Made by a program: the position numbers and the translations under genes. The notes beneath the pieces were generated by a model. That model worked only from the letters and a program-made list of their open reading frames with translations, did no database searches and was not told the origin of the DNA. A stretch of DNA of 59,471 bases, taken from the IMG/VR virus record IMGVR_UViG_3300002835_000205, positions 1 to 59,471 of that record. One strand, written 5' to 3'. Each line of letters begins with the position of its first letter. Position 1 is the first letter of the stretch. Positions 1-59,471 of this stretch are shown piece after piece. This stretch comes from a virus.

Positions 1-261
1 GGAACAGTAGGTACACAAGGTTTCCAAGGTAATCAAGGAACAACGGGTTTACAAGGCACTACAGGAGCTCAAGGCACTCAAGGAATACAAGGAACAGTAG
101 GTACTAACGGAGCTCAAGGTTTTCAAGGTGCAACAGGAGTACAAGGAACTAACGGAACAGTAGGTACACAAGGTTTTCAAGGAAGGCAGGGCCCAACAGG
201 AATTCAAGGAACAGCAGGTACTAACGGAGTACAAGGATTTCAAGGAGCAGCAGGAATAGTT
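1..261 (+). repeat. Collagen-like Gly-X-Y coding repeat
   Basis: Twenty-nine 9-base units of the form GGN-NNN-NNN encode Gly-X-Y triplets, with larger near-duplicates such as the GTVGTQGFQG block seen twice. It is a protein-coding repeat, prone to length change by recombination or slippage. Confidence 0.9.
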
Positions 262-507
262 TCAGGAGTTAATAAAATTTTGTTTGGAGAACAGGCCACA
301 GCTACAGGGCAAGGTACAGTTACATTTGCAAGTTCCTTCTCCTCAGCTCCAAAAGTTTTTGCATCAGTTGTCTTTAATTCTTCAATACAAAATTATAACG
401 TAGTTTTTATTTTTAATATAACAACAACATCTTTTGACTTCCAATTAAAAAATATGAATAATTTTGGCACTAGCGCTGGGCCATTTAATTGGATTGCAAT
501 AAATTAA
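1..507 (+). CDS. Collagen-like tail fibre protein, C-terminal part (5' end outside window)
   Basis: The frame is open from base 1 and encodes 29 consecutive Gly-X-Y triplets (bases 1-261), rich in GTQ, GFQ, GTN and GIQ, followed by a roughly 75-residue C-terminal domain. Gly-X-Y tracts form collagen-type trimeric stalks in phage fibres. The terminal domain, with a TVTFASSFSSAPKVFA stretch and a closing FNWIAIN, looks like the small beta-sandwich (H-type-lectin-like) tip that ends many phage fibres and often binds surface glycan. The role in host recognition is inference. A start at 280 would remove the stalk and is unlikely, since the stalk is in the same frame. The true start lies upstream of the window. 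Confidence 0.85.
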   Translation, partial: GTVGTQGFQGNQGTTGLQGTTGAQGTQGIQGTVGTNGAQGFQGATGVQGTNGTVGTQGFQGRQGPTGIQGTAGTNGVQGFQGAAGIVSGVNKILFGEQATATGQGTVTFASSFSSAPKVFASVVFNSSIQNYNVVFIFNITTTSFDFQLKNMNNFGTSAGPFNWIAIN

Positions 508-513
508 ATAACA

Positions 514-849
514 ATGGAATATAAAATAAAAATACAAAAATTAGAATACATACCTACATACAATACTTACGAAAAAGTAGTTAGTAAAGTATATTGGAAT
601 TATGAAGCAACAAAAGGTACTATATCAACAGGAATTGGAGGAAGTACAGAATTAACTCCCCCCGAATCTATCTTTGTACCATTTGATGAGTTGCAAGAGA
701 ATATAGTAGTTGGATGGATAAGTGGGAGTTTAGATATTAATAATTTACAAAATGTATTAATTGAATCAATAGACAATATAGAAAATCCAAAAATAATCCA
801 ATCTAACCCACCATGGATTTTAATTCAAAGTGGAAGTTCTAATATATAA
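514..849 (+). CDS. Small virion-associated protein of T4-like marine phage type
   Basis: This 111-residue protein starts 6 bases after the fibre gene. It carries a KVVSKVYWNYEAT segment, then a PFDELQENIVVGWI segment and a PPW near the C-terminus. That order resembles a small conserved family next to fibre and structural genes in T4-like cyanophages and other marine phages, where it is usually called a virion structural protein. The biochemical role is unknown. There is no signal peptide or membrane segment. Its place between the fibre and neck genes supports a virion role; the family call is from memory of the motif pattern. Confidence 0.6.
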   Translation: MEYKIKIQKLEYIPTYNTYEKVVSKVYWNYEATKGTISTGIGGSTELTPPESIFVPFDELQENIVVGWISGSLDINNLQNVLIESIDNIENPKIIQSNPPWILIQSGSSNI

Positions 850-940
850 GATAAAAATTTTGGGAAAGAAGACCCTACAAAAATAATAAGTAAATAAACA
901 ATTAAATAATATAAAAACAAAGTATTTACTATATAGCGTA

Positions 941-951
941 TATATTTATAG
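941..951 (+). promoter_or_regulatory. Candidate late promoter box TATATTTATAG
   Basis: TATATTTATAG lies 41 bases before the ATG at 993, in a 143-base AT-rich gap. The same box recurs before several structural and lysis genes (see the finding on this motif). Role inferred from recurrence and position. Confidence 0.5.
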
Positions 952-992
952 ATGATAAAGAAACATATTAATAAACTAAAAAATCAAAAAAA

Positions 993-1343
993 ATGTCTTT
1001 AGGTATTGAAAAATTAAAACCTGCAATTCAACATTTAGCTCAATTGATTTCTTCATCTACTAAAGTAGATGTGAATGGAAACGGTATAGTTGATACTTCT
1101 GAAATTTTCGGTATTGTACAAGTATTAGTATTCAAAGTGATTGCTATTTACGGAACATTACCTGATGCTTTAGCAGAATTAAAGGATGTTGACTCTGTAG
1201 AGAGAGCTGAGTTAGTAAAGGTATTCAATGAAAACTTCGATTTATCAGATGATGTAGTTGAAAGTTTATTAGAGGAGTGGTTTGTATTAATTGACCAAGT
1301 TATTACACTATCTTCAAAAACAGTAACTAAATTCTCAAAGTAA
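993..1343 (+). CDS. Small protein with an EF-hand-like loop, monocistronic
   Basis: A 116-residue protein of unknown function. Residues about 26-37 read DVNGNGIVDTSE, a textbook 12-residue calcium loop with acidic or amide residues at positions 1, 3, 5, 9 and 12 and Gly at 6. It is followed by a hydrophobic helix and an acidic helical C-terminus. Similar short helical proteins with an embedded DxNxDG-type loop occur near structural genes in other large phages, without assigned function. It is unusually well isolated, with its own late-type promoter box upstream and a strong intrinsic terminator downstream, suggesting high late expression. Calcium binding is inference from the loop alone. Confidence 0.75.
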   Translation: MSLGIEKLKPAIQHLAQLISSSTKVDVNGNGIVDTSEIFGIVQVLVFKVIAIYGTLPDALAELKDVDSVERAELVKVFNENFDLSDDVVESLLEEWFVLIDQVITLSSKTVTKFSK

Positions 1344-1382
1344 TCGTAAAGTAAGCAACTGAGAAGAAAACTAGATTAAGAG

Positions 1383-1407
1383 AACCCCATCTATGATGGG
1401 GTTTTTT
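1383..1407 (+). terminator. Rho-independent terminator after the EF-hand-like gene
   Basis: A perfect 8-bp stem, AACCCCAT (1383-1390) and ATGGGGTT (1396-1403), closes a 5-base loop and runs into a T tract ending at 1407. It is one of only two GC-strong terminators seen in the window. Confidence 0.9.
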
Positions 1408-1419
1408 ATTATAATATAA

Positions 1420-1430
1420 TATATTTATAG
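1420..1430 (+). promoter_or_regulatory. Candidate late promoter box TATATTTATAG
   Basis: An exact second copy of TATATTTATAG, 13 bases past the terminator and 42 bases before the ATG at 1473. The terminator-promoter pairing strongly suggests that the structural operon restarts here. Confidence 0.6.
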
Positions 1431-1472
1431 TAAGAATTGGTATTAGGTAATAGTAAATAAAGTAAGGAAAAG

Positions 1473-2630
1473 ATGGCAAACATCCCTATTTGGCCGGGTT
1501 CGGCATCATTCTTTCAAGGAGACACTCCCTATGGAACATATGATAATGAATATGCATTTCAGCAAGATGCAGACATGATTGCAGATTGGTGTGCAAGGAG
1601 ATTAGGCTACCCTATAGTGGATGTAGAATTACAACAATCAAACTTTTTTGCAGCATTTGAGGAGGCAGTAACTGAATATGGTTCTCAAGTAAATACTTAT
1701 GTCAGTAGAGATAACTTACTATATTTATTGGGAGTAAATACAGGTTCTCAAAGTTTAACTCAAGAGTATGTAGATGCTAACAATTCTTCAATATTCAAGT
1801 TATCAGAGCATTACGGAACACCTGTAGGTGTAGGAGGAAATGTTACATATTTTACAGGTAGTTTACAAATACGGCAAGATAAACAAACATATGATTTATC
1901 TAAGGATACCTCAATTGCACTAGAATCAGGTTCATTTATCAATGGTAATTACACAATAAGAAAAATACATCATTATCCAATACCTGCATTAGTAAGGTAT
2001 CAAGACCCATACGGAGGTTCAGGATTAGGTACACAAGGATTAATAAATGGTTTTGAACTAGGAGGTTATACGGCTGCTGCAAGTTTCATGCTATATCCTT
2101 TAAATGCTGATTTACTTAGAGTGCAAGGAATAGAATTTAATGATTTAATTAGAAAGAGTGCATATAGTTTTCGTTTAGTAAATAATAGATTAACTATATT
2201 CCCAATACCTTTACGAGATACTACACTACACTTTGAGTATACTTTAAATAATATGGAAAGTAATCCATTAAAACGGGGGAGAGGACGCATAAGCGATTAC
2301 TCAAATGTACCATATAGTAACATGGTATACTCACGTATAAATGCAATGGGAAAACAATGGATAAAAAAATATACACTAGCACTATCTAAAGAGATGTTAG
2401 GATATGTAAGAAGTAAATATAGTTCTATACCTATACCTGAATCAGATATTACATTAAATGGTGATGCATTACTAAGTGCAGCAGAAGCAGAAAAAACATC
2501 ATTAATTGAAGAGTTAAAAGAAATTCTAGACCAATTCTCAAGACAGAATTTACTAGAAAGAAAAGCAGCTGAATCAGAAGCATTGCAAGTTGAAATGAGT
2601 AGAGTACCCTTAAGATTTTATATAGGATGA
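1473..2630 (+). CDS. Neck/head-completion-type virion structural protein
   Basis: A 385-residue soluble protein opening the neck-tail gene run. The N-terminal region has a PIVDVELQQSNFFAAFEEAV stretch, where an acidic residue-rich helix follows a conserved beta strand. This resembles the N-terminus of proteins annotated as neck or head-tail connector proteins in T4-like phages of marine bacteria. Position supports that: it precedes two connector-sized proteins and the sheath. The C-terminus is a charged helix. The exact T4 counterpart (gp13 or gp14) cannot be fixed from sequence reading alone. Start chosen at the first ATG after the promoter, with an A-rich leader and no Shine-Dalgarno. Confidence 0.6.
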   Translation: MANIPIWPGSASFFQGDTPYGTYDNEYAFQQDADMIADWCARRLGYPIVDVELQQSNFFAAFEEAVTEYGSQVNTYVSRDNLLYLLGVNTGSQSLTQEYVDANNSSIFKLSEHYGTPVGVGGNVTYFTGSLQIRQDKQTYDLSKDTSIALESGSFINGNYTIRKIHHYPIPALVRYQDPYGGSGLGTQGLINGFELGGYTAAASFMLYPLNADLLRVQGIEFNDLIRKSAYSFRLVNNRLTIFPIPLRDTTLHFEYTLNNMESNPLKRGRGRISDYSNVPYSNMVYSRINAMGKQWIKKYTLALSKEMLGYVRSKYSSIPIPESDITLNGDALLSAAEAEKTSLIEELKEILDQFSRQNLLERKAAESEALQVEMSRVPLRFYIG

Positions 2631-3844
2631 TAAAATTATTAGATATATTAAAAGAAGTTGATTATTCATTACATGTGAATAGATATGATGAATTTGACGT
2701 AGATAAGTTAGAAAAATATGGGGGAGGTACAGATGCTCTAATTATGATGAATGGTAGAGGTACAGGACATTTCGGTTCAGGAACTTATCTATCTACATAC
2801 AAACAGGAGTGGACAAATTTTAATTTAGATTCTCAAAACATAAGAGATGTTTTAGATAAAAATTACGGAAAACCTCTTATACAAGTAAGTTCTGAAATAT
2901 ATGCTATAGATTTAGATAGATACAATTTATATAGACCTAAAAATGAAGAACATGCAGAAATTCTATTTCAATTGTTAAAAACTATTAATGATTTATTTTT
3001 TATATATTCAAGAGAGACAAAACAAAGAAGAAGTGTCAAACAACATTTAACAGATATATTAGATAGTTGTAGAAAGTTAGATTTAAAGTTTACTAAAGAA
3101 TTTGTAAAAAAGGTAAGGTATGAAGTTATGCCAAATTATTCGGATAATTGGAAAGGAGGTGCTAATCTAAAATATAGAGCGAGTATATCTACTATGTTTA
3201 TGGAAGATAATGGTTGGAATGGAGTTAACGTAAATGGAATACCTGTGTATGATAGTACGCTTCATGGTTCTGTAATTTATGATATGAAAAATGTGGTAGA
3301 TGCTCCTAAGCAAACTCCAAACTACTATAAAGATACTTACTCAATGCGTCCTAAAAATTTAAAAGATATAATAACTAAAGCAAATAAATTTAGTTTTGGA
3401 AGGTCTCATATAATTAATTTATCAAACTCAGAAATAAATAGATTATTGAAAATGATTGACTATTATATAATTTCATATTATGACTACAATTCTGATTTTA
3501 AAAGTATGCAAGAAGAAGGTAATATAGATTTACCACAAGTAAAGCATGTAAAAAAAGTATATCCTAACATATTATTTAATAAAATAAAAGATTTAGATTT
3601 TGAAAATAAAGAAATTAGTGACGAAATATATGGATTTTTAATTATGTATTTAGATAAAAATCCAAATGATTATGATAAAAAATATTTGAAGTATTTGAGT
3701 AAAAATTATTATCGTAATAGAAGAGTCTTTATTCCAAAAAATGGGAAAGATGTATTAAATAATTATTTAGAAAGTTTAGATTATGAATCTTTAGATGAGA
3801 ATGAAAAATTTTATTATGATGAGTTAAAAGACGATATACAATAA
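2627..3844 (+). CDS. ADP-ribosyltransferase-like protein with short N-terminal leader
   Basis: A 405-residue protein joined to the preceding gene by an ATGA overlap. The leader MIKLLDILKEVD ends in an L-K-E motif of the type cut by T4 prohead protease. Then come GRGTGHFGSGTYLS (about residues 44-57) and, further on, NGWNGVNVNG and GSVIYDM. The order resembles ART-fold proteins in which a GSGTY-like segment is followed by a GxxGV...GSVIYD strand pair. The C-terminal third is helical, lysine-rich and of unknown function. In T4, the ART Alt is packaged and injected; a similar role here is inference. It interrupts an otherwise structural gene run. Assignment to ART is tentative. Confidence 0.55.
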   Translation: MIKLLDILKEVDYSLHVNRYDEFDVDKLEKYGGGTDALIMMNGRGTGHFGSGTYLSTYKQEWTNFNLDSQNIRDVLDKNYGKPLIQVSSEIYAIDLDRYNLYRPKNEEHAEILFQLLKTINDLFFIYSRETKQRRSVKQHLTDILDSCRKLDLKFTKEFVKKVRYEVMPNYSDNWKGGANLKYRASISTMFMEDNGWNGVNVNGIPVYDSTLHGSVIYDMKNVVDAPKQTPNYYKDTYSMRPKNLKDIITKANKFSFGRSHIINLSNSEINRLLKMIDYYIISYYDYNSDFKSMQEEGNIDLPQVKHVKKVYPNILFNKIKDLDFENKEISDEIYGFLIMYLDKNPNDYDKKYLKYLSKNYYRNRRVFIPKNGKDVLNNYLESLDYESLDENEKFYYDELKDDIQ

Positions 3845-3853
3845 TATAATATT

Positions 3854-4387
3854 ATGGCACTATTCGGAGGTTCAAGAGATGTAAGTTTAATAAGAAGATT
3901 GAATAGAGAATTAATCAACTCTATAATCAATACTGAAGTCATAGTATATAAGATAGCTACGCAGTATACCAAAATAAATATATATGGTGAATCTTCCAAA
4001 AAAATATTTTTTAATCCAATGAGGGTTAATTCTCTAATAACAAGAGAAGAAAAAGATTATGACGGTGATGAATTAACTACATATATTAGAAATATATCAT
4101 TTTCATTTCTTAGAGATGATTTAAAAGATTTAAATCTTGTAATACAAGAAGGTGATATAATTAAATGGGATTCTGAATACTACGAATTAAATTACGTAGG
4201 TTCAAATCAATTATGGACAGGACGAAATCCTGATACATTACTAGCAACTGTAGAAGATGGAAGAGATGCATTTGGTTATAATGTAAGTATTATTGCAAGA
4301 GGTATGAAAATAACAGCAGACCGCTTAGGAATTGAAAATGTAATGACTCCGAGAAATAGCATATATGATTTACCAAATAGAATATAA
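3854..4387 (+). CDS. Head-tail connector/neck-type structural protein
   Basis: A 177-residue protein starting MALFGG, with an N-terminal helix (VSLIRRLNRELINSIINTE) followed by a beta-rich domain containing NIYGESSKKIF and EGDIIKWDSEYYE. This arrangement is typical of small neck or tail-completion proteins in marine contractile-tailed phages. It lies between the ART-like gene and another structural protein and is followed without gap by that gene (TAATG overlap). No enzymatic motif is seen. Function is assigned from position and general resemblance. Confidence 0.5.
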   Translation: MALFGGSRDVSLIRRLNRELINSIINTEVIVYKIATQYTKINIYGESSKKIFFNPMRVNSLITREEKDYDGDELTTYIRNISFSFLRDDLKDLNLVIQEGDIIKWDSEYYELNYVGSNQLWTGRNPDTLLATVEDGRDAFGYNVSIIARGMKITADRLGIENVMTPRNSIYDLPNRI

Positions 4388-5196
4388 TGGCAGAAAATCC
4401 TAATATATCATTGACAGGTGTTGACCCACCATTTAACAGAGCGTATGAAACGAGGAGGGATAATGACACCTTTAGAACTCCTGCCATAACATTATATGAT
4501 GTTGATTATGCAGTTATGCATTATTTAAAGAACACAATAAATGCTCAAGTTGAACAGAATGATTCAATGATTGATGTTCCCATAGTTTATGCATCTGCCG
4601 AAATTTGGAATCAAATACAGGCAAGAGGATACATGAGGGATAAACAAGGGAAGATACTAGCTCCATACGGAACTATTAGAAGAATATCGATGTCTGAGGA
4701 TGAAAGATTTAAAAAATTAGATGTTAACTATGGTTCTGCTACGATATCTATAAATCCAAAACAAAGGAATTTTGAAAATATCAGAGACCAACATGCAACA
4801 TTATCTAATTCTAAATTTTCTGATGAGTATTACATATCAGTATTACCTGAGTTTTATATAATTGAATATGAACTAATATTATTTAGTTATTATATAGAGC
4901 AAATGAATTCGATAGTTCAAGATATAATTCCAACAAGTAATTTTAGTTGGGGAGATTCATTTAAATTTAAGACAAGAGTTGGAGATATAAATTTTGATAC
5001 TATAAACCCAACAACTACAGAAAGACTAGTGAAGGCTACTACATCATTGACGGTGGATGCAAGATTACAATCTGAATTTGAATTAAGAAAATCAACAATA
5101 CAGAAGGCATATACGACTAAAAGAATTGTGTTTAGAACGGAACAATCATCATTTGATATAAATGCTGTTGATAGATTCCCAAATGAACAGGAGTGA
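4387..5196 (+). CDS. Virion structural protein upstream of the tail sheath
   Basis: A 269-residue protein whose start overlaps the previous stop by one base. Its central part has PIVYASAEIWNQIQARGYMRDKQGK followed by a beta-rich region. The signature (apparent substrate-free 'VxYASAExW...GYxRDxxGK') is shared by structural proteins placed just before the sheath in T4-like phages of marine bacteria. It probably belongs to the neck or tail terminator complex. No signal peptide, membrane segment or catalytic motif was seen. Confidence 0.55.
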   Translation: MAENPNISLTGVDPPFNRAYETRRDNDTFRTPAITLYDVDYAVMHYLKNTINAQVEQNDSMIDVPIVYASAEIWNQIQARGYMRDKQGKILAPYGTIRRISMSEDERFKKLDVNYGSATISINPKQRNFENIRDQHATLSNSKFSDEYYISVLPEFYIIEYELILFSYYIEQMNSIVQDIIPTSNFSWGDSFKFKTRVGDINFDTINPTTTERLVKATTSLTVDARLQSEFELRKSTIQKAYTTKRIVFRTEQSSFDINAVDRFPNEQE

Positions 5197-5220
5197 TATA
5201 ATTTTGAAAAATTTAAGTAC

Positions 5221-5233
5221 TATTTATATTTAG
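5221..5233 (+). promoter_or_regulatory. Candidate late promoter before the sheath gene
   Basis: TATTTATATTTAG lies 31 bases before the sheath ATG. It contains TATTTATA and a shortened TATATTTAG and stands in the only sizable gap (68 bases) of this gene run, as expected for a promoter for the abundant sheath protein. Confidence 0.4.
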
Positions 5234-5264
5234 AAAACAATTATTAAATTCAATAAGATAAAAA

Positions 5265-7157
5265 ATGGCTAACGAAAGATTTGTAAGTCCGGGTGTATTC
5301 ACGAGAGAACAAGACCTAAGTTTCCTTCCTCAAGAGATACAATCAATTGGAGCAGCAGTGATTGGCCCTACCCTATACGGCCCTGCTTTTAGACCTACCA
5401 CAATATCAAATTATTCTGAATACCTTAGAGCATTCGGTAATAGTTTTATTAGTGGTTCAGGAGCTTTTGCACAAGAATTCAAATTTTTGACAAACTATAC
5501 TGCACAAGAGTATTTAAGATACGGTGATAATCTAACAGTTGTTAGAATCATAAATAGTAATGCAACTATAGCCAAAACTAATGTAGTTAGTTCGGGTTCA
5601 TATAAGGCATTCTTAAACAGTGGTAAGACCAAAACTAATCTAACAGCATCACATTTTAATCAGGCATCTGCTTCATTTAAAATTCATTTAATGTCAGAAG
5701 GTTTATATGGTAATAGTGGTACTAATATTGCATCTAATAATGGTATTGAAGACCCATCTACAACTCAAGCATTAGGATTACTATCATCAACTTATGGTAC
5801 AAGATATAATTTTAGATGGGAAGTAAACAATGTTAATGTTAGAAGAGGTACATTTAACTTAACACTCAGAAGAGGTGATGACAGAACAGGTAGAAAAGTT
5901 GTTATTGAACAATTTAGTAATGTGTCACTAGACCCAAATGATGCGGGATATTTACCAAGAGTTGTTGGAGACCAAGTATATACTTTAAGAGGTACAGGAA
6001 CAGGAAGACCTTATCTTCAATTATCAGGTTCATATCCAAATCGTTCAAGATACATTAGAGTTGAGATTCTGAAGAATACATTAAACTATTTGAATGAAGC
6101 AGGTGGTATTAGAAGTGGTGCATTATCTGCATCCCTACCCGCTGCTGTATCAGGAACTTTCGGATTTGGAAGTGATGGATATGTTCAACATCCAAGAGCT
6201 TTTTATGATAGCATTGTAGCAAGTAATACTCAAGGATTTAATTTAGCTCAAGGAGCAGCAGGAATTAGTGGTTCTACGGCTTATTATGATGCAATTGATA
6301 TCTTGTCGAATGCTGATGAATATGATATTAACACTCTCTACATTCCCGGTTTACTACAAGAGGCAGGAGGAAAACACAGTGATATCATCACACATGCCAT
6401 CGCAATGTGCGAAGAAAGAGGTGATGTCTTCCTAGTAGTTGACCCAACTAAGTATGGTGATTCTATTGGACAAGCTCAATTAGCAGGTGAAGCAAGAAAT
6501 TCTAACTTTGCAGCAATGTATTATCCATGGCTACAAGTTGCAGACCCTGACCTTAACAGAAACGTATGGCTACCACCATCTTGCTTAGTAGCAGGTGTGA
6601 TATCGTTTAACGATTATGTTAGTTTCCCATGGTTTGCTCCTGCGGGTTTGAATAGAGGTGGAATTGAAATTGCAGTACAAGCTGAGACTAAATTATCTAC
6701 CTCAATGAGAGATGATTTATATGCAAGTAATATAAATCCGATAGCTACATACCCAAGAGAAGGTGTTGTAGTTTGGGGTCAAAAGACACTACAGAAAAAA
6801 CGTTCAGCATTAGATAGAATTAACGTTAGACGTTTACTTATAGCAGCTAAAAAGTTTGTTGCATCAACATCAAGATACTTAGTATTTGAACAAAATACAG
6901 TACAAACAAGAAAAAGATTTGTTGATATTGTTACACCTTATTTCCAAGATGTAAGACAGAAGCAAGGATTATTCGATTTTAGAGTAGTAATGGATGAAAC
7001 AAATAATACTGCGGAGGTTATTGATAGGAATGAATTGAGAGGTGCAATATATTTGAAGCCAACAAGAACTGCGGAATTCGTTATTATTGATTTCTTTGTA
7101 CTACCAACAGGAGCTGTATTCCCAAGTGATTCTCCTGAAGGAATAGGCAATGATTAA
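5265..7157 (+). CDS. Contractile tail sheath protein (T4 gp18-like)
   Basis: A 630-residue protein starting MANERFVSPGVFTREQDLS, the usual 'SPGV...E.D.S' opening of phage sheath proteins, followed by GAAVIGPTLYGPAFRPTTI. The C-terminal part has QNTVQTRKRFVDIVTPYF and ends with strands (AIYLKPTRTAEFVIIDFFVL) that match the conserved sheath C-terminal domain. The sheath polymerises around the tube and contracts to drive it through the envelope. It is followed directly by the tube gene, the standard order. Length is close to that of T4 gp18 (659). Confidence 0.95.
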   Translation: MANERFVSPGVFTREQDLSFLPQEIQSIGAAVIGPTLYGPAFRPTTISNYSEYLRAFGNSFISGSGAFAQEFKFLTNYTAQEYLRYGDNLTVVRIINSNATIAKTNVVSSGSYKAFLNSGKTKTNLTASHFNQASASFKIHLMSEGLYGNSGTNIASNNGIEDPSTTQALGLLSSTYGTRYNFRWEVNNVNVRRGTFNLTLRRGDDRTGRKVVIEQFSNVSLDPNDAGYLPRVVGDQVYTLRGTGTGRPYLQLSGSYPNRSRYIRVEILKNTLNYLNEAGGIRSGALSASLPAAVSGTFGFGSDGYVQHPRAFYDSIVASNTQGFNLAQGAAGISGSTAYYDAIDILSNADEYDINTLYIPGLLQEAGGKHSDIITHAIAMCEERGDVFLVVDPTKYGDSIGQAQLAGEARNSNFAAMYYPWLQVADPDLNRNVWLPPSCLVAGVISFNDYVSFPWFAPAGLNRGGIEIAVQAETKLSTSMRDDLYASNINPIATYPREGVVVWGQKTLQKKRSALDRINVRRLLIAAKKFVASTSRYLVFEQNTVQTRKRFVDIVTPYFQDVRQKQGLFDFRVVMDETNNTAEVIDRNELRGAIYLKPTRTAEFVIIDFFVLPTGAVFPSDSPEGIGND

Positions 7158-7172
7158 AAAAATAATTAACAC

Positions 7173-7182
7173 TATATTTATA
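7173..7182 (+). promoter_or_regulatory. Candidate late promoter box TATATTTATA before tail tube
   Basis: TATATTTATA sits in the 40-base gap between sheath and tube, with the ATG 16 bases past the box, so any transcript would have a very short leader. Identified by its match to the recurring box. Confidence 0.4.
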
Positions 7183-7197
7183 TAAAACAAAATAACC

Positions 7198-7725
7198 ATG
7201 TCAGCACAATATCGTAATAATTTTCAGTTTGTCGATATGAAGCAGCAAAATCGCTTCATAATGAGCATACAGTCCTATTATGAAGCGGGAGAGCAATCAT
7301 ATTTAATCAAGACTACGGATATACCATCTATAGAAAATAATCCTGTAGCTGTCGACACCATCAACTCTGAATTCAAAATTAAGGGTAAATCAAGATGGCA
7401 AGATATTTCAGTAACTTTCTATGACCCTTATGAGTCTTTAACAGCACGTAAAAGTGGTGCTGCTGTTGCTCATAGTTGGTTGAATGATGACCATCACAAT
7501 TCAAGAACAGATGTAGATGAGTACATGTCAACTTATAAGAAGAAGATAACATTATACTATGTTCCACCTCAAGGAGATATTAACGGTCTCACAGGTGCTT
7601 ATTGGGAATTGAATGGTGCATTTTTTGCGAATATCAATTGGGGTAGTTTTGATGTATCTTCAGATGATTTAGTAGCTGTTGAAGCTACAATATCTTATGA
7701 TTGGGCAGAATTCTTTGCATCATAA
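7198..7725 (+). CDS. Tail tube protein (T4 gp19-like)
   Basis: A 175-residue, beta-rich protein directly after the sheath. It has the tube-family pattern: an N-terminal NRFIMSIQ strand, a central KIKGKSRWQDISVTFYDPY segment and a C-terminal VEATISYDWAEF strand. It forms the hexameric inner tube that carries DNA through the sheath. Length is close to T4 gp19 (163). No anomalies. Confidence 0.92.
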   Translation: MSAQYRNNFQFVDMKQQNRFIMSIQSYYEAGEQSYLIKTTDIPSIENNPVAVDTINSEFKIKGKSRWQDISVTFYDPYESLTARKSGAAVAHSWLNDDHHNSRTDVDEYMSTYKKKITLYYVPPQGDINGLTGAYWELNGAFFANINWGSFDVSSDDLVAVEATISYDWAEFFAS

Positions 7726-7773
7726 ACAAAACAATTAGTCTTAAAAAATAGTTATTAATAAAAAGTTTTAAAT

Positions 7774-8622
7774 ATGAATTTAGATACAAGTTATCCAAAG
7801 AAAGATGTTACTTCCGAAACGGAAAGTTCTATCGTAACTCAAGGAGACAAAGAAACTGTAGGGTATAGAATACCTACAGAAATTATAGACCTACCATCAA
7901 GAGGACTACTTTACCCAAAAGATAGTCCTCTTCATAGTGGGACTGTAGAGATTAAATATATGACTGCAAAGGAGGAGGATATCCTAACTACAGAGTCTTA
8001 TATTAAAAAAGGAATCGTAATCGATAAATTCTTAGAATCATTAATAGTCACTGAAGGTATACGACTAGATGATTTACTAGTTGGTGACATCGATGCTATT
8101 ACGGTTGCTGCTAGAATATTCGGATACGGTAGTGAATATGATGTTCATATTGAAACTCCATCAGGAAAGAAGCAGAGAGAAATTATTGATTTATCTGAAA
8201 TAAGTTTAAAATACTTAGATGACCAATTTGTAGACACTGTTGGATTAAATGAATTTAAGTATGAACTTCCATCATCTAAGGTTAATATCACCTTTAAGAT
8301 GTTGAAACAACTTGACCAAAAAAAGTTGCAAGAAGACATAGAAAAGAATAAAAAAATATTTAACGGACTATCAAAAATATCTTCAACACAATTGAAACAT
8401 TATATATTATCAGTAGATGGTAATTATGATGCTAAGTATGTTAGAGATTTTGTGGATAAGAACATATTAGCATCTGATGCGAGAGCTTTGAGAAAATATA
8501 TTGAAGAAGTTCAGCCCGGTATAAATCTGTCAGTGGAGGTGGCAGATAAAGAAACAGGGGAGACCTTTCGCATTAATGCTCCCATCGGGGTACAGTTTTT
8601 TTGGCCTGACATTAAGTCATAA
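7774..8622 (+). CDS. T4 gp26-like baseplate/tail-assembly protein
   Basis: A 282-residue protein with DLPSRGLLYPKDSPLHSGTVEIKYMTAKEEDIL (residues about 35-70), the signature of the T4 gp26-type baseplate family, then VARIFGYGSEYD-like segments. It lies between the tube and tape-measure genes, the place occupied in other tailed phages by tail-assembly chaperones. Its final codons overlap a second small frame by 47 bases and contain a run of seven T (8596-8602), allowing a possible +1 frameshift fusion to that frame. The N-terminal 30 residues are Ser/Thr/Glu-rich and probably disordered. Confidence 0.8.
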   Translation: MNLDTSYPKKDVTSETESSIVTQGDKETVGYRIPTEIIDLPSRGLLYPKDSPLHSGTVEIKYMTAKEEDILTTESYIKKGIVIDKFLESLIVTEGIRLDDLLVGDIDAITVAARIFGYGSEYDVHIETPSGKKQREIIDLSEISLKYLDDQFVDTVGLNEFKYELPSSKVNITFKMLKQLDQKKLQEDIEKNKKIFNGLSKISSTQLKHYILSVDGNYDAKYVRDFVDKNILASDARALRKYIEEVQPGINLSVEVADKETGETFRINAPIGVQFFWPDIKS

Positions 8623-8785
8623 ACTAGATGTTTATAAACAACTTCTAAACATAAGTTACAACAGCAAAGGTTCATTATCATTTACTGAAGTGTATAATCT
8701 TCCTGTCTATGTAAGACGTATTTACATAGATGAGATACAGAGGTATGTAAAAGAAGAAAATCCTAAGCAAAGTAAAAGAAGATAG
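8576..8785 (+). CDS. Second-frame tail-assembly protein overlapping the gp26-like gene
   Basis: The frame encodes up to 69 residues from an ATG inside the end of the gp26-like gene, in the +1 frame. Its core (KGSLSFTEVYNLPVYVRRIYIDEIQRY) matches the 'hskGGfs..dvynMPv.lR.fYi..l' pattern of the small proteins just before the tape measure in T4-like phages. It probably works with the upstream protein in tail assembly, either as a separate product or as the C-terminal part of a frameshift fusion. The start at 8576 is only one possibility; translation may enter through the T7 run at 8596-8602. Confidence 0.6.
   Translation: MLPSGYSFFGLTLSHKLDVYKQLLNISYNSKGSLSFTEVYNLPVYVRRIYIDEIQRYVKEENPKQSKRR
8596..8602 (+). 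other. Candidate +1 frameshift site (seven T)
   Basis: In the gp26-like frame the sequence reads CAG-TTT-TTT-TGG. A +1 slip on TTT-TTT-T keeps both tRNA-Phe paired and continues into the overlapping frame (Gly-Leu-Thr). A canonical -1 X-XXY-YYZ site is not present here. Functional use is inference. Confidence 0.35.
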
Positions 8786-8823
8786 TATTATTTAGCAATA
8801 TTTGTTAAATATAGTATTCATAT

Positions 8824-8834
8824 TATATTTATAG
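8824..8834 (+). promoter_or_regulatory. Candidate late promoter box TATATTTATAG before tape-measure genes
   Basis: A third exact TATATTTATAG, followed by TAAAAT as at 35 kb, 12 bases before the ATG at 8847. A transcript from here would be nearly leaderless for the small protein and would cover the tape measure. Confidence 0.5.
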
Positions 8835-8846
8835 TAAAATATTTGT

Positions 8847-9062
8847 ATGAACAAGCATAATTCAAAAGTTTTGGAAGAGGGGTTTTTAGCGGGTATACTA
8901 GCATTATTCTCATTTGGTAAACAAGTGAAGATGTTACAGAGAATGTATACAGCAAGTAAAGACCCTGAAATACAAGAGTTGATACATGATATAAAGTTCA
9001 ATGAACAGCGTTACAAAGATGAGATAAGGAGATTAAAGAAGAAAAATCCTAATGTTAAGTAA
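8847..9062 (+). CDS. Small helical protein upstream of the tape measure
   Basis: A 71-residue protein with a hydrophobic N-terminal stretch (GFLAGILALFSFG) and a charged, probably coiled-coil C-terminus ending KKKNPNVK. Its stop shares a base with the tape-measure start (TAATG), so the two are likely translationally coupled. I do not recognise the family. A single short hydrophobic helix could be a weak membrane segment. Confidence 0.6.
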   Translation: MNKHNSKVLEEGFLAGILALFSFGKQVKMLQRMYTASKDPEIQELIHDIKFNEQRYKDEIRRLKKKNPNVK

Positions 9063-12000
9063 TGGCTAAACAGAACAAAAATCCTTTAAAAGATATAGAA
9101 GATTTAGGAAAAGCAGCGAGAGAAGAGGCTAAGAATTTAGCTTCTGATACTGAACAACTCCAAACTAGACTAAAGCAATTTTTTAAAGAAAATACTAAAT
9201 TAACATCAGCTCAATTACGTTCTGTTGCTGATGTATTGAAGAAGTATAAGGAATTACAAAAGATACTAAATAATTTAGAAGTAAGTGGTGAGGATTATAA
9301 GAATACCGTAGAAAAACTAAGGGATTTATTGGAGGAAACCAATGAGCAGTTAGAGGAAAGTAAATCTTTATATGATATATTACAAAAAAAGCTTAATGAA
9401 CAACTGAATAGTTTAGATAAGTTTGCTACGATAAAAGATAAGATAAATAATTTAGACCAAGCTAGTATAGGATTAGTATCTAAAAATGCTGATAACTTAG
9501 ATTTGAGTATACAAATATTAAGAGAAAGAGTTAGATTACTAGATAAAGCTCAATCACTTATTGATATTAAAGAGTCTAAATTATTAGTTGATTCAGGTGT
9601 TTTTGATGCCTTAGTAAAAAGTGGGGTAGAATTTGACGAAGGAGTTTCATCAATAAGTAAAAAACTTAATGAGTTAAAGAATGATAGAAAAGCATTTATA
9701 GACGCTAAAGACACGGCTAATGTAAAAATAATTAATGAAGAAATAAATAGTCTTAGTAGTGATTTATCAGAGTTAGCCGCTAAAGAAATAGCAAATAAGA
9801 AAAAATCAACAAATGCTTTAAAATCTGAGTTAGGGGTTAGAAGAGAGATAAATGATGCATATGAAGATTATGTAAGGAGCGTTGATTCATCGTATACTAA
9901 GTATGCTGCTATAGCTAATCTGATTCCTTTCATAGGAGGTAACATATCAAAAGCATTCTTACAAGCTAAAGATATTTCTATAGATGCGGGTAAAGCTATT
10001 AGAGATACTTTTATAGAAACTAAAGACCCTATAAAAGCTTTAGCAGCGGGTATGAAAGTTATGAGAGGTCATATCGGTATGATGGGCCCTATCATCGGTG
10101 GAATGGTATTTGCATTTAAAGCAGTCCATGGTTTACTGAGTTCAATAAATGAGATAACAAAAGGTATACAAGCTCAAACAGGGTTAGCATCTGTACAGGC
10201 ATACGATTTATATAAGAATGCACTATCTGCACAAACTGCTTTCCATAATCAACTATCTACATTAGAAGATATAATTGCTGTTCAAACAGCATATATACAA
10301 CAATATGGAAGATTTTCACAGTTAACTGACACTACATTAGTTCAGATATCAGATGCTGCTAAGGTATTTGGATATGCTGCTGAAACTGCTTCTCAATTGC
10401 AGGGTACTTTTATGGAGTTGGGTGCTGATGAAAGTATTGCGGGAAATATGCAAGTTGCTGTGGGTAATTTGGCTAAGGCAAATAAACTCGCACCCGGCGT
10501 GATTGCAAAAGACCTAGTAGATAATTCCGAATATCTCGCAACAAATTTCGCAGGAATGCCAATCGAAGCAGCAAAAGCAGCTATAGAGGTTCGTAAATTA
10601 GGATATAGTCTATCACAAGCAGCAAAAACTCAAGACCATTTATTCGATGTTCAAGGAAGTTTAACAGCACAGATGGAAGCATCTGTTGCCATGGGTAAAT
10701 TGATAGATGTGAGTGCTGCAAGGAACTATGCTCTTCAAGGTGATACCGTGAAGATGATGCAAGAAATCTCTAAGCAATCGGGTACTTATGCTGAGTTTCA
10801 AAAAGCTTCAGTACCTCAAAGAATGCTTTTAGCAAAAGCATTTGGTATGGAGGTTGGTGAATTGCAGAAGAGTTTATACATACGAGAGAAGTTAACAGGA
10901 TTATCGGAAGAGGAACAGAAGTATGCTTTAGACCATTTAAAAACTTTGGATGGTGTAGAGAAGATGAGTGCAGGACAATTAAAGTCTGAAATATCAAAAG
11001 CTCAACAAGCTGAAAGATTTGATGTAGCATTAAGCAAAATTAAAAATGCACTTATAATAGCTGTATTACCTTTAGTTGAAGCATTAGTTCCTGTGTTAGA
11101 AACTGCATCAAATATTATATCGGTGATGGCATTAATAATTAAGGGAGTCGGAGTTGCATTTCAAATTGTTGGATATATTATCGAGGGTTTGCTAATGCCA
11201 TTACAATTTATAAATGATATAATAGATGATGGTTTAACGGGAGCTGTTAAGAAGTTTGGAGATGGTTTTAATGATGGAATTTTGAGTGCTGCAAAAAATA
11301 TAATAGGTTTAGTAAGTGGCATAGGAATGGTATATCTTGCATTTTCTAAATTAAGCAAACTAAATTTAGGAAACATCACAGGTATGCTTAATATGGATAC
11401 CTTAAAAACAAAAGCTAAAGGTATATATGATAGAGTGAAAGGAGCAGTTTCAAGTCGTATGGGAGGTGCTGCACCAACTTCACAAGCTAATGCAGGTGGA
11501 GGCATAGGCACAGATTTACAAAATAGTATAAAAGCATCAAAACAAATAAAACCTGAATCAGGGCAAATTGTAAAAGATTTTCTAAAAAGTTTAGCATCAG
11601 GTTTGCAATCTATGGGTTCAGGTAAAGCTACTGCGGGTGCAGCAGGATTAACTAAAGCATCTGTAGGATTTACTGCAATGAAACCTGCACTACCTCAAAT
11701 AAAAGCATTGTCTAAAATAGATGCAGAAATGTTAAAAAAGAATTTACAGGGTTTAGCTTCAGGACTAAGGTCTATGGGTACGGGTAAAACTTTTATGGGT
11801 TCTTTAGGATTAGCATTAGCATCCTTAGGATTTATAGTAATGAGACCTGCTATGGTTGGTATTAAAGCTATGGCATCTATTGATGGGGAAATGTTAAAAA
11901 AGAATTTGCAAGGTATTGCATCAGGACTAAGGTCTATGGGTACGACTAAAGTTCTATTAGGTTCATTAGCATTAATATTAGCATCTGTTGGATTCATAGC

Positions 12001-12766
12001 TGCTATACCTGCTGCAATAGGTATGGCAGCATTAGGTTTTGCTGCTCCATTGGCAGCAACAGGTTTAACATTATTAGGTGTAGCATTAAATACATTCGGG
12101 GCTGCAATGGCTAACCCTATGGCACTATTAGGATTAGCATTACTTGTGGGAACAGCTGTAGCATTAGGATATGCATTAAGTTTAGCAGCACCTGCTATAC
12201 AAGCATTTGCAAGTTCTTTAGAATCGATGAGTATGGAAAGAGTACTTGCTATAGGATTGTTGGGCCCTGCATTAATATTATTCAGTGCATCTGCTGTTAT
12301 AGCAAGTTTAGGATTAATGGCAGCATCCATTGGATTTGCAGCATTTGCATTATCTTTTGGATATTTTGGAGACAAAGTATTACAATATTCTGACCCTATC
12401 TCACAACTATCAGATTCTATATTATCTTTAGCTAATAGTTTCAAGGCATTACAATCTGTAGATATGTCTAAAATATCTACAAATGTAAAAACTTTGGGAG
12501 ATGTTTCAGTAAAATCCAACGCAACTGTAGATACAAAAATAAATTCTAATCCTATAAAAACAAAGAATACATCGAATGTTGATACAGAAACCAATCCTAC
12601 ATATAAAGATAGCAATACAACATCTCAAAGTACAAATATTAATTATAAATTAGATAGATTACTAAATGTAATGCAACAGTATATATCCATGTCTCCACAG
12701 TTAGTTATTGAGTTTGATGATGGTACGGTAAGTAAGTTGAAATCAAAACTTAAAAAAACTATATAA
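9062..12766 (+). CDS. Tail tape measure protein
   Basis: At 1234 residues this is the longest gene in the window and lies between the chaperone-like genes and the baseplate genes, the place of the tape measure. Residues 1-290 are highly charged and coiled-coil-like. A central region (about 320-770) is Ala/Gly-rich with hydrophobic helices, and residues about 837-998 contain three tandem 54-residue repeats with a (L/I)ASGL(R/Q)SMG core. Then come strongly hydrophobic Ala-rich helices (about 980-1120), a polar Asn/Thr linker and a final helical domain. These hydrophobic segments are usual for proteins that line the tube and may enter the host membrane. Length sets tail length by general knowledge of the family. 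Confidence 0.88.
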   Translation: MAKQNKNPLKDIEDLGKAAREEAKNLASDTEQLQTRLKQFFKENTKLTSAQLRSVADVLKKYKELQKILNNLEVSGEDYKNTVEKLRDLLEETNEQLEESKSLYDILQKKLNEQLNSLDKFATIKDKINNLDQASIGLVSKNADNLDLSIQILRERVRLLDKAQSLIDIKESKLLVDSGVFDALVKSGVEFDEGVSSISKKLNELKNDRKAFIDAKDTANVKIINEEINSLSSDLSELAAKEIANKKKSTNALKSELGVRREINDAYEDYVRSVDSSYTKYAAIANLIPFIGGNISKAFLQAKDISIDAGKAIRDTFIETKDPIKALAAGMKVMRGHIGMMGPIIGGMVFAFKAVHGLLSSINEITKGIQAQTGLASVQAYDLYKNALSAQTAFHNQLSTLEDIIAVQTAYIQQYGRFSQLTDTTLVQISDAAKVFGYAAETASQLQGTFMELGADESIAGNMQVAVGNLAKANKLAPGVIAKDLVDNSEYLATNFAGMPIEAAKAAIEVRKLGYSLSQAAKTQDHLFDVQGSLTAQMEASVAMGKLIDVSAARNYALQGDTVKMMQEISKQSGTYAEFQKASVPQRMLLAKAFGMEVGELQKSLYIREKLTGLSEEEQKYALDHLKTLDGVEKMSAGQLKSEISKAQQAERFDVALSKIKNALIIAVLPLVEALVPVLETASNIISVMALIIKGVGVAFQIVGYIIEGLLMPLQFINDIIDDGLTGAVKKFGDGFNDGILSAAKNIIGLVSGIGMVYLAFSKLSKLNLGNITGMLNMDTLKTKAKGIYDRVKGAVSSRMGGAAPTSQANAGGGIGTDLQNSIKASKQIKPESGQIVKDFLKSLASGLQSMGSGKATAGAAGLTKASVGFTAMKPALPQIKALSKIDAEMLKKNLQGLASGLRSMGTGKTFMGSLGLALASLGFIVMRPAMVGIKAMASIDGEMLKKNLQGIASGLRSMGTTKVLLGSLALILASVGFIAAIPAAIGMAALGFAAPLAATGLTLLGVALNTFGAAMANPMALLGLALLVGTAVALGYALSLAAPAIQAFASSLESMSMERVLAIGLLGPALILFSASAVIASLGLMAASIGFAAFALSFGYFGDKVLQYSDPISQLSDSILSLANSFKALQSVDMSKISTNVKTLGDVSVKSNATVDTKINSNPIKTKNTSNVDTETNPTYKDSNTTSQSTNINYKLDRLLNVMQQYISMSPQLVIEFDDGTVSKLKSKLKKTI
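11570..12055 (+). repeat. Three tandem 162-bp coding repeats in the tape measure
   Basis: The ASG of the (L/I)ASGL core begins at residues 845, 899 and 953, giving a period of 54 residues or 162 bases. Copies two and three are also close at DNA level around 11729 and 11891 (ATGTTAAAAAAGAATTT in both). Tandem units in this place could change tail length by recombination. Confidence 0.85.
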
Positions 12767-13315
12767 ATGGCAAAATCAAGAAGTATATCATCTAGTCCTG
12801 TAAATAGTCCTAAATCTATCAAACCAAGATTTACTCAATTAATATTTAAAATTATACCATTACAATTAACAGTTACTTTTCCTGCATATCTAAATACTAT
12901 ATCTTCTAGGTTTGCACCTAATTGGCAAGATTTTACAGAAATTGGCAGAGCTGACTCAAAAGTATTACTAGCTTCATTTGCAAAGGACGTAGATTTAAAT
13001 TTTACCGTGGTTGCAGAAGGAGGTAGGTCAGATACTCAATCAATGTTTAATAAATTAGATGATTTAGCAAAAGGTACACTACCTAATTATTTCGAAGGCA
13101 ATAAAGGATTTCAAGGTAACTTTGTAAATTTTACAATTGGAGATATATATATTAATGAAATTGGATATATAAACTCTTTAGATTACCAATGGGAAAACGA
13201 TAAAACAAGTTGGATAGATAATTTACCTGTATTAACAACTGTTAATATGACTCTAAGATGGATAGGTAAAAAAATGCCATCAGCAGCGGAAAATATATTC
13301 AGCAATAGAACATAA
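12767..13315 (+). CDS. Baseplate/tail-tube-like structural protein
   Basis: A 182-residue protein starting right after the tape-measure stop. It has a Ser/Lys-rich N-terminus and a beta-rich core with FAPNWQDFTEIGRADSK, LNFTVVAEGG and FTIGDIYINEIGYI. This pattern recurs in T4-like phages of marine bacteria just after the tape measure and looks like a tube-fold protein, possibly the tube initiator or hub ring (T4 gp54/gp48 position). The exact role is inferred from position. Confidence 0.55.
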   Translation: MAKSRSISSSPVNSPKSIKPRFTQLIFKIIPLQLTVTFPAYLNTISSRFAPNWQDFTEIGRADSKVLLASFAKDVDLNFTVVAEGGRSDTQSMFNKLDDLAKGTLPNYFEGNKGFQGNFVNFTIGDIYINEIGYINSLDYQWENDKTSWIDNLPVLTTVNMTLRWIGKKMPSAAENIFSNRT

Positions 13316-13320
13316 TACTA

Positions 13321-13629
13321 ATGAACAGGTATAGAAAACTAGCATCGGAAATTAAGGATAAGTCTACTGAGAATGAAAGATATAGTTCTACATTTTATCC
13401 ATCCATACCATTTAGACAAAGCGATTTATATATATATTCTAGGAAATCAGATAGATTGGATTTATTAGCATTTGAATTTTACAAAGACCAAACATTATGG
13501 TGGGTTATAGCAAGAGCAAATGATTTAGGTAAAGGTAGTTTTACAGTTCCGTCAGGACGTAGACTTCGTATTCCATATCCTATAGATGAGTTAGAAATTC
13601 AAAAATTAATAGAAAATGGACTTACTTAG
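13321..13629 (+). CDS. Baseplate wedge protein with LysM-like domain (gp53-like)
   Basis: A 102-residue protein. Its second half (RLDLLAFEFYKDQTLWWVIARANDL...FTVPSGRRLRIPYP) has the helix-helix-strand pattern 'DlLA..fYgd..lWwvIa.aN...p....G..LriP' of the LysM-like domain in gp53-type baseplate proteins. In T4, gp53 bridges baseplate wedges. It overlaps the next gene by 14 bases. The family identity is good; the T4 equivalence is inferred from size and place. Confidence 0.75.
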   Translation: MNRYRKLASEIKDKSTENERYSSTFYPSIPFRQSDLYIYSRKSDRLDLLAFEFYKDQTLWWVIARANDLGKGSFTVPSGRRLRIPYPIDELEIQKLIENGLT

Positions 13630-15649
13630 GCAAAAATTTGATGATACTACATATAGTATAATGTCAACTCGGAAAAAGTTACATTATGATATGCGAAATG
13701 GAGCTGAAGACCTTAGTGGTGATTATAAACGTAGATTACCTGCGTGGGCTAGAATATCAATGCCAAACACTAAGTATCCGTCTCTTCAATCTAATTTAGG
13801 GGGGTATGAACAAAGCTATGACCATCAAGATACTAATAGACCTGTAAAGGCTATGCTAAAAAGTTTAAGTATAAAGAGAGTTACAGGAAAAGCTGAAAAA
13901 ATGAATTTAACATTAGAGATAGATGTTGAATTCGAGGTATTTTCTTTTGATGAATTTGTTACTTATTCAAGGGCATATCTACGAAGAGAGAAGGATAGGA
14001 ATCCGATAACGATAGAATGGGGTAATGGTTCTGATTATGGAGGTAGAGGTAGAGTATCCAATAAAATAGAGGGAGCGTATGTAATAGCGGGAGGTTATTC
14101 TAATACTGAATTAAATACATATATATGTAGATTCAATGCGATTGGCCCTGCATCTGCTATAGCAAATCTTGACGTACTATCATGTGATGTATCTTATGCA
14201 TTTCCTAATCAAGTATTTAAGTATGGTAGTTTAGCATTCTCAGGCACTGAGAATGTTTCTAGTCTAATTACTAAGATAATGTATGACTTACAGGAAGGCG
14301 GTTCAAAGAGAACATCTCAGTTCAGTGATGGGTACGAACCTAAATCAGTAGGAATGGCAGGAGGAAATCCTGTTGGAAAGATATACGAATATTTTCCCGG
14401 CAGTAATGCCTTCATGGCATTCATATCCTCATTCATGAACAGCAAAGAAGAGAGAACAGGTATAGGTAGTGATGCTCACGAATATATATCCTTACAATAT
14501 CTTGTAGATTTAATAAATAAAACTATAATTAAGGCAACTAATGATAAGTGTGGAAATAAATTTAAATTTAGAATTGGATTTGAAAAAGAGAATCCATACT
14601 CCTCAGTTCCTGCGAATAAGCTAGGTAATAAATTTAGGTCAGGAGACCCTACGTCCGTATTATTTTTGGGGAGAGGTTCAGGAAATTATAAAAATAATGC
14701 AGGAAACGGAAAAGATTTTGAAGTAGGAGGCTCATTCTTTAAGTCTAACTGTTTCTTAGGAGACCGTGTTGCTCATAGATACATATTAATAAGTAGAAGA
14801 TTTGTAGTAGATGAATTACACCTAAAATTTCAAGAATTAAATACTGCTAGAGAAGAATCTACTAAGAACAAAGCAAATAAAACAGATAGAATCTCAGATG
14901 TTACATATAGCATTAAAGAATTCTTTGAAACTATCTTTTCGAGAATATCAAGATGTTCAGGTAATTTTGTTAATCTATCATTTAGATTACCTGACCCTAC
15001 TAAAATAGACGATAAATTTCAATTACAAGAATTAATTATTACAGATGCTTTAGCAGTTAGTGGTGCTCCGCATCCATTATTTGAGTTAGACCCTATAAAA
15101 GGTGATGGAAATTCTTTATCACTAGTTGTTGAAGGTAAATTACCAACAGATTTAGTTGATTTAGCATTAGTAACGGGCATACGAGAAGGTTCAGGCACTT
15201 CAGGTAAAATATCAGAAGACACCGAGTATCCTGACAATGTAGATAAGGAATACAAATCAATTATAAAAAAACTAACTTCAACAGATGAAAAAATAGGAGT
15301 ATATGCTAGAATGGCTAAAAAAGATTTCAGTGAAGATACTATAGCAGATGCATGTTCATCATTGGCTGAATTTAAAAAAATACATAATGCTATAGAAGTT
15401 ATTCGAGGTACGAGTACTGATAATAAATTTAGTTTTATGGAATATTTTGATTTAGAAATGAAAATAGAAATGGAAGGGACATATCCTATCATAGCGGGTA
15501 ATGTATTCACGTCAACAAATTTACCTGATTTTGCAAGACCTAGCAACGGTATTGGGTTTGTTGTAATGGATGTTGAAGATAAAATAGATGCTACAGGAGT
15601 TTGGACAACATCTATTAGCACGAGGGCATGTCCATATTTAAACATATAA
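13616..15649 (+). CDS. Large baseplate hub-type structural protein
   Basis: A 677-residue beta-rich protein after the gp53-like gene. Visible segments include MLKSLSIKRVTGKAEKMNLTLEIDVEFEVFS (early), NPITIEWGNGSDYGGRGR and NTYICRFNAIGPASA, typical of hub-like proteins where a tube-fold domain is followed by larger insertions. A hub role (T4 gp27 position) is inferred. No lysozyme or peptidase motif was seen, so any cell-wall enzyme for entry must be elsewhere. The start at 13616 overlaps the previous gene; an ATG at 13661 is an alternative. Confidence 0.55.
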   Translation: MDLLRQKFDDTTYSIMSTRKKLHYDMRNGAEDLSGDYKRRLPAWARISMPNTKYPSLQSNLGGYEQSYDHQDTNRPVKAMLKSLSIKRVTGKAEKMNLTLEIDVEFEVFSFDEFVTYSRAYLRREKDRNPITIEWGNGSDYGGRGRVSNKIEGAYVIAGGYSNTELNTYICRFNAIGPASAIANLDVLSCDVSYAFPNQVFKYGSLAFSGTENVSSLITKIMYDLQEGGSKRTSQFSDGYEPKSVGMAGGNPVGKIYEYFPGSNAFMAFISSFMNSKEERTGIGSDAHEYISLQYLVDLINKTIIKATNDKCGNKFKFRIGFEKENPYSSVPANKLGNKFRSGDPTSVLFLGRGSGNYKNNAGNGKDFEVGGSFFKSNCFLGDRVAHRYILISRRFVVDELHLKFQELNTAREESTKNKANKTDRISDVTYSIKEFFETIFSRISRCSGNFVNLSFRLPDPTKIDDKFQLQELIITDALAVSGAPHPLFELDPIKGDGNSLSLVVEGKLPTDLVDLALVTGIREGSGTSGKISEDTEYPDNVDKEYKSIIKKLTSTDEKIGVYARMAKKDFSEDTIADACSSLAEFKKIHNAIEVIRGTSTDNKFSFMEYFDLEMKIEMEGTYPIIAGNVFTSTNLPDFARPSNGIGFVVMDVEDKIDATGVWTTSISTRACPYLNI

Positions 15650-15654
15650 TAAGT

Positions 15655-16176
15655 ATGAGAGAAGTAAAACATACCAAAGGTTTAGAATATTATACTATGA
15701 ATGGTTTAGAGTATGTTGGACAATATTATATAAATCCTGAAAATAACATTGCATATATATATGACGATATGAAGGTTAATACTAAAATATTAATTCCTAG
15801 ACATACGTTTAATACAGAAACAATTAGACTTAGAAGTATAACTAAGGGAGGTTACGAAGCACCTGTACCTATAAAAATAAAGCCAACTGATTTGGAGTAT
15901 TCAGTAGGCATAGTAACAAGGTATTTTGTGCAAAAAAGAAATTCACCATTGAATACTATAGTAGAAATAGACTCTGAACAATTCAGTAATATAAAATCTA
16001 ATTCAAAAAAAAGTGGAATAGATTTAAATATATATAATTCAGTAAGTTTTCAATGGATGATTTCAGGTAATTCAAGGTATGTTCAAAATTTTAATTTAAG
16101 ACAAATAAGAGATAACTTGAAAGATTTCAAAGGATTAGATAATTTTTTAAAAAATAGTTTGGAATTTTATAAGTAA
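15655..16176 (+). CDS. Virion-associated protein ending the structural operon
   Basis: A protein of about 173 residues from the ATG at 15655; an upstream ATG at 15628 would overlap the hub gene. It opens with GLEYYTMNGLEYVGQYYINPENNIAYIYDDM, a 'G..Y.G.Yh......yms' motif seen in small structural proteins near the baseplate genes of marine T4-like phages, then a mixed beta domain. Function unknown; a virion part is likely from its place as the last gene before the replication block. Confidence 0.5.
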   Translation: MREVKHTKGLEYYTMNGLEYVGQYYINPENNIAYIYDDMKVNTKILIPRHTFNTETIRLRSITKGGYEAPVPIKIKPTDLEYSVGIVTRYFVQKRNSPLNTIVEIDSEQFSNIKSNSKKSGIDLNIYNSVSFQWMISGNSRYVQNFNLRQIRDNLKDFKGLDNFLKNSLEFYK

Positions 16177-16202
16177 ATTTCAAAAATTTTAAAATAATAC
16201 AG

Positions 16203-16210
16203 TATATTTG
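16203..16210 (+). promoter_or_regulatory. Bacteroidota-type -7 box TATATTTG
   Basis: TATATTTG fits TAnnTTTG, 19 bases before the ATG at 16230, in the gap where structural genes give way to replication genes. No clear -33 TTG at normal spacing. Suggests recognition by the host primary sigma factor. Confidence 0.5.
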
Positions 16211-16229
16211 CATAAAGAAGTTACAAGAT

Positions 16230-17471
16230 ATGAATATAGTTATATGCATTCCAAGCAAGTATGGTCACTATCTTGACTCTAAGATAGGATTCATGTCTAT
16301 ATATGATGACTTTGATAAGTCCATAAGACATTATCCTATAGATTTGACAGACGTGGAAAATGTGGAATTACCTAAAATTAGTACGAACTCTGTTGTAGTG
16401 AATAAGAGATTATTCGATACTCATTATAAATCTATAATATCTTATGATTTAGAGACTCAAGCTTGGTTGGGTGGTGAATCTGTAGATTTAGATGTTATAA
16501 ATTTCAAGAAATATCTAAAACATTACAGGAGGTTGGATTACTATAGATATGTTCCATATTATGTATATGTAGCAATGTCTGAGAAACTTATACATACTAT
16601 TTTAGATTGTAAAAATTGCTTAGACATATCTAAGGCATCTGAATTTTATACAAATGTAGTTTATCCCTCTATAGAAATTATAGAAAAAAATTGTATGTAT
16701 GTAGAATTAGATTCTTTCAACTCTAATTTTAATAGAAAATATTCAAATAACTTTGTAAAAGTTCTCTATAATATTCATACTAAAACAGGTAGACCATCTA
16801 ATGTATATGATGGAGTTAACTATTCAGCTATAAATAAAAAAGATGATAGTAGATTGAATTTTATAAGTAGATTTGATAGTGGGTATCTAGTTGAGTATGA
16901 TTTTGACTCCTATCACATTAGGATTATTGGAAAGTTATTAAACTATGATTTTTCAGATATAGAATCATTACACACACATTTCGCAAAAATGTATTTTAAT
17001 ACGGATACTATTACAGAATCTCAATATGAGGATAGTAAGAAGATAAGTTTTACTTTACTATATAAAGATGATAAAGACTTATGTGATAGGTATAATGTAG
17101 ATTTTTTTAATAAAGTATATTCACTTAAAGAAAAAATTTGGGAGCAGTACCAAACTATAGGATATATAGAAAGCCCTATAACCCAAAGAAAACTTTCAGT
17201 AAGTGATGAAATGAATAAATCAAAACTATTCAGTTATTATATACAAATGATAGAAACTGAACTTTCTATGCTATTTATACATGGAGTGAATACCTTGTTA
17301 GACAACAAAAAATCTAAGATGATATTATACACCTATGATTCAATATTAATAGATTATAACGTAGAAGATGGTTATGATTTATTAAAAGATGTAAAAAAAA
17401 TATTAATTAATAGCAAAGTAAAAAAAGGAAAAAACTACAAAGATATGGAGCTATTTAGCATCGTATGCTAA
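16230..17471 (+). CDS. Short, degenerate family A DNA polymerase-like protein
   Basis: A 413-residue protein with the polymerase palm/finger motifs of family A but without a 3'-5' exonuclease domain. TKTGRPSN (about residues 185-192) matches the TxTGRxSS element. YDFDSYHIR (D224) matches motif A (DYSxIELR), with the Glu replaced by His. SKKISFTLLY (K270/K271) matches motif B, with the usual Gly after the Tyr replaced by Lys. TYDSILID (D370) matches motif C, with HDE changed to YDS. Both catalytic Asp are thus kept while substrate-binding residues differ. A complete PolA is encoded at 25361-27679, so this is a second, divergent paralogue. Its role (translesion, priming, accessory or inactive) is unknown. 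Confidence 0.75.
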   Translation: MNIVICIPSKYGHYLDSKIGFMSIYDDFDKSIRHYPIDLTDVENVELPKISTNSVVVNKRLFDTHYKSIISYDLETQAWLGGESVDLDVINFKKYLKHYRRLDYYRYVPYYVYVAMSEKLIHTILDCKNCLDISKASEFYTNVVYPSIEIIEKNCMYVELDSFNSNFNRKYSNNFVKVLYNIHTKTGRPSNVYDGVNYSAINKKDDSRLNFISRFDSGYLVEYDFDSYHIRIIGKLLNYDFSDIESLHTHFAKMYFNTDTITESQYEDSKKISFTLLYKDDKDLCDRYNVDFFNKVYSLKEKIWEQYQTIGYIESPITQRKLSVSDEMNKSKLFSYYIQMIETELSMLFIHGVNTLLDNKKSKMILYTYDSILIDYNVEDGYDLLKDVKKILINSKVKKGKNYKDMELFSIVC

Positions 17472-17486
17472 CCAAAAAGATTTATT

Positions 17487-17918
17487 ATGAAAGGACAATT
17501 TTTATGTACATTTACTTCTAATGATTCGCTGAGTCTAACTGTTGATTACTTATCAACGTATTATAAAATATATAACAATAAGTTTTATATGTATACAGAC
17601 AGAGACAATCCACATAGCTCGGTATTAGTTTATAATACTGAAGACAATTTGAGAGATGGTTTGGCTAAGAACACTATATCAATAAATAAGAAGAAACACA
17701 CAAATACCTTATACACCATTAATGCATTAAATTCATTAATCAAGGTATTGAACAATGGAATTTTAGATAAGAGTTATCAAATAGATTGGGAAAACTATAG
17801 GGATGTACTTCTTATAGTGAAGAGATTTCCTGCTGACGAACAGTCTACTTCAGAAGCATATTTTGAAGAGAGATTAGTTTTTGTAAATTTGGATTTTAAA
17901 AAATCAATATATCTTTAA
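17487..17918 (+). CDS. Conserved phage protein upstream of the SSB gene
   Basis: A 143-residue soluble protein. The core, KKKHTNTLYTINALNSLIKVLNNG followed by IDWENYRDVLLI, resembles a family that sits before the gp32-like SSB in T4-like phages of marine bacteria, without known function. The basic KKK and conserved TNTLYTINALN suggest nucleic-acid or protein contact, which is inference. It lies between the short PolA and SSB, so a replication link is plausible. Confidence 0.6.
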   Translation: MKGQFLCTFTSNDSLSLTVDYLSTYYKIYNNKFYMYTDRDNPHSSVLVYNTEDNLRDGLAKNTISINKKKHTNTLYTINALNSLIKVLNNGILDKSYQIDWENYRDVLLIVKRFPADEQSTSEAYFEERLVFVNLDFKKSIYL

Positions 17919-17940
17919 TTTTAAACAAAATTTTTAAGTT

Positions 17941-18831
17941 ATGCCAATTAATTTCTCAGCTATTCAAGATGATATTAATCGCTTGAATAAAAAAACGTCA
18001 AAAGATTCAGCAAAGAATGATGATTTATTTTGGAAACCTGAAAAGGAACACATCATTAGAATCGTACCCTACCCACACGAGCCAACAGACTCCTTAAGAA
18101 GAATTTACTTCCATTACGGTTTATCAGAAAAACCTATTGTCTCACCTGTGACTTACGGAATGGATGACCCAATTATGCAGTGGGCTAAGAAACTACAAGC
18201 AGAGGGAAACAAAGATTCTTGGATAAGAGGGAAGAAGCTAGAACCTAAATTGAGAGTATATGCTCCAATTTTGGTAAGAGGGGAAGAAAGCAAGGGAGTT
18301 AGATTTTATGGTTTTACGGAAGCTGTTTATGCAACTTTAGCCAAATTTTTAAACAGTGGAGACTACGGAGATATATCAGACTTGACAAATGGTAACGACA
18401 TCTATGTTGAGTACCATAAGAAGCAAGGAGATGGATATCCTAGTACTTCAATTATGATTAAGCCTAATAAGACCGCTGCGTTTTCTGATAATGAAGTAGG
18501 TGCTAAAGCACTATCTGAAGTGCCAAAATTGGAAGATATTTTTAAAGCACCAACGAAAGAGGAGTTGATTAAAGTATTGGAAAATTATCTATATCCAAAG
18601 CCTAATACAGATTTTGTAGATAAGGCAATAGGTAATCATATGGCAGGTAATATTGCACCAACTTTTACTCCTAATAATAGTGGTGGAACTTCCCAATCAT
18701 TAGGCATCCCGTCACCAACTGTTGAATCATCAAATTCATCAAATGCTTTTCCAAGTAATCCGATGACTGTTGAGTCTCCTCAAGTGTCAAACGCTATGCT
18801 AGAATTCGAAAGGTTACTTAATTCCAAATAA
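17941..18831 (+). CDS. Single-stranded DNA-binding protein (T4 gp32-like)
   Basis: A 296-residue protein with the gp32-type core: a short basic N-terminus, FWKPEKEHIIRIVPYPHEP at about residues 31-49, HYGLSEKPIVSPVTYG, and an OB-fold region through about residue 185. A Ser/Asn/Pro-rich linker then leads to a short amphipathic acidic tail (AMLEFERLLNSK), as in phage SSBs that recruit partners through the tail. It would coat ssDNA during replication and recombination and lies directly before uvsX. The leader ends AAGTT-ATG with no Shine-Dalgarno. Confidence 0.85.
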   Translation: MPINFSAIQDDINRLNKKTSKDSAKNDDLFWKPEKEHIIRIVPYPHEPTDSLRRIYFHYGLSEKPIVSPVTYGMDDPIMQWAKKLQAEGNKDSWIRGKKLEPKLRVYAPILVRGEESKGVRFYGFTEAVYATLAKFLNSGDYGDISDLTNGNDIYVEYHKKQGDGYPSTSIMIKPNKTAAFSDNEVGAKALSEVPKLEDIFKAPTKEELIKVLENYLYPKPNTDFVDKAIGNHMAGNIAPTFTPNNSGGTSQSLGIPSPTVESSNSSNAFPSNPMTVESPQVSNAMLEFERLLNSK

Positions 18832-18838
18832 CTAAATA

Positions 18839-19984
18839 ATGTCTAAAAAAAATCATAACTCGATAGAGGAAGATTTAGCTGACTATGTAAACGGTATATT
18901 TAAAAAATCTACTGATAAGGTTGCCTATTTCTTAGACGGTTCAGATTCGAATCCATCTGATATATCAGATTGGGTATCCTCAGGGAATGATATGTTAGAC
19001 ATTGCTATTTCAAATAGAAAAAACGGTGGTTTTCCTGTAGGGAGAATCACCGAAATTTCGGGAATGGAGGCATCAGGTAAATCATTATTGGCTTGTCATG
19101 CAATGAAATCAACCCAAGAAAAAGGTGGAATAGCTGTTTATATAGATACTGAGAATGCTGCAAGTGAGGAATTCATGAAAGCTATAGGTGTCAATGTGTC
19201 TAAGATGTTGTATTTATCAATGTATACTGTAGAAGATATATTTGATACTATAGAACAAATGATTATTGAAATCAGGAAAAAAAACCCTGACATATTACTT
19301 ACCATTGTTATCGATTCCATAATGGGAGCAACTACCAAAGCAGAAAAAGCTATTGGATTTGATAAACAAGGTTGGAATACTAGTAAGTCCATAATCATAT
19401 CTCAGGCAATGAGAAAAATTACAAATTATATAGGCAGACACAAAGTATGTCTTATAATTACTAATCAACTTAGAGTAAGATTAGGAGCATTAGGTGGTGA
19501 CATATATACAACTTCAGGAGGAAAAGGTATACCGTTCCACTCATCTGTTAGACTAAGACTAGAAGCAGGTAAAAAAGTATCTGTAGAAAAGAATGGTAAG
19601 AAACATCATATCGGAGTAGAGTCTGTTGCTCATGTGAAGAAGAACAGATTAGGGCCTGCCAATAGAAGTATTAGCTATAAAATCTATTACAATTCAGGTA
19701 TGGACAACTATGGTTCATGGTTGGATGAGATGTCTAATAGAAAGATAGTTGATTTAAATGGTGCATGGTATACTTACAGAGTTGTAGATAAAGAAACAGG
19801 AGAGGTACTTGAAGAGATTAAATTCCAATCTAAACAATTTTACGATAAGATTATATCAAATCCAAAATATAAGGAAATTGTTTATAATCATTTATGTGAT
19901 GAAATGATATTCAAGTATAATATAAATGAAGCTTTGGATACCGACACTATAATAATTGAAGAGGATAACGAAGATGATTACTGA
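18839..19984 (+). CDS. uvsX: RecA/UvsX-family recombinase
   Basis: A 381-residue protein with Walker A GMEASGKS (residues 75-82), the following IAVYIDTENAAS (RecA YIDAEhA), Walker B-like LLTIVIDSI near 153-161, and CLIITNQLRVRLG for loop L1/L2 surroundings. It catalyses strand exchange for recombination-dependent replication and repair. The C-terminus is acidic (EEDNEDDY). It overlaps the following nuclease gene by 11 bases, and SSB lies just upstream, forming a replication operon. Confidence 0.92.
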   Translation: MSKKNHNSIEEDLADYVNGIFKKSTDKVAYFLDGSDSNPSDISDWVSSGNDMLDIAISNRKNGGFPVGRITEISGMEASGKSLLACHAMKSTQEKGGIAVYIDTENAASEEFMKAIGVNVSKMLYLSMYTVEDIFDTIEQMIIEIRKKNPDILLTIVIDSIMGATTKAEKAIGFDKQGWNTSKSIIISQAMRKITNYIGRHKVCLIITNQLRVRLGALGGDIYTTSGGKGIPFHSSVRLRLEAGKKVSVEKNGKKHHIGVESVAHVKKNRLGPANRSISYKIYYNSGMDNYGSWLDEMSNRKIVDLNGAWYTYRVVDKETGEVLEEIKFQSKQFYDKIISNPKYKEIVYNHLCDEMIFKYNINEALDTDTIIIEEDNEDDY

Positions 19985-21008
19985 TTCATTTGAGGAATTT
20001 AAAAAGTTTAAGGAGAGTCAATCCTCAGAAAATGTAGTAGAGGATAAGATTTTGATTGTGGACGGCTTGAATGTTTTTATTAGAAATTTTCAAGCTGTCC
20101 CTACATTAAACTATGAAGGAGACCATGTTGGTGGAATACTAGGATTTTTCAGAACTATATATAAAGCAATAGTAGACTATTCTCCAACGTCTATATATGT
20201 AGTATTTGATGGAAAAGGTGGAAGTGTTAGAAGAAGACATTTGCATAAAGAATACAAGCAAAAAGTATTAAGTGCGGGTAGTTTCAATAGATTTGCTGAT
20301 ACTAGAGGAATTCTAAATGAGAATGAATCTAAAAGAATGCAGTTAAATTTATTAGTTAATTCTCTATCAATAATGCCTGTTAAAACAATTATAATAGATT
20401 GTGTGGAGGCTGATGATGTGATAGCATATCTATGTAAACAGGTTCTTAGTAAGGAATCTTCCAAAATTATTATGAGTTCTGACAGAGACTATTTGCAGTT
20501 AATAGATGAGAAAACTTTTGTATATTCGCATGAGAAGAAACTATTAATATCGGAAGAATCTACTGTATCATTATATGGTTATACTCCATTAAATTACTTA
20601 ACATACAGATGTTTTGTAGGTGATAGGACTGATAACATAGCAGGTGTAAAACAAGTTGGAGAAGTAGGATTGAATAAGCATTTCAATTTAAATACAACAG
20701 ACAAACACATAACTATAGATGATATAGTAGAGCAAAGTAAGATACAGTACAGTGCGAATCCTAAAGCAAAGATATTCGAAAATATAGTAAATCAGAGTGA
20801 GATTGCCTATAGGAATTACGAACTTATGCAATTGCTAACACCCAATATGTCAGGGGATATACAATCTAATATATTAGCAATTTCAAAGAGAGACTTACCT
20901 GAATTAGAAGTACAGAAGTTACAAACCATTTTTTTCCATATAGAATTATGTAAAAATGAACATGATTTTTTATTTTGGAAAAATTATTTAAAAAACTTAA
21001 AGAAATGA
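19974..21008 (+). CDS. 5'-3' exonuclease / flap endonuclease (T4 RNase H-like)
   Basis: A protein of about 344 residues from the ATG at 19974, which overlaps the uvsX stop. Metal-site motifs of the FEN/PIN superfamily are visible: ILIVDGLNVFIRNF near the N-terminus, VVFDGKGG, ECVEADDV-type (CVEADDVIAYL), SSDRDYLQL and VGDRTDNIAGV. These enzymes remove RNA primers and flaps from lagging strands. It ends in an ATGA overlap with the helicase gene. A TTG six codons upstream is a possible but less likely start. Confidence 0.9.
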   Translation: MITDSFEEFKKFKESQSSENVVEDKILIVDGLNVFIRNFQAVPTLNYEGDHVGGILGFFRTIYKAIVDYSPTSIYVVFDGKGGSVRRRHLHKEYKQKVLSAGSFNRFADTRGILNENESKRMQLNLLVNSLSIMPVKTIIIDCVEADDVIAYLCKQVLSKESSKIIMSSDRDYLQLIDEKTFVYSHEKKLLISEESTVSLYGYTPLNYLTYRCFVGDRTDNIAGVKQVGEVGLNKHFNLNTTDKHITIDDIVEQSKIQYSANPKAKIFENIVNQSEIAYRNYELMQLLTPNMSGDIQSNILAISKRDLPELEVQKLQTIFFHIELCKNEHDFLFWKNYLKNLKK

Positions 21009-22369
21009 CAAACATCATAAGTAGTTACGGTAAAGATTTCGAATACAAATTAATTGTATCGTTAATTGATAATACTGCATTCCTAACTCAAATTTCGGAT
21101 ATATTAAAGCCAACTTATTTTTTTAGCAATGCATCTCAGTGGATTATAAAAAGTACACTAGATTATTATTTTAAATATGGACAATCCCCATCAATTACTG
21201 TGTTCAGTACTGAATTAGCTAAGTTGCCTGATACTCAAAGTCTACTCAAGCAAGAGATACAAGAGTATTTTAGGAGGGCTGAAATGTATGCTAATTCGAA
21301 TGATTTAAAATATGTACAAGAACAATCTGTAGATTTTTGCAGAAATCAAGAAATTAAAAGAGCAATATTAGAATGTGTAGAATTACTTAATGCTTCGGAT
21401 TATGATGGAGTAAAATCTACATTAGATTCTGCATTGAAATCAGGCTACACAAGAGACATAGGTCATATATATAAAGACCAATTTGAAGAAAGATATAGTG
21501 AAAATTTTAGAAATACAGTTACTACAGGTTGGGAATGTATTGATGATTTACTTCAAGGTGGTTTAGCATCGGGAGAACTAGGGATAATAATAGCACCTGC
21601 GGGAGCAGGAAAATCATGGGTACTATCAGCTTTAGGTGCTAATGCATTAATTGCAGGAAAGACCGTAGTACATTATACACTAGAGTTAAATAAAATATAT
21701 ACTGCAAGGAGATATGACAGTATTATCACAGGGCTAAACAATTCAAATTTATTACTACATAAGGATAAAGTTGAGGATAAGGTAAAAAATTTAAAAGGAA
21801 CTTTAATAGTAGAACAGTTTGCTGCAAAAACTGCTTCGATATTAACTATGAAATCTCATATCGATAGATGCATAGGACAATCAAATACACCTGATTTGAT
21901 AATAGTAGATTATGCTGATTTATTAAAAGGTCATAACAAAGAGTTAAGATTCGAATTAAAACAAATATATGAGGGACTTAGAAGTTTATCAGCAGAATAT
22001 AACTGTCCTATATGGACAGCTTCTCAAACAAATAGGTCAAGCCTAGATTCAGAAATTATAGAAGCAGATAAAATATCTGAAGATTATAGTAAGATAGCTA
22101 TTGGTGATTTTATAATGTCATTATCACGAAGAGCTGAAGATAAAGTATTAGGTATTGGAAGATTTCATGTTATTAAAAATAGATTTGGAGCAGATGGTGT
22201 AACATTTCCGACAAAGTTTGATGCTTCTAATGGTAATATAGAAATATTCAGAGAAAATTCGGGAGATGCTATGAAAATTAAAAAAGACGTATCATCTTTA
22301 GATAGTTCGAAAAGAGCTGAAGAAAGAGAATCTTTTTACAATATGTTTGCAGAATTCAAAAATTCTTAG
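21005..22369 (+). CDS. Replicative DnaB-type DNA helicase (T4 gp41-like)
   Basis: A protein of about 454 residues from the ATG at 21005 (ATGA overlap with the nuclease gene). There is an N-terminal DnaB-like helical domain (residues about 10-145), then the RecA-fold ATPase: Walker A APAGAGKS (197-204), a VHYTLEL strand, Walker B LIIVDYADLL (about 288-297), and WTASQTNR, the sensor motif of DnaB helicases. It would unwind the fork as a hexamer. A separate primase was not seen in this window. Confidence 0.9.
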   Translation: MTNIISSYGKDFEYKLIVSLIDNTAFLTQISDILKPTYFFSNASQWIIKSTLDYYFKYGQSPSITVFSTELAKLPDTQSLLKQEIQEYFRRAEMYANSNDLKYVQEQSVDFCRNQEIKRAILECVELLNASDYDGVKSTLDSALKSGYTRDIGHIYKDQFEERYSENFRNTVTTGWECIDDLLQGGLASGELGIIIAPAGAGKSWVLSALGANALIAGKTVVHYTLELNKIYTARRYDSIITGLNNSNLLLHKDKVEDKVKNLKGTLIVEQFAAKTASILTMKSHIDRCIGQSNTPDLIIVDYADLLKGHNKELRFELKQIYEGLRSLSAEYNCPIWTASQTNRSSLDSEIIEADKISEDYSKIAIGDFIMSLSRRAEDKVLGIGRFHVIKNRFGADGVTFPTKFDASNGNIEIFRENSGDAMKIKKDVSSLDSSKRAEERESFYNMFAEFKNS

Positions 22370-22378
22370 TGAATATAT

Positions 22379-22389
22379 AATATTTATAG
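22379..22389 (+). promoter_or_regulatory. TATTTATAG-type box before the RNR genes
   Basis: AATATTTATAG lies 33 bases before the chosen nrdB ATG (22423), in the gap after the helicase. It matches the recurring box except for the first base. Its presence before an early-type gene weakens a strict 'late' reading. Confidence 0.35.
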
Positions 22390-22422
22390 TTGCTTGAAAT
22401 CATAACAAGAATAAACATTATC

Positions 22423-23406
22423 ATGAAAAAGAAAAACATATTTGAGAGAAGAGTAAATATTCTTCCATATGAATATCCATCTTTATTAAAATACAAAGAT
22501 GCTATTAGACATTCGTATTGGATTGATACAGAATACAATTTCACTACAGATATAAATGATTACAAAGTTAACATATCTGATGTTGAGAGAAGTATCATTA
22601 AGAAAACTATGTTAGCTATATCTCAAATAGAGGTTAATGTAAAAACTTTTTGGGCTGACATGTATAAGAGAATGCCCATAACGGAAATTGGTGACGTTGG
22701 TATGACATTTGCCGAGAGTGAAGTTCGTCATAAAGATGCATATGCAAGACTACTTAGAATACTAGGATTAGAAGATGAGTTTAGAACTGTCGTTGAAATC
22801 CCTGCTATAAGAGATAGGATAGCTTACCTTTCAAAATACTTAGATGGTACTCGTAGTAGAGATGATAAAATGTATACTAAATCTGTATTATTATTTTCAC
22901 TATTTATAGAGCATGTATCATTATTTTCACAATTTTTGATAATGATGTCTTTTAATAAAGAGAGAAACATATTTAAAGGAATTTCAAATGTTGTAGAAGC
23001 TACATCTAAGGAAGAGGATATTCATGGAAACTTTGGTGCTGAAATTATAAATATAGTTAAGGAAGAGAATCCTGAATGGTTTGATGATGAATTTAATAGT
23101 TTGATATACTCTGCATGTCAAAAGGCATACAAATCTGAATGTAAAATATTAGATTGGATTTTTGAAGATGGAGAGTTAGATTTCTTACCAAAGGAAACTA
23201 TTAAACATTTTATAATGAATAGATTTAATAATTCTTTGAATAGAATTCAAATGGATAGTATATTTGAGGTTGACAAAGATTTATTAAAAAATGTTCATTG
23301 GTTTGATTTAGAGATTATGTCAACAAAGGAAGGTGATTTCTTTTATAAAAGACAAATAGATTATTCCAAAAAAACAAAATCCATAACTGAAGACGATTTA
23401 TTCTAA
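22423..23406 (+). CDS. nrdB: Class I ribonucleotide reductase beta subunit
   Basis: A protein of about 327 residues from the ATG at 22423; an in-frame TTG at 22390 is less likely. It carries the R2 di-iron motif FAESEVRHKDAYARLL with E100, H103 and, at the radical position, Y107, matching E. coli E115/H118/Y122. A second carboxylate set includes SKEEDIHG. It makes the tyrosyl radical used by NrdA to reduce NDPs to dNDPs. It is followed 20 bases later by nrdA, so subunit order is B then A. Confidence 0.93.
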   Translation: MKKKNIFERRVNILPYEYPSLLKYKDAIRHSYWIDTEYNFTTDINDYKVNISDVERSIIKKTMLAISQIEVNVKTFWADMYKRMPITEIGDVGMTFAESEVRHKDAYARLLRILGLEDEFRTVVEIPAIRDRIAYLSKYLDGTRSRDDKMYTKSVLLFSLFIEHVSLFSQFLIMMSFNKERNIFKGISNVVEATSKEEDIHGNFGAEIINIVKEENPEWFDDEFNSLIYSACQKAYKSECKILDWIFEDGELDFLPKETIKHFIMNRFNNSLNRIQMDSIFEVDKDLLKNVHWFDLEIMSTKEGDFFYKRQIDYSKKTKSITEDDLF

Positions 23407-23426
23407 ACTAAACAACTGAAAAAAAA

Positions 23427-25067
23427 ATGAATTATAAAGATTATTATTGGCTTAATGAAGATTCTAGGACATTTTTGTCAAGAGGTTACATATCAGAATC
23501 TGCTGAACAGAGAGTGAGAGAAATTTCAAAAGCAGCTGAAAGTATACTTGAAATAGAAGGATTTGCTGATAAGTTTGAAAACTATATGTCTAAAGGTTTC
23601 TATAGTTTATCGACTCCTGTATGGATTAACTTTGCAAAAGATAAAGGATTACCCATATCATGTTATGGTTCTTATGTGGATGACAGTTTGTTTAGTATGC
23701 TTGAAAGTTCAACAGAGATTGGCATGATGTCTAAGTATGGGGGAGGAACTTCTGCATATTTAGGAAATATTAGACCAAGAGGTTCTGAGATAAGAACGGG
23801 TGGGAAAGCTGACGGGCCTATCCATTACGCTAAACTATATGATACCGCTGTAGATGTTTGTAAACAATCAGAGGCTCGTAGAGGCGCATGTGCAGTATAT
23901 CTACCTGTAGAACATAAAGACATACTAGATTTCCTAGATATTGCAACTGAGGGCAATCCTATTCAAAATTTACAATATGGAGTTACCATTGGAGACTCTT
24001 GGATGGAGGAAATGAAGAATGGAGATTCGGATAAGAGAAAAGTTTGGGCGAAGATAATCCAAAGAAGAGTAGAGCTAGGATACCCATACATAATGTTCAG
24101 AGATACTTCAAATAGAAACACTCCATATGCTAACATTAAACATAAGTATTCTACAGAGATAGTAGCAAGTAATTTATGTTCCGAAATTCAACTTCCATCT
24201 AATTCAGAAGAATCATTTGTATGTTGCATAGGTTCTATAAATTTGTTACATTGGGAGGAAATTGTAAAGACAGATGCTATAGAAGTGTACGTACAATTCT
24301 TGAATGCTGTTATAAATGAATTCATACGAAAATCTGAGAATTTAGATGGTATGAAAAGAGCTCATAATTTTGCTAAGAATCATAGAGCTATAGGGGTAGG
24401 TGTTTTAGGATACCATTCATTATTACAATCTAAGTTAGTAGCATTTGAATCATTAGCAGCTAAACAGATTAATCATGCTATATTTAAGAGATTAAAAGAA
24501 AAATGTGATAATGCATCAATGGAGTTGTACGAGAGCAACCCTCAGAAATATAAATGTATTAGAGATAATTATGCTAATACAACTTTGATTGCTATAGCTC
24601 CTACTAAGTCAACAAGTTTCATATTAGGTCAGGTATCTATGAGTATACAACCTTATAAATCAAATTATTTTGTAAATGATTTAGCTAAAATAAAAACAGT
24701 ATACAAGAATCCATATTTAGAAAAAGAATTACAAAAATATGGTTTAGATACTGATGAGATTTGGGATAGCATTATGAAGAAGGATGGTTCTGTTCAACAT
24801 TTAGATTTCCCAACTAAAGAAGTTTTTAGAACATTCTCAGAGATAAGTCCTAAAGAAATTGTATTACAAGCTGCTCAAAGACAGAAATATATTGACCAAG
24901 CACAGAGTTTAAATCTCTCAATAGACCCATCGGTATCTGCTAAGGATATAAATATGTTATATATGTATGCGCATGAGGAGGGTGTTAAAACTTTGTATTA
25001 TCAATATAGTAAGAGTTCAGCACAGGAATTTTCTCGAAACATATTAGATTGCAAAAGTTGTGAGTAA
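23427..25067 (+). CDS. nrdA: Class I ribonucleotide reductase alpha subunit (short form)
   Basis: A 546-residue protein, much shorter than E. coli NrdA (761), with no N-terminal ATP-cone domain. All catalytic parts are present: the redox Cys in PISCYGS (C79), NLCSEI with the radical Cys (C251) flanked by Asn and Glu, the partner Cys in VCCIGSINL (266/267), PTKSTSFILG phosphate loop, the LYYQY radical-transfer tyrosines and a C-terminal CKSC pair (542/545). Loss of the cone implies absence of classical dATP feedback inhibition, common in phage enzymes. The last bases overlap a small GTG-started frame. Confidence 0.93.
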   Translation: MNYKDYYWLNEDSRTFLSRGYISESAEQRVREISKAAESILEIEGFADKFENYMSKGFYSLSTPVWINFAKDKGLPISCYGSYVDDSLFSMLESSTEIGMMSKYGGGTSAYLGNIRPRGSEIRTGGKADGPIHYAKLYDTAVDVCKQSEARRGACAVYLPVEHKDILDFLDIATEGNPIQNLQYGVTIGDSWMEEMKNGDSDKRKVWAKIIQRRVELGYPYIMFRDTSNRNTPYANIKHKYSTEIVASNLCSEIQLPSNSEESFVCCIGSINLLHWEEIVKTDAIEVYVQFLNAVINEFIRKSENLDGMKRAHNFAKNHRAIGVGVLGYHSLLQSKLVAFESLAAKQINHAIFKRLKEKCDNASMELYESNPQKYKCIRDNYANTTLIAIAPTKSTSFILGQVSMSIQPYKSNYFVNDLAKIKTVYKNPYLEKELQKYGLDTDEIWDSIMKKDGSVQHLDFPTKEVFRTFSEISPKEIVLQAAQRQKYIDQAQSLNLSIDPSVSAKDINMLYMYAHEEGVKTLYYQYSKSSAQEFSRNILDCKSCE

Positions 25068-25341
25068 AAAAGATAAGGAACTGAGGGAAGAAGATATGCT
25101 GATAGCTAATAGAGTTCCACCTGGCGATAGGTGGACTCTCATCGACCCTAAACATAACTCAACGTCAGATGATGTAATAGAAGGTCTTGTAGAGACCCTT
25201 AGCGAGTACATGAGAGCTACTAACTTTAGTGGAGATTATAAGTTATCACCATTAAAAGGAAAATTATATGCAATTCATGAAAATTATGTGGAGATTGAGA
25301 AACCAAAACCAAAGAAATATGATTTATATGGTGAGTTTTGA
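25060..25341 (+). CDS. Unknown small protein between nrdA and polA
   Basis: A protein of up to 93 residues from a GTG overlapping the nrdA stop; an ATG at 25096 gives 81. It is hydrophilic, with a VPPGDRWTLIDPKHN segment and a C-terminal EIEKPKPKKYDLYGEF. No motif recognised. Its position suggests a nucleotide or replication link, but nothing in the sequence proves it. Confidence 0.55.
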   Translation: MSKKDKELREEDMLIANRVPPGDRWTLIDPKHNSTSDDVIEGLVETLSEYMRATNFSGDYKLSPLKGKLYAIHENYVEIEKPKPKKYDLYGEF

Positions 25342-25360
25342 TTAGTTATAAAAAAAGCAT

Positions 25361-27679
25361 ATGGACAAAATATATAAAACTGTATTTACTAGAGGTGAAT
25401 TTTTAGAATTATTTGATTCTATAGAGGCAACTAATATAGTAGCTGTCGATACAGAAACTACAGGTATAGATGTTCATACCGATTCTATAATAGGGGCATC
25501 ATTTTCAACTAAAATAGGTAATGGATATTACATACCTACTCAAGTATATGACTCTGAATCTGATAGTTTAAAGGAATGTTATATAGATAGTATACCTTCT
25601 AAGGATATACTTAAACTAATATTAGAAAAGATAAAGAAAGATAAAAAGAAAGTTGTAATGCACAATGCTTCTTTTGATACTTCAATAATAAATAATCAAT
25701 ACGGAATAGATTTGCTTCCTGAATTATGGATGGATACTATGTTAGCAGTTCACACAGTACAAGAAGAGGGTGCATTTTCTTTTGGAACTCCATTCGGATT
25801 GAAATCTATTGCTCAAATGTATCAACAAGAACTAGGATTAAATATAGAAGATGAAGCAAATAAGGAGCAGATTGAATTGAAAGATAGTATCCATAAGAAT
25901 GGAGGTTCAACAACCAAAAATAAATATCAAATCTATAAAGCAGATTTAGACATACTATCTAAATATGCAGCAGCAGATACTGATTTAACTCTTAGAGTAG
26001 CTAATCTTTTTTATGGTAAGTTACATGAGGAGAAACTAGATAAGTTTTTTTTCGAAGATGAAGTAATGCCTGTATATAAGGAAGTTACAATTCCAATGGA
26101 AAGACGTGGAATTCAATTAGATATAGAATTGCTACATAAGACAAAGGATGAAATGTTAAATGTAATAAATGAAAAGAAAAATGAAGTAATATCTGAATTA
26201 AAAATTATTAAAGGAGTAAAAGATTGGATATTTGAGCAATCATATGTGAATAACTTCCCACCAAAAAATAGAGGTGTCTTTGCTAAAATGTTAGTTAAAA
26301 ATGCTAATTTAAATTTATCTTTAGATGCTAAAGGAGAAGTAAGATTGCTTAAAAAAGAAATAGAAAAGTTGGAAGATTCTCCGTACAAAAGATTCTTAAT
26401 AGACCATACTAGTGACCACGGAGTTCCTGTATCAGAGCTATCTAAAATAAGTTTATTATTATGGATAGATTATAATAGTGGAGATTTAATTAATATACAA
26501 TCTAAAAAGCATTTATCTGAAATAGCTTTTAACTATTTAGGTTTAAAACCTATATCTAAAACTGACTCAGGAACGTCACAGTTTAATGATATATTTATTG
26601 AGAGCATAAGTTCAAAGTATACATGGGCTACTAAACTTAGAGTTTACAATAAGTTAGTTAAGATATATTCAACGTATGTAGAAAGATTGTTAGAGAAGAA
26701 TAAGAATGGTATATTTTACCCATACTTTAAACAGCATGGTACAGTATCGGGAAGGTATGGGAGTGATTTACAACAGTTACCTAAACCTAAAGAGGAGGGC
26801 GATGATGACCCTATAGTATTAGAATTCAACAATAGGGTAAGGGCATTTTTTAAGGTTAGAGATGGGTATAAGTTCATAGATTCAGATTATGAATCATTAG
26901 AGCCACATATATTTGCTAGTATATCAAATGATGTTAATTTGCAAGAAATATTTAATAAAGGTCATGATTTTTATAGTACAGTTGCTATACGAACTGAAAA
27001 GTTAGAAGGTGTATCTGCTGATAAGAATGCTCCTAATTTTCTTAAAAAGATTGATGCTAACAAGAGACAGAAAGCTAAGGCATATGCTTTAGGTATTGCT
27101 TATGGTATGACAGGATTTGCATTGGCTAAGAGTTTGAATATTAAAAAAGCAGAGGGAGAGGAACTTAGAGATGCTTACTTGGAGGGATTCCCCGGTGTGG
27201 CTGATTGGATTCAAGCCTCAAAAAAAGAATTTGAAAGCACAGGAATGATACGTAACAAATTAGGAAGAGTAAGACATCTATGGAGAGGTAAGAAAGTATT
27301 TGATGAATATGGGGATAAAGTACTAGACTATGACCATAGAGATAAATTAGTAAAAAAATTGGGAGAAGAACGTGCTATATCACTATATAGAGATTTAAAG
27401 AATGCTTACAACTCAAGTTTAAATTTTCAAATACAATCATTAGCTGCATCTATAGTAAACAGAGCAGCATTGCACATAAACAGAGAATTAAGTAAGAGAG
27501 GTTCTAAAGGACAAGTAATAGCTCAGATACATGACCAATTAATTGTAGAGATTGAACAAGACAGGATAGAAGAGTTTATTCCAATAGTAAAGTATATTAT
27601 GGAAAATACAACTACCCTAGATGGAGTTACATTGAAAGCTCCACCCGAAATAGCTACAAATTTTTTAGATGGTCATTAA
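25361..27679 (+). CDS. polA: DNA polymerase I-family replicative polymerase with proofreading domain
   Basis: A 772-residue protein. Residues about 24-210 form a DEDD 3'-5' exonuclease: VAVDTETTG (D30, E32), then HNASFDTSI and a YAAADTDLTLRV motif. The polymerase domain follows, with TVSGRYGSDLQQLP, motif A IDSDYESLEPHIFA (D509), motif B KRQKAKAYALGIAYG and motif C QIHDQLIVEI (H724, D725). No 5' nuclease domain is fused; that activity is the separate gene at 19974. This is the main replicase, unlike true T4 relatives, which use a family B enzyme. Confidence 0.95.
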   Translation: MDKIYKTVFTRGEFLELFDSIEATNIVAVDTETTGIDVHTDSIIGASFSTKIGNGYYIPTQVYDSESDSLKECYIDSIPSKDILKLILEKIKKDKKKVVMHNASFDTSIINNQYGIDLLPELWMDTMLAVHTVQEEGAFSFGTPFGLKSIAQMYQQELGLNIEDEANKEQIELKDSIHKNGGSTTKNKYQIYKADLDILSKYAAADTDLTLRVANLFYGKLHEEKLDKFFFEDEVMPVYKEVTIPMERRGIQLDIELLHKTKDEMLNVINEKKNEVISELKIIKGVKDWIFEQSYVNNFPPKNRGVFAKMLVKNANLNLSLDAKGEVRLLKKEIEKLEDSPYKRFLIDHTSDHGVPVSELSKISLLLWIDYNSGDLINIQSKKHLSEIAFNYLGLKPISKTDSGTSQFNDIFIESISSKYTWATKLRVYNKLVKIYSTYVERLLEKNKNGIFYPYFKQHGTVSGRYGSDLQQLPKPKEEGDDDPIVLEFNNRVRAFFKVRDGYKFIDSDYESLEPHIFASISNDVNLQEIFNKGHDFYSTVAIRTEKLEGVSADKNAPNFLKKIDANKRQKAKAYALGIAYGMTGFALAKSLNIKKAEGEELRDAYLEGFPGVADWIQASKKEFESTGMIRNKLGRVRHLWRGKKVFDEYGDKVLDYDHRDKLVKKLGEERAISLYRDLKNAYNSSLNFQIQSLAASIVNRAALHINRELSKRGSKGQVIAQIHDQLIVEIEQDRIEEFIPIVKYIMENTTTLDGVTLKAPPEIATNFLDGH

Positions 27680-27716
27680 TTTTTTTTTAAAAATGGTATT
27701 TATCAAAAATTATTAG

Positions 27717-27724
27717 TATATTTG
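27717..27724 (+). promoter_or_regulatory. Bacteroidota-type -7 box TATATTTG
   Basis: TATATTTG lies 13 bases before the ATG at 27738 in a 58-base AT-rich gap. Fits TAnnTTTG. No convincing -33 element. Confidence 0.5.
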
Positions 27725-27737
27725 TAAAAATTATTCA

Positions 27738-27989
27738 ATGGGAAAGATTTTAGGTTTAGATGGAAATTCTAAACAAATGAATGTAAACATAGACATCACT
27801 GAGCATCCTACAATAAAGTGTAAGTCTTGTGAAGGTATATTCTTTACTAATGTAATATTATTGAAGAAAATAAGTAAACTTGCTACAGGGAGTGCTAATG
27901 ACCAATTAGTACCTATTCAAGTTTTAAGATGTGCAGATTGTTTTGAAGTATTAGAAGAGTCAGTTTCAAATCCAAAAATTTTGCAATGA
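27738..27989 (+). CDS. Small zinc-ribbon-like conserved phage protein
   Basis: An 83-residue protein with two Cys pairs, CKSC (residues 28-31) and CADC (about 66-69), a spacing typical of a zinc ribbon, and an opening MGKILGLDGN shared with small zinc-ribbon proteins of marine T4-like phages. Function unknown. It overlaps the next gene by ATGA. Confidence 0.7.
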   Translation: MGKILGLDGNSKQMNVNIDITEHPTIKCKSCEGIFFTNVILLKKISKLATGSANDQLVPIQVLRCADCFEVLEESVSNPKILQ

Positions 27990-28186
27990 GTAAAATAGAA
28001 GAATCTGTGATTAACAAGATTAGGGAGAGAGCAGATATTGGTAAAAATAAATACGGTGTTACTATGGAAAGGGATGATTTAAACATTATACAATGGTTAA
28101 CACATCTTCAAGAAGAGTTAATGGACGCAGCTGTATATTTAGAAAAAGTAATACAAAGTGATGAATATAGAGGAGATAAAAACTAG
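27986..28186 (+). CDS. MazG-like small phage protein
   Basis: A 66-residue protein with KYGVTMERDDLNIIQWLTHLQEELMDAAVYLEKV. This matches the 'YG.tl.R.DL...eWl.HlqEElmDa.vYle' helices of a small family of phage dNTP pyrophosphohydrolase-like proteins related to MazG. The two acidic helices could bind Mg and a nucleotide. It overlaps both neighbours, so it is part of a tight operon. Confidence 0.65.
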   Translation: MSKIEESVINKIRERADIGKNKYGVTMERDDLNIIQWLTHLQEELMDAAVYLEKVIQSDEYRGDKN

Positions 28187-29099
28187 AATTCTTGAGTCAT
28201 ATAAAACATCTGTTGATAGTGGAAGTGTTGGTAGAATATCTTATTCACAATATTCAAAGTATGCTAAATGTCCTAGAAGTTGGGAATTAGCATACAAAGA
28301 AAATCTTAGAACTAGAGACCCGTCTATTCATACTTTGTTTGGTACTTCATTTCATGAAACTTTACAAGAGTATTTAGGATTGTATATGAACAATTCTACA
28401 ACAACTTCAACAGGATACGATTACAAGAATAGATTGAAAACCTTTATGGTTGAGAACTATACTAAAGATGTATCAGGCATTGAACATTTCACAACTCCTG
28501 AAGAACTAAATGATTTTTGGGAAGATGGAGTTAATATAATGGATGAACTAATACCTAATATATATTCATATTATGACAAAAAAAGATATGATTTATTAGG
28601 AGTAGAAGTTCCACTATATATGAAAGCTACTGAACTAGACTTTGATGTGAACATGTTAGCATATGTAGATATAGTATTATATGATAAATTAACGTCTAGT
28701 ATTGTGTTGGTTGACATCAAAACAAGTTTTAAAGGTTGGAATAAATACATGAGAAATGATGTATTAAAACAATCTCAACTTTTGTTTTATAAATATTATT
28801 TCTCAAAACAATATGGAGTTCCTTATGAAAGCATAAATGTTAAGTTTATGATAGTTACGAGGAAGTTGGAATACGGTACTAGTAGAATAGCAATGTGTTC
28901 TATACCCGAAACAGCAAATGACGTAGATAACTCCTTAAAAAATTTGACTGATTTTGTCGAAAATTCTTTTGAAAAAGATGGTTCATATAAAGAAAACATA
29001 ACCTATCATGCTATATCAGGAGACCGAAACAAGAATTGCAAATATTGTGAGTTCAAAGATAGAGAAGACCTATGCCCTAAGAAAAGTAGAATCAAATGA
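28161..29099 (+). CDS. Cas4/RecB-like PD-(D/E)XK nuclease with C-terminal Cys cluster
   Basis: A protein of about 312 residues. The N-terminal ISYSQYSKYAKCPRSWELAY holds the first Cys of a RecB/Cas4-type Fe-S motif. FHETLQEYL is followed by nuclease motifs AYVDIVLYD and IVLVDIKTS (D...D-x-K), and the C-terminal CKYCEF...LC provides the remaining Cys ligands. This is the plan of Cas4-like exonucleases often found in phage replication modules. It probably processes DNA ends for recombination. The ATG at 28161 follows a GTG at 28158, either of which could start. Confidence 0.85.
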   Translation: MNIEEIKTRILESYKTSVDSGSVGRISYSQYSKYAKCPRSWELAYKENLRTRDPSIHTLFGTSFHETLQEYLGLYMNNSTTTSTGYDYKNRLKTFMVENYTKDVSGIEHFTTPEELNDFWEDGVNIMDELIPNIYSYYDKKRYDLLGVEVPLYMKATELDFDVNMLAYVDIVLYDKLTSSIVLVDIKTSFKGWNKYMRNDVLKQSQLLFYKYYFSKQYGVPYESINVKFMIVTRKLEYGTSRIAMCSIPETANDVDNSLKNLTDFVENSFEKDGSYKENITYHAISGDRNKNCKYCEFKDREDLCPKKSRIK

Positions 29100-29508
29100 T
29101 TCTCCAATAAAAGTAGGAATTGTAAGTTGTATTAACTATCAAAACCATATTAACATAAGAGATGTTTTTATAGGATTGAAAAGTTTTAAACACGATTTTG
29201 TTATATTGGGTGGAGGAAATCAAATAGGTGCTGACAGTTATATAAAATCATTAAGTTTAGAATTAAACTATGGATTTATAGAGTATATTCCAAATCATTT
29301 TAATTACACAGAACATAGTTATTTTCCGAGAATGTTTCATAATAAAAGATACGATGTAGATAATATGAATTTAAGATATAAATATTTGTATTTTGATTGT
29401 GATATGATTATAATTTTAAAGAATAATAATAAGAAAGATGTTTTTATAGATAATTTGCTAAAGTATGTACAAAACTGTACTACTGATAAACCTACCTTAG
29501 TAATTTAA
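29008..29508 (+). CDS. SLOG/Rossmann-like nucleotide-binding protein (tentative)
   Basis: The frame gives up to 166 residues, but the first 30 overlap the nuclease gene and the start is uncertain (ATG 29008, or GTG 29047). The core IKVGIVSCINY...FVILGGGNQIGADSYIKSL, a beta strand then a GGGNxxGAD-type glycine loop, resembles the SLOG superfamily (DprA/LOG, DUF2493-like), which binds nucleotides or nucleotide-derived ligands. The C-terminus ends soon after a FDCDMIIIL strand. Role unknown. Confidence 0.5.
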   Translation: MLYQETETRIANIVSSKIEKTYALRKVESNDSPIKVGIVSCINYQNHINIRDVFIGLKSFKHDFVILGGGNQIGADSYIKSLSLELNYGFIEYIPNHFNYTEHSYFPRMFHNKRYDVDNMNLRYKYLYFDCDMIIILKNNNKKDVFIDNLLKYVQNCTTDKPTLVI

Positions 29509-29523
29509 ACTGTTATATAATAT

Positions 29524-30072
29524 ATGGAATTATTAAAATTAAAAAAAAGTAAACCTGAGAAGAAAACAATACTGCTTCTTTCTGATGACTTAAGACTTCA
29601 TTCAGGAATTGGTACTATGAGTAGAGAAATTGTTGTCGGAACTGCTGAACATTATAATTGGTTTCAATTAGGGGCAGCAATCGAACACCCTGAAATAGGG
29701 AAGATAATTGATGTATCTGACGATGTTAACAATGAGTTAGGTATAGACCATGCAGATGTTAAAGTAATGCCTTGGAATGGATACGGAGACCCGCACATCT
29801 TAAGATACTTGATAAAAACTATAAAGCCTGATGCTATAATCCATTTTACAGACCCAAGATTTTGGCAATGGTTGTATCAGATGGAACATGAAGTTAGGTC
29901 TCATTGTCCTATTATATACTACGCTATTTGGGATAATACTCCGTTTCCAAATTATAATTGGATGTCGTATGCTTCTTGCGATATGGTATTAGGAATTAGT
30001 AAACAATCACACAATATACATAAAAACGTATTAGTTAATAACAATGTAAATATTATAGAATTATATGAGTAA
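29524..30072 (+). CDS. GT-B glycosyltransferase, N-terminal half of a split gene
   Basis: 182 residues: a Rossmann-type acceptor domain with KTILLLSDDLRLHSGIGTMSRE (a GT4 opening with a glycine loop), then HFTDPRFWQWLYQMEHEVR and YYAIWDNTPFPNYNWM. It stops in VNIIELYE just where an interdomain linker is expected, and the donor-binding half is encoded in the next frame from 30065. In related phage proteins both halves are one chain, as I recall. This is either a natural split with coupled translation or a frameshift mutation. Confidence 0.75.
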   Translation: MELLKLKKSKPEKKTILLLSDDLRLHSGIGTMSREIVVGTAEHYNWFQLGAAIEHPEIGKIIDVSDDVNNELGIDHADVKVMPWNGYGDPHILRYLIKTIKPDAIIHFTDPRFWQWLYQMEHEVRSHCPIIYYAIWDNTPFPNYNWMSYASCDMVLGISKQSHNIHKNVLVNNNVNIIELYE

Positions 30073-30994
30073 TAGAGTAGTTTATACGGCATTTGTACCT
30101 CATGGTATCAATTCAAAGTATTATCATCCCATTGAAGATGGACACAAAGATTTTACAGAGTTCAAAAATTTTGAGGATGAATTTAGAGTAAACAACAATG
30201 TAGATTTTTTGATATTTTGGAATAATAGAAATATTAGAAGAAAACAATCAGGAGACTTAATATTAGCATACCGAAAATTCTGTGATAGTCTACCCAAAGA
30301 TAAATCTTCACGAGTATGTTTATTGATGCATACTGAACCTGTAGATGAGAATGGTACGGATTTGATTGCAGTCAAGAATACCTTGTGTAATGATTACAAA
30401 GTTATATTCTCAGATAAGAAATTAGGAGTTAAAGAACTAAATTTCATGTATAACTTAGCTGATGTTACTGTAAATATTGCTAGTAATGAAGGATTTGGAC
30501 TTAGCGGTGCTGAATCTATTATGGCAGGTACTCCTATTATAAACAATGTTACAGGAGGTTTACAAGACCAATGTAGATTCTCAGACGAGAATGGTAATTG
30601 GATAGATTTTGATATGGATGTATCATCTAATCATGCAGGTACATACAAGAATCATGGTGAATGGGTAAAACCTGTATTCCCGTCTAATAGGTCTTTGCAA
30701 GGCTCTGTAGTAACTCCATATATTTTTGATGATAGATGTAAATTCGAAGATGTTGCAGATGCTATAGCCTATTGGTATAACATGTCTAGGGATGATAGGA
30801 AAAATTTTGGGAAGAAGGGTAGAGAATGGGCTCTAACTAAAGAGAGTGGGATGTCTTCTATTGAAATGTCAAATAGATTTGTAAAGCATATAGATAGACT
30901 ATTATCTGATTGGAAACCTAGAGAATCTTTTACAGTAGAAAAAGTAGTAAGTCATATTGATAATTCATCTAAAAACATAGGAATAACTTGGTAA
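30065..30994 (+). CDS. GT-B glycosyltransferase, C-terminal half of a split gene
   Basis: 309 residues, beginning NRVVYTAFVPHGINSKYYHPI, the usual mid-protein motif 'VPHGI....F.Pi' of GT4 enzymes, so it lacks an N-terminal domain of its own. The donor site is visible as NIASNEGFGLSGAESIMAGTPIINN (E-x7-E type). The ATG overlaps the end of the preceding half by 8 bases in the +1 frame, allowing translational coupling and reassembly as a heterodimer. Substrate unknown. Confidence 0.75.
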   Translation: MSNRVVYTAFVPHGINSKYYHPIEDGHKDFTEFKNFEDEFRVNNNVDFLIFWNNRNIRRKQSGDLILAYRKFCDSLPKDKSSRVCLLMHTEPVDENGTDLIAVKNTLCNDYKVIFSDKKLGVKELNFMYNLADVTVNIASNEGFGLSGAESIMAGTPIINNVTGGLQDQCRFSDENGNWIDFDMDVSSNHAGTYKNHGEWVKPVFPSNRSLQGSVVTPYIFDDRCKFEDVADAIAYWYNMSRDDRKNFGKKGREWALTKESGMSSIEMSNRFVKHIDRLLSDWKPRESFTVEKVVSHIDNSSKNIGITW

Positions 30995-30995
30995 T

Positions 30996-32264
30996 ATGGT
31001 AAAAACAGTTTTAATGTATGCTCCGATTATGACAAGGTCAGGATACGGAGACCACTCAAGAGATATTGCATACTCTATTATAAAAAATCCTAAATACAAA
31101 TTAGAGATACATCCTTTAAATTGGGGCTCTACAGCATGGGATGGTTTAGATGTCAATACTGAAAAGGGTAAGATTATTGAGAAACATATAGTTAACAATG
31201 ATACACCTAACCCTGATATATTTATACAGATAACAATTCCGAATGAATTTATCAGATTAGGAAAATATAATATAGGAATTACTGCGGGTATTGAAACAGA
31301 TTTATGTAAACCTGAATGGATTGAGGGATGCAATAATATGGATATGGTTATAGGTACGAGTAATCATACTATAGATGTATTCAAAAATTCAATATTTGAT
31401 AAGCATGAAAAAGATACAGACATATTAGTAGATACTGTAAAGTTAAAAGATTCTCTAAAACTAGAAGTATTATTTGAAGGAGTGGATACTTCAGTATATA
31501 AAACAGTATCTGTAACTTCGGATAAGATGCGAAGTATGTTAAATCCTATTAAAGAGTCTAATTGTTATTTATTTGTAGGTCATTGGTTGGAAGGTGATTT
31601 GGGACAAGACAGGAAAGATGTCGGGATGCTCATTAAAATATTCTGTGAGACCTTTAAGAATAAACCATCTACTACAAGACCTGCATTAATTCTTAAAACA
31701 AGTGGTGCTAATTATAGTGTACATGATTTACAAGAGATGAAGTCAAGGATTAATTATATTACTAAGGAGATTAAAAACTGTCCATCGGTTTATATAATTC
31801 ATGGTAATTTGACAGAATCTGAAATGAATGAGTTATATAACTATTCAAAGATTAAAGCAATGATTTCGTTTACTAAGGGAGAGGGATTTGGAAGACCTTT
31901 ATTAGAATTTACTACGTCAGGTAAACCTGTGGTAGCATCTAATTGGTCAGGTCAAGTTGATTTTTTGAATACTGAGATGTGTGTCCTCTTGCCCGGTGAT
32001 TTGACAGATGTACATAAATCTGTACAAAATGCATGGTTTATGAAAGAAGCAAAGTGGTTTACCGTAAATTATGTATATGCCATGAAAGTTTTACAGTCTT
32101 TGGAAAATAATTACAAAGAATATAAAAAAATGGCTGAAAATCAGAAAAAGTATACTAGTAAAAATTTTACATTTGAAAAAATGTCTGAGAAATTATACGG
32201 CATACTAGATAGTATTAAGGTAGCCGAAGAGATTGTTTTGAATCTTCCAAAATTAAAAATATAA
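30996..32264 (+). CDS. GT4-family glycosyltransferase
   Basis: 422 residues, complete. The N-terminal YAPIMTRSGYGDHSRDIAY is a GT-B acceptor-domain opening. NIGITAGIETDLCKPEWI and EGVDTSVYK follow. The C-terminal donor site SFTKGEGFGRPLLEFTTSGKPVVASNWSG has the E-x7-E pattern of GT4. It starts one base after the previous gene. Likely transfers sugar from a nucleotide-sugar; acceptor unknown. Confidence 0.85.
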   Translation: MVKTVLMYAPIMTRSGYGDHSRDIAYSIIKNPKYKLEIHPLNWGSTAWDGLDVNTEKGKIIEKHIVNNDTPNPDIFIQITIPNEFIRLGKYNIGITAGIETDLCKPEWIEGCNNMDMVIGTSNHTIDVFKNSIFDKHEKDTDILVDTVKLKDSLKLEVLFEGVDTSVYKTVSVTSDKMRSMLNPIKESNCYLFVGHWLEGDLGQDRKDVGMLIKIFCETFKNKPSTTRPALILKTSGANYSVHDLQEMKSRINYITKEIKNCPSVYIIHGNLTESEMNELYNYSKIKAMISFTKGEGFGRPLLEFTTSGKPVVASNWSGQVDFLNTEMCVLLPGDLTDVHKSVQNAWFMKEAKWFTVNYVYAMKVLQSLENNYKEYKKMAENQKKYTSKNFTFEKMSEKLYGILDSIKVAEEIVLNLPKLKI

Positions 32265-32267
32265 ATT

Positions 32268-32750
32268 ATGAAAAGTAATTATGATGAAATATCTCCAATA
32301 ACACATAATTTGAGTGTATTGGTAGAACAGGACGATGCTACGGGACTTACGTCAAAAATATGTATGGATTCAGGTTATACAACAAATTCATTCCTTATTG
32401 ATGGTTCTGAAACATTAAACAAGTTAGAAAGCAGTATTGCTAAAACAGCATTTAATTTTAGAGTAGTTGATGGAAATCGTAATGTTTGGATTCCTTGTAT
32501 GCAGGCCACTGATACGTCATCTATATATCCAATTCCTGATGACGTTGATGGTACAACATTTATGTGGCAGGTAACTCCTATAAAAAAATTAAGTGAAGAT
32601 GAGTCTAAGAAGTATCCTGACCCAAACAACATCGGAAAGTATTTAGAGAATTATATTGATTTTGAAAATTCTGTAAATTTCCCAAAGGATAAATTCACTG
32701 AAGCTTTCAAACATTTTGTTAATATATCTTATGAAAGTCTAAATAACTAG
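32268..32750 (+). CDS. Conserved hypothetical protein inside the glycosyltransferase cluster
   Basis: A 160-residue soluble protein with ICMDSGYTTNSFLIDGS and a NVWIPCMQATDT segment; the acidic C-terminus ends with a KHFVNISYESL helix. Similar short proteins occur beside glycosyltransferase clusters of marine T4-like phages, function unknown. No transmembrane segment or catalytic motif seen. Confidence 0.55.
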   Translation: MKSNYDEISPITHNLSVLVEQDDATGLTSKICMDSGYTTNSFLIDGSETLNKLESSIAKTAFNFRVVDGNRNVWIPCMQATDTSSIYPIPDDVDGTTFMWQVTPIKKLSEDESKKYPDPNNIGKYLENYIDFENSVNFPKDKFTEAFKHFVNISYESLNN

Positions 32751-32753
32751 AAT

Positions 32754-33497
32754 ATGATAAGTTATTTAATTACAGTATGCAATGAACATGAAGAATTAGA
32801 TAGATTACTCAAGTCTATATTCCCAAAAGATGAAGATGAAGTAGTTATTCAATATGATACTAACCAAGTAACGTCTGAAGTTTTAGAGGTTATCGAAAGG
32901 TATGTTGAATTAAATTCTGATACTATAGTTCATGGAGAATCTTTTGATGGAGATTTCGCTAGGTATAAAAATGTAGCAAATTCACTATGTGAAAAGGATT
33001 GGATATTTCAGTTAGATGCGGATGAATACCCTTCTAAAGATTTAGCTGAAAATATTACGGATATTATCCAATCAAATCCTGAGTCATTGGATTTAATATA
33101 CATTCCAAGAGTAAATACAGTTGATGGAATTACTATAGAACATATTAAGAAATGGAATTGGAATATTAGCAGTGATGACTTAATACAGAACCATAGAGAA
33201 ATAGAGAAATTCGATGATAACTTTTTTATGCTTAAGCATTTTGATTTAGTAATATCTGAAAAGGAGATACAGGATAGATTAAGTATAATGTATAAAGAGC
33301 CTATCATAAATTTTCCTGATTATCAAGCAAGATTGTATAGGAATAAAGATACTATTAAATGGAAAGGTAAAGTTCATGAAACTGTTGTAGGAGCTTCTGT
33401 AGTGTCTAGGCTTCCTTTAGATAAAGTTTATTGCTTATACCATCCTAAAAGTATTGCTAGACAAGAAAAACAAAACGAATTATATAAAAGTTTATGA
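32754..33497 (+). CDS. GT2-family (GT-A) glycosyltransferase
   Basis: 247 residues, opening ISYLITVCNEHEELDRLLKSI (a GT2 N-terminal strand-helix) and carrying the metal motif WIFQLDADEYP at about residues 83-93. The C-terminal part includes QARLYRNKDTIKWKGKVHET, a segment common in bacterial GT2 enzymes of the WaaE/KdtX type. Overlaps the next start by 4 bases. Confidence 0.85.
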   Translation: MISYLITVCNEHEELDRLLKSIFPKDEDEVVIQYDTNQVTSEVLEVIERYVELNSDTIVHGESFDGDFARYKNVANSLCEKDWIFQLDADEYPSKDLAENITDIIQSNPESLDLIYIPRVNTVDGITIEHIKKWNWNISSDDLIQNHREIEKFDDNFFMLKHFDLVISEKEIQDRLSIMYKEPIINFPDYQARLYRNKDTIKWKGKVHETVVGASVVSRLPLDKVYCLYHPKSIARQEKQNELYKSL

Positions 33498-34222
33498 ATT
33501 ACATATACATAGTTAATTTAGGAAATAACAAATATTCAAAGTACTGTATAGACTCTTGGAAAATTTGGGGAAGAAGATACAACATCGAAGTTATAGAATA
33601 TGATGTAGATGTAAATAGTATAGAACCTCATTGGATGAAAGTATTTGCAACGCAGGTATTAGAAGAGTCTGATATAGAATTTGATAAGATAGCTATAGTA
33701 GATAATGATACTATAGTTAATCCTAAATGCCCTAATTTCTTCGATAGCATTAAACCTAATGAGATTGGAGTATCTTTAGATGATACTGATTATGATTGGA
33801 TAGTGAGAAGCATAGAAGCATACCATAAGCATCAGTTTAGTGATTTAGATATAGTTTCACCATTTGAGTACTTTAATTCAGGTTTCATAGTCTTAGATAG
33901 AAATTCAATAGATTTATACAAAGACATAGGAAATTATGTTTTGGCAAATTATAATGACCTGAATTCTATTCAAACTTCTTATGGAGTAGGTAGAGACCAA
34001 ACGGTTTTGAATTTTCTAATAAGAAAATATATAAAAGAAAAGTATAATCATATATCTTTAAAAGTAATGGACATTCGATACAATGTTCAGGGACTAATAT
34101 CTAAAAGGGCATTAAATAAGAATGTTATAAGTGAGTATACCTATGTAACTCATTTTAATGCTATGGATAGAGATTATAGAAATATGCTTATGGATGAATT
34201 ATTTAATATGTACTATGGCTAA
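33494..34222 (+). CDS. GT8-like glycosyltransferase
   Basis: 242 residues. YIYIVNLGNNKYSKYCIDSWKIW opens a GT-A fold, and KIAIVDNDTIVNPKCPNFF gives the D-x-D metal site in the place used by GT8-type enzymes. YFNSGFIVLDR (NSG motif) and GRDQTVLNFLI complete the pattern. It overlaps the next gene by 8 bases; the two are similar and may be tandem duplicates. Confidence 0.78.
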   Translation: MNYIYIVNLGNNKYSKYCIDSWKIWGRRYNIEVIEYDVDVNSIEPHWMKVFATQVLEESDIEFDKIAIVDNDTIVNPKCPNFFDSIKPNEIGVSLDDTDYDWIVRSIEAYHKHQFSDLDIVSPFEYFNSGFIVLDRNSIDLYKDIGNYVLANYNDLNSIQTSYGVGRDQTVLNFLIRKYIKEKYNHISLKVMDIRYNVQGLISKRALNKNVISEYTYVTHFNAMDRDYRNMLMDELFNMYYG

Positions 34223-34964
34223 GAATTTAATATATATAATCAGCATAACAGTTGACTCTGCTAAGATTGACCATAATGAATACTCAAAATATTGTATAAA
34301 AAGTTGGGAGTATTGGTGTAAGAATAATAACTGTGACCTTAAAGTAATCAAAACTAATGATGAACGATGTGGTAGAGTTGTGTGGAATAAAGAACTTATA
34401 TTCGAACATGGAGTAGGTTATGATAAGATTGGTATAGTTGATGCCGATACTATGATAAAATGGGATGCACCTAATGTATTTGATATGTTCGAAGAAGATT
34501 TCTGTATGGTTAGAGATTTAGTTAATTGGGCTTGGGTATATGACAGCATAAAGAATTACGGTAAATTTTTTAAAGGAGTTCCACTAGACATTACAAATTA
34601 TGGTAATACGGGTGTTATGTTTTTCCATAAACTATACTTACCTTTATTCGAAGAAATATTTAATTTCTATTTAAAAAATAGAACGGAGTTAGATAATTGG
34701 GATAAGGGGGGTGGAAGAGAGCAGACTATATTAAATTTCCATCTCGCAAAAAATAATGTCAATATAAAATTTTTGGATGGAAGTTGGAATATTCTAGGAA
34801 TGTTTTCTAAAGGTTGGTTTAAGAGCAATACCCAATTGCATTCAGATGAACTACATATGATAAAGTATGGGAACATATGGCACTTTACAGGATTTGACAT
34901 AGAGAGTAGAACTGAGAGAGTAAAGCATGTATGGGATTTAGTAAAACATAACTATAATGGATAA
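34215..34964 (+). CDS. GT8-like glycosyltransferase, paralogue of the preceding gene
   Basis: 249 residues from the ATG at 34215. It shares EYSKYCIKSWEYW, KIGIVDADTMIKW (D-x-D), NTGVMFF and GREQTILNFHL with the upstream gene. Its last codons (HVWDLVKHNYNG) are exactly duplicated 710 bases downstream, showing that an insertion carried a copy of this 3' end. Confidence 0.78.
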   Translation: MAKNLIYIISITVDSAKIDHNEYSKYCIKSWEYWCKNNNCDLKVIKTNDERCGRVVWNKELIFEHGVGYDKIGIVDADTMIKWDAPNVFDMFEEDFCMVRDLVNWAWVYDSIKNYGKFFKGVPLDITNYGNTGVMFFHKLYLPLFEEIFNFYLKNRTELDNWDKGGGREQTILNFHLAKNNVNIKFLDGSWNILGMFSKGWFKSNTQLHSDELHMIKYGNIWHFTGFDIESRTERVKHVWDLVKHNYNG

Positions 34965-34965
34965 T
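34926..34965 (+). repeat. 40-bp direct repeat, left copy
   Basis: Identical to 35636-35675. It covers the last 12 codons and stop of the GT8-like gene plus one base. Together the copies bound a 670-base segment with one gene. Confidence 0.95.
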
Positions 34966-35001
34966 AACGAAATATAATTTTAAGATGGATTTTTTTTAAA
35001 T

Positions 35002-35014
35002 TATATATATATAG
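35002..35014 (+). promoter_or_regulatory. Candidate promoter of the inserted cassette
   Basis: TATATATATATAG followed by TAAAAA, 16 bases before the ATG at 35031. A variant of the TATATTTATAG box, carried inside the repeat-bounded segment so the cassette brings its own signal. Confidence 0.4.
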
Positions 35015-35030
35015 TAAAAATAAAATACAG

Positions 35031-35579
35031 ATGAAATTAAGAAGATTTTTAACAACAATAACAAGAGAGTTATTGAACGAAAGGTTGGTGTTAGGTAAAA
35101 ATGAAAGGGTTCACCTTAGTAAAACACCTATTCAAAATATTGAAATTAAAAGTAAAAACAAAGATGTACTTGGAAAACCTAGTGGACTATGGTATGGTTT
35201 TGGAAGTAATTGGATTAATTTCAAGAAGTATGGTGTTACTTGGGATGCTAAGGATAACACATCATTGAAAGATGTAATGAAGAGTGATGTCTATATTTAT
35301 AAATTATATTTAGATACGAGTAAAATTCTTACTTTGAACACTGAAGATTCATACATAGATTTCACAAGACAATATAGCACAAACACAAATTATCCATATA
35401 ACATAGATTGGGATTTAGTTTCCAAAAAATATAAAGGTATAGAATTTCCAAATTATGAAGATTTAAATGTTAGAGATTTACACCGAAAATCAAAAGAATA
35501 TGAATGGATATATTCAATTGATATGAATTCAGGTTGTATTTGGGATGGTTCTGCGGTAAAAAAACATAGATTACTATAA
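35031..35579 (+). CDS. Cassette protein: capsid-targeting-like leader plus KPxGLW/SGCIW domain
   Basis: 182 residues. The leader MKLRRFLTTITRELLNER is nearly the same as that of the ART-like gene at 56120, in protein and DNA, and ends in LLNE, an [LI]xE site like those cut by T4 prohead protease. The rest has VHLSKTP, GKPSGLWYGFGSNWINF, YIYKLYLDTSKILTLNT, YKGIEFPNY and SIDMNSGCIWDGS. I recognise this order from a widespread uncharacterised protein family of bacteria and phages (KPxGLW ... SGCIW) that may have an ART-like fold; that fold call is weak. It is the only gene between the 40-bp direct repeats. Confidence 0.7.
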   Translation: MKLRRFLTTITRELLNERLVLGKNERVHLSKTPIQNIEIKSKNKDVLGKPSGLWYGFGSNWINFKKYGVTWDAKDNTSLKDVMKSDVYIYKLYLDTSKILTLNTEDSYIDFTRQYSTNTNYPYNIDWDLVSKKYKGIEFPNYEDLNVRDLHRKSKEYEWIYSIDMNSGCIWDGSAVKKHRLL

Positions 35580-35584
35580 AATTT

Positions 35585-35638
35585 ATGTGTTTTGTAAAAA
35601 TTATTTTTGAGTTTTAAAACGAAACTCAGGTAACACAT
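35585..35638. other. Nested inverted repeats at the cassette's 3' end
   Basis: Outer arms ATGTGTT (35585-35591) and AACACAT (35632-35638) enclose an inner hairpin, TGAGTTT (35608-35614) and AAACTCA (35622-35628) with a 7-base loop. No T tract follows on the + strand, so a simple terminator is unlikely in that direction. On the - strand a T-rich run follows the inner hairpin. Confidence 0.55.
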
Positions 35639-35675
35639 GTATGGGATTTAGTAAAACATAACTATAATGGATAAT
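35636..35675 (+). repeat. 40-bp direct repeat, right copy
   Basis: Identical to 34926-34965. It still encodes HVWDLVKHNYNG-stop and contains the ATG (35667) of the next glycosyltransferase, so it is probably the original gene junction. Confidence 0.95.
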
Positions 35676-36398
35676 TCAGATATACTATTCGTAGTTCCGA
35701 CTATAATGAATAGACCTTTATACGAAATACTTAATTTGGAGAATTGTGCTAAAAATTTTCCTGAGTCAAGATTTTTATTTATATCTAACGTAGAGGATGA
35801 AAATTTCAGTAACTACGAACCTACACTAGATAATATAGAGAAATATGTATCGGGAGTACAGTATTCTATAAGTGAAGCTATAAATAAAGGATATAGATTA
35901 AATCATTCAGAAGAGTATTTTTGTTTTTTACAATCAGATGTACATATAACAAAGGATAGTATAAATTCTATAAAGAACCTATGTAATGATGTTAATCTAA
36001 ATGTTGGCGTTGTGGGTATAACTAAACATTCTAATTTTAATAGATTCAATAAAAGATTAGGTATGTTTTATGGAATGGATATCCATAAAGTATTGTGGGC
36101 TGATGGTATCATGTTCTTTAAGATGTCTATGTTTGATAGCATTGGATTATTCGATACATCATATTTTGGAGATAAAGAGAGTCAAGATTTTTGTTACAGA
36201 GCACATGACTCAGGATACAATAATCTATTTGTTGAATCTTGTACAGAAAATCATAGATGGATTCATAATTCAATAACATTTTCAGAGAAATCTAAAACTG
36301 ATAATTCTAATTTTAGAAAATTAGTTACCGAATCAAGAAACATATTTGCAAAAAAATGGTACGAATGGGAAGACAGACAAACACATTTATTTGTGTAG
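35667..36398 (+). CDS. GT2-like glycosyltransferase
   Basis: 243 residues, beginning DILFVVPTIMNRPLYEIL. The GT-A metal region reads FCFLQSDVHITKD, followed by VLWADGIMFFKMSMFDSIGLFDTSYFGDKESQDFCYRAHDSGY, a typical GT2 acceptor loop with an ED-like E-S-Q-D motif. It begins within the right 40-bp repeat and overlaps the next gene. Confidence 0.78.
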   Translation: MDNSDILFVVPTIMNRPLYEILNLENCAKNFPESRFLFISNVEDENFSNYEPTLDNIEKYVSGVQYSISEAINKGYRLNHSEEYFCFLQSDVHITKDSINSIKNLCNDVNLNVGVVGITKHSNFNRFNKRLGMFYGMDIHKVLWADGIMFFKMSMFDSIGLFDTSYFGDKESQDFCYRAHDSGYNNLFVESCTENHRWIHNSITFSEKSKTDNSNFRKLVTESRNIFAKKWYEWEDRQTHLFV

Positions 36399-37057
36399 TA
36401 TTTCATCACTCACATCTTAGAACTGAGGGATATGAAATAGCTAAAGAATTTTACCAATCTTGGAAGGATTGCAAATTCAAAATGAATTTAGTCATACTAG
36501 ATAATGAATCTACCTGTGATTTTGATTTCGTAGATAAAACAGAATGTGATTACATAAGAATAGATAGCCAAGAAGCTAATGGAGGTATCACAGGAGCTTG
36601 GAATACTATATGTAAGTATGCTATAGATAAAGGTGCTGAAATCATAATGGGATTTAATGATGATATATTACTTAACGACTCATTAGAGGTATTAGCTTTA
36701 AATACTATAGATGATAACAAAATATATGTACCAATAACAGATGGTATGCATGATGCATGGATTGAGCAGAAATCAGATGGTATTAAAGAAGGGTTTAGAC
36801 TTACTGTAAAATCTATAAATGGTTTTTTCATGTCTTTCACATCAGGATTTTGGAAACATAAATCTGTTGATAATAAATTATTTATAAATCACATATTTGA
36901 TAATGGGGATTACATTGATGATTGGGCAGGTCAAGAGTTAATGTTATGGCTTTGGAATTCAAAATATAATACAGATGCAGATATCATAGGAGATTGTTGG
37001 ATTCATCATAAAAAGTTGCGAAGTTGGAAAAAAGCAAGAAAACACTATGAACGTTAA
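36356..37057 (+). CDS. GT2-like glycosyltransferase
   Basis: Up to 233 residues; an ATG at 36365 is equally likely. LVILDNESTCDFDF, ANGGITGAWNTICKYAIDKGAEIIMGFNDDILLND give a GT-A fold with a D-D-x metal motif. SINGFFMSFTSGFW and DWAGQELMLWLWNS follow, then a basic C-terminus. It overlaps both neighbours by 11-43 bases. Confidence 0.75.
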   Translation: MVRMGRQTNTFICVVFHHSHLRTEGYEIAKEFYQSWKDCKFKMNLVILDNESTCDFDFVDKTECDYIRIDSQEANGGITGAWNTICKYAIDKGAEIIMGFNDDILLNDSLEVLALNTIDDNKIYVPITDGMHDAWIEQKSDGIKEGFRLTVKSINGFFMSFTSGFWKHKSVDNKLFINHIFDNGDYIDDWAGQELMLWLWNSKYNTDADIIGDCWIHHKKLRSWKKARKHYER

Positions 37058-37709
37058 TCTTAAATTTACAATAAGTTCACATAAGAATTTTTATGATAAG
37101 ACTTTAAATGTACTAGTACCAAGTCTACTAGATTCAGGTATTCCAAATAATGATATATATTTTTTTGTAGGAGGGTATGATGTATATGAAAGTATACCTA
37201 ATGAATATAATATAAACCTATATAAAGCATCACATAATTCTATAGATTTTACAGGTTTAATTTCAGTAATAGATTTGACTATTAAAGCAGACTATTGGTT
37301 TTTATGCCATGATACTTGTAGAGTAGGTAGTAAATTCTATGATAGTATAAAAAATAATAACTTCAATACAGATACTATTAGATTAACTTCTGAAAATAGA
37401 AGTATGAATATAGGAGCATATAAACAAAGTTACATATATAGTATTAAAGAGAAAATACTTTCTTATAGAGGCAGCTCAAGTGCTGAATATAACATACAGA
37501 AATTAAAAAAAAGATTGATAGATGAGGAGGATTCATTACTCAAATCAGATAGCATAGGAAATTTTAATAAGAGTCAAAGAAAGGTAATAGATTCTAACAA
37601 CATATACGATAGCAATGTAAGAAGAATCACAGAATATTTTCCCGATATAGATTTTTACAAGATGAAATCAAATTGGAAACCCAAAGAAGAGTACGAACTA
37701 AATATATAA
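37047..37709 (+). CDS. Putative GT-A-like protein of the glycosyltransferase cluster
   Basis: 220 residues with LKFTISSHKNFYDKTLNVLVPSLLDSGI, then a DYWFLCHDTCRVGSKF segment where GT-A enzymes carry their acidic metal motif (here H-D-T). The family is not clear to me; the glycosyltransferase call rests on the fold-like pattern and neighbours. Confidence 0.5.
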   Translation: MNVNLKFTISSHKNFYDKTLNVLVPSLLDSGIPNNDIYFFVGGYDVYESIPNEYNINLYKASHNSIDFTGLISVIDLTIKADYWFLCHDTCRVGSKFYDSIKNNNFNTDTIRLTSENRSMNIGAYKQSYIYSIKEKILSYRGSSSAEYNIQKLKKRLIDEEDSLLKSDSIGNFNKSQRKVIDSNNIYDSNVRRITEYFPDIDFYKMKSNWKPKEEYELNI

Positions 37710-37711
37710 TA

Positions 37712-38341
37712 ATGAACGAAATTAACAAAAGTATTTACAACAATTTAGAATTACTTCCTGAAGATTTACAGGGTTGGAATGGAAATAGTAAGGTATTTAA
37801 ACAACTTATAGACGCTGTTAATCCAAAAGTAATTATAGAAGTTGGAACTTGGAAAGGACTGTCTGCAATTACAATGGCAGAGCATATAAAACATACCAAT
37901 AAATGCACAAAGATATATTGTGTTGATACTTGGTTAGGTGCTATAGAATTTTGGAGTTCTCACAAAAGCACTCCTGAAAGAGATTTGTTACTAAAGAATG
38001 GATATCCTAATATATATTATCAATTTTTAAGTAATGTAGTTCATAGAAAAGTAGAGGATATCATAATACCATTTCCAAATACATCCTACATAGGATATTT
38101 ATATTTTAAATCACAAAATATAAAAGCAGATATGATATACATAGATGCATCTCATGATGAATTTGATGTGTACAATGATATTAAACATTATATGGAAATA
38201 TTAAATACTAATGGAGTAATCTTCGGGGATGATTATAAAAGTTGGGAAGGCGTAAAAAAAGCTGTAGATAGGTATTCTTATGAAAATGATTTAGATGTTC
38301 AATTAGCAGAAAATAATTTTTGGGTTATAAATAAAAAGTAG
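37712..38341 (+). CDS. SAM-dependent methyltransferase (class I, Methyltransf_24-like)
   Basis: A protein of about 209 residues from the ATG at 37712. VIIEVGTWKGLSAITMA is the SAM-binding glycine loop, IYCVDTWLG the acidic motif II, and MIYIDASHDEFDVYNDIKHYMEIL..GVIFGDDY the late motifs with the 'D-A-x-H' of sugar and small-molecule O-methyltransferases. In a glycosyltransferase cluster it probably methylates a transferred sugar; this is inference. Confidence 0.8.
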   Translation: MNEINKSIYNNLELLPEDLQGWNGNSKVFKQLIDAVNPKVIIEVGTWKGLSAITMAEHIKHTNKCTKIYCVDTWLGAIEFWSSHKSTPERDLLLKNGYPNIYYQFLSNVVHRKVEDIIIPFPNTSYIGYLYFKSQNIKADMIYIDASHDEFDVYNDIKHYMEILNTNGVIFGDDYKSWEGVKKAVDRYSYENDLDVQLAENNFWVINKK

Positions 38342-38342
38342 T

Positions 38343-39383
38343 ATGATGAAGTTGAAGACAAAAGAAAAGCCTAAGATAGCTATAGGAACTTTAATACAAT
38401 GGTATGAAGTTGAAATAGTTTCTGAATACTTAAAAAGTTTGGTAGAAGCTATAAAGTATTATTCAAAGTATAGAGGTACATATAATAAAGATTATGGTGT
38501 AGAAACTATATACTTAGATTTTGAGATACATTCAGGAACAATGCTAGAGAAACCTATAAATGATGTAAGAATATCTGATATAGTTACTCAAATTAAAAAC
38601 ACCATATCATCAGAAATATCTCAAAATATTCCTGATATAAATGTTTATATAAATGTTGTAGATAGAGTAAGAACTGTAGCAGATTACAGGAGAGATTTTA
38701 ATACAGTGTTTTCTACAATAACTGATATATTAGTTTGGGGGGAGACTGATATGATATTTCCTAAAGAATACTTAATAGCTATAGATGGATTACATACATC
38801 GGAACAAACTGAATCAAAATATGTTGCCACATTTGGAATAACTAAAATGTGGGATGATTCATGGAAACCATTAGAACATCGTAAAGTAGCAGATAAACCA
38901 TTCATAGAGGGAGACACTGAGAATTGGTGGTCTGTCAGACATACCATAACATTAGATGAGTTGAATAATATTAACGATGAGGAAAGTAAATTTGAAATAC
39001 TTAATATTAGTCCTTTGAAATTTAATGGATGTGGATTAGTTATATCATCTGAATTAGTAAAATCAGGTGTCAACATACCAAACAGTATATTCTTTGTTCA
39101 TGAGGATACTGCTTTTATGTTAATGTGCCAAAGGATATTCCCAAATTTAAAACAATATCATATAGCAAATATACTTATGGGACATAATAGAAAGCATCCT
39201 AAGAAAAGGTCTTATATTCAAGGGGAGGAAGGAATAGATAAAACAAATTTAGGAGCTTTAAGAAAAAGTCATGAATGGTATCCTCTAGCAAATCAGTATT
39301 GTGAAATGAACTGTCATAATTTGTTTAACGAGAATTATATAGCATATACTTGGGACGATGTGTTTGCTAAAATTCAACATTAA
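38343..39383 (+). CDS. GT-A-like glycosyltransferase of phage type
   Basis: 346 residues. PKIAIGTLIQWYEVEIVSEYL opens the fold, and TDILVWGETDMIFPKE provides an E-x-D metal motif. FFVHEDTAFMLMCQ and NILMGHNRKHPKKRSY follow and look like an acceptor loop and basic region. Related proteins stand in glycosyltransferase clusters of other large phages. Substrate unknown. Confidence 0.6.
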   Translation: MMKLKTKEKPKIAIGTLIQWYEVEIVSEYLKSLVEAIKYYSKYRGTYNKDYGVETIYLDFEIHSGTMLEKPINDVRISDIVTQIKNTISSEISQNIPDINVYINVVDRVRTVADYRRDFNTVFSTITDILVWGETDMIFPKEYLIAIDGLHTSEQTESKYVATFGITKMWDDSWKPLEHRKVADKPFIEGDTENWWSVRHTITLDELNNINDEESKFEILNISPLKFNGCGLVISSELVKSGVNIPNSIFFVHEDTAFMLMCQRIFPNLKQYHIANILMGHNRKHPKKRSYIQGEEGIDKTNLGALRKSHEWYPLANQYCEMNCHNLFNENYIAYTWDDVFAKIQH

Positions 39384-39410
39384 TTTTACGAATGTTTAAA
39401 ATATTTTATG

Positions 39411-39418
39411 TATCTTTG
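39411..39418 (+). promoter_or_regulatory. Bacteroidota-type -7 box TATCTTTG
   Basis: TATCTTTG followed by CA is the textbook Bacteroidota -7 element. It lies in the one real gap (46 bases) within the second half of the glycosyltransferase cluster, before the gene at 39430. Confidence 0.6.
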
Positions 39419-39429
39419 CAGAATAATAA

Positions 39430-40416
39430 ATGATACAATTTATGAAAATAGCTTGGTTTTCGGAATGGAGTCAAAATGTCGATAAGTTATCTAGGGATTT
39501 TAATAATATGCGTACTGAGTATGCTTGGTATGTAGCTCAAGGTGCTTCTCACTATAATATATTTGAATTACTAAAATTAGAATCCAATTCTATAGATGTA
39601 GGTATTATTATCATACCTAAAAACATAGACAAGTATTATAATATTTCTGTCGGAGATGATACTTCAAATTGGGACATAGTAAAAGACCTGAAAAGAGTTT
39701 GTAAGAAGTATGCATTTATGCAGGAGGGTGCATCTTGGATATTTCAAGATTATAAACCTTCCCAAACTTTTTGGTTTTATAATATAATGGTTAATGCTGA
39801 TTTTTTCTTGTGTCATAATGAACGAGATAAATCATACTATAAAGGATTACTTAATAAAAATGGATTTATAAATCCTACTCTAATGATAGAAGATTCTATT
39901 AAAGATTTACCTAAAGTTGATAGGTCTAATGTTATTATAGGGGGTAATTTAGTAAGGTATTATGGAGGATTTAATTCTTTGATTGTTGGGTTGGAAATAG
40001 AAGATGAGGTCTATGCACCATCTATGGGTAGAATGCATCAGGAGGAGCTTATGGTAAGTGTCATAAACAATCTACCTTATAAGACTTGGAGAGATTGGAT
40101 TTATAAGCTTAATGAATTTAGGTATGCTGTACATTTAAATCCAAATTCAATAGCAGGTACATTCAGTTTGAATTGTGCATATCTAGGCATACCTTGTATA
40201 GGCAATATCAACTCAGATACTCAGAGAATATGCTATCCTAAAACTTCATTTGAACCTGATGATTTAGAATCTTGCAAAAAAGTTGCGAAGATGCTAAAAA
40301 CAGATACAAAATTCTATGATGAAGTAGCTGAAGAATCAACATATAATTACATAAAATATTTTTCAGAGGAAAGATATAAACTTAATTGGAGAGATATACT
40401 AAAATCAATATCATGA
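39430..40416 (+). CDS. GT-B-like glycosyltransferase
   Basis: Up to 328 residues; the ATG at 39442 (MKIAWFSEWSQN) is an equally good start. A Rossmann opening is followed by NADFFLCHNERDKSYY and a C-terminal donor-site-like stretch, FRYAVHLNPNSIAGTFSLNCAYLGIPCIGNINSDTQ, where GT4 enzymes have their E-x7-E motif (here without the first Glu). The enzyme may be divergent. It overlaps the next gene by ATGA. Confidence 0.65.
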   Translation: MIQFMKIAWFSEWSQNVDKLSRDFNNMRTEYAWYVAQGASHYNIFELLKLESNSIDVGIIIIPKNIDKYYNISVGDDTSNWDIVKDLKRVCKKYAFMQEGASWIFQDYKPSQTFWFYNIMVNADFFLCHNERDKSYYKGLLNKNGFINPTLMIEDSIKDLPKVDRSNVIIGGNLVRYYGGFNSLIVGLEIEDEVYAPSMGRMHQEELMVSVINNLPYKTWRDWIYKLNEFRYAVHLNPNSIAGTFSLNCAYLGIPCIGNINSDTQRICYPKTSFEPDDLESCKKVAKMLKTDTKFYDEVAEESTYNYIKYFSEERYKLNWRDILKSIS

Positions 40417-41597
40417 AAATATCACTAATACAACCAAGTAGAAATAATTTAAAGTATTTGAAATGGTCATATGCTTCTATTAGAAAAAATCAAGGGAATC
40501 ACACCGTTCAGATTTGTGTGGCAGATGATTTTTCTAATGATGGTACATGGGAATGGTGCGTACAGAAGATGGAGGAAGATAGTAATTTCAGTGCCATTAG
40601 AAATGAAGGCCCTGATAGATTAGGTCATACTATCTTATATGACAGACTTGTAACTAAGGTAGCAAAGCATGACTATTGCATGATATACCACTCAGATATG
40701 TATTTAGCTCCAAAGGCTCTTGATGCCATTGAAAAGAATATTAAACAAGGTGTAATAGTATCATTAACGAGAGTAGAACCTTCAGGACTTCACCCTGAAG
40801 GGCCAGAAAAGATATTGGAAGATTTCGGCAAAGAACCTGATGAGTTTAAAGAAGCTAAGTTCTTAGATTGGATTGATAACTATTTTAGAAATAACACCAA
40901 CGTACCCGATACCGATGGTATCTTTGCTCCATGGGCATTCTATAAAAAAGACTTTACTAAGATTGGAGGTCACGATATATTATATGCACCACAATCAAAA
41001 GAAGATTCCGATATATTTAATAGATTTATGTTAAATGGAGTAAAATTTATTCAAACTTGGGAAGGATTCGTATATCATCTTACATGTAGAGGTTCTAGGT
41101 ACAACACCACAATTACCGATGTTGGAGTTGATTCAAATGAGTGGTTATTACAGAATTTTAAGAGTGGTAGAAACTTTGTTAGAAAATGGGGTCATTATGT
41201 TATGCATACTCCATTAATGAAACCTATTATACCTCCTAAGTATAATATTGTAGTTAAGTTATTGAACTGTAGAAGATACGAGGCACTAGCTAATATAGAA
41301 CCTTGGTGTGACGTGGTATATACTGATTTTATGGATTATGAAAAATATATTGAGGAAGAGCAGAATAATACTTTATATGATATGAGAGAGAGAGTCATGA
41401 GTTTAGATAAATTTGAAAAAGAGAATATAGTAGTAACTATAGACTTTGATAAATTTACGGATGCAGAAAGATATGCTTTGAATGAACTTTCAACTATACT
41501 TAAAAACAGTAATGTTTTAGGACAGTTTAACTTAGGTTCTATGAAAGTTGAAATATATGATTTATCAACTTATGAGCATACCTTAATCAAGGTATAA
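40413..41597 (+). CDS. GT2-family glycosyltransferase with C-terminal extension
   Basis: A protein of about 394 residues from the ATG at 40413. KISLIQPSRNNLKYLKWSYASI and VADDFSNDGTWEW are the GT2 nucleotide-binding strands (V-x-D-D-x-S-x-D-G-T), MIYHSDMYLAP gives the metal motif and QSKEDSDIFNRFMLNG the acceptor ED-like loop. Residues after about 300 form an extra alpha/beta domain. It ends the cluster. Confidence 0.85.
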   Translation: MKISLIQPSRNNLKYLKWSYASIRKNQGNHTVQICVADDFSNDGTWEWCVQKMEEDSNFSAIRNEGPDRLGHTILYDRLVTKVAKHDYCMIYHSDMYLAPKALDAIEKNIKQGVIVSLTRVEPSGLHPEGPEKILEDFGKEPDEFKEAKFLDWIDNYFRNNTNVPDTDGIFAPWAFYKKDFTKIGGHDILYAPQSKEDSDIFNRFMLNGVKFIQTWEGFVYHLTCRGSRYNTTITDVGVDSNEWLLQNFKSGRNFVRKWGHYVMHTPLMKPIIPPKYNIVVKLLNCRRYEALANIEPWCDVVYTDFMDYEKYIEEEQNNTLYDMRERVMSLDKFEKENIVVTIDFDKFTDAERYALNELSTILKNSNVLGQFNLGSMKVEIYDLSTYEHTLIKV

Positions 41598-41609
41598 TAA
41601 TTTTTATTG

Positions 41610-41619
41610 TATATTTATA
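41610..41619 (+). promoter_or_regulatory. Candidate late promoter box TATATTTATA
   Basis: TATATTTATATAAAATA, 13 bases before the ATG at 41633, in the 35-base gap that ends the glycosyltransferase cluster. Nearly identical to the box before the tail tube (TATATTTATATAAAACA). Confidence 0.5.
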
Positions 41620-41632
41620 TAAAATAGAATAT

Positions 41633-42004
41633 ATGTCACAGTACTTTAATATTAATATGCTAGATGATTATCTTGAGTTGGGTTTAAAATTCAAGGTATA
41701 TGTTAACGGTGAATATTTAATTGTAAATGAACCTTGGGATTTACTCAATGATTTTAAAGCAGTAGGTTATGATTTCGATGGAGCTCCTGTAGAATTTGAA
41801 TACATGGATGTAGACCATGTTATGATTGGAAGTAGTGTATTCACTAAGGATGAATTAAATAATATAAAGAGCGGAGAAGATAAAGGAGGAGATACCGAGG
41901 CAGGTGCAGGTGGAGGAGTAGAGACAGGTTCAGAACCACCTCCTGAACAACCTGAAGCAGATGCTGCTCAAGGAGATGAGGAACAACAACCTGAAGAAGG
42001 ATAA
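41633..42004 (+). CDS. Small protein with acidic, Gly/Pro/Gln-rich disordered tail
   Basis: 123 residues. An ordered part of about 78 residues (YFNINMLDDYLELGLKFKVYVNGEYLIVNEPWDLL...) is followed by a low-complexity tail with many Glu, Gly, Pro and Gln and almost no basic residues. Such acidic tails occur in scaffold-core and internal head proteins of T4-like phages (T4 gp67), but no homology is claimed. Function unknown. Confidence 0.6.
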   Translation: MSQYFNINMLDDYLELGLKFKVYVNGEYLIVNEPWDLLNDFKAVGYDFDGAPVEFEYMDVDHVMIGSSVFTKDELNNIKSGEDKGGDTEAGAGGGVETGSEPPPEQPEADAAQGDEEQQPEEG

Positions 42005-42057
42005 GATGCACCTGAAAAATAAACTTATGTTTGATAGGTTTTTTAATATAGAATGAT

Positions 42058-43545
42058 ATGCTTGAAGAGGATTTAAGAAAATGGTTAAATCAAAAGTGGG
42101 TTAGAATAAATACTGCGGGTACTATAGAAGGTGCTTGTGGTACTTCCAAAAGAAAGGATAATCCAAATAGATGTTTACCATTAGCTAAAGCTAAAAGTTT
42201 GACAAAGGCACAAAGAAAATCTACTGCTATAAAGAAAAGAAAGGCAGGTAGTACGGGGAAACAGTTTGTTAAAAATACTAAGTCAGCTAAAGTTACTAAT
42301 GAATCTGTAGATAAACTTTTACAAGAATATATAGGTAATGAATTGCAAGTATTAAAATCATTTGAATTTAAAAATGAATTACCCTCGGATATATTTGTAG
42401 ATGGAAAACTTATTCCTGAGATAAGGGATAATTTGATGAATATAGCACAACAGTTTATAGATTCATTTGATATGACTGTAGTTATAGAAGATATTATACT
42501 AACGGGTTCTATAGCCAACTATAATTGGTCTAAGTATTCAGATATCGATTTACATTTAATAGTTGATTTTGATAGCACTAAAAAGGATAAGGAACTTTTA
42601 GAAAGATATTTTTATCTGAAGAAATCATTATGGAACAATACATATCCTATAAAAGTTAAAGGTTTTGACGTAGAATTGTATGTAGAGGATTCAAATGAAA
42701 AATCAAAAGCATCGGGACAATATTCTGTTAAAAATGATAAATGGATTGTAGAACCGAATAAATTAAGTATAGAAATAGATTATAATAAAATATACAATAA
42801 ATCTTTGCAATTTAGCAAGGTCATAAATGATTTAGTAAATACTAACAGTAATGCAAAAATACGTATAGAGAAAATAGATAGGCTAAAAAATAAATTAAAG
42901 AACTATAGAAAATCAGGCTTAGATAAAGATGGGGAATATTCCTATGAAAATTTGGTATATAAATTTTTGCGAAGAAGCGGATACCTAGATAAATTAATAG
43001 ACTTAAAAAAAGATTTAATAACTAAGAATTATTCAATGAATGAATCTAAAGCCAAACCTAAAAGAGATAGATGTTATTATAGAGCTGTTAAATCGTATGG
43101 AAATAAGACATCTGCATACAGGTCATTAGCTATGGCAGCTTGTAGAAAAGGTAAAATTTGGAAAAAGAAAAAAGTAAACGAATGCGGATGCTCAGATAAT
43201 AGAGAGGATACTATAAAAGATTTTGTAGATTTTTGTGCAGACACAATGTCTATAAATTCTCCTAATATAAAACTACATACTGAACCGAGAGATAATGTAG
43301 AGACAACTTCATTTGGAGGATACATACCTCATAGTGAAACTATAGAAGTTGTCACGCATAATAGAAACATGGCTGATATACTAAGAACTATAGCACATGA
43401 ATTAGTTCACCATAAACAGAATGTATCAGGAATGCTTCATAGTAAGTCAGGAAACGATGGGTCTAATCATGAAAATCAAGCTAATGCCATAGCAGGTGTA
43501 CTAATGAGAGTTTATGGAAAAAATAATCCACACATATATGAATAA
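42058..43545 (+). CDS. Multidomain protein: basic leader domain, nucleotidyltransferase, basic Cys domain, zinc metallopeptidase
   Basis: 495 residues with four separable units. (1) 1-78: WVRINTAGTIEGACGTSKRKDNPNRCLP..., a Lys/Cys-rich domain found as a separate small protein in other phages. (2) About 95-320: a polymerase-beta-type nucleotidyltransferase with TGSIANYNWSKYSDIDLHL (G150-S151, D162, D164). (3) About 331-370: KPKRDRCYYRAVKSYG..., a basic Cys domain. (4) 375-495: a metallopeptidase with HELVH (447-451) and a likely third ligand in HENQAN. Boundaries carry LLQE, SMNE and KVNE, which resemble prohead-protease sites, so it may be a polyprotein packed in the head. Processing is inference. 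Confidence 0.7.
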   Translation: MLEEDLRKWLNQKWVRINTAGTIEGACGTSKRKDNPNRCLPLAKAKSLTKAQRKSTAIKKRKAGSTGKQFVKNTKSAKVTNESVDKLLQEYIGNELQVLKSFEFKNELPSDIFVDGKLIPEIRDNLMNIAQQFIDSFDMTVVIEDIILTGSIANYNWSKYSDIDLHLIVDFDSTKKDKELLERYFYLKKSLWNNTYPIKVKGFDVELYVEDSNEKSKASGQYSVKNDKWIVEPNKLSIEIDYNKIYNKSLQFSKVINDLVNTNSNAKIRIEKIDRLKNKLKNYRKSGLDKDGEYSYENLVYKFLRRSGYLDKLIDLKKDLITKNYSMNESKAKPKRDRCYYRAVKSYGNKTSAYRSLAMAACRKGKIWKKKKVNECGCSDNREDTIKDFVDFCADTMSINSPNIKLHTEPRDNVETTSFGGYIPHSETIEVVTHNRNMADILRTIAHELVHHKQNVSGMLHSKSGNDGSNHENQANAIAGVLMRVYGKNNPHIYE

Positions 43546-43777
43546 TAAACCTATGAGATTTAACATATTAAGCGAAGCTGTTAAAAATGATGATGGTCAA
43601 ACATCTATGAGAAGAGTTGTTACATTCTCAACTATGATGCTAATGTACGGAATAGTCATTATCGATATATTTACAGATTATAAGGTATCTGAATTTATAT
43701 TCGATGGATTATTAATTTTACTTTTGGGAGGACTAGGTTCGATTGCTTCCGAAAAATTCTTTAACAAAAAAAAATAA
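43538..43777 (+). CDS. Small membrane protein, holin-like
   Basis: 79 residues from the ATG at 43538 (overlapping the previous stop); an ATG at 43553 is possible. The N-terminus MRFNILSEAVKNDDG is followed by two hydrophobic helices (VVTFSTMMLMYGIVIIDIF and FIFDGLLILLLGGLGSI) and a Lys-rich end FFNKKK. Two helices with a positive tail fit small phage holins, but the lysins are 5 kb downstream, so this is tentative. Confidence 0.55.
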   Translation: MNNKPMRFNILSEAVKNDDGQTSMRRVVTFSTMMLMYGIVIIDIFTDYKVSEFIFDGLLILLLGGLGSIASEKFFNKKK

Positions 43778-43785
43778 TATAACAT

Positions 43786-44091
43786 ATGAATTCTGAAAAT
43801 TTAAAAAATTTAGAAAAGTTAGTTAGAGCTTCTTTAATTGCAAGTAACTACATTGAGAAGAATATAAATGAGGGAGTGCAATTTAAAAAATTAGAATATT
43901 TACCTACAATTATAGATTGGATGGAATCTAATTCAGGTTTTGATGGAGATGCTATATTGCAATCCATGGAAAAACATTACAATGAACTATTAGAAAATTC
44001 AAAAAGTGAAAGTTCCCTAGTAAAGAATATCTTAGTATCTGAAGCAAAATACAGAATATTGAATGAGATGGGTATAACAGTAAACATATAA
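43786..44091 (+). CDS. Unknown small helical protein
   Basis: 101 residues, mostly helical and charged (NLEKLVRASLIASNYIEKNINEG at the start, SLVKNILVSEAKYRILNEMG at the end). No motif recognised. It is part of a run of short genes spaced by 0-10 bases. Confidence 0.55.
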   Translation: MNSENLKNLEKLVRASLIASNYIEKNINEGVQFKKLEYLPTIIDWMESNSGFDGDAILQSMEKHYNELLENSKSESSLVKNILVSEAKYRILNEMGITVNI

Positions 44092-44093
44092 AT

Positions 44094-44327
44094 ATGGACA
44101 AGACTAATGTTTTGAGACACATAGTTTCAGATGATATGTACAATATTCTATGTAAAGATTCTAAAGATATTGAATGGCCGATAACATTTAACCATTCCGA
44201 TAAAATATTATTTTTAGATAACATAATAAGAATATTAGAAATGTTGGAAGAATACGGAAAGTGCAATGACATCTATGATTTAAAATTATCTATACAAAAA
44301 CAATATGAGTCAAGTAACAATTATTAA
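44094..44327 (+). CDS. Unknown small protein
   Basis: 77 residues, starting MDKTNVLRHIVSDDMYNILCKD. Charged and helical, no motif recognised. Overlaps the next gene by 23 bases. Confidence 0.5.
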   Translation: MDKTNVLRHIVSDDMYNILCKDSKDIEWPITFNHSDKILFLDNIIRILEMLEEYGKCNDIYDLKLSIQKQYESSNNY

Positions 44328-44496
44328 GAAATTAAAATATATTAAAGTATCTGCACAAGCAAAACCATATTGTATATTATATGGTGTTGATTTTGATAGT
44401 GGTAGTCACTTGTATGCTAATATTTACAATCATATTTATTATATACCTCTAAAAATATACGAAACTATATATAATACATTTGTATGGATGAAATAG
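44305..44496 (+). CDS. Unknown small protein, Tyr-rich
   Basis: 63 residues with a short strand-rich sequence (PYCILYGVDFDSGSHLYANIYNHIYYIPLKIYETIYN). It overlaps both neighbours, consistent with a real gene in this packed run, but nothing else supports it. Confidence 0.45.
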   Translation: MSQVTIIKKLKYIKVSAQAKPYCILYGVDFDSGSHLYANIYNHIYYIPLKIYETIYNTFVWMK

Positions 44497-44732
44497 CTAA
44501 AGGATGCATAGAATTATATTATGATAAAACCCAATCTTATGAATATTTTGCTAACTGTATTATGAGCAACTTCAGTATACCTGAAACTCAAATAGAGCAA
44601 ATTTACATACTTATGAGGATAGGAGGTAAGACAAGAATGTATAGTAATAAGAGTGAGGATGACTTAAAATACATTTCTAAAATATTAAGTAAATGTAGTA
44701 TTGAAAATAAGATTATAATATATGAAACCTAA
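44484..44732 (+). CDS. Unknown small protein
   Basis: 82 residues, alternating helices with a central IGGKTRMYSNKSEDDL. No recognised motif. Overlaps the previous gene by 13 and the next by 11 bases. Confidence 0.5.
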   Translation: MDEIAKGCIELYYDKTQSYEYFANCIMSNFSIPETQIEQIYILMRIGGKTRMYSNKSEDDLKYISKILSKCSIENKIIIYET

Positions 44733-45237
44733 AATTGGACATAGGATAGACATACCCGAAAAAATGATTAGGTATGCCATGGCTAATACAAAATCAAATA
44801 AAGCAGCAGCTGCTTTTTTGAATGTTGCTTATAATACATATAAAAAGTATTCTTCATATTATTTAGATAGTACTAGTGGGAAAAGTCTGTTTGAAATTCA
44901 CATGAATAGAGAGGGTGTTGGTATTTCTAAAGGTTCTATGAGACCTACTGCCTATAAAAGATTAAAAGAAGTAATTGCAGGATACTGTCCTGATTATCCA
45001 TATAAGAAATTAAAAGATAGATTAGTCAGAGAATCTTTATTAGAGGAAAAGTGCGAAAGATGTGGATTTTGTGAGAGAAGAGTTTTAGATTATAGTATTC
45101 CACTACTAATGGATTGGAAAGATGGAGATAAAACAAATCATAAATTAGATAATTTACAACTACTGTGTTACAATTGTTATTATTTAACAGTGGATAATGT
45201 TGTTGGTAAACGAGTCATAATACCTGATAATATATGA
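44722..45237 (+). CDS. Zinc-binding, HNH-fold-like conserved phage protein (degenerate HNH)
   Basis: 171 residues. The N-terminal 60 (MIRYAMANTKSNKAAAAFLNVAYNTYKKY) look like a helix-turn-helix for DNA. The C-terminal domain has CERCGFCERRVLDYSIPLLMDWKDGDKTNHKLDNLQLLCYNCYYL: two Cys pairs as in zinc HNH nucleases, but the first catalytic His is Asp (MDWKDGD) and the final His is Tyr. The same 'ERRV.DY..PLLLDf.DGD..NH.LdNLrlLCyNCyfL' pattern is conserved across many T4-like phages, so loss of catalysis is likely ancestral and the protein may be a DNA-binding regulator. Confidence 0.75.
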   Translation: MKPKIGHRIDIPEKMIRYAMANTKSNKAAAAFLNVAYNTYKKYSSYYLDSTSGKSLFEIHMNREGVGISKGSMRPTAYKRLKEVIAGYCPDYPYKKLKDRLVRESLLEEKCERCGFCERRVLDYSIPLLMDWKDGDKTNHKLDNLQLLCYNCYYLTVDNVVGKRVIIPDNI

Positions 45238-45398
45238 AAGAAGATTTAGATGAGTTATATAAACAATTAGGAATTGTTTCATATAATTTGGAGTTGCACA
45301 AAATGATTCTCCAAAATTTAGAAGATAGTAAACAAGAACTACTAGCTAAGATACAAGATAGACAAATACCTGAAGATAAAAATATTGAGGCTAAGTAG
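45234..45398 (+). CDS. 54-residue coiled-coil microprotein
   Basis: ATG at 45234 forms an ATGA overlap with the preceding stop. The product (MKEDLDELYKQLGIVSYNLE... ending NIEAK) is a single amphipathic, charged helix. Translational coupling and the continuing packed layout support it. Function unknown. Confidence 0.65.
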   Translation: MKEDLDELYKQLGIVSYNLELHKMILQNLEDSKQELLAKIQDRQIPEDKNIEAK

Positions 45399-45415
45399 TT
45401 TATCGCATATTGTAT

Positions 45416-45425
45416 TATATTTATA
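45416..45425 (+). promoter_or_regulatory. Candidate late promoter box TATATTTATA
   Basis: TATATTTATAATAG lies 23 bases before the chosen ATG at 45449, in a 50-base gap. It fits the recurring box; an AAT/AGT-rich stretch follows. Confidence 0.45.
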
Positions 45426-45448
45426 ATAGTAATAATAATAGTAATAAT

Positions 45449-46312
45449 ATGAGATATAAGATACATGAGGATGTAGATGATGAAGATGTATTTGAAAAGA
45501 ATATAAGTAAAATAACAACTGATACTATCAGATTGGACAATATGCCAAAGGGCTTTAAGTCTATTCCTCATGAATGGAAACAAATTCATGTAGATTCTTG
45601 GTTAGTACTCAAAATACATTTAAAAAACAAGTTTAATATAAAAGGTCGTAGAGAAAAAATAGAACCATACTTTACTTCCAAGGGAGAAAATAAACACATT
45701 CGAATATCTAATTTGTATCCTCCTAAGAAAATAGTTAAAAAAAGTGCGGTAGATGCATTATCTAATAGTAAAAGTCTCAGACCTGCATATGTAATACAAT
45801 ATAAGAACAAATACTTCCCTTTTGATTTAGAAGATGTCACCATAGCAGCAATAGACATTATACAGAATAATGGTTTAATCGGCCCTTGCTTAGTCATTAA
45901 CCTATCTGACTCCAATAGAAAAGATATGGGAAACATCTTAGGTAAAACTTTCGATATGGATAGAGTATTTCAATTTTTAGAAGTACCTGAAGCAGATGAA
46001 GATAAAGGTAAAGATGAGGCTGAATTAAAGAAACAAGGTTTATCTGATAAACAAATAGATTTATACAATAATCCGTCTGACAGCGAAAGTATTGATATAG
46101 GTTTTAAAGATTCTACAGAATCTCACAACAGCATTAAAAGACTTAATAAACTAGATAATAATGCTCATAAGATTAGAGCAGCACAATTCATGATTAATAG
46201 GTTAGATGGAACTCTTACAAGAACAAAAGACCCTGATAAGAAAAAGAAATTAAAAAGAAGCAGAAGTATTTGGAATGCGTATAAACAATTAATATCTAAA
46301 GAATTCGATTAG
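45449..46312 (+). CDS. Unknown protein with short [LI]xE-type N-terminus
   Basis: About 287 residues from the ATG at 45449 (an upstream in-frame TTG would start within the promoter box). MRYKIHED gives an I-H-E tripeptide at residues 5-7, like the leaders discussed for the ART-like genes. An alpha/beta domain follows (SWLVLKIHLKNKF, PAYVIQYKNKYFPF, GPCLVINLSD), then a very charged helical C-terminus (LTRTKDPDKKKKLKRSRSIW). Function not recognised; basic tail could bind DNA. Confidence 0.55.
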   Translation: MRYKIHEDVDDEDVFEKNISKITTDTIRLDNMPKGFKSIPHEWKQIHVDSWLVLKIHLKNKFNIKGRREKIEPYFTSKGENKHIRISNLYPPKKIVKKSAVDALSNSKSLRPAYVIQYKNKYFPFDLEDVTIAAIDIIQNNGLIGPCLVINLSDSNRKDMGNILGKTFDMDRVFQFLEVPEADEDKGKDEAELKKQGLSDKQIDLYNNPSDSESIDIGFKDSTESHNSIKRLNKLDNNAHKIRAAQFMINRLDGTLTRTKDPDKKKKLKRSRSIWNAYKQLISKEFD

Positions 46313-46313
46313 T

Positions 46314-46709
46314 ATGATAAAACTTAAAGAAATTTTAATGTATGGTGATAGTGAGCCCTTAGAAATCATACTTTGTTTTATAATGTTAGCTCAGTTATGC
46401 TATCCTACACAATCTATGTTCTGTGTCCCAAATATCAATATACATAGTTATTATTATTATATAGGTGTAATATCTTCTATAGGTTTGTTAGTAGGAAATT
46501 TATTTAATATGATATCGCTTAGAAAATGGAGTGCTAACATATCATTTATAGTAATACTAACTATACTGTATATATCTCTAAAAGAAAATATATATAATAC
46601 ACAACTTCATTTCATTTATTTTTCAGAGTTGATAGCGTTATTTTGGATTACATGGAGATGTAGCAGGGAGGAAGTTTCAAAATTAATGAGACTACTAAAA
46701 AAAGGATAA
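46314..46709 (+). CDS. Integral membrane protein with about four helices
   Basis: 131 residues with hydrophobic stretches at about 16-34, 47-66, 76-92 and 97-115 and a positive C-terminus (MRLLKKG). No family recognised. It lies between an unknown protein and a membrane-anchored coiled coil, perhaps an envelope or lysis role by location only. Confidence 0.55.
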   Translation: MIKLKEILMYGDSEPLEIILCFIMLAQLCYPTQSMFCVPNINIHSYYYYIGVISSIGLLVGNLFNMISLRKWSANISFIVILTILYISLKENIYNTQLHFIYFSELIALFWITWRCSREEVSKLMRLLKKG

Positions 46710-46712
46710 CGA

Positions 46713-47021
46713 ATGATTAATGATAACATATCAACAGTGATTATAACATTGATTACTGTAGCGGGTTCAGCGGGTGCTTGGAAATTTTATGAATCTAAGT
46801 TGAAGTTAAGATATAAGCTAAGTGAACATAATACGAAAGAAAATGTTTTATTTAGAGAAGACTTGAGAGACCGAGTTAATAACTTAGAAAAGAAATTAAC
46901 TGAAAAAGAGTTGGAGAAGGAGGAACTACAAAGACAGATAACAGAGTTAAAAACTCAATTAGCTGAGTACAAAGTAAGATTAGAGTATTTAGAAAAAGAA
47001 AATAAAAGGTTACTAAAATAA
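46713..47021 (+). CDS. Membrane-anchored coiled-coil protein
   Basis: 102 residues: an N-terminal hydrophobic helix (ISTVIITLITVAGSAGAW) followed by about 75 residues of heptad-rich coiled coil (LRDRVNNLEKKLTEKELEKEELQRQI...). The same plan is widespread among small phage membrane proteins and resembles an inner-membrane spanin (Rz-like), but the lysis genes are 2 kb downstream and no outer partner overlaps. Spanin identity is a guess. Confidence 0.6.
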   Translation: MINDNISTVIITLITVAGSAGAWKFYESKLKLRYKLSEHNTKENVLFREDLRDRVNNLEKKLTEKELEKEELQRQITELKTQLAEYKVRLEYLEKENKRLLK

Positions 47022-47032
47022 ACTTAAATTAT

Positions 47033-47389
47033 ATGGATTTTTATTTATATATGTATAAATGCAAATTAATAAGAATTATCGATGGTGATACTCTTGAATG
47101 CAATATAGATTTAGGTTTTAATATTTTGAGAAAATCTATATTAAGATTACAAGATATTGATGCTCCTGAATTAAAAACTAAAGATTTAGTTGAGAAAGCA
47201 CATGCTATGGAATCTACTGAGGCATTGAAAAATATGATATTAGATGAAAATCCTGAAGGAGTATTCTATATACATTCTAAGAAGATTGATTCTTTCGGTA
47301 GATGTTTAGCAACTGTTATATTGAAATCAGGTTTAGAGGTAAATACTGAATTAGTTGATTTAGGATATGCATCTAAATGGAAAATTTAA
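47033..47389 (+). CDS. Staphylococcal-nuclease-like (SNase) endonuclease
   Basis: 118 residues; the ATG at 47051 is an alternative start. KLIRIIDGDTLECNIDLGF holds the Asp-rich calcium site, ILRLQDIDAPE the catalytic Arg38 and Glu46, and DSFGRCLATV the second catalytic Arg. No signal peptide, so it works in the cell, maybe in host DNA breakdown. Domain complete. Confidence 0.85.
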   Translation: MDFYLYMYKCKLIRIIDGDTLECNIDLGFNILRKSILRLQDIDAPELKTKDLVEKAHAMESTEALKNMILDENPEGVFYIHSKKIDSFGRCLATVILKSGLEVNTELVDLGYASKWKI

Positions 47390-47410
47390 TTAATTATAAT
47401 CTATAGAATC

Positions 47411-47575
47411 ATGAGTGAAAAATCAAAAGGTTTAGGAGATACTGTAGCGAAAATTACAAAAGCTACAGGTATTGACAAAGTAGCCGAAAATGTAGCAAGA
47501 GTAATGGGTAAAGAAGATTGCGGATGCAATAAGAGGAAAGAAGCTTTAAATAAAGCATTTCCCTACAAGAAATAG
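47411..47575 (+). CDS. 54-residue microprotein with CGC...RKEALNKAFPY signature
   Basis: The frame runs from an ATG at 47411 to TAG at 47573-47575 and encodes MSEKSKGLGDTVAKITKATG..., then EDCGCNKRKEALNKAFPYKK. I recognise 'GLGDTI.KITKATGI...dCGCkkRkE.LN..fPy' as a small protein repeatedly found in unrelated large phages, function unknown. The C-G-C pair may bind metal. It is followed at once by a strong terminator, so it ends the transcript. Confidence 0.85.
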   Translation: MSEKSKGLGDTVAKITKATGIDKVAENVARVMGKEDCGCNKRKEALNKAFPYKK

Positions 47576-47599
47576 TACCTACATTACATGATGTTGCTT

Positions 47600-47627
47600 A
47601 GTGAATCTCTTGTGGGATTCACTTTTT
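47600..47627 (+). terminator. Rho-independent terminator after the microprotein gene
   Basis: AGTGAATC (47600-47607) pairs perfectly with GATTCACT (47616-47623) across an 8-base loop, followed by TTTT. It separates the 41.6-47.6 kb genes from the subtilase gene. Confidence 0.88.
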
Positions 47628-47640
47628 GTTTATAGATAGC

Positions 47641-47650
47641 ATATTTATAG
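47641..47650 (+). promoter_or_regulatory. Candidate late promoter box ATATTTATAG
   Basis: ATATTTATAG (preceded by GC) lies 13 bases past the terminator and 20 before the subtilase ATG at 47671, the same terminator-promoter layout as at 1383-1430. Confidence 0.5.
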
Positions 47651-47670
47651 GTAGACAAAAACAATACACA

Positions 47671-48621
47671 ATGACAAAAAATGTAATCGTACCACCACAT
47701 ATAGTTAACGATTTAAATCCTATGATGACTTTTAGTCAAAATATAGGATGGGGATTGGTAAAGTTAAATATAGAAAGTTTACATAAAAAAGGATTCACAG
47801 GAAAAGGTGTGAAGATTGGTATCATAGATTCGGGATGCGATTTAAACCATCCTGATTTGAAAATTTCAAGCTCTAAAAACTTTACAGAATCTAACAGTTG
47901 TGAAGACACCTCAGGGCACGGAACACACGTGGCAGGTATTATAGCAGCACAAGGAAACAGCTATGGCGTACTAGGTATAGCACCTGATGCAGAGATACAT
48001 GTATATAAAGCATTAGATGGTACAAGTGGAAGTATAAAAGGTGTCATAGATGCTTTAAAAACAGCTATAGATGATAAAATGGATATAATCAATATGTCAT
48101 TAGGCACACCATCTCAAGTTAGCGGTTTAGAAAAACTTTGCAAGAAGGCTCAACAACAAGGTATTATAGTAGTTGTTGCAAGTGGAAACAGTGGTTTGCA
48201 AGAGAACTATTTTCCTGCTGCATATGATTCTTGTATTTCTGTAGGAGCTACGGATGAAAATATGAAGGTTGCTTATTTCACGACATATGGTCAGGAATTA
48301 GACATAGTCGCACCCGGTGCAGAAATCCTAAGTACCTACCTCAACGGGTCATACGCAGTACTCTCAGGAACTTCAATGGCTGCACCATTCGTAAGCGGTT
48401 GCATAGCTTTAATGAAACAGTCAGGAATTGCAGTAACTTATAGCAGCATTATAGAATCTGTAATAGATATCGAAAGACCAAACTTTGATATTAAATCAGG
48501 ATATGGAATAATCAATCCAACAAAGAGTATTTTAGGAGAGGAAATTGCTGTAGAAGTTCCAAAACCTAAAGCTAAAAAGTGTTTATTCTGTTTTTTGAAA
48601 AATTTTATGAAAAAAAATTAA
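47671..48621 (+). CDS. Subtilisin-like serine protease (peptidase S8)
   Basis: 316 residues from the ATG at 47671. The full catalytic set is present: Asp53 in VKIGIIDSGCDLNHPDL, His83 in SGHGTHVAGI, Asn173 in VVVASGNSG for the oxyanion hole and Ser235 in GTSMAAPFVSG. No signal peptide or long propeptide is visible, and the C-terminus is basic and Cys-containing (KKCLFCFLKNFMKKN). It could process phage structural proteins or act on the host at lysis; neither can be shown here. It has its own promoter and terminator context. Confidence 0.92.
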   Translation: MTKNVIVPPHIVNDLNPMMTFSQNIGWGLVKLNIESLHKKGFTGKGVKIGIIDSGCDLNHPDLKISSSKNFTESNSCEDTSGHGTHVAGIIAAQGNSYGVLGIAPDAEIHVYKALDGTSGSIKGVIDALKTAIDDKMDIINMSLGTPSQVSGLEKLCKKAQQQGIIVVVASGNSGLQENYFPAAYDSCISVGATDENMKVAYFTTYGQELDIVAPGAEILSTYLNGSYAVLSGTSMAAPFVSGCIALMKQSGIAVTYSSIIESVIDIERPNFDIKSGYGIINPTKSILGEEIAVEVPKPKAKKCLFCFLKNFMKKN

Positions 48622-48628
48622 AAAATAC

Positions 48629-48659
48629 TTGATACTGTAAATATTAGTACATATATTTG
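48629..48659 (+). promoter_or_regulatory. Complete Bacteroidota-type promoter (-33 TTG, -7 TATATTTG)
   Basis: TTG at 48629-48631 and TATATTTG at 48652-48659 are separated by 20 bases, the best full match in the window to the Bacteroidota primary-sigma promoter. It precedes the glucosaminidase start at 48684. Confidence 0.65.
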
Positions 48660-48683
48660 CATAAGAATTTAATAAAAGCACAT

Positions 48684-49418
48684 ATGAGTAAACACATATA
48701 TGGATATATCATACTGTTGCCAATCACCTATATATTAGGTATTGGTACACATATGCTGTACACACACGAAGTAAGTGAAAGACTAAACATGAGTTCTCAA
48801 CGTAGTATTGAAAACTCATTAGATTCTACATTAGTAGGAGATTACCTAGATTTAGATGATGACCTGTATGTTATTAAGACATTAGCCTCTCAAGTAGATT
48901 CTGTTCAAGCTATGTATATAGAAAAATATGCTTATATAGCTGTAAACGAGCAAACAAAGTATGGGTTTCCTGCCTCTGTTAAGTTAGCTCAATTTCTATT
49001 GGAAGGAGGCTTTAGTATACAGAATCCTGAAGGTTCAGAATTAGTTATTGAAAATAAAAATCCATTTGGAATAAGATATTTTGGAGATAATGTACCAAGT
49101 AGAATTGATGATTGGCATAATCTAGCATTTTCCAAAAATTGGATTAAGCTTTATTCAGATTGCAAAATTACTCATTGTAAATATGTAAAGTTCAAAAGTA
49201 TATGGCATTCATTTAGATATCATAGTTTGTTTATGGTGGGAACACCTAATAATCCAAGTCATTATGTAGGGTATATTAATGATGGGACTTGGGTAGATTG
49301 GTTAAATGCTTTAGAAAAGGGTGGATACGCTACGTCAGATGCCTACCGATATACTCTCAGAAATATTATTATAAGATATAAATTATATCTATTAGATAAA
49401 CATAAAATTTACATATGA
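48684..49418 (+). CDS. Membrane-anchored glucosaminidase (GH73-type endolysin)
   Basis: About 244 residues from the ATG at 48684. An N-terminal signal-anchor helix (GYIILLPITYILGIGTHMLY) is followed by a Ser/Asp-rich linker and a GH73-type domain: KYGFPASVKLAQFLLEGGFS with the catalytic Glu, NKNPFGIRYF, KYVKFKSIWHSFRYHSLFM, HYVGYI and YTLRNIIIRYKL. It would cut peptidoglycan at GlcNAc linkages; the anchor implies a signal-arrest-release or Sec-exported lysin. ATGA overlap with the next gene. Confidence 0.88.
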   Translation: MSKHIYGYIILLPITYILGIGTHMLYTHEVSERLNMSSQRSIENSLDSTLVGDYLDLDDDLYVIKTLASQVDSVQAMYIEKYAYIAVNEQTKYGFPASVKLAQFLLEGGFSIQNPEGSELVIENKNPFGIRYFGDNVPSRIDDWHNLAFSKNWIKLYSDCKITHCKYVKFKSIWHSFRYHSLFMVGTPNNPSHYVGYINDGTWVDWLNALEKGGYATSDAYRYTLRNIIIRYKLYLLDKHKIYI

Positions 49419-49606
49419 GAAAGTTTAATACTAGATTCAAACAAGCACGTCAAGAGTTAGCTCCTGATATATTTGCTGAGAATTTCGAACAAGCTAAGTT
49501 ACTTTTTAAAAACCTTAAACAAAAGTATCCCGATTTAGAATTATTGGGAGAAGTTGCAGAATCTAATGAAAAAGAAAGCAAAAATTACAAGTTATTATTT
49601 GACTAA
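49415..49606 (+). CDS. Unknown small charged protein in the lysis region
   Basis: 63 residues (MRKFNTRFKQARQELAPDIFAENFEQAKLLF...), helical and charged, coupled to the glucosaminidase by ATGA. Overlaps the lipoprotein gene by 41 bases. No motif recognised. Confidence 0.55.
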   Translation: MRKFNTRFKQARQELAPDIFAENFEQAKLLFKNLKQKYPDLELLGEVAESNEKESKNYKLLFD

Positions 49607-49823
49607 GTTAACTATGACTTTTGTAGTAGTAGTGCTGATAGGTATGTCATATTCATGTTCCACCTATACACATAATAACTCATTTAGAATTTCCCAAAAG
49701 AATGGAAATATAAATGTTAACACATCATTGAATCGTAATTCGGTAAATAATTCTATACATTTTAGGTATAGAAATTTCAACAGTACCTTTAATTTTACTA
49801 TTCCTAAAATTAAAAACAAATAG
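49566..49823 (+). CDS. Small lipoprotein, possible outer-membrane spanin
   Basis: About 85 residues from the ATG at 49566. A signal sequence (KITSYYLTKLTMTFVVVVLIGMSYSC) ends in a Cys that could be lipidated, with a loose lipobox typical of the Bacteroidota. The mature part is Asn/Ser-rich with beta-like NVNTSLNRNSVNNSIHFRYRNF. Its place after an endolysin and overlap with a small gene resemble an o-spanin, but no embedded i-spanin partner was found. Confidence 0.65.
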   Translation: MKKKAKITSYYLTKLTMTFVVVVLIGMSYSCSTYTHNNSFRISQKNGNINVNTSLNRNSVNNSIHFRYRNFNSTFNFTIPKIKNK

Positions 49824-49827
49824 TTTC

Positions 49828-50418
49828 ATGAAAAATATACCTGTATACAACTCTTTAGATTACGAGGATATTAGCCACCTTAATTTCGTTGACCGACAAT
49901 TTGATTTTGTCAACAATTGTGTTTTATTTGTAGATAATCAAATAGAAAAGTTATTGCTAGATAGAGATTTAGATGAATGTGCTTTCGATAAGTACTACAG
50001 TTCTATCATAGAAACATTTCAAGAATTAAAAGAAGTTGATGTTGATTTTATAAATTTTTTTGAATTTGAAAATGATTTAGAACGTAGATTTATGCAATCA
50101 TTGTATGATAACGATGATAACTGCAAAACTTTAGGAAAGGCATACTTCATACAATCAGCAATTAGAGGTTTACCATTTACTAAGAATTTCTCCAACTATA
50201 CAGAAGTAGATACTGTGTTCTGTTATATGAATACAATAGGTATCAAATATCCATTGTCTGTAAATGTTGATAACTATGAAAAGATACTAAATAAATCTAT
50301 GGAGTACTATCTTGAATACGAGTGTTATCGAGAAGCTGCTAGACTTAAAAAAGTTTCGGAGAAGTTAATTACACTAAATAACTTCTATGAGAGTATATTA
50401 CAACAAGTAAAATCTTAA
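49828..50418 (+). CDS. Unknown soluble protein
   Basis: 196 residues, acidic and helical (NFVDRQFDFVNNCVLFVDNQIEKLL..., LEYECYREAARLKKVSEKL near the end). The YREAARLKK helix resembles UvrB/UvrC-interaction (UVR) motifs, 'eYE.AA.lRd.I..L', which is suggestive of a clamp-type helix pair but not proven. Opens the early/accessory region. Confidence 0.5.
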   Translation: MKNIPVYNSLDYEDISHLNFVDRQFDFVNNCVLFVDNQIEKLLLDRDLDECAFDKYYSSIIETFQELKEVDVDFINFFEFENDLERRFMQSLYDNDDNCKTLGKAYFIQSAIRGLPFTKNFSNYTEVDTVFCYMNTIGIKYPLSVNVDNYEKILNKSMEYYLEYECYREAARLKKVSEKLITLNNFYESILQQVKS

Positions 50419-50427
50419 AAACATTAT

Positions 50428-50757
50428 ATGATAACTCAGAACTCAAATGACATTTTAAAGTTTGATGATTTAGCAATTTCAGTATTTGAATGGGCTAAAG
50501 AAAAGAATTTAATAGTAAAAGGAAATGAATTTAATCAAATTCATAAAGTGAAAGAAGAGATAGACGAAATCGTTGAAGCCATACAATCTCAAAATATAGA
50601 AAAAATTAGAGACGAAATTGGGGATGGATTCGTTACTTTAATAATTTTAGCAAGACAAGTTGGATTGACTCCTGAAGAGTGTTTGCAGGAAGCTTACAAT
50701 AAGATTTCAAAACGAAAAGGAAAGACCATTAACGGTATTTTTGTAAAAGACAAATAA
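50428..50757 (+). CDS. mazG: MazG-family nucleotide pyrophosphohydrolase
   Basis: 109 residues with KVKEEIDEIVEAI (E-E-x-x-E) and DEIGDGFVTLIILARQVGL (E-x-x-D), the two Mg-binding helices of MazG-like all-alpha NTP pyrophosphatases. It hydrolyses (d)NTPs to monophosphates, for host nucleotide or (p)ppGpp balance or modified dNTP removal. Single domain, as common in phages. Confidence 0.85.
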   Translation: MITQNSNDILKFDDLAISVFEWAKEKNLIVKGNEFNQIHKVKEEIDEIVEAIQSQNIEKIRDEIGDGFVTLIILARQVGLTPEECLQEAYNKISKRKGKTINGIFVKDK

Positions 50758-50768
50758 ATTTTAAAGTT

Positions 50769-51053
50769 ATGAAAAACAAAAGAAAAGTTACAAAGAAATT
50801 AGAATTTCCAATTGAAGGTAAACTTAGAATAGAATCTAAGAAACAGTATCAATCTATATTAAGTAAGTTGTATAGCTTAGGATATGAATTTCAATCAGGT
50901 AAAGAATATAGCATTGATGATATTCCTATTGGGATAAGTTGGGAACTCGCTACGGATTTAGATAATAAACCTTTTATTAGGAAAACAAAACTAAACAGGG
51001 TCTTAATAAATTATGAGACTGACTATATTGATTTAGAAAAACATCCACTATAA
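50769..51053 (+). CDS. Unknown small protein
   Basis: 94 residues, basic N-terminus (MKNKRKVTKKLEF) then an alpha/beta segment (SKKQYQSILSKLYSLGYEF). The 'Y..il..L..lGY.f' helix-strand pattern occurs in several small phage proteins of unknown role. The start follows AAAGTT-ATG. Confidence 0.55.
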   Translation: MKNKRKVTKKLEFPIEGKLRIESKKQYQSILSKLYSLGYEFQSGKEYSIDDIPIGISWELATDLDNKPFIRKTKLNRVLINYETDYIDLEKHPL

Positions 51054-51063
51054 AAAAATACCT

Positions 51064-51267
51064 ATGTTAGACTCAATATTATTGTTTATATTTTTTGTTC
51101 TTATGGTTTGGAGAACTGCTTTAAACGCTCGTGATTATTACTATGTGCTAAGTCATTGTAACGATTATGATTTAATAAGATTAGCATCTGATGCATTTCT
51201 ATTTTCACTAATAGTTTGTAGTTTGTTTATGTATCTATTTATAAATAATCTTATAAATCTATTTTAG
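51064..51267 (+). CDS. Small two-helix membrane protein
   Basis: 67 residues with hydrophobic helices at about 3-17 (ILLFIFFVLMVWRTAL) and 43-65 (FLFSLIVCSLFMYLFI). No family recognised. Could be a holin, since a glucosaminidase-like gene follows, but this is location only. Confidence 0.5.
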   Translation: MLDSILLFIFFVLMVWRTALNARDYYYVLSHCNDYDLIRLASDAFLFSLIVCSLFMYLFINNLINLF

Positions 51268-51311
51268 CAAATAATAATTGCATTAGTTTTTTAGAAAGTA
51301 AACTAAAAGTT

Positions 51312-52145
51312 ATGATAAAAAAAGACCCAATTCAGACATATGTTCCTGAGAGGAAATATTTACCTGAAATAATAGGAGCATCAGTATCCACTGCTTTTTG
51401 CATAGGATTAATGGTTTCACCTGTAGACACTGATTACGATAAACTATCTATAGTATCTAATACCAATTATGAAACTATATATATTGAGAAACAAGATAAG
51501 ATACCACTTAAGATAGTTATTCCTAAAATAGATGAAAATGCATATGGCTCTAGGTCTTATGGACATTCAATCAGAAAATTATCACTTAAGGATTTTAGAA
51601 AATTTTTAAAGGATAAAGGATTTAAGAATGTAGATAAAGCAGATTTGTATAAACTAAGAAGAGTGTGGATAGCTTATAACTATGAGTCTATGCTTATGAA
51701 TGTTCATGCTTTGACTGATTTTCCTGTATCTATGATATATTCATTTTTCATAATAGAAGCTACTAGTAATGGCATTGAGACAGAACTTTGGAGACTTCAT
51801 GCAAATGCGGGGGGAGTAAAGCATATCAAAGGTCATAACTTTGTAACTTATAGAACTAGAGAAGTTATTAGAGGCAAGAATAAGTATATTAGAGCTAAAT
51901 TTTTTGCTACAGATGATACTGAGGAAGGTATTAAAGTTTGGGCTAGTGTATTAAATTCTAAAAGATATGCTAAGTGCAAAAAACAGAACTATAGAATGTC
52001 TTCTAAAATTCGTTTATATGAATCTATATGCAGATGTATTTATGTAAGTGGATATCATACAGATTCTGATTATAAGTTTAGGGCATCTCTTATGGCTGAA
52101 TTTTGGAGCATCAAAGCAGCTCATTTCCCAAATGAAGAAAATTGA
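51312..52145 (+). CDS. Second membrane-anchored glucosaminidase-like protein
   Basis: 277 residues. A signal-anchor-like helix (IIGASVSTAFCIGLMVSP, about 21-38) precedes a linker and a domain with ALTDFPVSMIYSFFIIEATSNG, AGGVKHIKG, AKFFATDDTEEGIKVWASVL and YHTDSDYKFRASLMAEFW. This follows the GH73/lysozyme-like order (catalytic Glu, GIK-like turn, 'F....s...G...y...l', 'YAtDp.Y'). It is divergent from the lysin at 48684. Two such proteins in one phage suggests different jobs; catalytic activity is inferred. Confidence 0.65.
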   Translation: MIKKDPIQTYVPERKYLPEIIGASVSTAFCIGLMVSPVDTDYDKLSIVSNTNYETIYIEKQDKIPLKIVIPKIDENAYGSRSYGHSIRKLSLKDFRKFLKDKGFKNVDKADLYKLRRVWIAYNYESMLMNVHALTDFPVSMIYSFFIIEATSNGIETELWRLHANAGGVKHIKGHNFVTYRTREVIRGKNKYIRAKFFATDDTEEGIKVWASVLNSKRYAKCKKQNYRMSSKIRLYESICRCIYVSGYHTDSDYKFRASLMAEFWSIKAAHFPNEEN

Positions 52146-52189
52146 TAATATAGTTATATTTAAAAAATTTGCGAGAAGAAACTAAACCA

Positions 52190-53323
52190 ATGACACAACA
52201 ATATTCACACATAGATATTCAGTATCAGAGTCTACTAAATAATATAGTAGAGAACGGAGTAGAAAAATCAGATAGAACAGGTGCAGGTACACTATCTATA
52301 TTTGGACATCAGATTAGACATAATATGCAAGATGGATTTCCATTATTGACAACTAAGAAACTATCTTGGAAAAATATAGTTACTGAATTATTATGGTTTT
52401 TAAAAGGAGACACCAATATCAGATACTTACTAAATAACAATTGTAATATTTGGAATGGAGATGCTTATAAGAATTATATACATAAACATAACTTCCATAT
52501 TAATGAAAGTATAAACATGTTAACTATGGATGAGTTTATACATGTGATTAAAACTAATGATAATTTCTCGGACGAGTGGGGAGACTTGGGGAGGATTTAC
52601 GGAGCACAGTGGAGAAGATGGAAAAAAGTTGACGAGGTTTGGGATGAAAGATTAATACCTCCATTTAAGATTGAAAATATAGAACTTGTAGACCAAATCC
52701 AAAACCTCATCAACGACCTTAAAACAAACCCTGATTCAAGACGATTAATGGTAAACGCTTGGAATGTAGGTGAGTTGGACAAGATGGTTCTACCACCATG
52801 TCACTATGGATTTCAAGTTTATACAAGAGAATTGAGTTTGAAGGAAAGAATATTAATTGCAGAAACTAATACAGAAATAATACCTGGATTTGATTCTCAT
52901 TTTGATATTGATGAAGATGTTCATAATGTTTTAGATACTTGGAACACACCAACCCGAGCAATATCATTAATGTGGAATCAACGTTCTGTTGATACTTTCT
53001 TAGGATTACCATACAATATAGCATCCTATGCTTTATTACTAGAAATTTTAGCTAAAGAAGTAAATATGATTCCTGATGAACTGATAGGTAACTTAGGTGA
53101 TACTCATCTATACCTTAATCATATAAGACAAGCTGAGGAGCAAATAGCTAGAGTACCTTATAACTTGCCAAAACTACATATTAATACAGAGTTTTGGCAA
53201 ACTATGAGTGGTGAATGTGGTGTAGGTGATTTCAATACTAATTTACAAGGATTTGAAATTGATGATTTTATACTAGATAATTATCAGTGTCATCCAACAA
53301 TACGAGCAACTTTAAATAATTAA
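52190..53323 (+). CDS. thyA: Thymidylate synthase
   Basis: About 377 residues from the ATG at 52190. DRTGAGTLSIFGHQIRHNM holds the phosphate-binding Arg, GDLGRIYGAQWR and DSRRLMVNAWN are conserved, VLPPCHYGFQV has the catalytic Cys204, and RSVDTFLGLPYNIASY keeps the Asn that selects dUMP, arguing against dCMP hydroxymethylase. Larger than E. coli ThyA (264), with insertions near residues 90-125 and 215-255. Makes dTMP for this AT-rich genome. Confidence 0.95.
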   Translation: MTQQYSHIDIQYQSLLNNIVENGVEKSDRTGAGTLSIFGHQIRHNMQDGFPLLTTKKLSWKNIVTELLWFLKGDTNIRYLLNNNCNIWNGDAYKNYIHKHNFHINESINMLTMDEFIHVIKTNDNFSDEWGDLGRIYGAQWRRWKKVDEVWDERLIPPFKIENIELVDQIQNLINDLKTNPDSRRLMVNAWNVGELDKMVLPPCHYGFQVYTRELSLKERILIAETNTEIIPGFDSHFDIDEDVHNVLDTWNTPTRAISLMWNQRSVDTFLGLPYNIASYALLLEILAKEVNMIPDELIGNLGDTHLYLNHIRQAEEQIARVPYNLPKLHINTEFWQTMSGECGVGDFNTNLQGFEIDDFILDNYQCHPTIRATLNN

Positions 53324-53329
53324 AAAATC

Positions 53330-53491
53330 ATGTTAGAACAGTTAAGAGAATCTTTCCAAAATAGGGAAGATTCGGAAGGATTACACGAGATTAGAATGCA
53401 CATCAGGAGTTACAATAGAGATAGAGTTGAAAAGTGTATTAAAAATATACTTAAATTTTGGGATACTGAAATATTTGTAATAAAAAGATAG
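53330..53491 (+). CDS. 53-residue charged microprotein
   Basis: ATG at 53330, TAG at 53489-53491. The product (MLEQLRESFQNREDSEGLHE...VIKR) is helical and highly charged. It fills the 169-base gap between thyA and the phosphoesterase, ending one base before the next start, which supports it as a gene. Function unknown. Confidence 0.6.
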   Translation: MLEQLRESFQNREDSEGLHEIRMHIRSYNRDRVEKCIKNILKFWDTEIFVIKR

Positions 53492-53492
53492 T

Positions 53493-54224
53493 ATGAAAAC
53501 AATAATCCTAGGTGATACCCATGGTAATGATATTTGGAAAAAAATTGTGGAAGAAGAATCTCCTGATAAAGTCATATTTGTAGGAGATTACTTTGACAGC
53601 TTTGACATTAGCTTTGCCAAACAGATGTATAATTTCAATGAAATATTAGATTATAAAAAATCAGGTAATGCAGAAGTTACATTGCTTATAGGTAATCATG
53701 ATTACCACTACCTACCATTTGTATATGAAAATTATTCAGGATATCAGATGCATAACAGAATGACTATTGAAAATGCATTCTATGAAAATATGAATCATTT
53801 TAAAATTTGTCATAGTATAGATAATATACTAATAAGTCATGCGGGAGTAAGTAGTACATGGTTGCAAAAATGCTTAAGAGCTACGAATACTGAGTCATAT
53901 GGTTCAGCAAAATCTATAGAATCTCTAGTAAATTTAGTATGGGAATTTAAACCTACTATATTTAAATTCGAGGGATTAGACCCATATGGTGATAGTGAAA
54001 TATCATCTCCTATATGGATAAGACCTAAGTCATTGCAGAGGTCTAATTACGATAATTTAAGAAAAGAAATAATTCAGGTTGTCGGTCATACTCAACAACG
54101 TTTTATAGATATTGAGGGAAAGACTACGGGAGGAAGGTATTACTATATAGATACCTTGAATACGAGCGGAGAATACCTAGGTATCATTGATAATGAGATT
54201 AAATGTTTTAAAATAAATAACTAA
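53493..54224 (+). CDS. Calcineurin-like metallophosphoesterase
   Basis: 243 residues with the full metal motif series: GDTHGND (residues 7-13), FVGDYFDSF, LIGNHDYHY, LISHAGVS and VVGHTQQ. Complete, soluble. Related phage enzymes act as phosphatases or 2',3'-cyclic phosphodiesterases; the substrate here is unknown. Together with the RNA ligase downstream it could belong to RNA repair, which is inference. Confidence 0.88.
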   Translation: MKTIILGDTHGNDIWKKIVEEESPDKVIFVGDYFDSFDISFAKQMYNFNEILDYKKSGNAEVTLLIGNHDYHYLPFVYENYSGYQMHNRMTIENAFYENMNHFKICHSIDNILISHAGVSSTWLQKCLRATNTESYGSAKSIESLVNLVWEFKPTIFKFEGLDPYGDSEISSPIWIRPKSLQRSNYDNLRKEIIQVVGHTQQRFIDIEGKTTGGRYYYIDTLNTSGEYLGIIDNEIKCFKINN

Positions 54225-54236
54225 ATCGTAAAGTTT

Positions 54237-54482
54237 ATGAAACAAGTTGAATTAATTGGATTAGGATTTACTAAAGAATTGGTTGAAGAAGATTCTGAAG
54301 TATATTACTATGTGTATGAAAGTCATATGGGATTATGTCTAATAACAACTCAATGTTCAGATGAGGTATCTCACGATAATTGGAAAGTATGCATATTCGA
54401 TTCAAGTTTTGATTACACATACAGTACTATAGAACAAGTAGAAGCACTAATAGATGCACATAATAATGTAGATGCTCATTAA
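54237..54482 (+). CDS. Unknown small protein
   Basis: 81 residues, beta-rich (VYYYVYESHMGLCLITTQCS, NWKVCIFDSS) with an acidic helical end. Similar single-domain 'L.GLG...E..DDs.yy.y......lit...s' proteins are common in early regions of Bacteroidota phages. Start in the AAAGTTT-ATG context. Confidence 0.55.
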   Translation: MKQVELIGLGFTKELVEEDSEVYYYVYESHMGLCLITTQCSDEVSHDNWKVCIFDSSFDYTYSTIEQVEALIDAHNNVDAH

Positions 54483-54559
54483 CAAATAATTAACATTATT
54501 ATTTAGGAAACTTACAATAATAATCTTAAATTTGATTTCACTTTCAAAATAGTTTCAAC

Positions 54560-54913
54560 ATGACCAAGAAAAATTTTATATCTATATTAAAATATTACTA
54601 TGAAATTTCAGAATATATACATGAGTTATATTCCATAGGATTCGATATTTCGGACAATCCGAAGTTTCCAATACAAAATTTAGTTTTTAGCATGTTTGAT
54701 GAAATCATGAAAACTAAATATAATGAAGAAGGATTGGATTGGATAACTTGGTATATATTTGAGTATTCACCGTATAATAAGGAAGATTCTGAGGAGTGGA
54801 TGTATCCTAAAAGAGAACCTGCTGCGTGGGATGCCGACAAGAATCCAATATGTTTTAATATTGATGTACTGTACGACTATGTAAATGAACATTGTAGGTG
54901 TAAAAAAAAGTAA
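54560..54913 (+). CDS. Conserved hypothetical phage protein
   Basis: 117 residues. The central YNEEGLDWITWYIFEYSPY and late PAAWDADKNPICFNIDVLYDYV match a family pattern in phage early regions ('yg.eg.dWi.Wf.yE......aWDe.g.pI...v..L..yl'). A Cys/Lys-rich tail (CRCKKK) ends it. Function unknown. Confidence 0.6.
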   Translation: MTKKNFISILKYYYEISEYIHELYSIGFDISDNPKFPIQNLVFSMFDEIMKTKYNEEGLDWITWYIFEYSPYNKEDSEEWMYPKREPAAWDADKNPICFNIDVLYDYVNEHCRCKKK

Positions 54914-54918
54914 TAGCT

Positions 54919-55230
54919 ATGATAGTAAACTCAAGAGTTGTACATTGTAAGAAGGAAAATTATAATGTATATATTGGTAGACCTTGTAAATGGGGTAATC
55001 CATATACACATAAGCAAGATGGCAAAACACTTGCTAAGTATGTGGTAAATACGAGAGAAGAGGCTGTAGAAGCTTACAGAGAGTGGATTACTAATGGGGA
55101 AGGAAAACATTTACTAGATGATTTGCATGAGTTAAAAGGTGGAAAGATTCTCGGTTGTTGGTGTAAACCTCAAGCATGTCATGGAGATGTATTAGTTGAA
55201 CTTATAAATAAAAAATTTTATGATAGATAA
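54919..55230 (+). CDS. DUF4326 protein
   Basis: 103 residues: RVVHCKKENYNVYIGRPCKWGNPYTH at the start and KILGCWCKPQACHGDVLVEL at the end, the defining elements of DUF4326. The conserved Cys and His probably bind metal. Widespread in phages, biochemical role unknown. Overlaps the next gene by 11 bases. Confidence 0.88.
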   Translation: MIVNSRVVHCKKENYNVYIGRPCKWGNPYTHKQDGKTLAKYVVNTREEAVEAYREWITNGEGKHLLDDLHELKGGKILGCWCKPQACHGDVLVELINKKFYDR

Positions 55231-55459
55231 TATTTTAGAAAATTATCCCGAAGAGGAGTTTTTAAAAGCTGATGGATTTGATGAGGCTATACTTGGAGTT
55301 GATGATACCTCAATGAGGCTTATATATTCTGTATCCAAGTGTATTGAAATCCTTATGAAAGATATGTCAGATGAGGATGCTTTTGAATACTTTTATTTTA
55401 ATGTCAGTGGAGCTTATGTTGGGGATAAAACACCCATATGGTGTAATGATATTATATAA
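55220..55459 (+). CDS. Conserved hypothetical phage protein
   Basis: 79 residues with GFDEAILGVDD...RLIYSVSKCIEIL and DAFEYFYFNVSGAYVGDKTPIW. The pattern 'G.deA..G......lvYd..k.ie.L...gms.eeA.EyfefNv.gayvG..TP' is a familiar small phage family without known function. Confidence 0.7.
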   Translation: MIDNILENYPEEEFLKADGFDEAILGVDDTSMRLIYSVSKCIEILMKDMSDEDAFEYFYFNVSGAYVGDKTPIWCNDII

Positions 55460-55487
55460 ATTTTATTATGATAAAAAACACAAAATT

Positions 55488-56090
55488 ATGAGTATCACAA
55501 AAATTTCATTAGAAAACAAAAACGACTCATCTTGTATATCTGCTATTAATATCAGTAAATCAAGAGTACTTAAAACCACTATAAAAAAAATAGCTGAGTA
55601 TTGGATTGAAAATACTAATATCCACGAATCAGAATTAAATTTTGATTGGGCTGATGCTTACACTAATTGTTGGAATTGTGGTGATGATAAGTATTCAAAA
55701 TCACAAAAAAAAGTTTTTTTACAAAGATGTCATATAATACCACATGCTTTAGGTGGTTCGGATACTCCTAGTAACTATGTTCTTCTTTGTAAACAATGTC
55801 ATGCCGAAGCTCCAAATATTGCTAACACTGATGATATGTGGGATTGGATTAAATCTAATCGTGTACCTTATTCTATTTATGGTACATATAGAATTAATAA
55901 GGCATTGATAATGTTTGAGCAAAGAGAAGGAGAATCTTTTTTTGAAAAAATAGTAAAAAAAGAAAACTTTGATATTAAAAATGTTAATAATTTACTCAGT
56001 AATAGTAAGAATACTATTAATAGTCATGGTTTCGATAAGTATAACGTTAGCTCGTGGTATTATTTACTAAAACATATTGCTTATAATTAA
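55488..56090 (+). CDS. HNH endonuclease with zinc-binding Cys pairs
   Basis: About 200 residues from the ATG at 55488. CWNCGD, then FLQRCHIIPHALGGSDTPSNYVLLCKQCHAEAPN: two Cys pairs and an intact H-N-H core (IIPHALGG, N, CKQCH). The N-terminal part is basic (SRVLKTTIKKIAEYW) and the C-terminal part Asn/Lys-rich. Free-standing HNH genes in phages are often mobile; this one directly precedes an ART-like cassette gene. It could also be a restriction-type nuclease. Confidence 0.82.
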   Translation: MSITKISLENKNDSSCISAINISKSRVLKTTIKKIAEYWIENTNIHESELNFDWADAYTNCWNCGDDKYSKSQKKVFLQRCHIIPHALGGSDTPSNYVLLCKQCHAEAPNIANTDDMWDWIKSNRVPYSIYGTYRINKALIMFEQREGESFFEKIVKKENFDIKNVNNLLSNSKNTINSHGFDKYNVSSWYYLLKHIAYN

Positions 56091-56119
56091 AACACTAAAA
56101 AGAAAAACAAAATAAAACA

Positions 56120-56515
56120 ATGAAAAATTTGAGAAAATTTATCACAACTACAATAAGAGAGTTGTTGAATGAGAACATATCAAATAACATTATATATCGT
56201 GGTGGATTACCGTTAGATATAAATAAGGTTAAGTCAGATGGTGTTTCTTTTACAACAAATATTGAAATTGGTAAATTTTGGGCTGGTAGTGTAGTCGGGG
56301 GTAAACTATTTCAATATAAATTAAAAGATAATGCTAATATTTTAACCACAAATGATTTTCCAAAAAAAATTATACCAAGAGAAAGACCATATAACCATCA
56401 AGATAAAGAAAGAATAGTTAATCATGCTTTGGTTGAAGGTTACGATGGTGTTGATTTGAGTGGATATTTCAATGAAAGTGAAATTAGGATATTCAATCTT
56501 GATGTTGTAATTTAA
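56120..56515 (+). CDS. ART-fold-like protein with capsid-targeting-like leader
   Basis: 131 residues. Leader MKNLRKFITTTIRELLNEN matches that of the cassette protein at 35031 almost residue for residue and ends in LLNE. The mature part (NIIYRGGLPLDI..., GVSFTTNIEIGKFWAG, LFQYKLKDNANILTTNDF, ALVEGYDGVDLSG, NESEIRIFNLDVV) fits a small ADP-ribosyltransferase fold: R in YRG (R-S-E type), the 'S-x-T/S' like VSFTT strand and the final S-E-I-R-I with the catalytic-Glu position. This is the clearest ART candidate in the window; activity is inferred. Confidence 0.7.
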   Translation: MKNLRKFITTTIRELLNENISNNIIYRGGLPLDINKVKSDGVSFTTNIEIGKFWAGSVVGGKLFQYKLKDNANILTTNDFPKKIIPRERPYNHQDKERIVNHALVEGYDGVDLSGYFNESEIRIFNLDVVI

Positions 56516-56583
56516 AAGTGTGTTGGTTTTTTCTTTTAAAATTTTCAACCGAAATGTTGATTAGGACTATAAACGGAACACTT
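56516..56583. other. Nested inverted repeats after the ART-like gene
   Basis: Outer arms AAGTGT (56516-56521) and ACACTT (56578-56583) enclose a hairpin TCAAC (56545-56549) and GTTGA (56556-56560) with loop CGAAAT. The layout parallels that at 35585-35638 after the other leader-bearing gene. The remaining bases to 56660 show nothing further. Confidence 0.5.
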
Positions 56584-56660
56584 ACACATAACTAATAGCT
56601 ATGCGATACTATATTGAGAGTCAAAGATTATAATAAATTTACAAACCTAAATTTACTGTT

Positions 56661-57218
56661 ATGTACATTTTAACTATTTTATTAATTATTGTAATTGGAT
56701 ATATCCCTGCAATAATATTGTATTTTTACATTAAATCATACATATCTTATAAAATAGGATTGTATCAATTGGAAAAGAAGTATGGTTCAATGTCAAATAA
56801 GAATCAACGGTACAGGTTTCCTCCCGTTGCTTTCAAAGATATACTTAGATGTTTTTCCAATGACCGAGAAGACAGATATCACTACCTAGGTATTTCTTGG
56901 AATATATTTACAGAAGGTACTGATTTACATAGATACTTAGAAGACTTTATAAAGTTTGTCGCAAAGAAAGCTAAACCATGGTGGTGTCCTGCATTTGTGT
57001 TGAATCTTCTCCATTTGTTTGCTAATGATAACTCAATAGTAAGATGTAGAGATATGCATTTGTCAGCTGCTCTTAGATATTTTACAGGAGGATTATTAAT
57101 AACTGACATAAAAATAAAGTATGGTACACTAAGAGTTTATGGATATTTTACCAAAGAAATCGATGATGAATTAACCAAATTAGAAAATTTGATTGACCCA
57201 CATTTAGAAGCTTATTAA
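56661..57218 (+). CDS. Unknown membrane-anchored protein
   Basis: 185 residues: an N-terminal hydrophobic helix of about 25 residues (YILTILLIIVIGYIPAIILYFYI) and a soluble domain with PPVAFKDILRCFSNDREDRYHYLG, KPWWCPAFVLNLLHLFANDNSIVRCRD and a beta hairpin (LLITDIKIKYGTLRVYGYF). The 'dik.KyG.LRvYg.f' ending recurs in small phage proteins. Function unknown. Confidence 0.6.
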   Translation: MYILTILLIIVIGYIPAIILYFYIKSYISYKIGLYQLEKKYGSMSNKNQRYRFPPVAFKDILRCFSNDREDRYHYLGISWNIFTEGTDLHRYLEDFIKFVAKKAKPWWCPAFVLNLLHLFANDNSIVRCRDMHLSAALRYFTGGLLITDIKIKYGTLRVYGYFTKEIDDELTKLENLIDPHLEAY

Positions 57219-57219
57219 T

Positions 57220-57522
57220 ATGGATACTAATAGCAGACGAGAATATCACAGAAATAGATTTGCGAATCTTACTGAAGAGCAAAGAGAATTACACAATAGG
57301 AGAAATCTGCAACACTACCATGGTATGTCTGAATTTGCTAGGCAAAAACATATAGCAGCAAAGAAAACATATTATCAGAATAATAAAGAACGTATAAAGA
57401 GTAAAACAAAGGAGTATTACAGTGAAAATACAGAAGTTATAAAGCAGAAAAAACGAGACCATTATGCGAGAGTCAAACAAAATTTTGGGGAGAAGACAGA
57501 ACAAAATCTACAGCAAATTTAA
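57220..57522 (+). CDS. Unknown basic helical protein
   Basis: 100 residues rich in Arg, Lys, Gln and Tyr (REYHRNRFANLTEEQRELHNRRNLQHY, KTYYQNNKERIKSKTKEYY). The repeated 'YYq.NKE.ik.K.keYy' units resemble the basic helical segments in or near phage and algal-virus HNH-type proteins, probably nucleic-acid binding. Stand-alone here; function unknown. Confidence 0.55.
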   Translation: MDTNSRREYHRNRFANLTEEQRELHNRRNLQHYHGMSEFARQKHIAAKKTYYQNNKERIKSKTKEYYSENTEVIKQKKRDHYARVKQNFGEKTEQNLQQI

Positions 57523-57553
57523 TTTACAAGTAATTTATAAAAACAAATAGTTT

Positions 57554-58705
57554 ATGGAAAACTTAAACAGCGTATGTTTTATTTCACAAATAAATGAAGT
57601 AAAACCTATAGAAAACTCTGACAATATAGAACTAGCTATTGTTAATGGTTGGAATTGTGTTGTCAAGAAGAACCTTTATAAGGTAGGTGACTTAGTAGTA
57701 TGCATGACAACTGATGCAGTTCTACCTAAAGAAGTAGCAGATATGCTAGAAGTAACTAGCTACCTCAGAAGTGGGAACAGAGTAAGAACTGTTAAACTAA
57801 GAAATACCTACAGTGAGTGTTTGGTAACTCCTCTATATGCATTTTCAAATACCTTATCTGCATATGATTCCATGCATGTAGGAAAAGACTTAATGTCAAT
57901 CTTAGGAATATATAAGTATGACCCACCCGCTAAAATGCTCAGGTTGTCTAACGGTAAAACAAGAAAATATCATGAGAACCCTAACTTTCCAATTTATTAT
58001 AAATTTCCAAATATAAAGAATAAACCTAATTTGTTCAACTCAGTTGATTATGTAGAAATTACAAGAAAAATACATGGAACAAATGCAAGATACGGTATAG
58101 TAAAAAAGAATAAACTATCTGTATGGAGTAAGATAAAGAAATTCTTAGGTTTTTCATTAGGTTGGGATGCATATGAATTTGTGGTAGGTTCTCACAATGT
58201 AGAAAAAGGTTCTGAAAGTCAAGGATTTTATGATAGAAATGTTTGGTTCGATATTGCGGATAAATACCAAATTAAAGATAGACTTTGGAATGTTGTTAAA
58301 AATAAGGTATCTTCGTGCCAACCTGAAGACATTGGCAGTGGACTAGTAATTTATGGAGAAATCTATGGGAAGGGTATTCAAAAGAACTATGAATATGGGT
58401 TAGATGATATTATGTTTTTTATATTTGATATTGAATTAGATAAGAAGTATTTAAATATGACTTCTGCTCAATACATGGCTGAAGATTGTATAGGTATTTC
58501 GTATGCTGAAGTTCTATACACAGGATTTTACTCAGAAGAAATTAAGAATACTTATGTATTCAATAATTTTATAAACAATACCAAAGTACCACATGAAGGT
58601 GTCGTTATAAAATCTATTGATGGTGATAGGCATAAAGTAGCTAAAGTAATAAATCCTGATTACTTGATATACGGAGAGAAACATAGTATTGGAGATTCAC
58701 ACTAA
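57554..58705 (+). CDS. RNA ligase (Rnl5/DraRnl-like, nick-sealing)
   Basis: 383 residues. An N-terminal OB-like domain (KPIENSDNIELAIVNGWNCVVKKNLYKVGDLVVCMTTDAVLP) is followed by the nucleotidyltransferase core: motif I EITRKIHGTNARYG with Lys172, motif III-like region VIYGEIYGKG, MFFIFDIEL, motif IV HEGVVIKS and motif V KVAKVINPDYL. The N-terminal-OB plan matches the Deinococcus-type ligase rather than T4 Rnl1. It would seal nicked RNA, for example after host anticodon-nuclease damage. Confidence 0.88.
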   Translation: MENLNSVCFISQINEVKPIENSDNIELAIVNGWNCVVKKNLYKVGDLVVCMTTDAVLPKEVADMLEVTSYLRSGNRVRTVKLRNTYSECLVTPLYAFSNTLSAYDSMHVGKDLMSILGIYKYDPPAKMLRLSNGKTRKYHENPNFPIYYKFPNIKNKPNLFNSVDYVEITRKIHGTNARYGIVKKNKLSVWSKIKKFLGFSLGWDAYEFVVGSHNVEKGSESQGFYDRNVWFDIADKYQIKDRLWNVVKNKVSSCQPEDIGSGLVIYGEIYGKGIQKNYEYGLDDIMFFIFDIELDKKYLNMTSAQYMAEDCIGISYAEVLYTGFYSEEIKNTYVFNNFINNTKVPHEGVVIKSIDGDRHKVAKVINPDYLIYGEKHSIGDSH

Positions 58706-58711
58706 AAAGTT

Positions 58712-59158
58712 ATGGAAAAAGAGCATGATTGGAGACAAGAGTGGAAGGATATGCCTGAATTCCATGTACCTACTAGAAATACAGAATTAAGAAACCAAAT
58801 TGATATTTCTGACATAAAAGAATTATCAAATAACTCTACATCAGTATTTCCTAAGTATCCTATATACATAATATCTAAAGGTAGATGGAAAAGTCCATTA
58901 ACTGCAAGGGCATTGGATAAGATGGGAATTGATTATAGAATTGTTATAGAATCTTTAGAATATGATAATTACTGTAAAACAATAGCAAAAGAAAAAATAT
59001 TAGTTTTACCATTTGATAATCTAGGACAAGGTTCAATACCTGCAAGAAATTGGGTATGGGAACATTCTATAGGAGAAGGACATAGAAGACATTGGATATT
59101 AGATGATAATATAAATGGATTCGGATATCAAAAAGGGGGAGAAGAGTCAATGCAGTAA
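58712..59158 (+). CDS. TET-associated-type glycosyltransferase, N-terminal part (frameshifted)
   Basis: 148 residues, opening WRQEWKDMPEF, then FPKYPIYIISKGRWKSPLTARALDKMGIDYRIVIES, LPFDNLGQGSIPARNWVWEHSIGEGHRRHWILDDNINGF. This is the GT-A core of the TET-associated glycosyltransferase (TAGT) family, with the WxLDDNI metal motif. TAGTs are known from phages that glycosylate hydroxymethylated pyrimidines. The frame meets a stop 15 residues past the core, after an A5G5 run (59130-59139), and the rest continues in the -1 frame. Start in the AAAGTT-ATG context. Confidence 0.75.
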   Translation: MEKEHDWRQEWKDMPEFHVPTRNTELRNQIDISDIKELSNNSTSVFPKYPIYIISKGRWKSPLTARALDKMGIDYRIVIESLEYDNYCKTIAKEKILVLPFDNLGQGSIPARNWVWEHSIGEGHRRHWILDDNINGFGYQKGGEESMQ

Positions 59159-59471
59159 ATGGAGACCTATTTCGTCAATGTGAAGACTTTGTAGATAAGT
59201 ATTCTAATGTATCGATGGCAGGAATACGATATAGATTTCACCATAACTATGTAAAGAGTCCATATTATTTAAATACTAGAGTATACTCATGCATACTATT
59301 AGATAACAAAGTACAGCAAAGATGGCGTGGAAAATATAACGAAGATACTGATTTGAGTTTGAGAATACTAAAAGAAGGTAGTTGTACAATGTTATTTACT
59401 TGGTGTTACTGTAATAAAACTGCTTCTATGAAAATGAAGGGAGGAAACACTGACGAAGTATACGGAGATAC
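59137..59471 (+). CDS. TET-associated-type glycosyltransferase, continuation in the -1 frame (runs off window)
   Basis: From the G run onward the -1 frame is open to the window end and reads ...RRVNAVNGDLFRQCEDFVDKYSNVSMAGIRYRF, then KYNEDTDLSLRILKEGSCTMLF. This is the expected second half of the preceding gene ('v..g..F...EdfvdrY.NVa.aG..Y.fF', then the ED-containing acceptor helix). It has no start of its own near the beginning. Either a real frameshift mutation, a base-calling error in the homopolymers, or a -1 programmed shift. 3' end outside the window. Confidence 0.7.

What the first reader, a model, noticed from the sequence alone, without database searches (positions are those of the whole stretch)
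2627..56515. A set of unrelated proteins with N-terminal [LI]xE leaders: candidate virion-packaged, injected effectors
Genes at 35031 (MKLRRFLTTITRELLNER) and 56120 (MKNLRKFITTTIRELLNEN) share an 18-residue leader but nothing after it; the ART-like protein at 2627 begins MIKLLDILKEVD, the small membrane protein at 43538 has FNILSEA and the protein at 45449 has YKIHED. In T4, internal head proteins and the ART Alt carry short N-terminal capsid-targeting peptides cut by prohead protease after LxE/IxE. A common swap-in leader on three ART-like or ART-candidate proteins would make a modular system for packaging and injecting host-modifying enzymes in a Bacteroidota phage.
Basis: partly seen in the sequence, partly recalled or inferred. 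Interest (0 to 1): 0.82.

Follow-up and report, generated by a model that had tools for sequence, protein, structure and literature searches.

The report
Phage tags that package injected proteins
Many uncultured relatives of phage T4 put the same short, probably cut-off tag on the front of dozens of unrelated proteins, most likely to load them into the virus head for delivery into the next bacterium, so the tag may let us list candidate injected proteins straight from DNA.

Summary
The leader shared by 35031 and 56120 is the window's only strong N-terminal match; it recurs before mostly unrelated proteins in 15 other viral contigs, ending in invariant N-E. The leader of 2627 (MIKLLDILKE) belongs to a second class: one pattern, MIKLxD[IL]LxE, precedes 70 protein families. 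With positions 9-10 left free, 104 of 114 ORFs have Glu at position 10 (6% expected). Lengths and layout match the T4 capsid-targeting sequences of IPII/IPIII and IPI and the gp24 propeptide, read from the T4 record. A gp21-type protease lies in 7 of 9 related contigs but was not found in this 59-kb fragment. Gene 2627 sits exactly after a neck gene; that site is empty in 32 of 41 related loci, and in another lineage holds an unrelated leader-bearing protein. Best reading: an expanded T4-type capsid-targeting and cleavage system for head-packaged, probably injected proteins. Not supported: 43538. Inconclusive: 45449, and whether the three window proteins are ADP-ribosyltransferases. Virion presence, cleavage and injection are untested.

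The parts
2627..2656 (+). Class-1 leader MIKLLDILKE (10 residues); predicted cut after Glu10
   Evidence: Fits the MIKLxD[IL]LxE pattern found before 70 families; Glu10 kept in the five homologues that reach the N-terminus
2657..3844 (+). Cargo behind the class-1 leader, 395 aa; ART-like by eye only
   Evidence: No Pfam family over its cut-off, no PHROG match; model pLDDT 57.9 overall and below 50 in residues 1-69 and 166-241
1473..2630 (+). Neck gene (head-tail adaptor Ad2 family); gene 2627 overlaps its stop codon and so appears to lie in a virion operon
   Evidence: phrog_211, E 3.2e-13; ORF coordinates
1422..1429 (+). TATTTATA, candidate late promoter of the neck operon that includes 2627
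   Evidence: Same motif upstream of sheath 5265, tube 7198 and 8847
35031..35081 (+). Class-2 leader MKLRRFLTTITRELLNE (17 residues); predicted cut after Glu17
35082..35579 (+). Cargo behind the class-2 leader; leaderless weak relatives exist in actinophages
   Evidence: tblastn E 2e-3 to 3e-2 in the 20 of 44 records listed; alignment A4 with three of them shows they begin where the cargo begins
56120..56173 (+). Class-2 leader MKNLRKFITTTIRELLNE (18 residues); predicted cut after Glu18
56174..56515 (+). Cargo behind the class-2 leader; ART-like by eye only
   Evidence: One homologue with the same leader, L269/L395; model pLDDT 32.3, uninformative
45449..45469 (+). Possible short leader MRYKIHE (7 residues), lower confidence
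   Evidence: Protein homologous to L215, which starts MIKLIDLLVE; TATTTATA 31 nt upstream
45470..46312 (+). Cargo of the possible short leader, function unknown
   Evidence: no Pfam family over its cut-off
45418..45425 (+). TATTTATA, candidate late promoter before 45449
42058..43545 (+). Multidomain protein MLEE|DLRKWL...: DUF5872-like start, nucleotidyltransferase, metalloprotease-like end; minimal leader possible, low confidence
   Evidence: Pfam NTP_transf_2 9.1e-5; PHROGs 36119, 23735, 87; relatives such as L267 read LIDE|SLRDWF

Best explanation
These are capsid-targeting propeptides of the T4 kind. Late in infection the phage makes unrelated cargo proteins that each carry one of a few stock leaders of about 7-19 residues. 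The leader, probably an amphipathic helix, docks the protein onto the prohead core; the gp21-type prohead protease then cuts after the Glu of [LI]xE and frees the mature cargo inside the head, from where it is probably ejected into the next host with the DNA. New cargo is gained by placing a leader in front of a new domain, sometimes at fixed spots in virion operons such as the junction behind the neck gene. Shown from sequence: leader sharing, conserved Glu, unrelated cargo, protease in relatives, insertion into a virion gene cluster. Inferred: late expression, docking, cutting, packaging and injection.
For: One ATG-anchored pattern, MIKLxD[IL]LxE, gave 150 matches in the 120 IMG/VR stretches at which the scan stopped, 149 opening an ORF of 50 aa or more; the same pattern ending in Asp gave 73 in the whole collection, 40 opening such an ORF. 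The 149 proteins form 70 families behind the leader. With positions 9-10 free, 104 of 114 distinct ORFs have Glu10 against 6.3% background, and 6 of 10 exceptions hold [LI]xE within residues 7-20 against 13%. The 35031/56120 leader recurs in 15 loci before mostly unrelated proteins; over 18 aligned proteins only M1, R13, E14, L16, N17, E18 are invariant, and 15 of 19 such genes have TATTTATA within 50 nt upstream against 23 of 204 other ORFs. T4 record: ipII and ipIII MKTYQEFIAE|A, ipI MKTFKEFTSTTTPVSTITE|A, gp24 MAKINELLRE|S (cut sites recalled). T4 mutagenesis places targeting at residues 4 and 7, processing at 8 and 10, and Asp10 blocks processing (passages of PMC9026906). Clustering of N-termini without the motif finds ipII/ipIII as the only cluster in 49 kb of T4 (ipI is not joined), and leader clusters in immuto and G002 that include genes beside the protease. 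Peptidase_S77 in 7 of 9 longer related contigs; in 19 of 26 contigs of 60 kb or more with the class-1 leader against 4 of 16 without, Fisher p 0.004. Gene 2627 is a clean insertion: 32 of 41 loci are empty there; L053/L054 hold an unrelated MKKSELKKIIREEIELLKED protein. Three aligned actinophage relatives of the 35031 cargo lack the leader.
Against: No virion proteomics was available. No Peptidase_S77 was found in the window, in its 99% relative G008 or in 11 near-relative contigs of 61 kb or shorter; these are fragments, so this neither supports nor refutes. Seven of 26 long leader-bearing contigs show none, including G025 of 207 kb. The protease association may simply mean that both are traits of T4-like phages; it is not corrected for relatedness. 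TATTTATA is not enriched upstream of class-1 genes: 10 of 130 against 135 of 1322. The bare [LI]xE count stands far out in only one of eight genome sets. Three protease-positive records (G001, G003, G047) show no N-terminal cluster in which every member has [LI]xE. Position 11 is loose and often Ile or Val, whereas the T4 sites fetched here have Ala or Ser. The hydrophobic positions of class 1 were fixed by my search patterns.
Confidence: 0.86

Rival explanations
1. The leaders are targeting helices without cleavage: they bring proteins to a phage-built structure (core, replication compartment, host RNA polymerase) and stay on.
For: Leaders look like amphipathic helices and hydrophobic positions are kept; sequence alone does not show cutting.
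Against: Conservation stops right after Glu; Glu10 in 104 of 114, and [LI]xE is regained at a shifted position in 6 of 10 exceptions; S77 association.
Confidence: 0.08
2. The shared N-termini come from common ancestry of the genes, the rest having diverged beyond recognition.
For: Some cargo groups are related to each other.
Against: The 70 representatives include NUDIX, RNase_T, AAA/zeta-toxin-like, LRR, ART-PolyVal and cell-wall hydrolase matches; the 35031 cargo has leaderless relatives.
Confidence: 0.02
3. The window members are a chance resemblance: [LI]xE is common and only two genes match by accident.
For: Bare motif enrichment is weak in the window (24 of 76 against 17.4); 43538 looks accidental.
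Against: Pair score 58 against a null maximum of 43 in 199155 draws; both window leaders recur elsewhere.
Confidence: 0.02
4. The cargo is packaged but not injected: head-internal structural or DNA-condensing proteins.
For: T4 core proteins are also cut by gp21 (passage of PMC9026906); many cargos have no known domain.
Against: Several cargos match domains known from polyvalent proteins that are predicted to be injected, and a clean, variable insertion site suggests accessory genes.
Confidence: 0.12

Closest known systems
Phage T4 capsid-targeting sequences (IPI, IPII, IPIII, Alt) and the gp24 propeptide, cut by gp21
   Same: Short N-terminal propeptide ending [LI]xE, 10 residues (IPII, IPIII, gp24) or 19 (IPI), Glu at the end, unrelated mature proteins, gp21-family protease in relatives
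   Different: Leader sequences differ; at least four leader classes were seen; the cargo repertoire is far larger (70 families behind one leader pattern alone); cargo genes are scattered; cutting is not shown
T-even internal-protein variation: diverse internal proteins sharing only the CTS (PMC3012670, passages)
   Same: A conserved leader with a diverse set of proteins behind it
   Different: Here it spans many uncultured phage contigs and includes enzyme families not mentioned for T-evens in the passages I read
SPN3US head propeptides cut at A-X-E (PMC5694885, passages)
   Same: Prohead protease cuts after Glu; gp53 and gp54 share an identical N-terminus
   Different: Their propeptides are mostly over 100 residues and the motif is AXE
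P1 DarB N-terminal packaging signal (PMC9024508, passages)
   Same: An N-terminal signal sends an internal protein, and a reporter, to the capsid
   Different: Lies within the first 30 residues of one 250-kDa protein; no shared stock leader in the passages I read
Polyvalent proteins and packaged phage ARTs (PMC5512222 and PMC9503650, passages)
   Same: Same kinds of domains (ART-PolyVal, MPTase-PolyVal, NUDIX); predicted to be packaged and injected
   Different: Those are large fusions or argued from gene neighbourhood; the terms 'capsid targeting' and 'leader' do not occur in the main text of PMC5512222

Membership tests
T4-type capsid-targeting sequence (CTS) | Short N-terminal stretch shared by proteins that are otherwise unrelated | tested here: met
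T4-type capsid-targeting sequence (CTS) | Ends in [LI]xE, the gp21 cut site | tested here: met
   Glu10 in 104 of 114 with the position left free; 6 of 10 exceptions hold [LI]xE nearby; invariant L16, N17, E18 in class 2
T4-type capsid-targeting sequence (CTS) | Hydrophobic residues at 4, 7 and 8 (T4 IPIII mutagenesis) | tested here: inconclusive
   Class 1 has L4, I/L7, L8, but these were fixed by the search patterns; 2627 and the G002 leaders, found without the pattern, agree
T4-type capsid-targeting sequence (CTS) | gp21-family protease (PF03420) in the same genome | tested here: inconclusive
   Not found in the window fragment, G008 or 11 short near-relative contigs; present in 7 of 9 longer relatives and 19 of 26 long leader contigs
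T4-type capsid-targeting sequence (CTS) | Head core genes beside the protease carry the same leaders | tested here: met
   In relatives, not the window: immuto gp072 (between portal gp074 and protease gp070) and the G002 gene at L108 15574 cluster with cargo leaders
T4-type capsid-targeting sequence (CTS) | Late expression with virion genes | tested here: inconclusive
   2627 overlaps the neck gene; class 2 has TATTTATA in 15 of 19, though 35031 and 56120 themselves have none within 80 nt; class 1 not enriched, 10 of 130
T4-type capsid-targeting sequence (CTS) | Protein present in virion with cut N-terminus | not testable with these tools
   Needs virion proteomics
T4-type capsid-targeting sequence (CTS) | Mature protein enters the host cell | not testable with these tools
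   Needs infection assays
ADP-ribosyltransferase (Alt or ART-PolyVal) for window proteins 2627, 35031, 56120 | Match to an ART family or fold | tested here: inconclusive
   No ART family among Pfam matches at E up to 1; no PHROG match for 2627 and 56120, one of unknown function at 0.038 for 35031; no usable PDB sequence match for 2627 or the 35031 family; models too poor to search. Other class-2 cargo: L396 matches ART-PolyVal at 7.4e-6, below its cut-off
Polyvalent protein | Large multidomain protein | tested here: not met
   The 70 class-1 representatives are 77-443 aa; in the window only 42058 is clearly multidomain
Sec signal peptide | Long uninterrupted hydrophobic core near the N-terminus | tested here: not met
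   Sec-like N-termini cluster separately in immuto and G047; by inspection the leaders lack such a core

The most novel reading that the evidence does not exclude
T4-like phages of uncultured communities use a small set of interchangeable, cleavable leaders as a general export code into the virion head, loading many different enzymes per genome (kinase-like, nucleotidase, NUDIX, ART, acetyltransferase, metallopeptidase and many unknown) for injection into the next host; fixed sites in virion operons act as docking points for new cargo. The leader is then a genome-readable label for hundreds of unknown phage effectors.
Probability: 0.68. Interest if true: 0.86.

Novelty: new variant of a known kind. 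Interest (0 to 1): 0.76.

Why it matters
Beyond a few model phages little is known of which proteins phages inject. If the leader is a real export label, candidate injected proteins can be listed from sequence in uncultured phages, and the claim can be tested at once by virion proteomics of one cultured phage (immuto). It would also show how phages recruit new cargo: by adding a stock tag to a new domain.

Tried and rejected
Plain counting of [LI]xE near N-termini: too weak except in G002. Exact class-2 pattern scan: returned only two near-identical copies of the 35031 gene; a single-sequence search with 56120 found no relatives; the two-row alignment A2 found 15. Structure models of 2627 (pLDDT 57.9) and 56120 (pLDDT 32.3) were too poor to use, so no fold search was run. 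PDB sequence profiles gave nothing usable: two hits at E 0.054 for 2627, none for the 35031 family. No relative of 35031 in genome contigs; none of 2627 or 56120 in the phages collection. TATTTATA as a mark of class-1 genes: rejected. 43538 and 46314 considered as leader proteins and dropped: relatives show no consistent leader, and 46314 (MIKLKEILMYG) has no [LI]xE at the cut position. No paper on immuto virion proteins found. PADLOC scan of the 70 representatives gave six families, one member each, not pursued.

Set aside before counts: one search dropped 11 matches with ORFs under 50 aa (several cut by contig ends) and 6 repeats, and read 119 of the 120 stretches; one search used 149 of 150 matches; one search set aside paralogue pairs (2 in immuto, 3 in G002, 1 in G003, 10 in G001), and searches did likewise; one search used only contigs of 60 kb or more (22 of the leader set, 20 of the Asp control); the 9 records were longer contigs chosen from 80 loci; one search counts 41 of the 87 loci given, those holding both neighbour genes, with L006/L130 one contig and L053/L054 perhaps near-duplicates. 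My gene calls use ATG only and are approximate.
Full report
What was checked. The window is a 59,471-base IMG/VR virus record of unknown completeness with T4-like neck and sheath genes, nearly all on one strand; its nearest cultured relative by sheath protein is Flavobacterium phage immuto (42.8% identity). 35031 and 56120 share their leader far beyond chance (score 58; the next best of 3003 window pairs is 30; 0 of 199155 internal pairs reach it), with only a weak score of 35 behind it.

A second, much wider leader. The 2627 leader MIKLLDILKE fits the pattern MIKLxD[IL]LxE. In 149 of 150 the ATG opens an ORF of at least 50 aa, 139 of these with no in-frame ATG upstream. The same pattern ending in Asp gave 73 stretches in the whole collection, all single, 40 of 73 opening such an ORF; a few of those also look like leader proteins with an [LI]xE a little further on. 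The 149 Glu proteins fall into 70 single-linkage families when residues 12 onward are compared at E below 1e-3.

Glu is not an artefact of the search. With only MIKLKD[IL]L required and positions 9-10 free, 104 of 114 distinct ORFs have Glu at position 10; Glu makes up 6.3% of the rest of these proteins (binomial p about 5e-112, ignoring relatedness). Of the ten exceptions, six hold an [LI]xE within residues 7-20, against 13% for random internal segments (p 7e-4). Position 11 and beyond show no strong conservation. This is what a cut site predicts and a mere targeting helix does not.

The 35031/56120 leader is also widespread. An alignment of 56120 with its one homologue (L269) found 15 loci, one of which, L395, is that homologue again. 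Their proteins start with variants of MKDLRKFIKTTIREFLNE and then differ: with the two window proteins, 17 proteins form 13 groups at E below 1e-3 behind the leader (my grouping of the table; three weaker links, E 0.002-0.004, also appear). Over 18 aligned proteins only M1, R13, E14, L16, N17 and E18 are invariant. L407 has three such genes in a row, just before genes that look like baseplate genes by eye. Cargo includes an ART-PolyVal match (L396, 7.4e-6, below its cut-off) and a GNAT acetyltransferase (L405, 7.1e-7). Fifteen of 19 such genes have TATTTATA within 50 nt upstream against 23 of 204 other ORFs in the same loci (Fisher p 5e-10); the same motif precedes the window's neck, sheath and tube genes, but neither 35031 nor 56120. 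Class-1 genes show no such enrichment, 10 of 130 against 135 of 1322.

Comparison with T4, from its record. ipII and ipIII begin MKTYQEFIAE|A, ipI MKTFKEFTSTTTPVSTITE|A, gp24 MAKINELLRE|S (bars: cut sites, recalled). So both T4 and these phages have a 10-residue and a 17-19-residue form. Passages of PMC9026906 state that T4 IPIII targeting depends on residues 4 and 7, processing on 8 and 10, and that Asp at 10 blocks processing; class 1 has L4, I/L7, L8, E10. The first three were fixed by my patterns, so this is agreement in layout rather than an independent test; the Glu is independent.

Protease and core. Peptidase_S77 is in 7 of 9 longer related records and a prohead protease is annotated in immuto (gp070); it was not found in the window, G008 or 11 short near-relatives, all fragments. 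In contigs of at least 60 kb it is in 15 of 22 with the class-1 leader (9 of 12 of at least 100 kb) and 8 of 20 Asp-control contigs; four of the latter also carry Glu leaders and all four have the protease, giving 19 of 26 against 4 of 16 (p 0.004). The reversed pattern gave no match in 48 records. Clustering of first 25 residues without using the motif found: in immuto a Sec-like cluster plus three clusters with [LI]xE (LKKFLVENKLT, 4 genes; MKKSQLR.IIKEEL, 4 genes including gp072 between portal and protease; MKKQILSEQFKRMQ, 2 genes) and one other pair; in G002 two leader clusters, one including the gene next to the protease, plus one other pair; clusters in which every member has [LI]xE number 3 in G015, 2 in G023 (both picked for their leaders), 2 in G051, and 1 (ipII/ipIII) in 49 kb of T4. 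Three protease-negative contigs (G033, G035, G041) gave no such cluster; three protease-positive ones (G001, G003, G047) gave none either.

Modularity. Gene 2627 overlaps the stop of the neck gene. In 41 of 87 examined loci both neighbours are present: 32 have a gap of 3-38 nt, including L002 whose neighbours are 98-100% identical; six (five contigs) hold an orthologue of 2627; L004 holds a 42-residue remnant that keeps the leader and the end of the protein; L053 and L054 hold a 144-aa protein starting MKKSELKKIIREEIELLKED, another leader class. The 35031 cargo has weak relatives (tblastn E 2e-3 to 3e-2 in the 20 of 44 records listed); the three aligned, from Gordonia, Microbacterium and Nocardia phages, start at the mature part and have no leader. 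45449 is homologous to a protein with a class-1 leader.

What the cargo may be. Among the 70 class-1 representatives Pfam matches (25 of 39 families shown, usually one member each) include DUF5824, NUDIX, RNase_T, ART-PolyVal, cell-wall hydrolase, DUF5872, LRR, AAA/zeta-toxin-like and MPTase-PolyVal; PHROGs adds 5'-3' deoxyribonucleotidase, polynucleotide kinase and cytidyltransferase. Several are domains of polyvalent proteins, predicted to be packaged and injected (passages of PMC5512222; PMC9503650). The three clear window cargos have no identified domain.

Literature. In searches I saw, by titles, abstract starts and the passages read, no paper describing shared capsid-targeting leaders in phages other than T-evens, giant phages and P1. 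Limits: open-access library only; one search showed 30 of 31 papers and only 20 of 1,091; I read passages, not whole papers. So I file this as a new variant of a known kind.

Verdict. The leaders on 2627, 35031 and 56120 are real and very probably T4-type capsid-targeting propeptides; 45449 possible; 43538 not supported. Cutting, packaging and injection remain to be shown.

Noticed in passing
window 42058-43545: 495-aa protein joining a DUF5872-like start, a nucleotidyltransferase, a third domain and a metalloprotease-like end; similar domains occur in separate, some leader-bearing, proteins of relatives.
   Followed up: partly
window 8847-9062: Small protein just before the 1234-aa gene 9062 (tape-measure-like by size and place); its family keeps an [LI]xE(G/S) at varying distance from the start, followed by a hydrophobic stretch; possibly also a protease substrate.
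   Followed up: no
window 943, 1422, 5221, 7175, 8826, 22381, 41612, 45418, 47642: TATTTATA upstream of genes, some of them structural: a candidate late-promoter motif of this phage group, the reverse complement of the T4 late motif TATAAATA (recalled).
   Followed up: partly
window 28158-41597: Long run of genes, many of which look like glycosyltransferases by eye, with 35031 in the middle.
   Followed up: no
L083 14261-14575 (immuto gp082): Annotated as tRNA(Ile2) agmatinyltransferase TiaS, but it is a 104-aa relative (52% identity) of the leader-bearing L212 protein; the annotation looks wrong.
   Followed up: partly
L004 3639-3764: Remnant ORF: leader and end of the 2627 protein with the middle missing, right behind the neck gene.
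   Followed up: partly
L081-L083, L427, L449-L466: Two more leader types recur across genomes: MK[KR]SELxxIIKEEI and a type with RMQxLAG[IL] before [LI]xE.
   Followed up: partly
window 1-507: Collagen-like GxQG repeats at the left edge, the end of a probable tail-fibre gene.
   Followed up: no

Follow-up and report, generated by a model that had tools for sequence, protein, structure and literature searches.

The viral record analysed here (the window, 59,471 bases in full) carries at its cut end a gene for a TAGT-family glycosyltransferase, an ordinary accessory phage gene whose reading frame changes by -1 within a run of five A and five G residues. The break is very probably a sporadic insertion or deletion, confined to a single record, in an otherwise ordinary TAGT gene, with one base-length change in this run disrupting the frame. 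Such an indel would stem from an error in sequencing or assembly close to the end of the contig, to which we give somewhat more weight, or from a very recent real mutation, to which we give somewhat less; assembly would be weakest near the contig end, and here that end lies 332 bases past the break.

A TAGT gene split between two frames

Both pieces of the gene (Table 1) exceed the curated PF20691 cut-off of 27.5 bits, and a profile search of the whole record recovers the same two pieces. The original prediction of a TAGT-type glycosyltransferase is thus borne out, and its placement of a -1 break at the A5G5 run, with the first half stopping at 59158, stands once the frames are fixed by comparison with relatives. 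The first half contains a DDN motif (D131-D132-N133, positions 59102-59110), an N-E-D-T-D motif lies in the second half (59338-59352) and the -1 frame product has 112 residues when read from 59134. The single uninterrupted frame of the PF20691 family is therefore missing from the window copy, both through the offset and through the contig end, which removes the C-terminal part.

Table 1. Features of the window discussed in the text, in window coordinates
Feature	Position	Strand	Details
ThyA, plain thymidylate synthase type (QRSVDTFLGLPYNIASY)	52169..53323	+	PF00303, E 3.2e-92; aligned with E. coli ThyA structures
RNA ligase (phrog_968 / PF09414 with PHA02142 OB fold), upstream neighbour of TAGT	57554..58705	+	
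TAGT first half	58712..59158	+	frame 0, 148 aa; PF20691 73.5 bits, profile 1-98; phrog_842
A5G5 run, -1 frame change	59130..59139	+	read directly; frames pinned against L003 and L004
TAGT second half	59140..59471	+	-1 frame, 3' end cut by contig end; PF20691 57.9 bits, profile 112-205; phrog_842

The sequence Q-K-G-G-R-R is continuous in two relatives, L003 and L004. The window matches it through Q140-K141-G142 in frame 0 and resumes with R-R from 59140 in the -1 frame, which places the frame change inside the run; a few residues past the junction, a loop differs in length by one codon and stays in frame. The run itself, AAAAAGGGGG, has its sole copy in the window exactly at this junction, and at least one copy arose in 12 of 100 shuffles. 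Nine other sites in the window have G runs of 5-6 with no evident broken gene and, as a point against the preferred reading, give no sign of a general rate of homopolymer errors.

Among the TAGT-bearing contigs, the most similar TAGT is that of L003 (IMGVR_UViG_3300025237_000002), with 65% and 76% identity over the two halves; its frame is intact, unlike that of the window. Its contig has just one other detected gene in common with the window, and because of this the TAGT behaves as exchanged cargo. That one other gene is small (phrog_13182; 55220-55459 in the window, 33074-33319 in the L003 contig, G001) and sits a few kb from the TAGT in both contigs; the two are possibly co-travelling.

The two proteins also have in common an N-terminal W..EW..MPEF motif, which spans 58724-58780 in the window. 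This motif precedes many TAGT domains (window, L003, L004, L015, L021, L031 and L086), and Pfam assigned it to no family among the proteins searched.

The break is not a property of the gene family

In all 80 of the closest relatives, both TAGT halves share one frame across this junction, and the three closest encode Q-K-G-G-R-R with other codons, so that the A5G5 run is absent from them. In about 20 relatives this region holds runs of 5-7 and the frame stays intact. Breaks of other kinds affect two members of this first set of 80: L026 differs by one base in a run, and L053 has an in-frame stop. A second set of 80 relatives contains no break of the window's kind; L192 alone is broken there, again by an in-frame stop. 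L026 offers a precedent for the window: L028, which is intact, is identical to it at 1,038 of 1,040 positions, and the L026 frame is lost through one base in a T run. TAGT breaks are thus sporadic, at differing sites and limited to single records; their frequency (3 of 160 loci) is not significantly different from that of a ThyA control (0 of 80).

The window gene also shows no decay: of 49 near-invariant columns, defined by conservation of 97% or more among 77 relatives, it keeps 48 (23 of 23 in the first half and 25 of 26 in the second, with DDN and NEDTD included), and its halves have similar pN values against L003, 0.161 for the first and 0.149 for the second. The frame change is therefore either very recent or not real. 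A sister record was sought with an exact-flank pattern that left the run length free, which returned 0 viral contigs, and queries with the TAGT N-terminus and with the RNA ligase brought up no closer copy of the locus.

A frame difference of another sort is seen in L087 (Vibrio phage henriette 12B8, HQ316582, 20996-22264), where a TAGT is present and unannotated, the locus tag VPDG_00024 being missing. Within this gene the MPEF and TAGT parts are in different frames, and the change falls at another site than the break in the window.

Predicted fold and putative activity

The TAGT has been assigned to the GT-A fold (PMC13216743), and the predicted model of L003, the closest relative on a large contig, agrees with this assignment (mean pLDDT 85.2, pTM 0.86). 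Its best PDB matches are the GT-A glycosyltransferases majastridin, COLGALT1 and SpsA, at modest TM-scores of 0.4-0.5, and it is far closer to the BFVD models of TAGTs from other phages than to any of these. Modelling was done on this relative, and the GT-A fold is thus a prediction for the window protein. In the L003 model, the break maps between two neighbouring strands, past the DDN motif and well ahead of the NEDTD helix.

The intact enzyme most likely moves a sugar from a nucleotide-sugar to phage DNA, where the acceptor would be a base that is hydroxymethylated or has been glycosylated before. With the sequence as written, translation would end at 59158 and yield a product that has the DDN (donor-site) half and lacks the NEDTD half. 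This product should be inactive because the NEDTD half is absent.

Several TAGT-bearing proteins are fusions, with partners that fit an action on DNA. These are a DNA polymerase A in L041 (4416-7766), a ParB-N-like domain, below the Pfam cut-off, accompanied by the MPEF motif in L042 (4356-5843) and L079 (4299-5822), and a UDG-like domain, also below the Pfam cut-off, in L064 (4551-6290).

Competing explanations of the break

Phase variation, sequencing error and recoding had all been put forward for the break, and an error or a chance mutation fits best. A programmed -1 ribosomal frameshift on the A5G5 run, which would yield the full enzyme, draws on the offset being -1 and located at a run, and on a P-site AAA that could re-pair after a -1 slip. 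However, the frame-0 codons CAA AAA GGG GGA GAA contain no in-phase X_XXY_YYZ heptamer, the 100 nt downstream fold less well than the average shuffle (z +0.68, with 152 of 200 shuffles at least as good), and the 80 closest relatives all keep one frame across the junction, the three closest without the run; recoding is exceedingly unlikely. A split gene with re-initiation was also considered and rejected: the second frame offers no ATG, GTG or TTG before 59215, which is already within the domain, and starting there would cost about 25 residues.

Reversible changes in run length that toggle the glycosyltransferase within a phage population would agree with a two-part homopolymer run exactly at the break, with the L026 TAGT also being broken at a short run and with the non-significant excess of broken TAGT loci over ThyA. 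Yet the run is only 5+5 and not shared by the closest relatives, the breaks of other records fall elsewhere in the gene, and the runs of 5-7 in about 20 relatives leave the frame intact; such phase variation is unsupported and very improbable. Loss of function could instead have been selected by a host defence against sugar-modified DNA, such as a Brig1-like DNA glycosylase, that favoured an inactivating one-base indel. Indeed, T4 phages that escape Brig1 have alpha-gt altered by single-base indels or substitutions (PMC13216743), but for the window phage this reading presupposes both such a host defence and a real indel, and selected loss is very unlikely. A more general proposal, in which phages repeatedly and reversibly shut off their TAGT genes through short-run indels as an adaptation to defences that target glycosylated DNA, with the window record caught in the off state, is likewise very improbable. 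If the break is genuine and was selected, it would link the sugar modification of phage DNA with escape from defences in nature. The break is mainly a warning that a single frameshift at a contig end is not to be read as a genetic switch.

DNA modification context

The best-described member of the TAGT family (PF20691 / phrog_842) is the T6 enzyme, a beta-glucosyl-HMC-alpha-glucosyltransferase that is reported to add a second glucose onto glucosyl-hmC (PMC13216743; same role in PMC13390438). The window protein shares with the family its profile matches and the DDN and NEDTD motifs, and differs in its broken frame, its lost 3' end and its N-terminal MPEF motif. Searches for the T4-type alpha- and beta-glucosyltransferases (AGT and BGT), run without a positive control, found neither in the window. 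According to PMC13216743, 288 of 753 phage genomes carry a TAGT and no alpha- or beta-glucosyltransferase. The window adds one more solitary TAGT, with neither TET nor a T4-type glucosyltransferase detected in its contig, to this family, in which the substrate is putative for many phages.

The association with a TET/JBP dioxygenase raised in the original prediction is weak: in a search without a positive control, neither the window nor 39 TAGT-bearing contigs, most of which are fragments, gave a match to Tet_JBP. A hydroxylase elsewhere in the genome is conceivable, the contig being a fragment. A linked dioxygenase is in any case no requirement for TAGT membership, since TAGT also occurs in phages with no TET link, for example T6. 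The view that the single ThyA in the window resembles a plain dTMP synthase is upheld by alignment with the E. coli ThyA structures, in which its FLGLPYN keeps the asparagine of dTMP synthases. No ThyA homologue turned up in the 39 TAGT contigs or in L084, most of which are fragments, and thus no common route to hmC is visible. At 384 residues the window ThyA is about 100 longer than usual, with insertions that include one around residues 225-265.

Elsewhere in the window, several more glycosyltransferase-like genes lie at 30065-33497 and 40386-41597, together with a methyltransferase-like ORF at 37673-38341 and a subtilase-family protease (PF00082, phrog_3677) at 47626-48621. The contig as a whole is myovirus-like, with a tail sheath, an RNR and a PolA-type polymerase.
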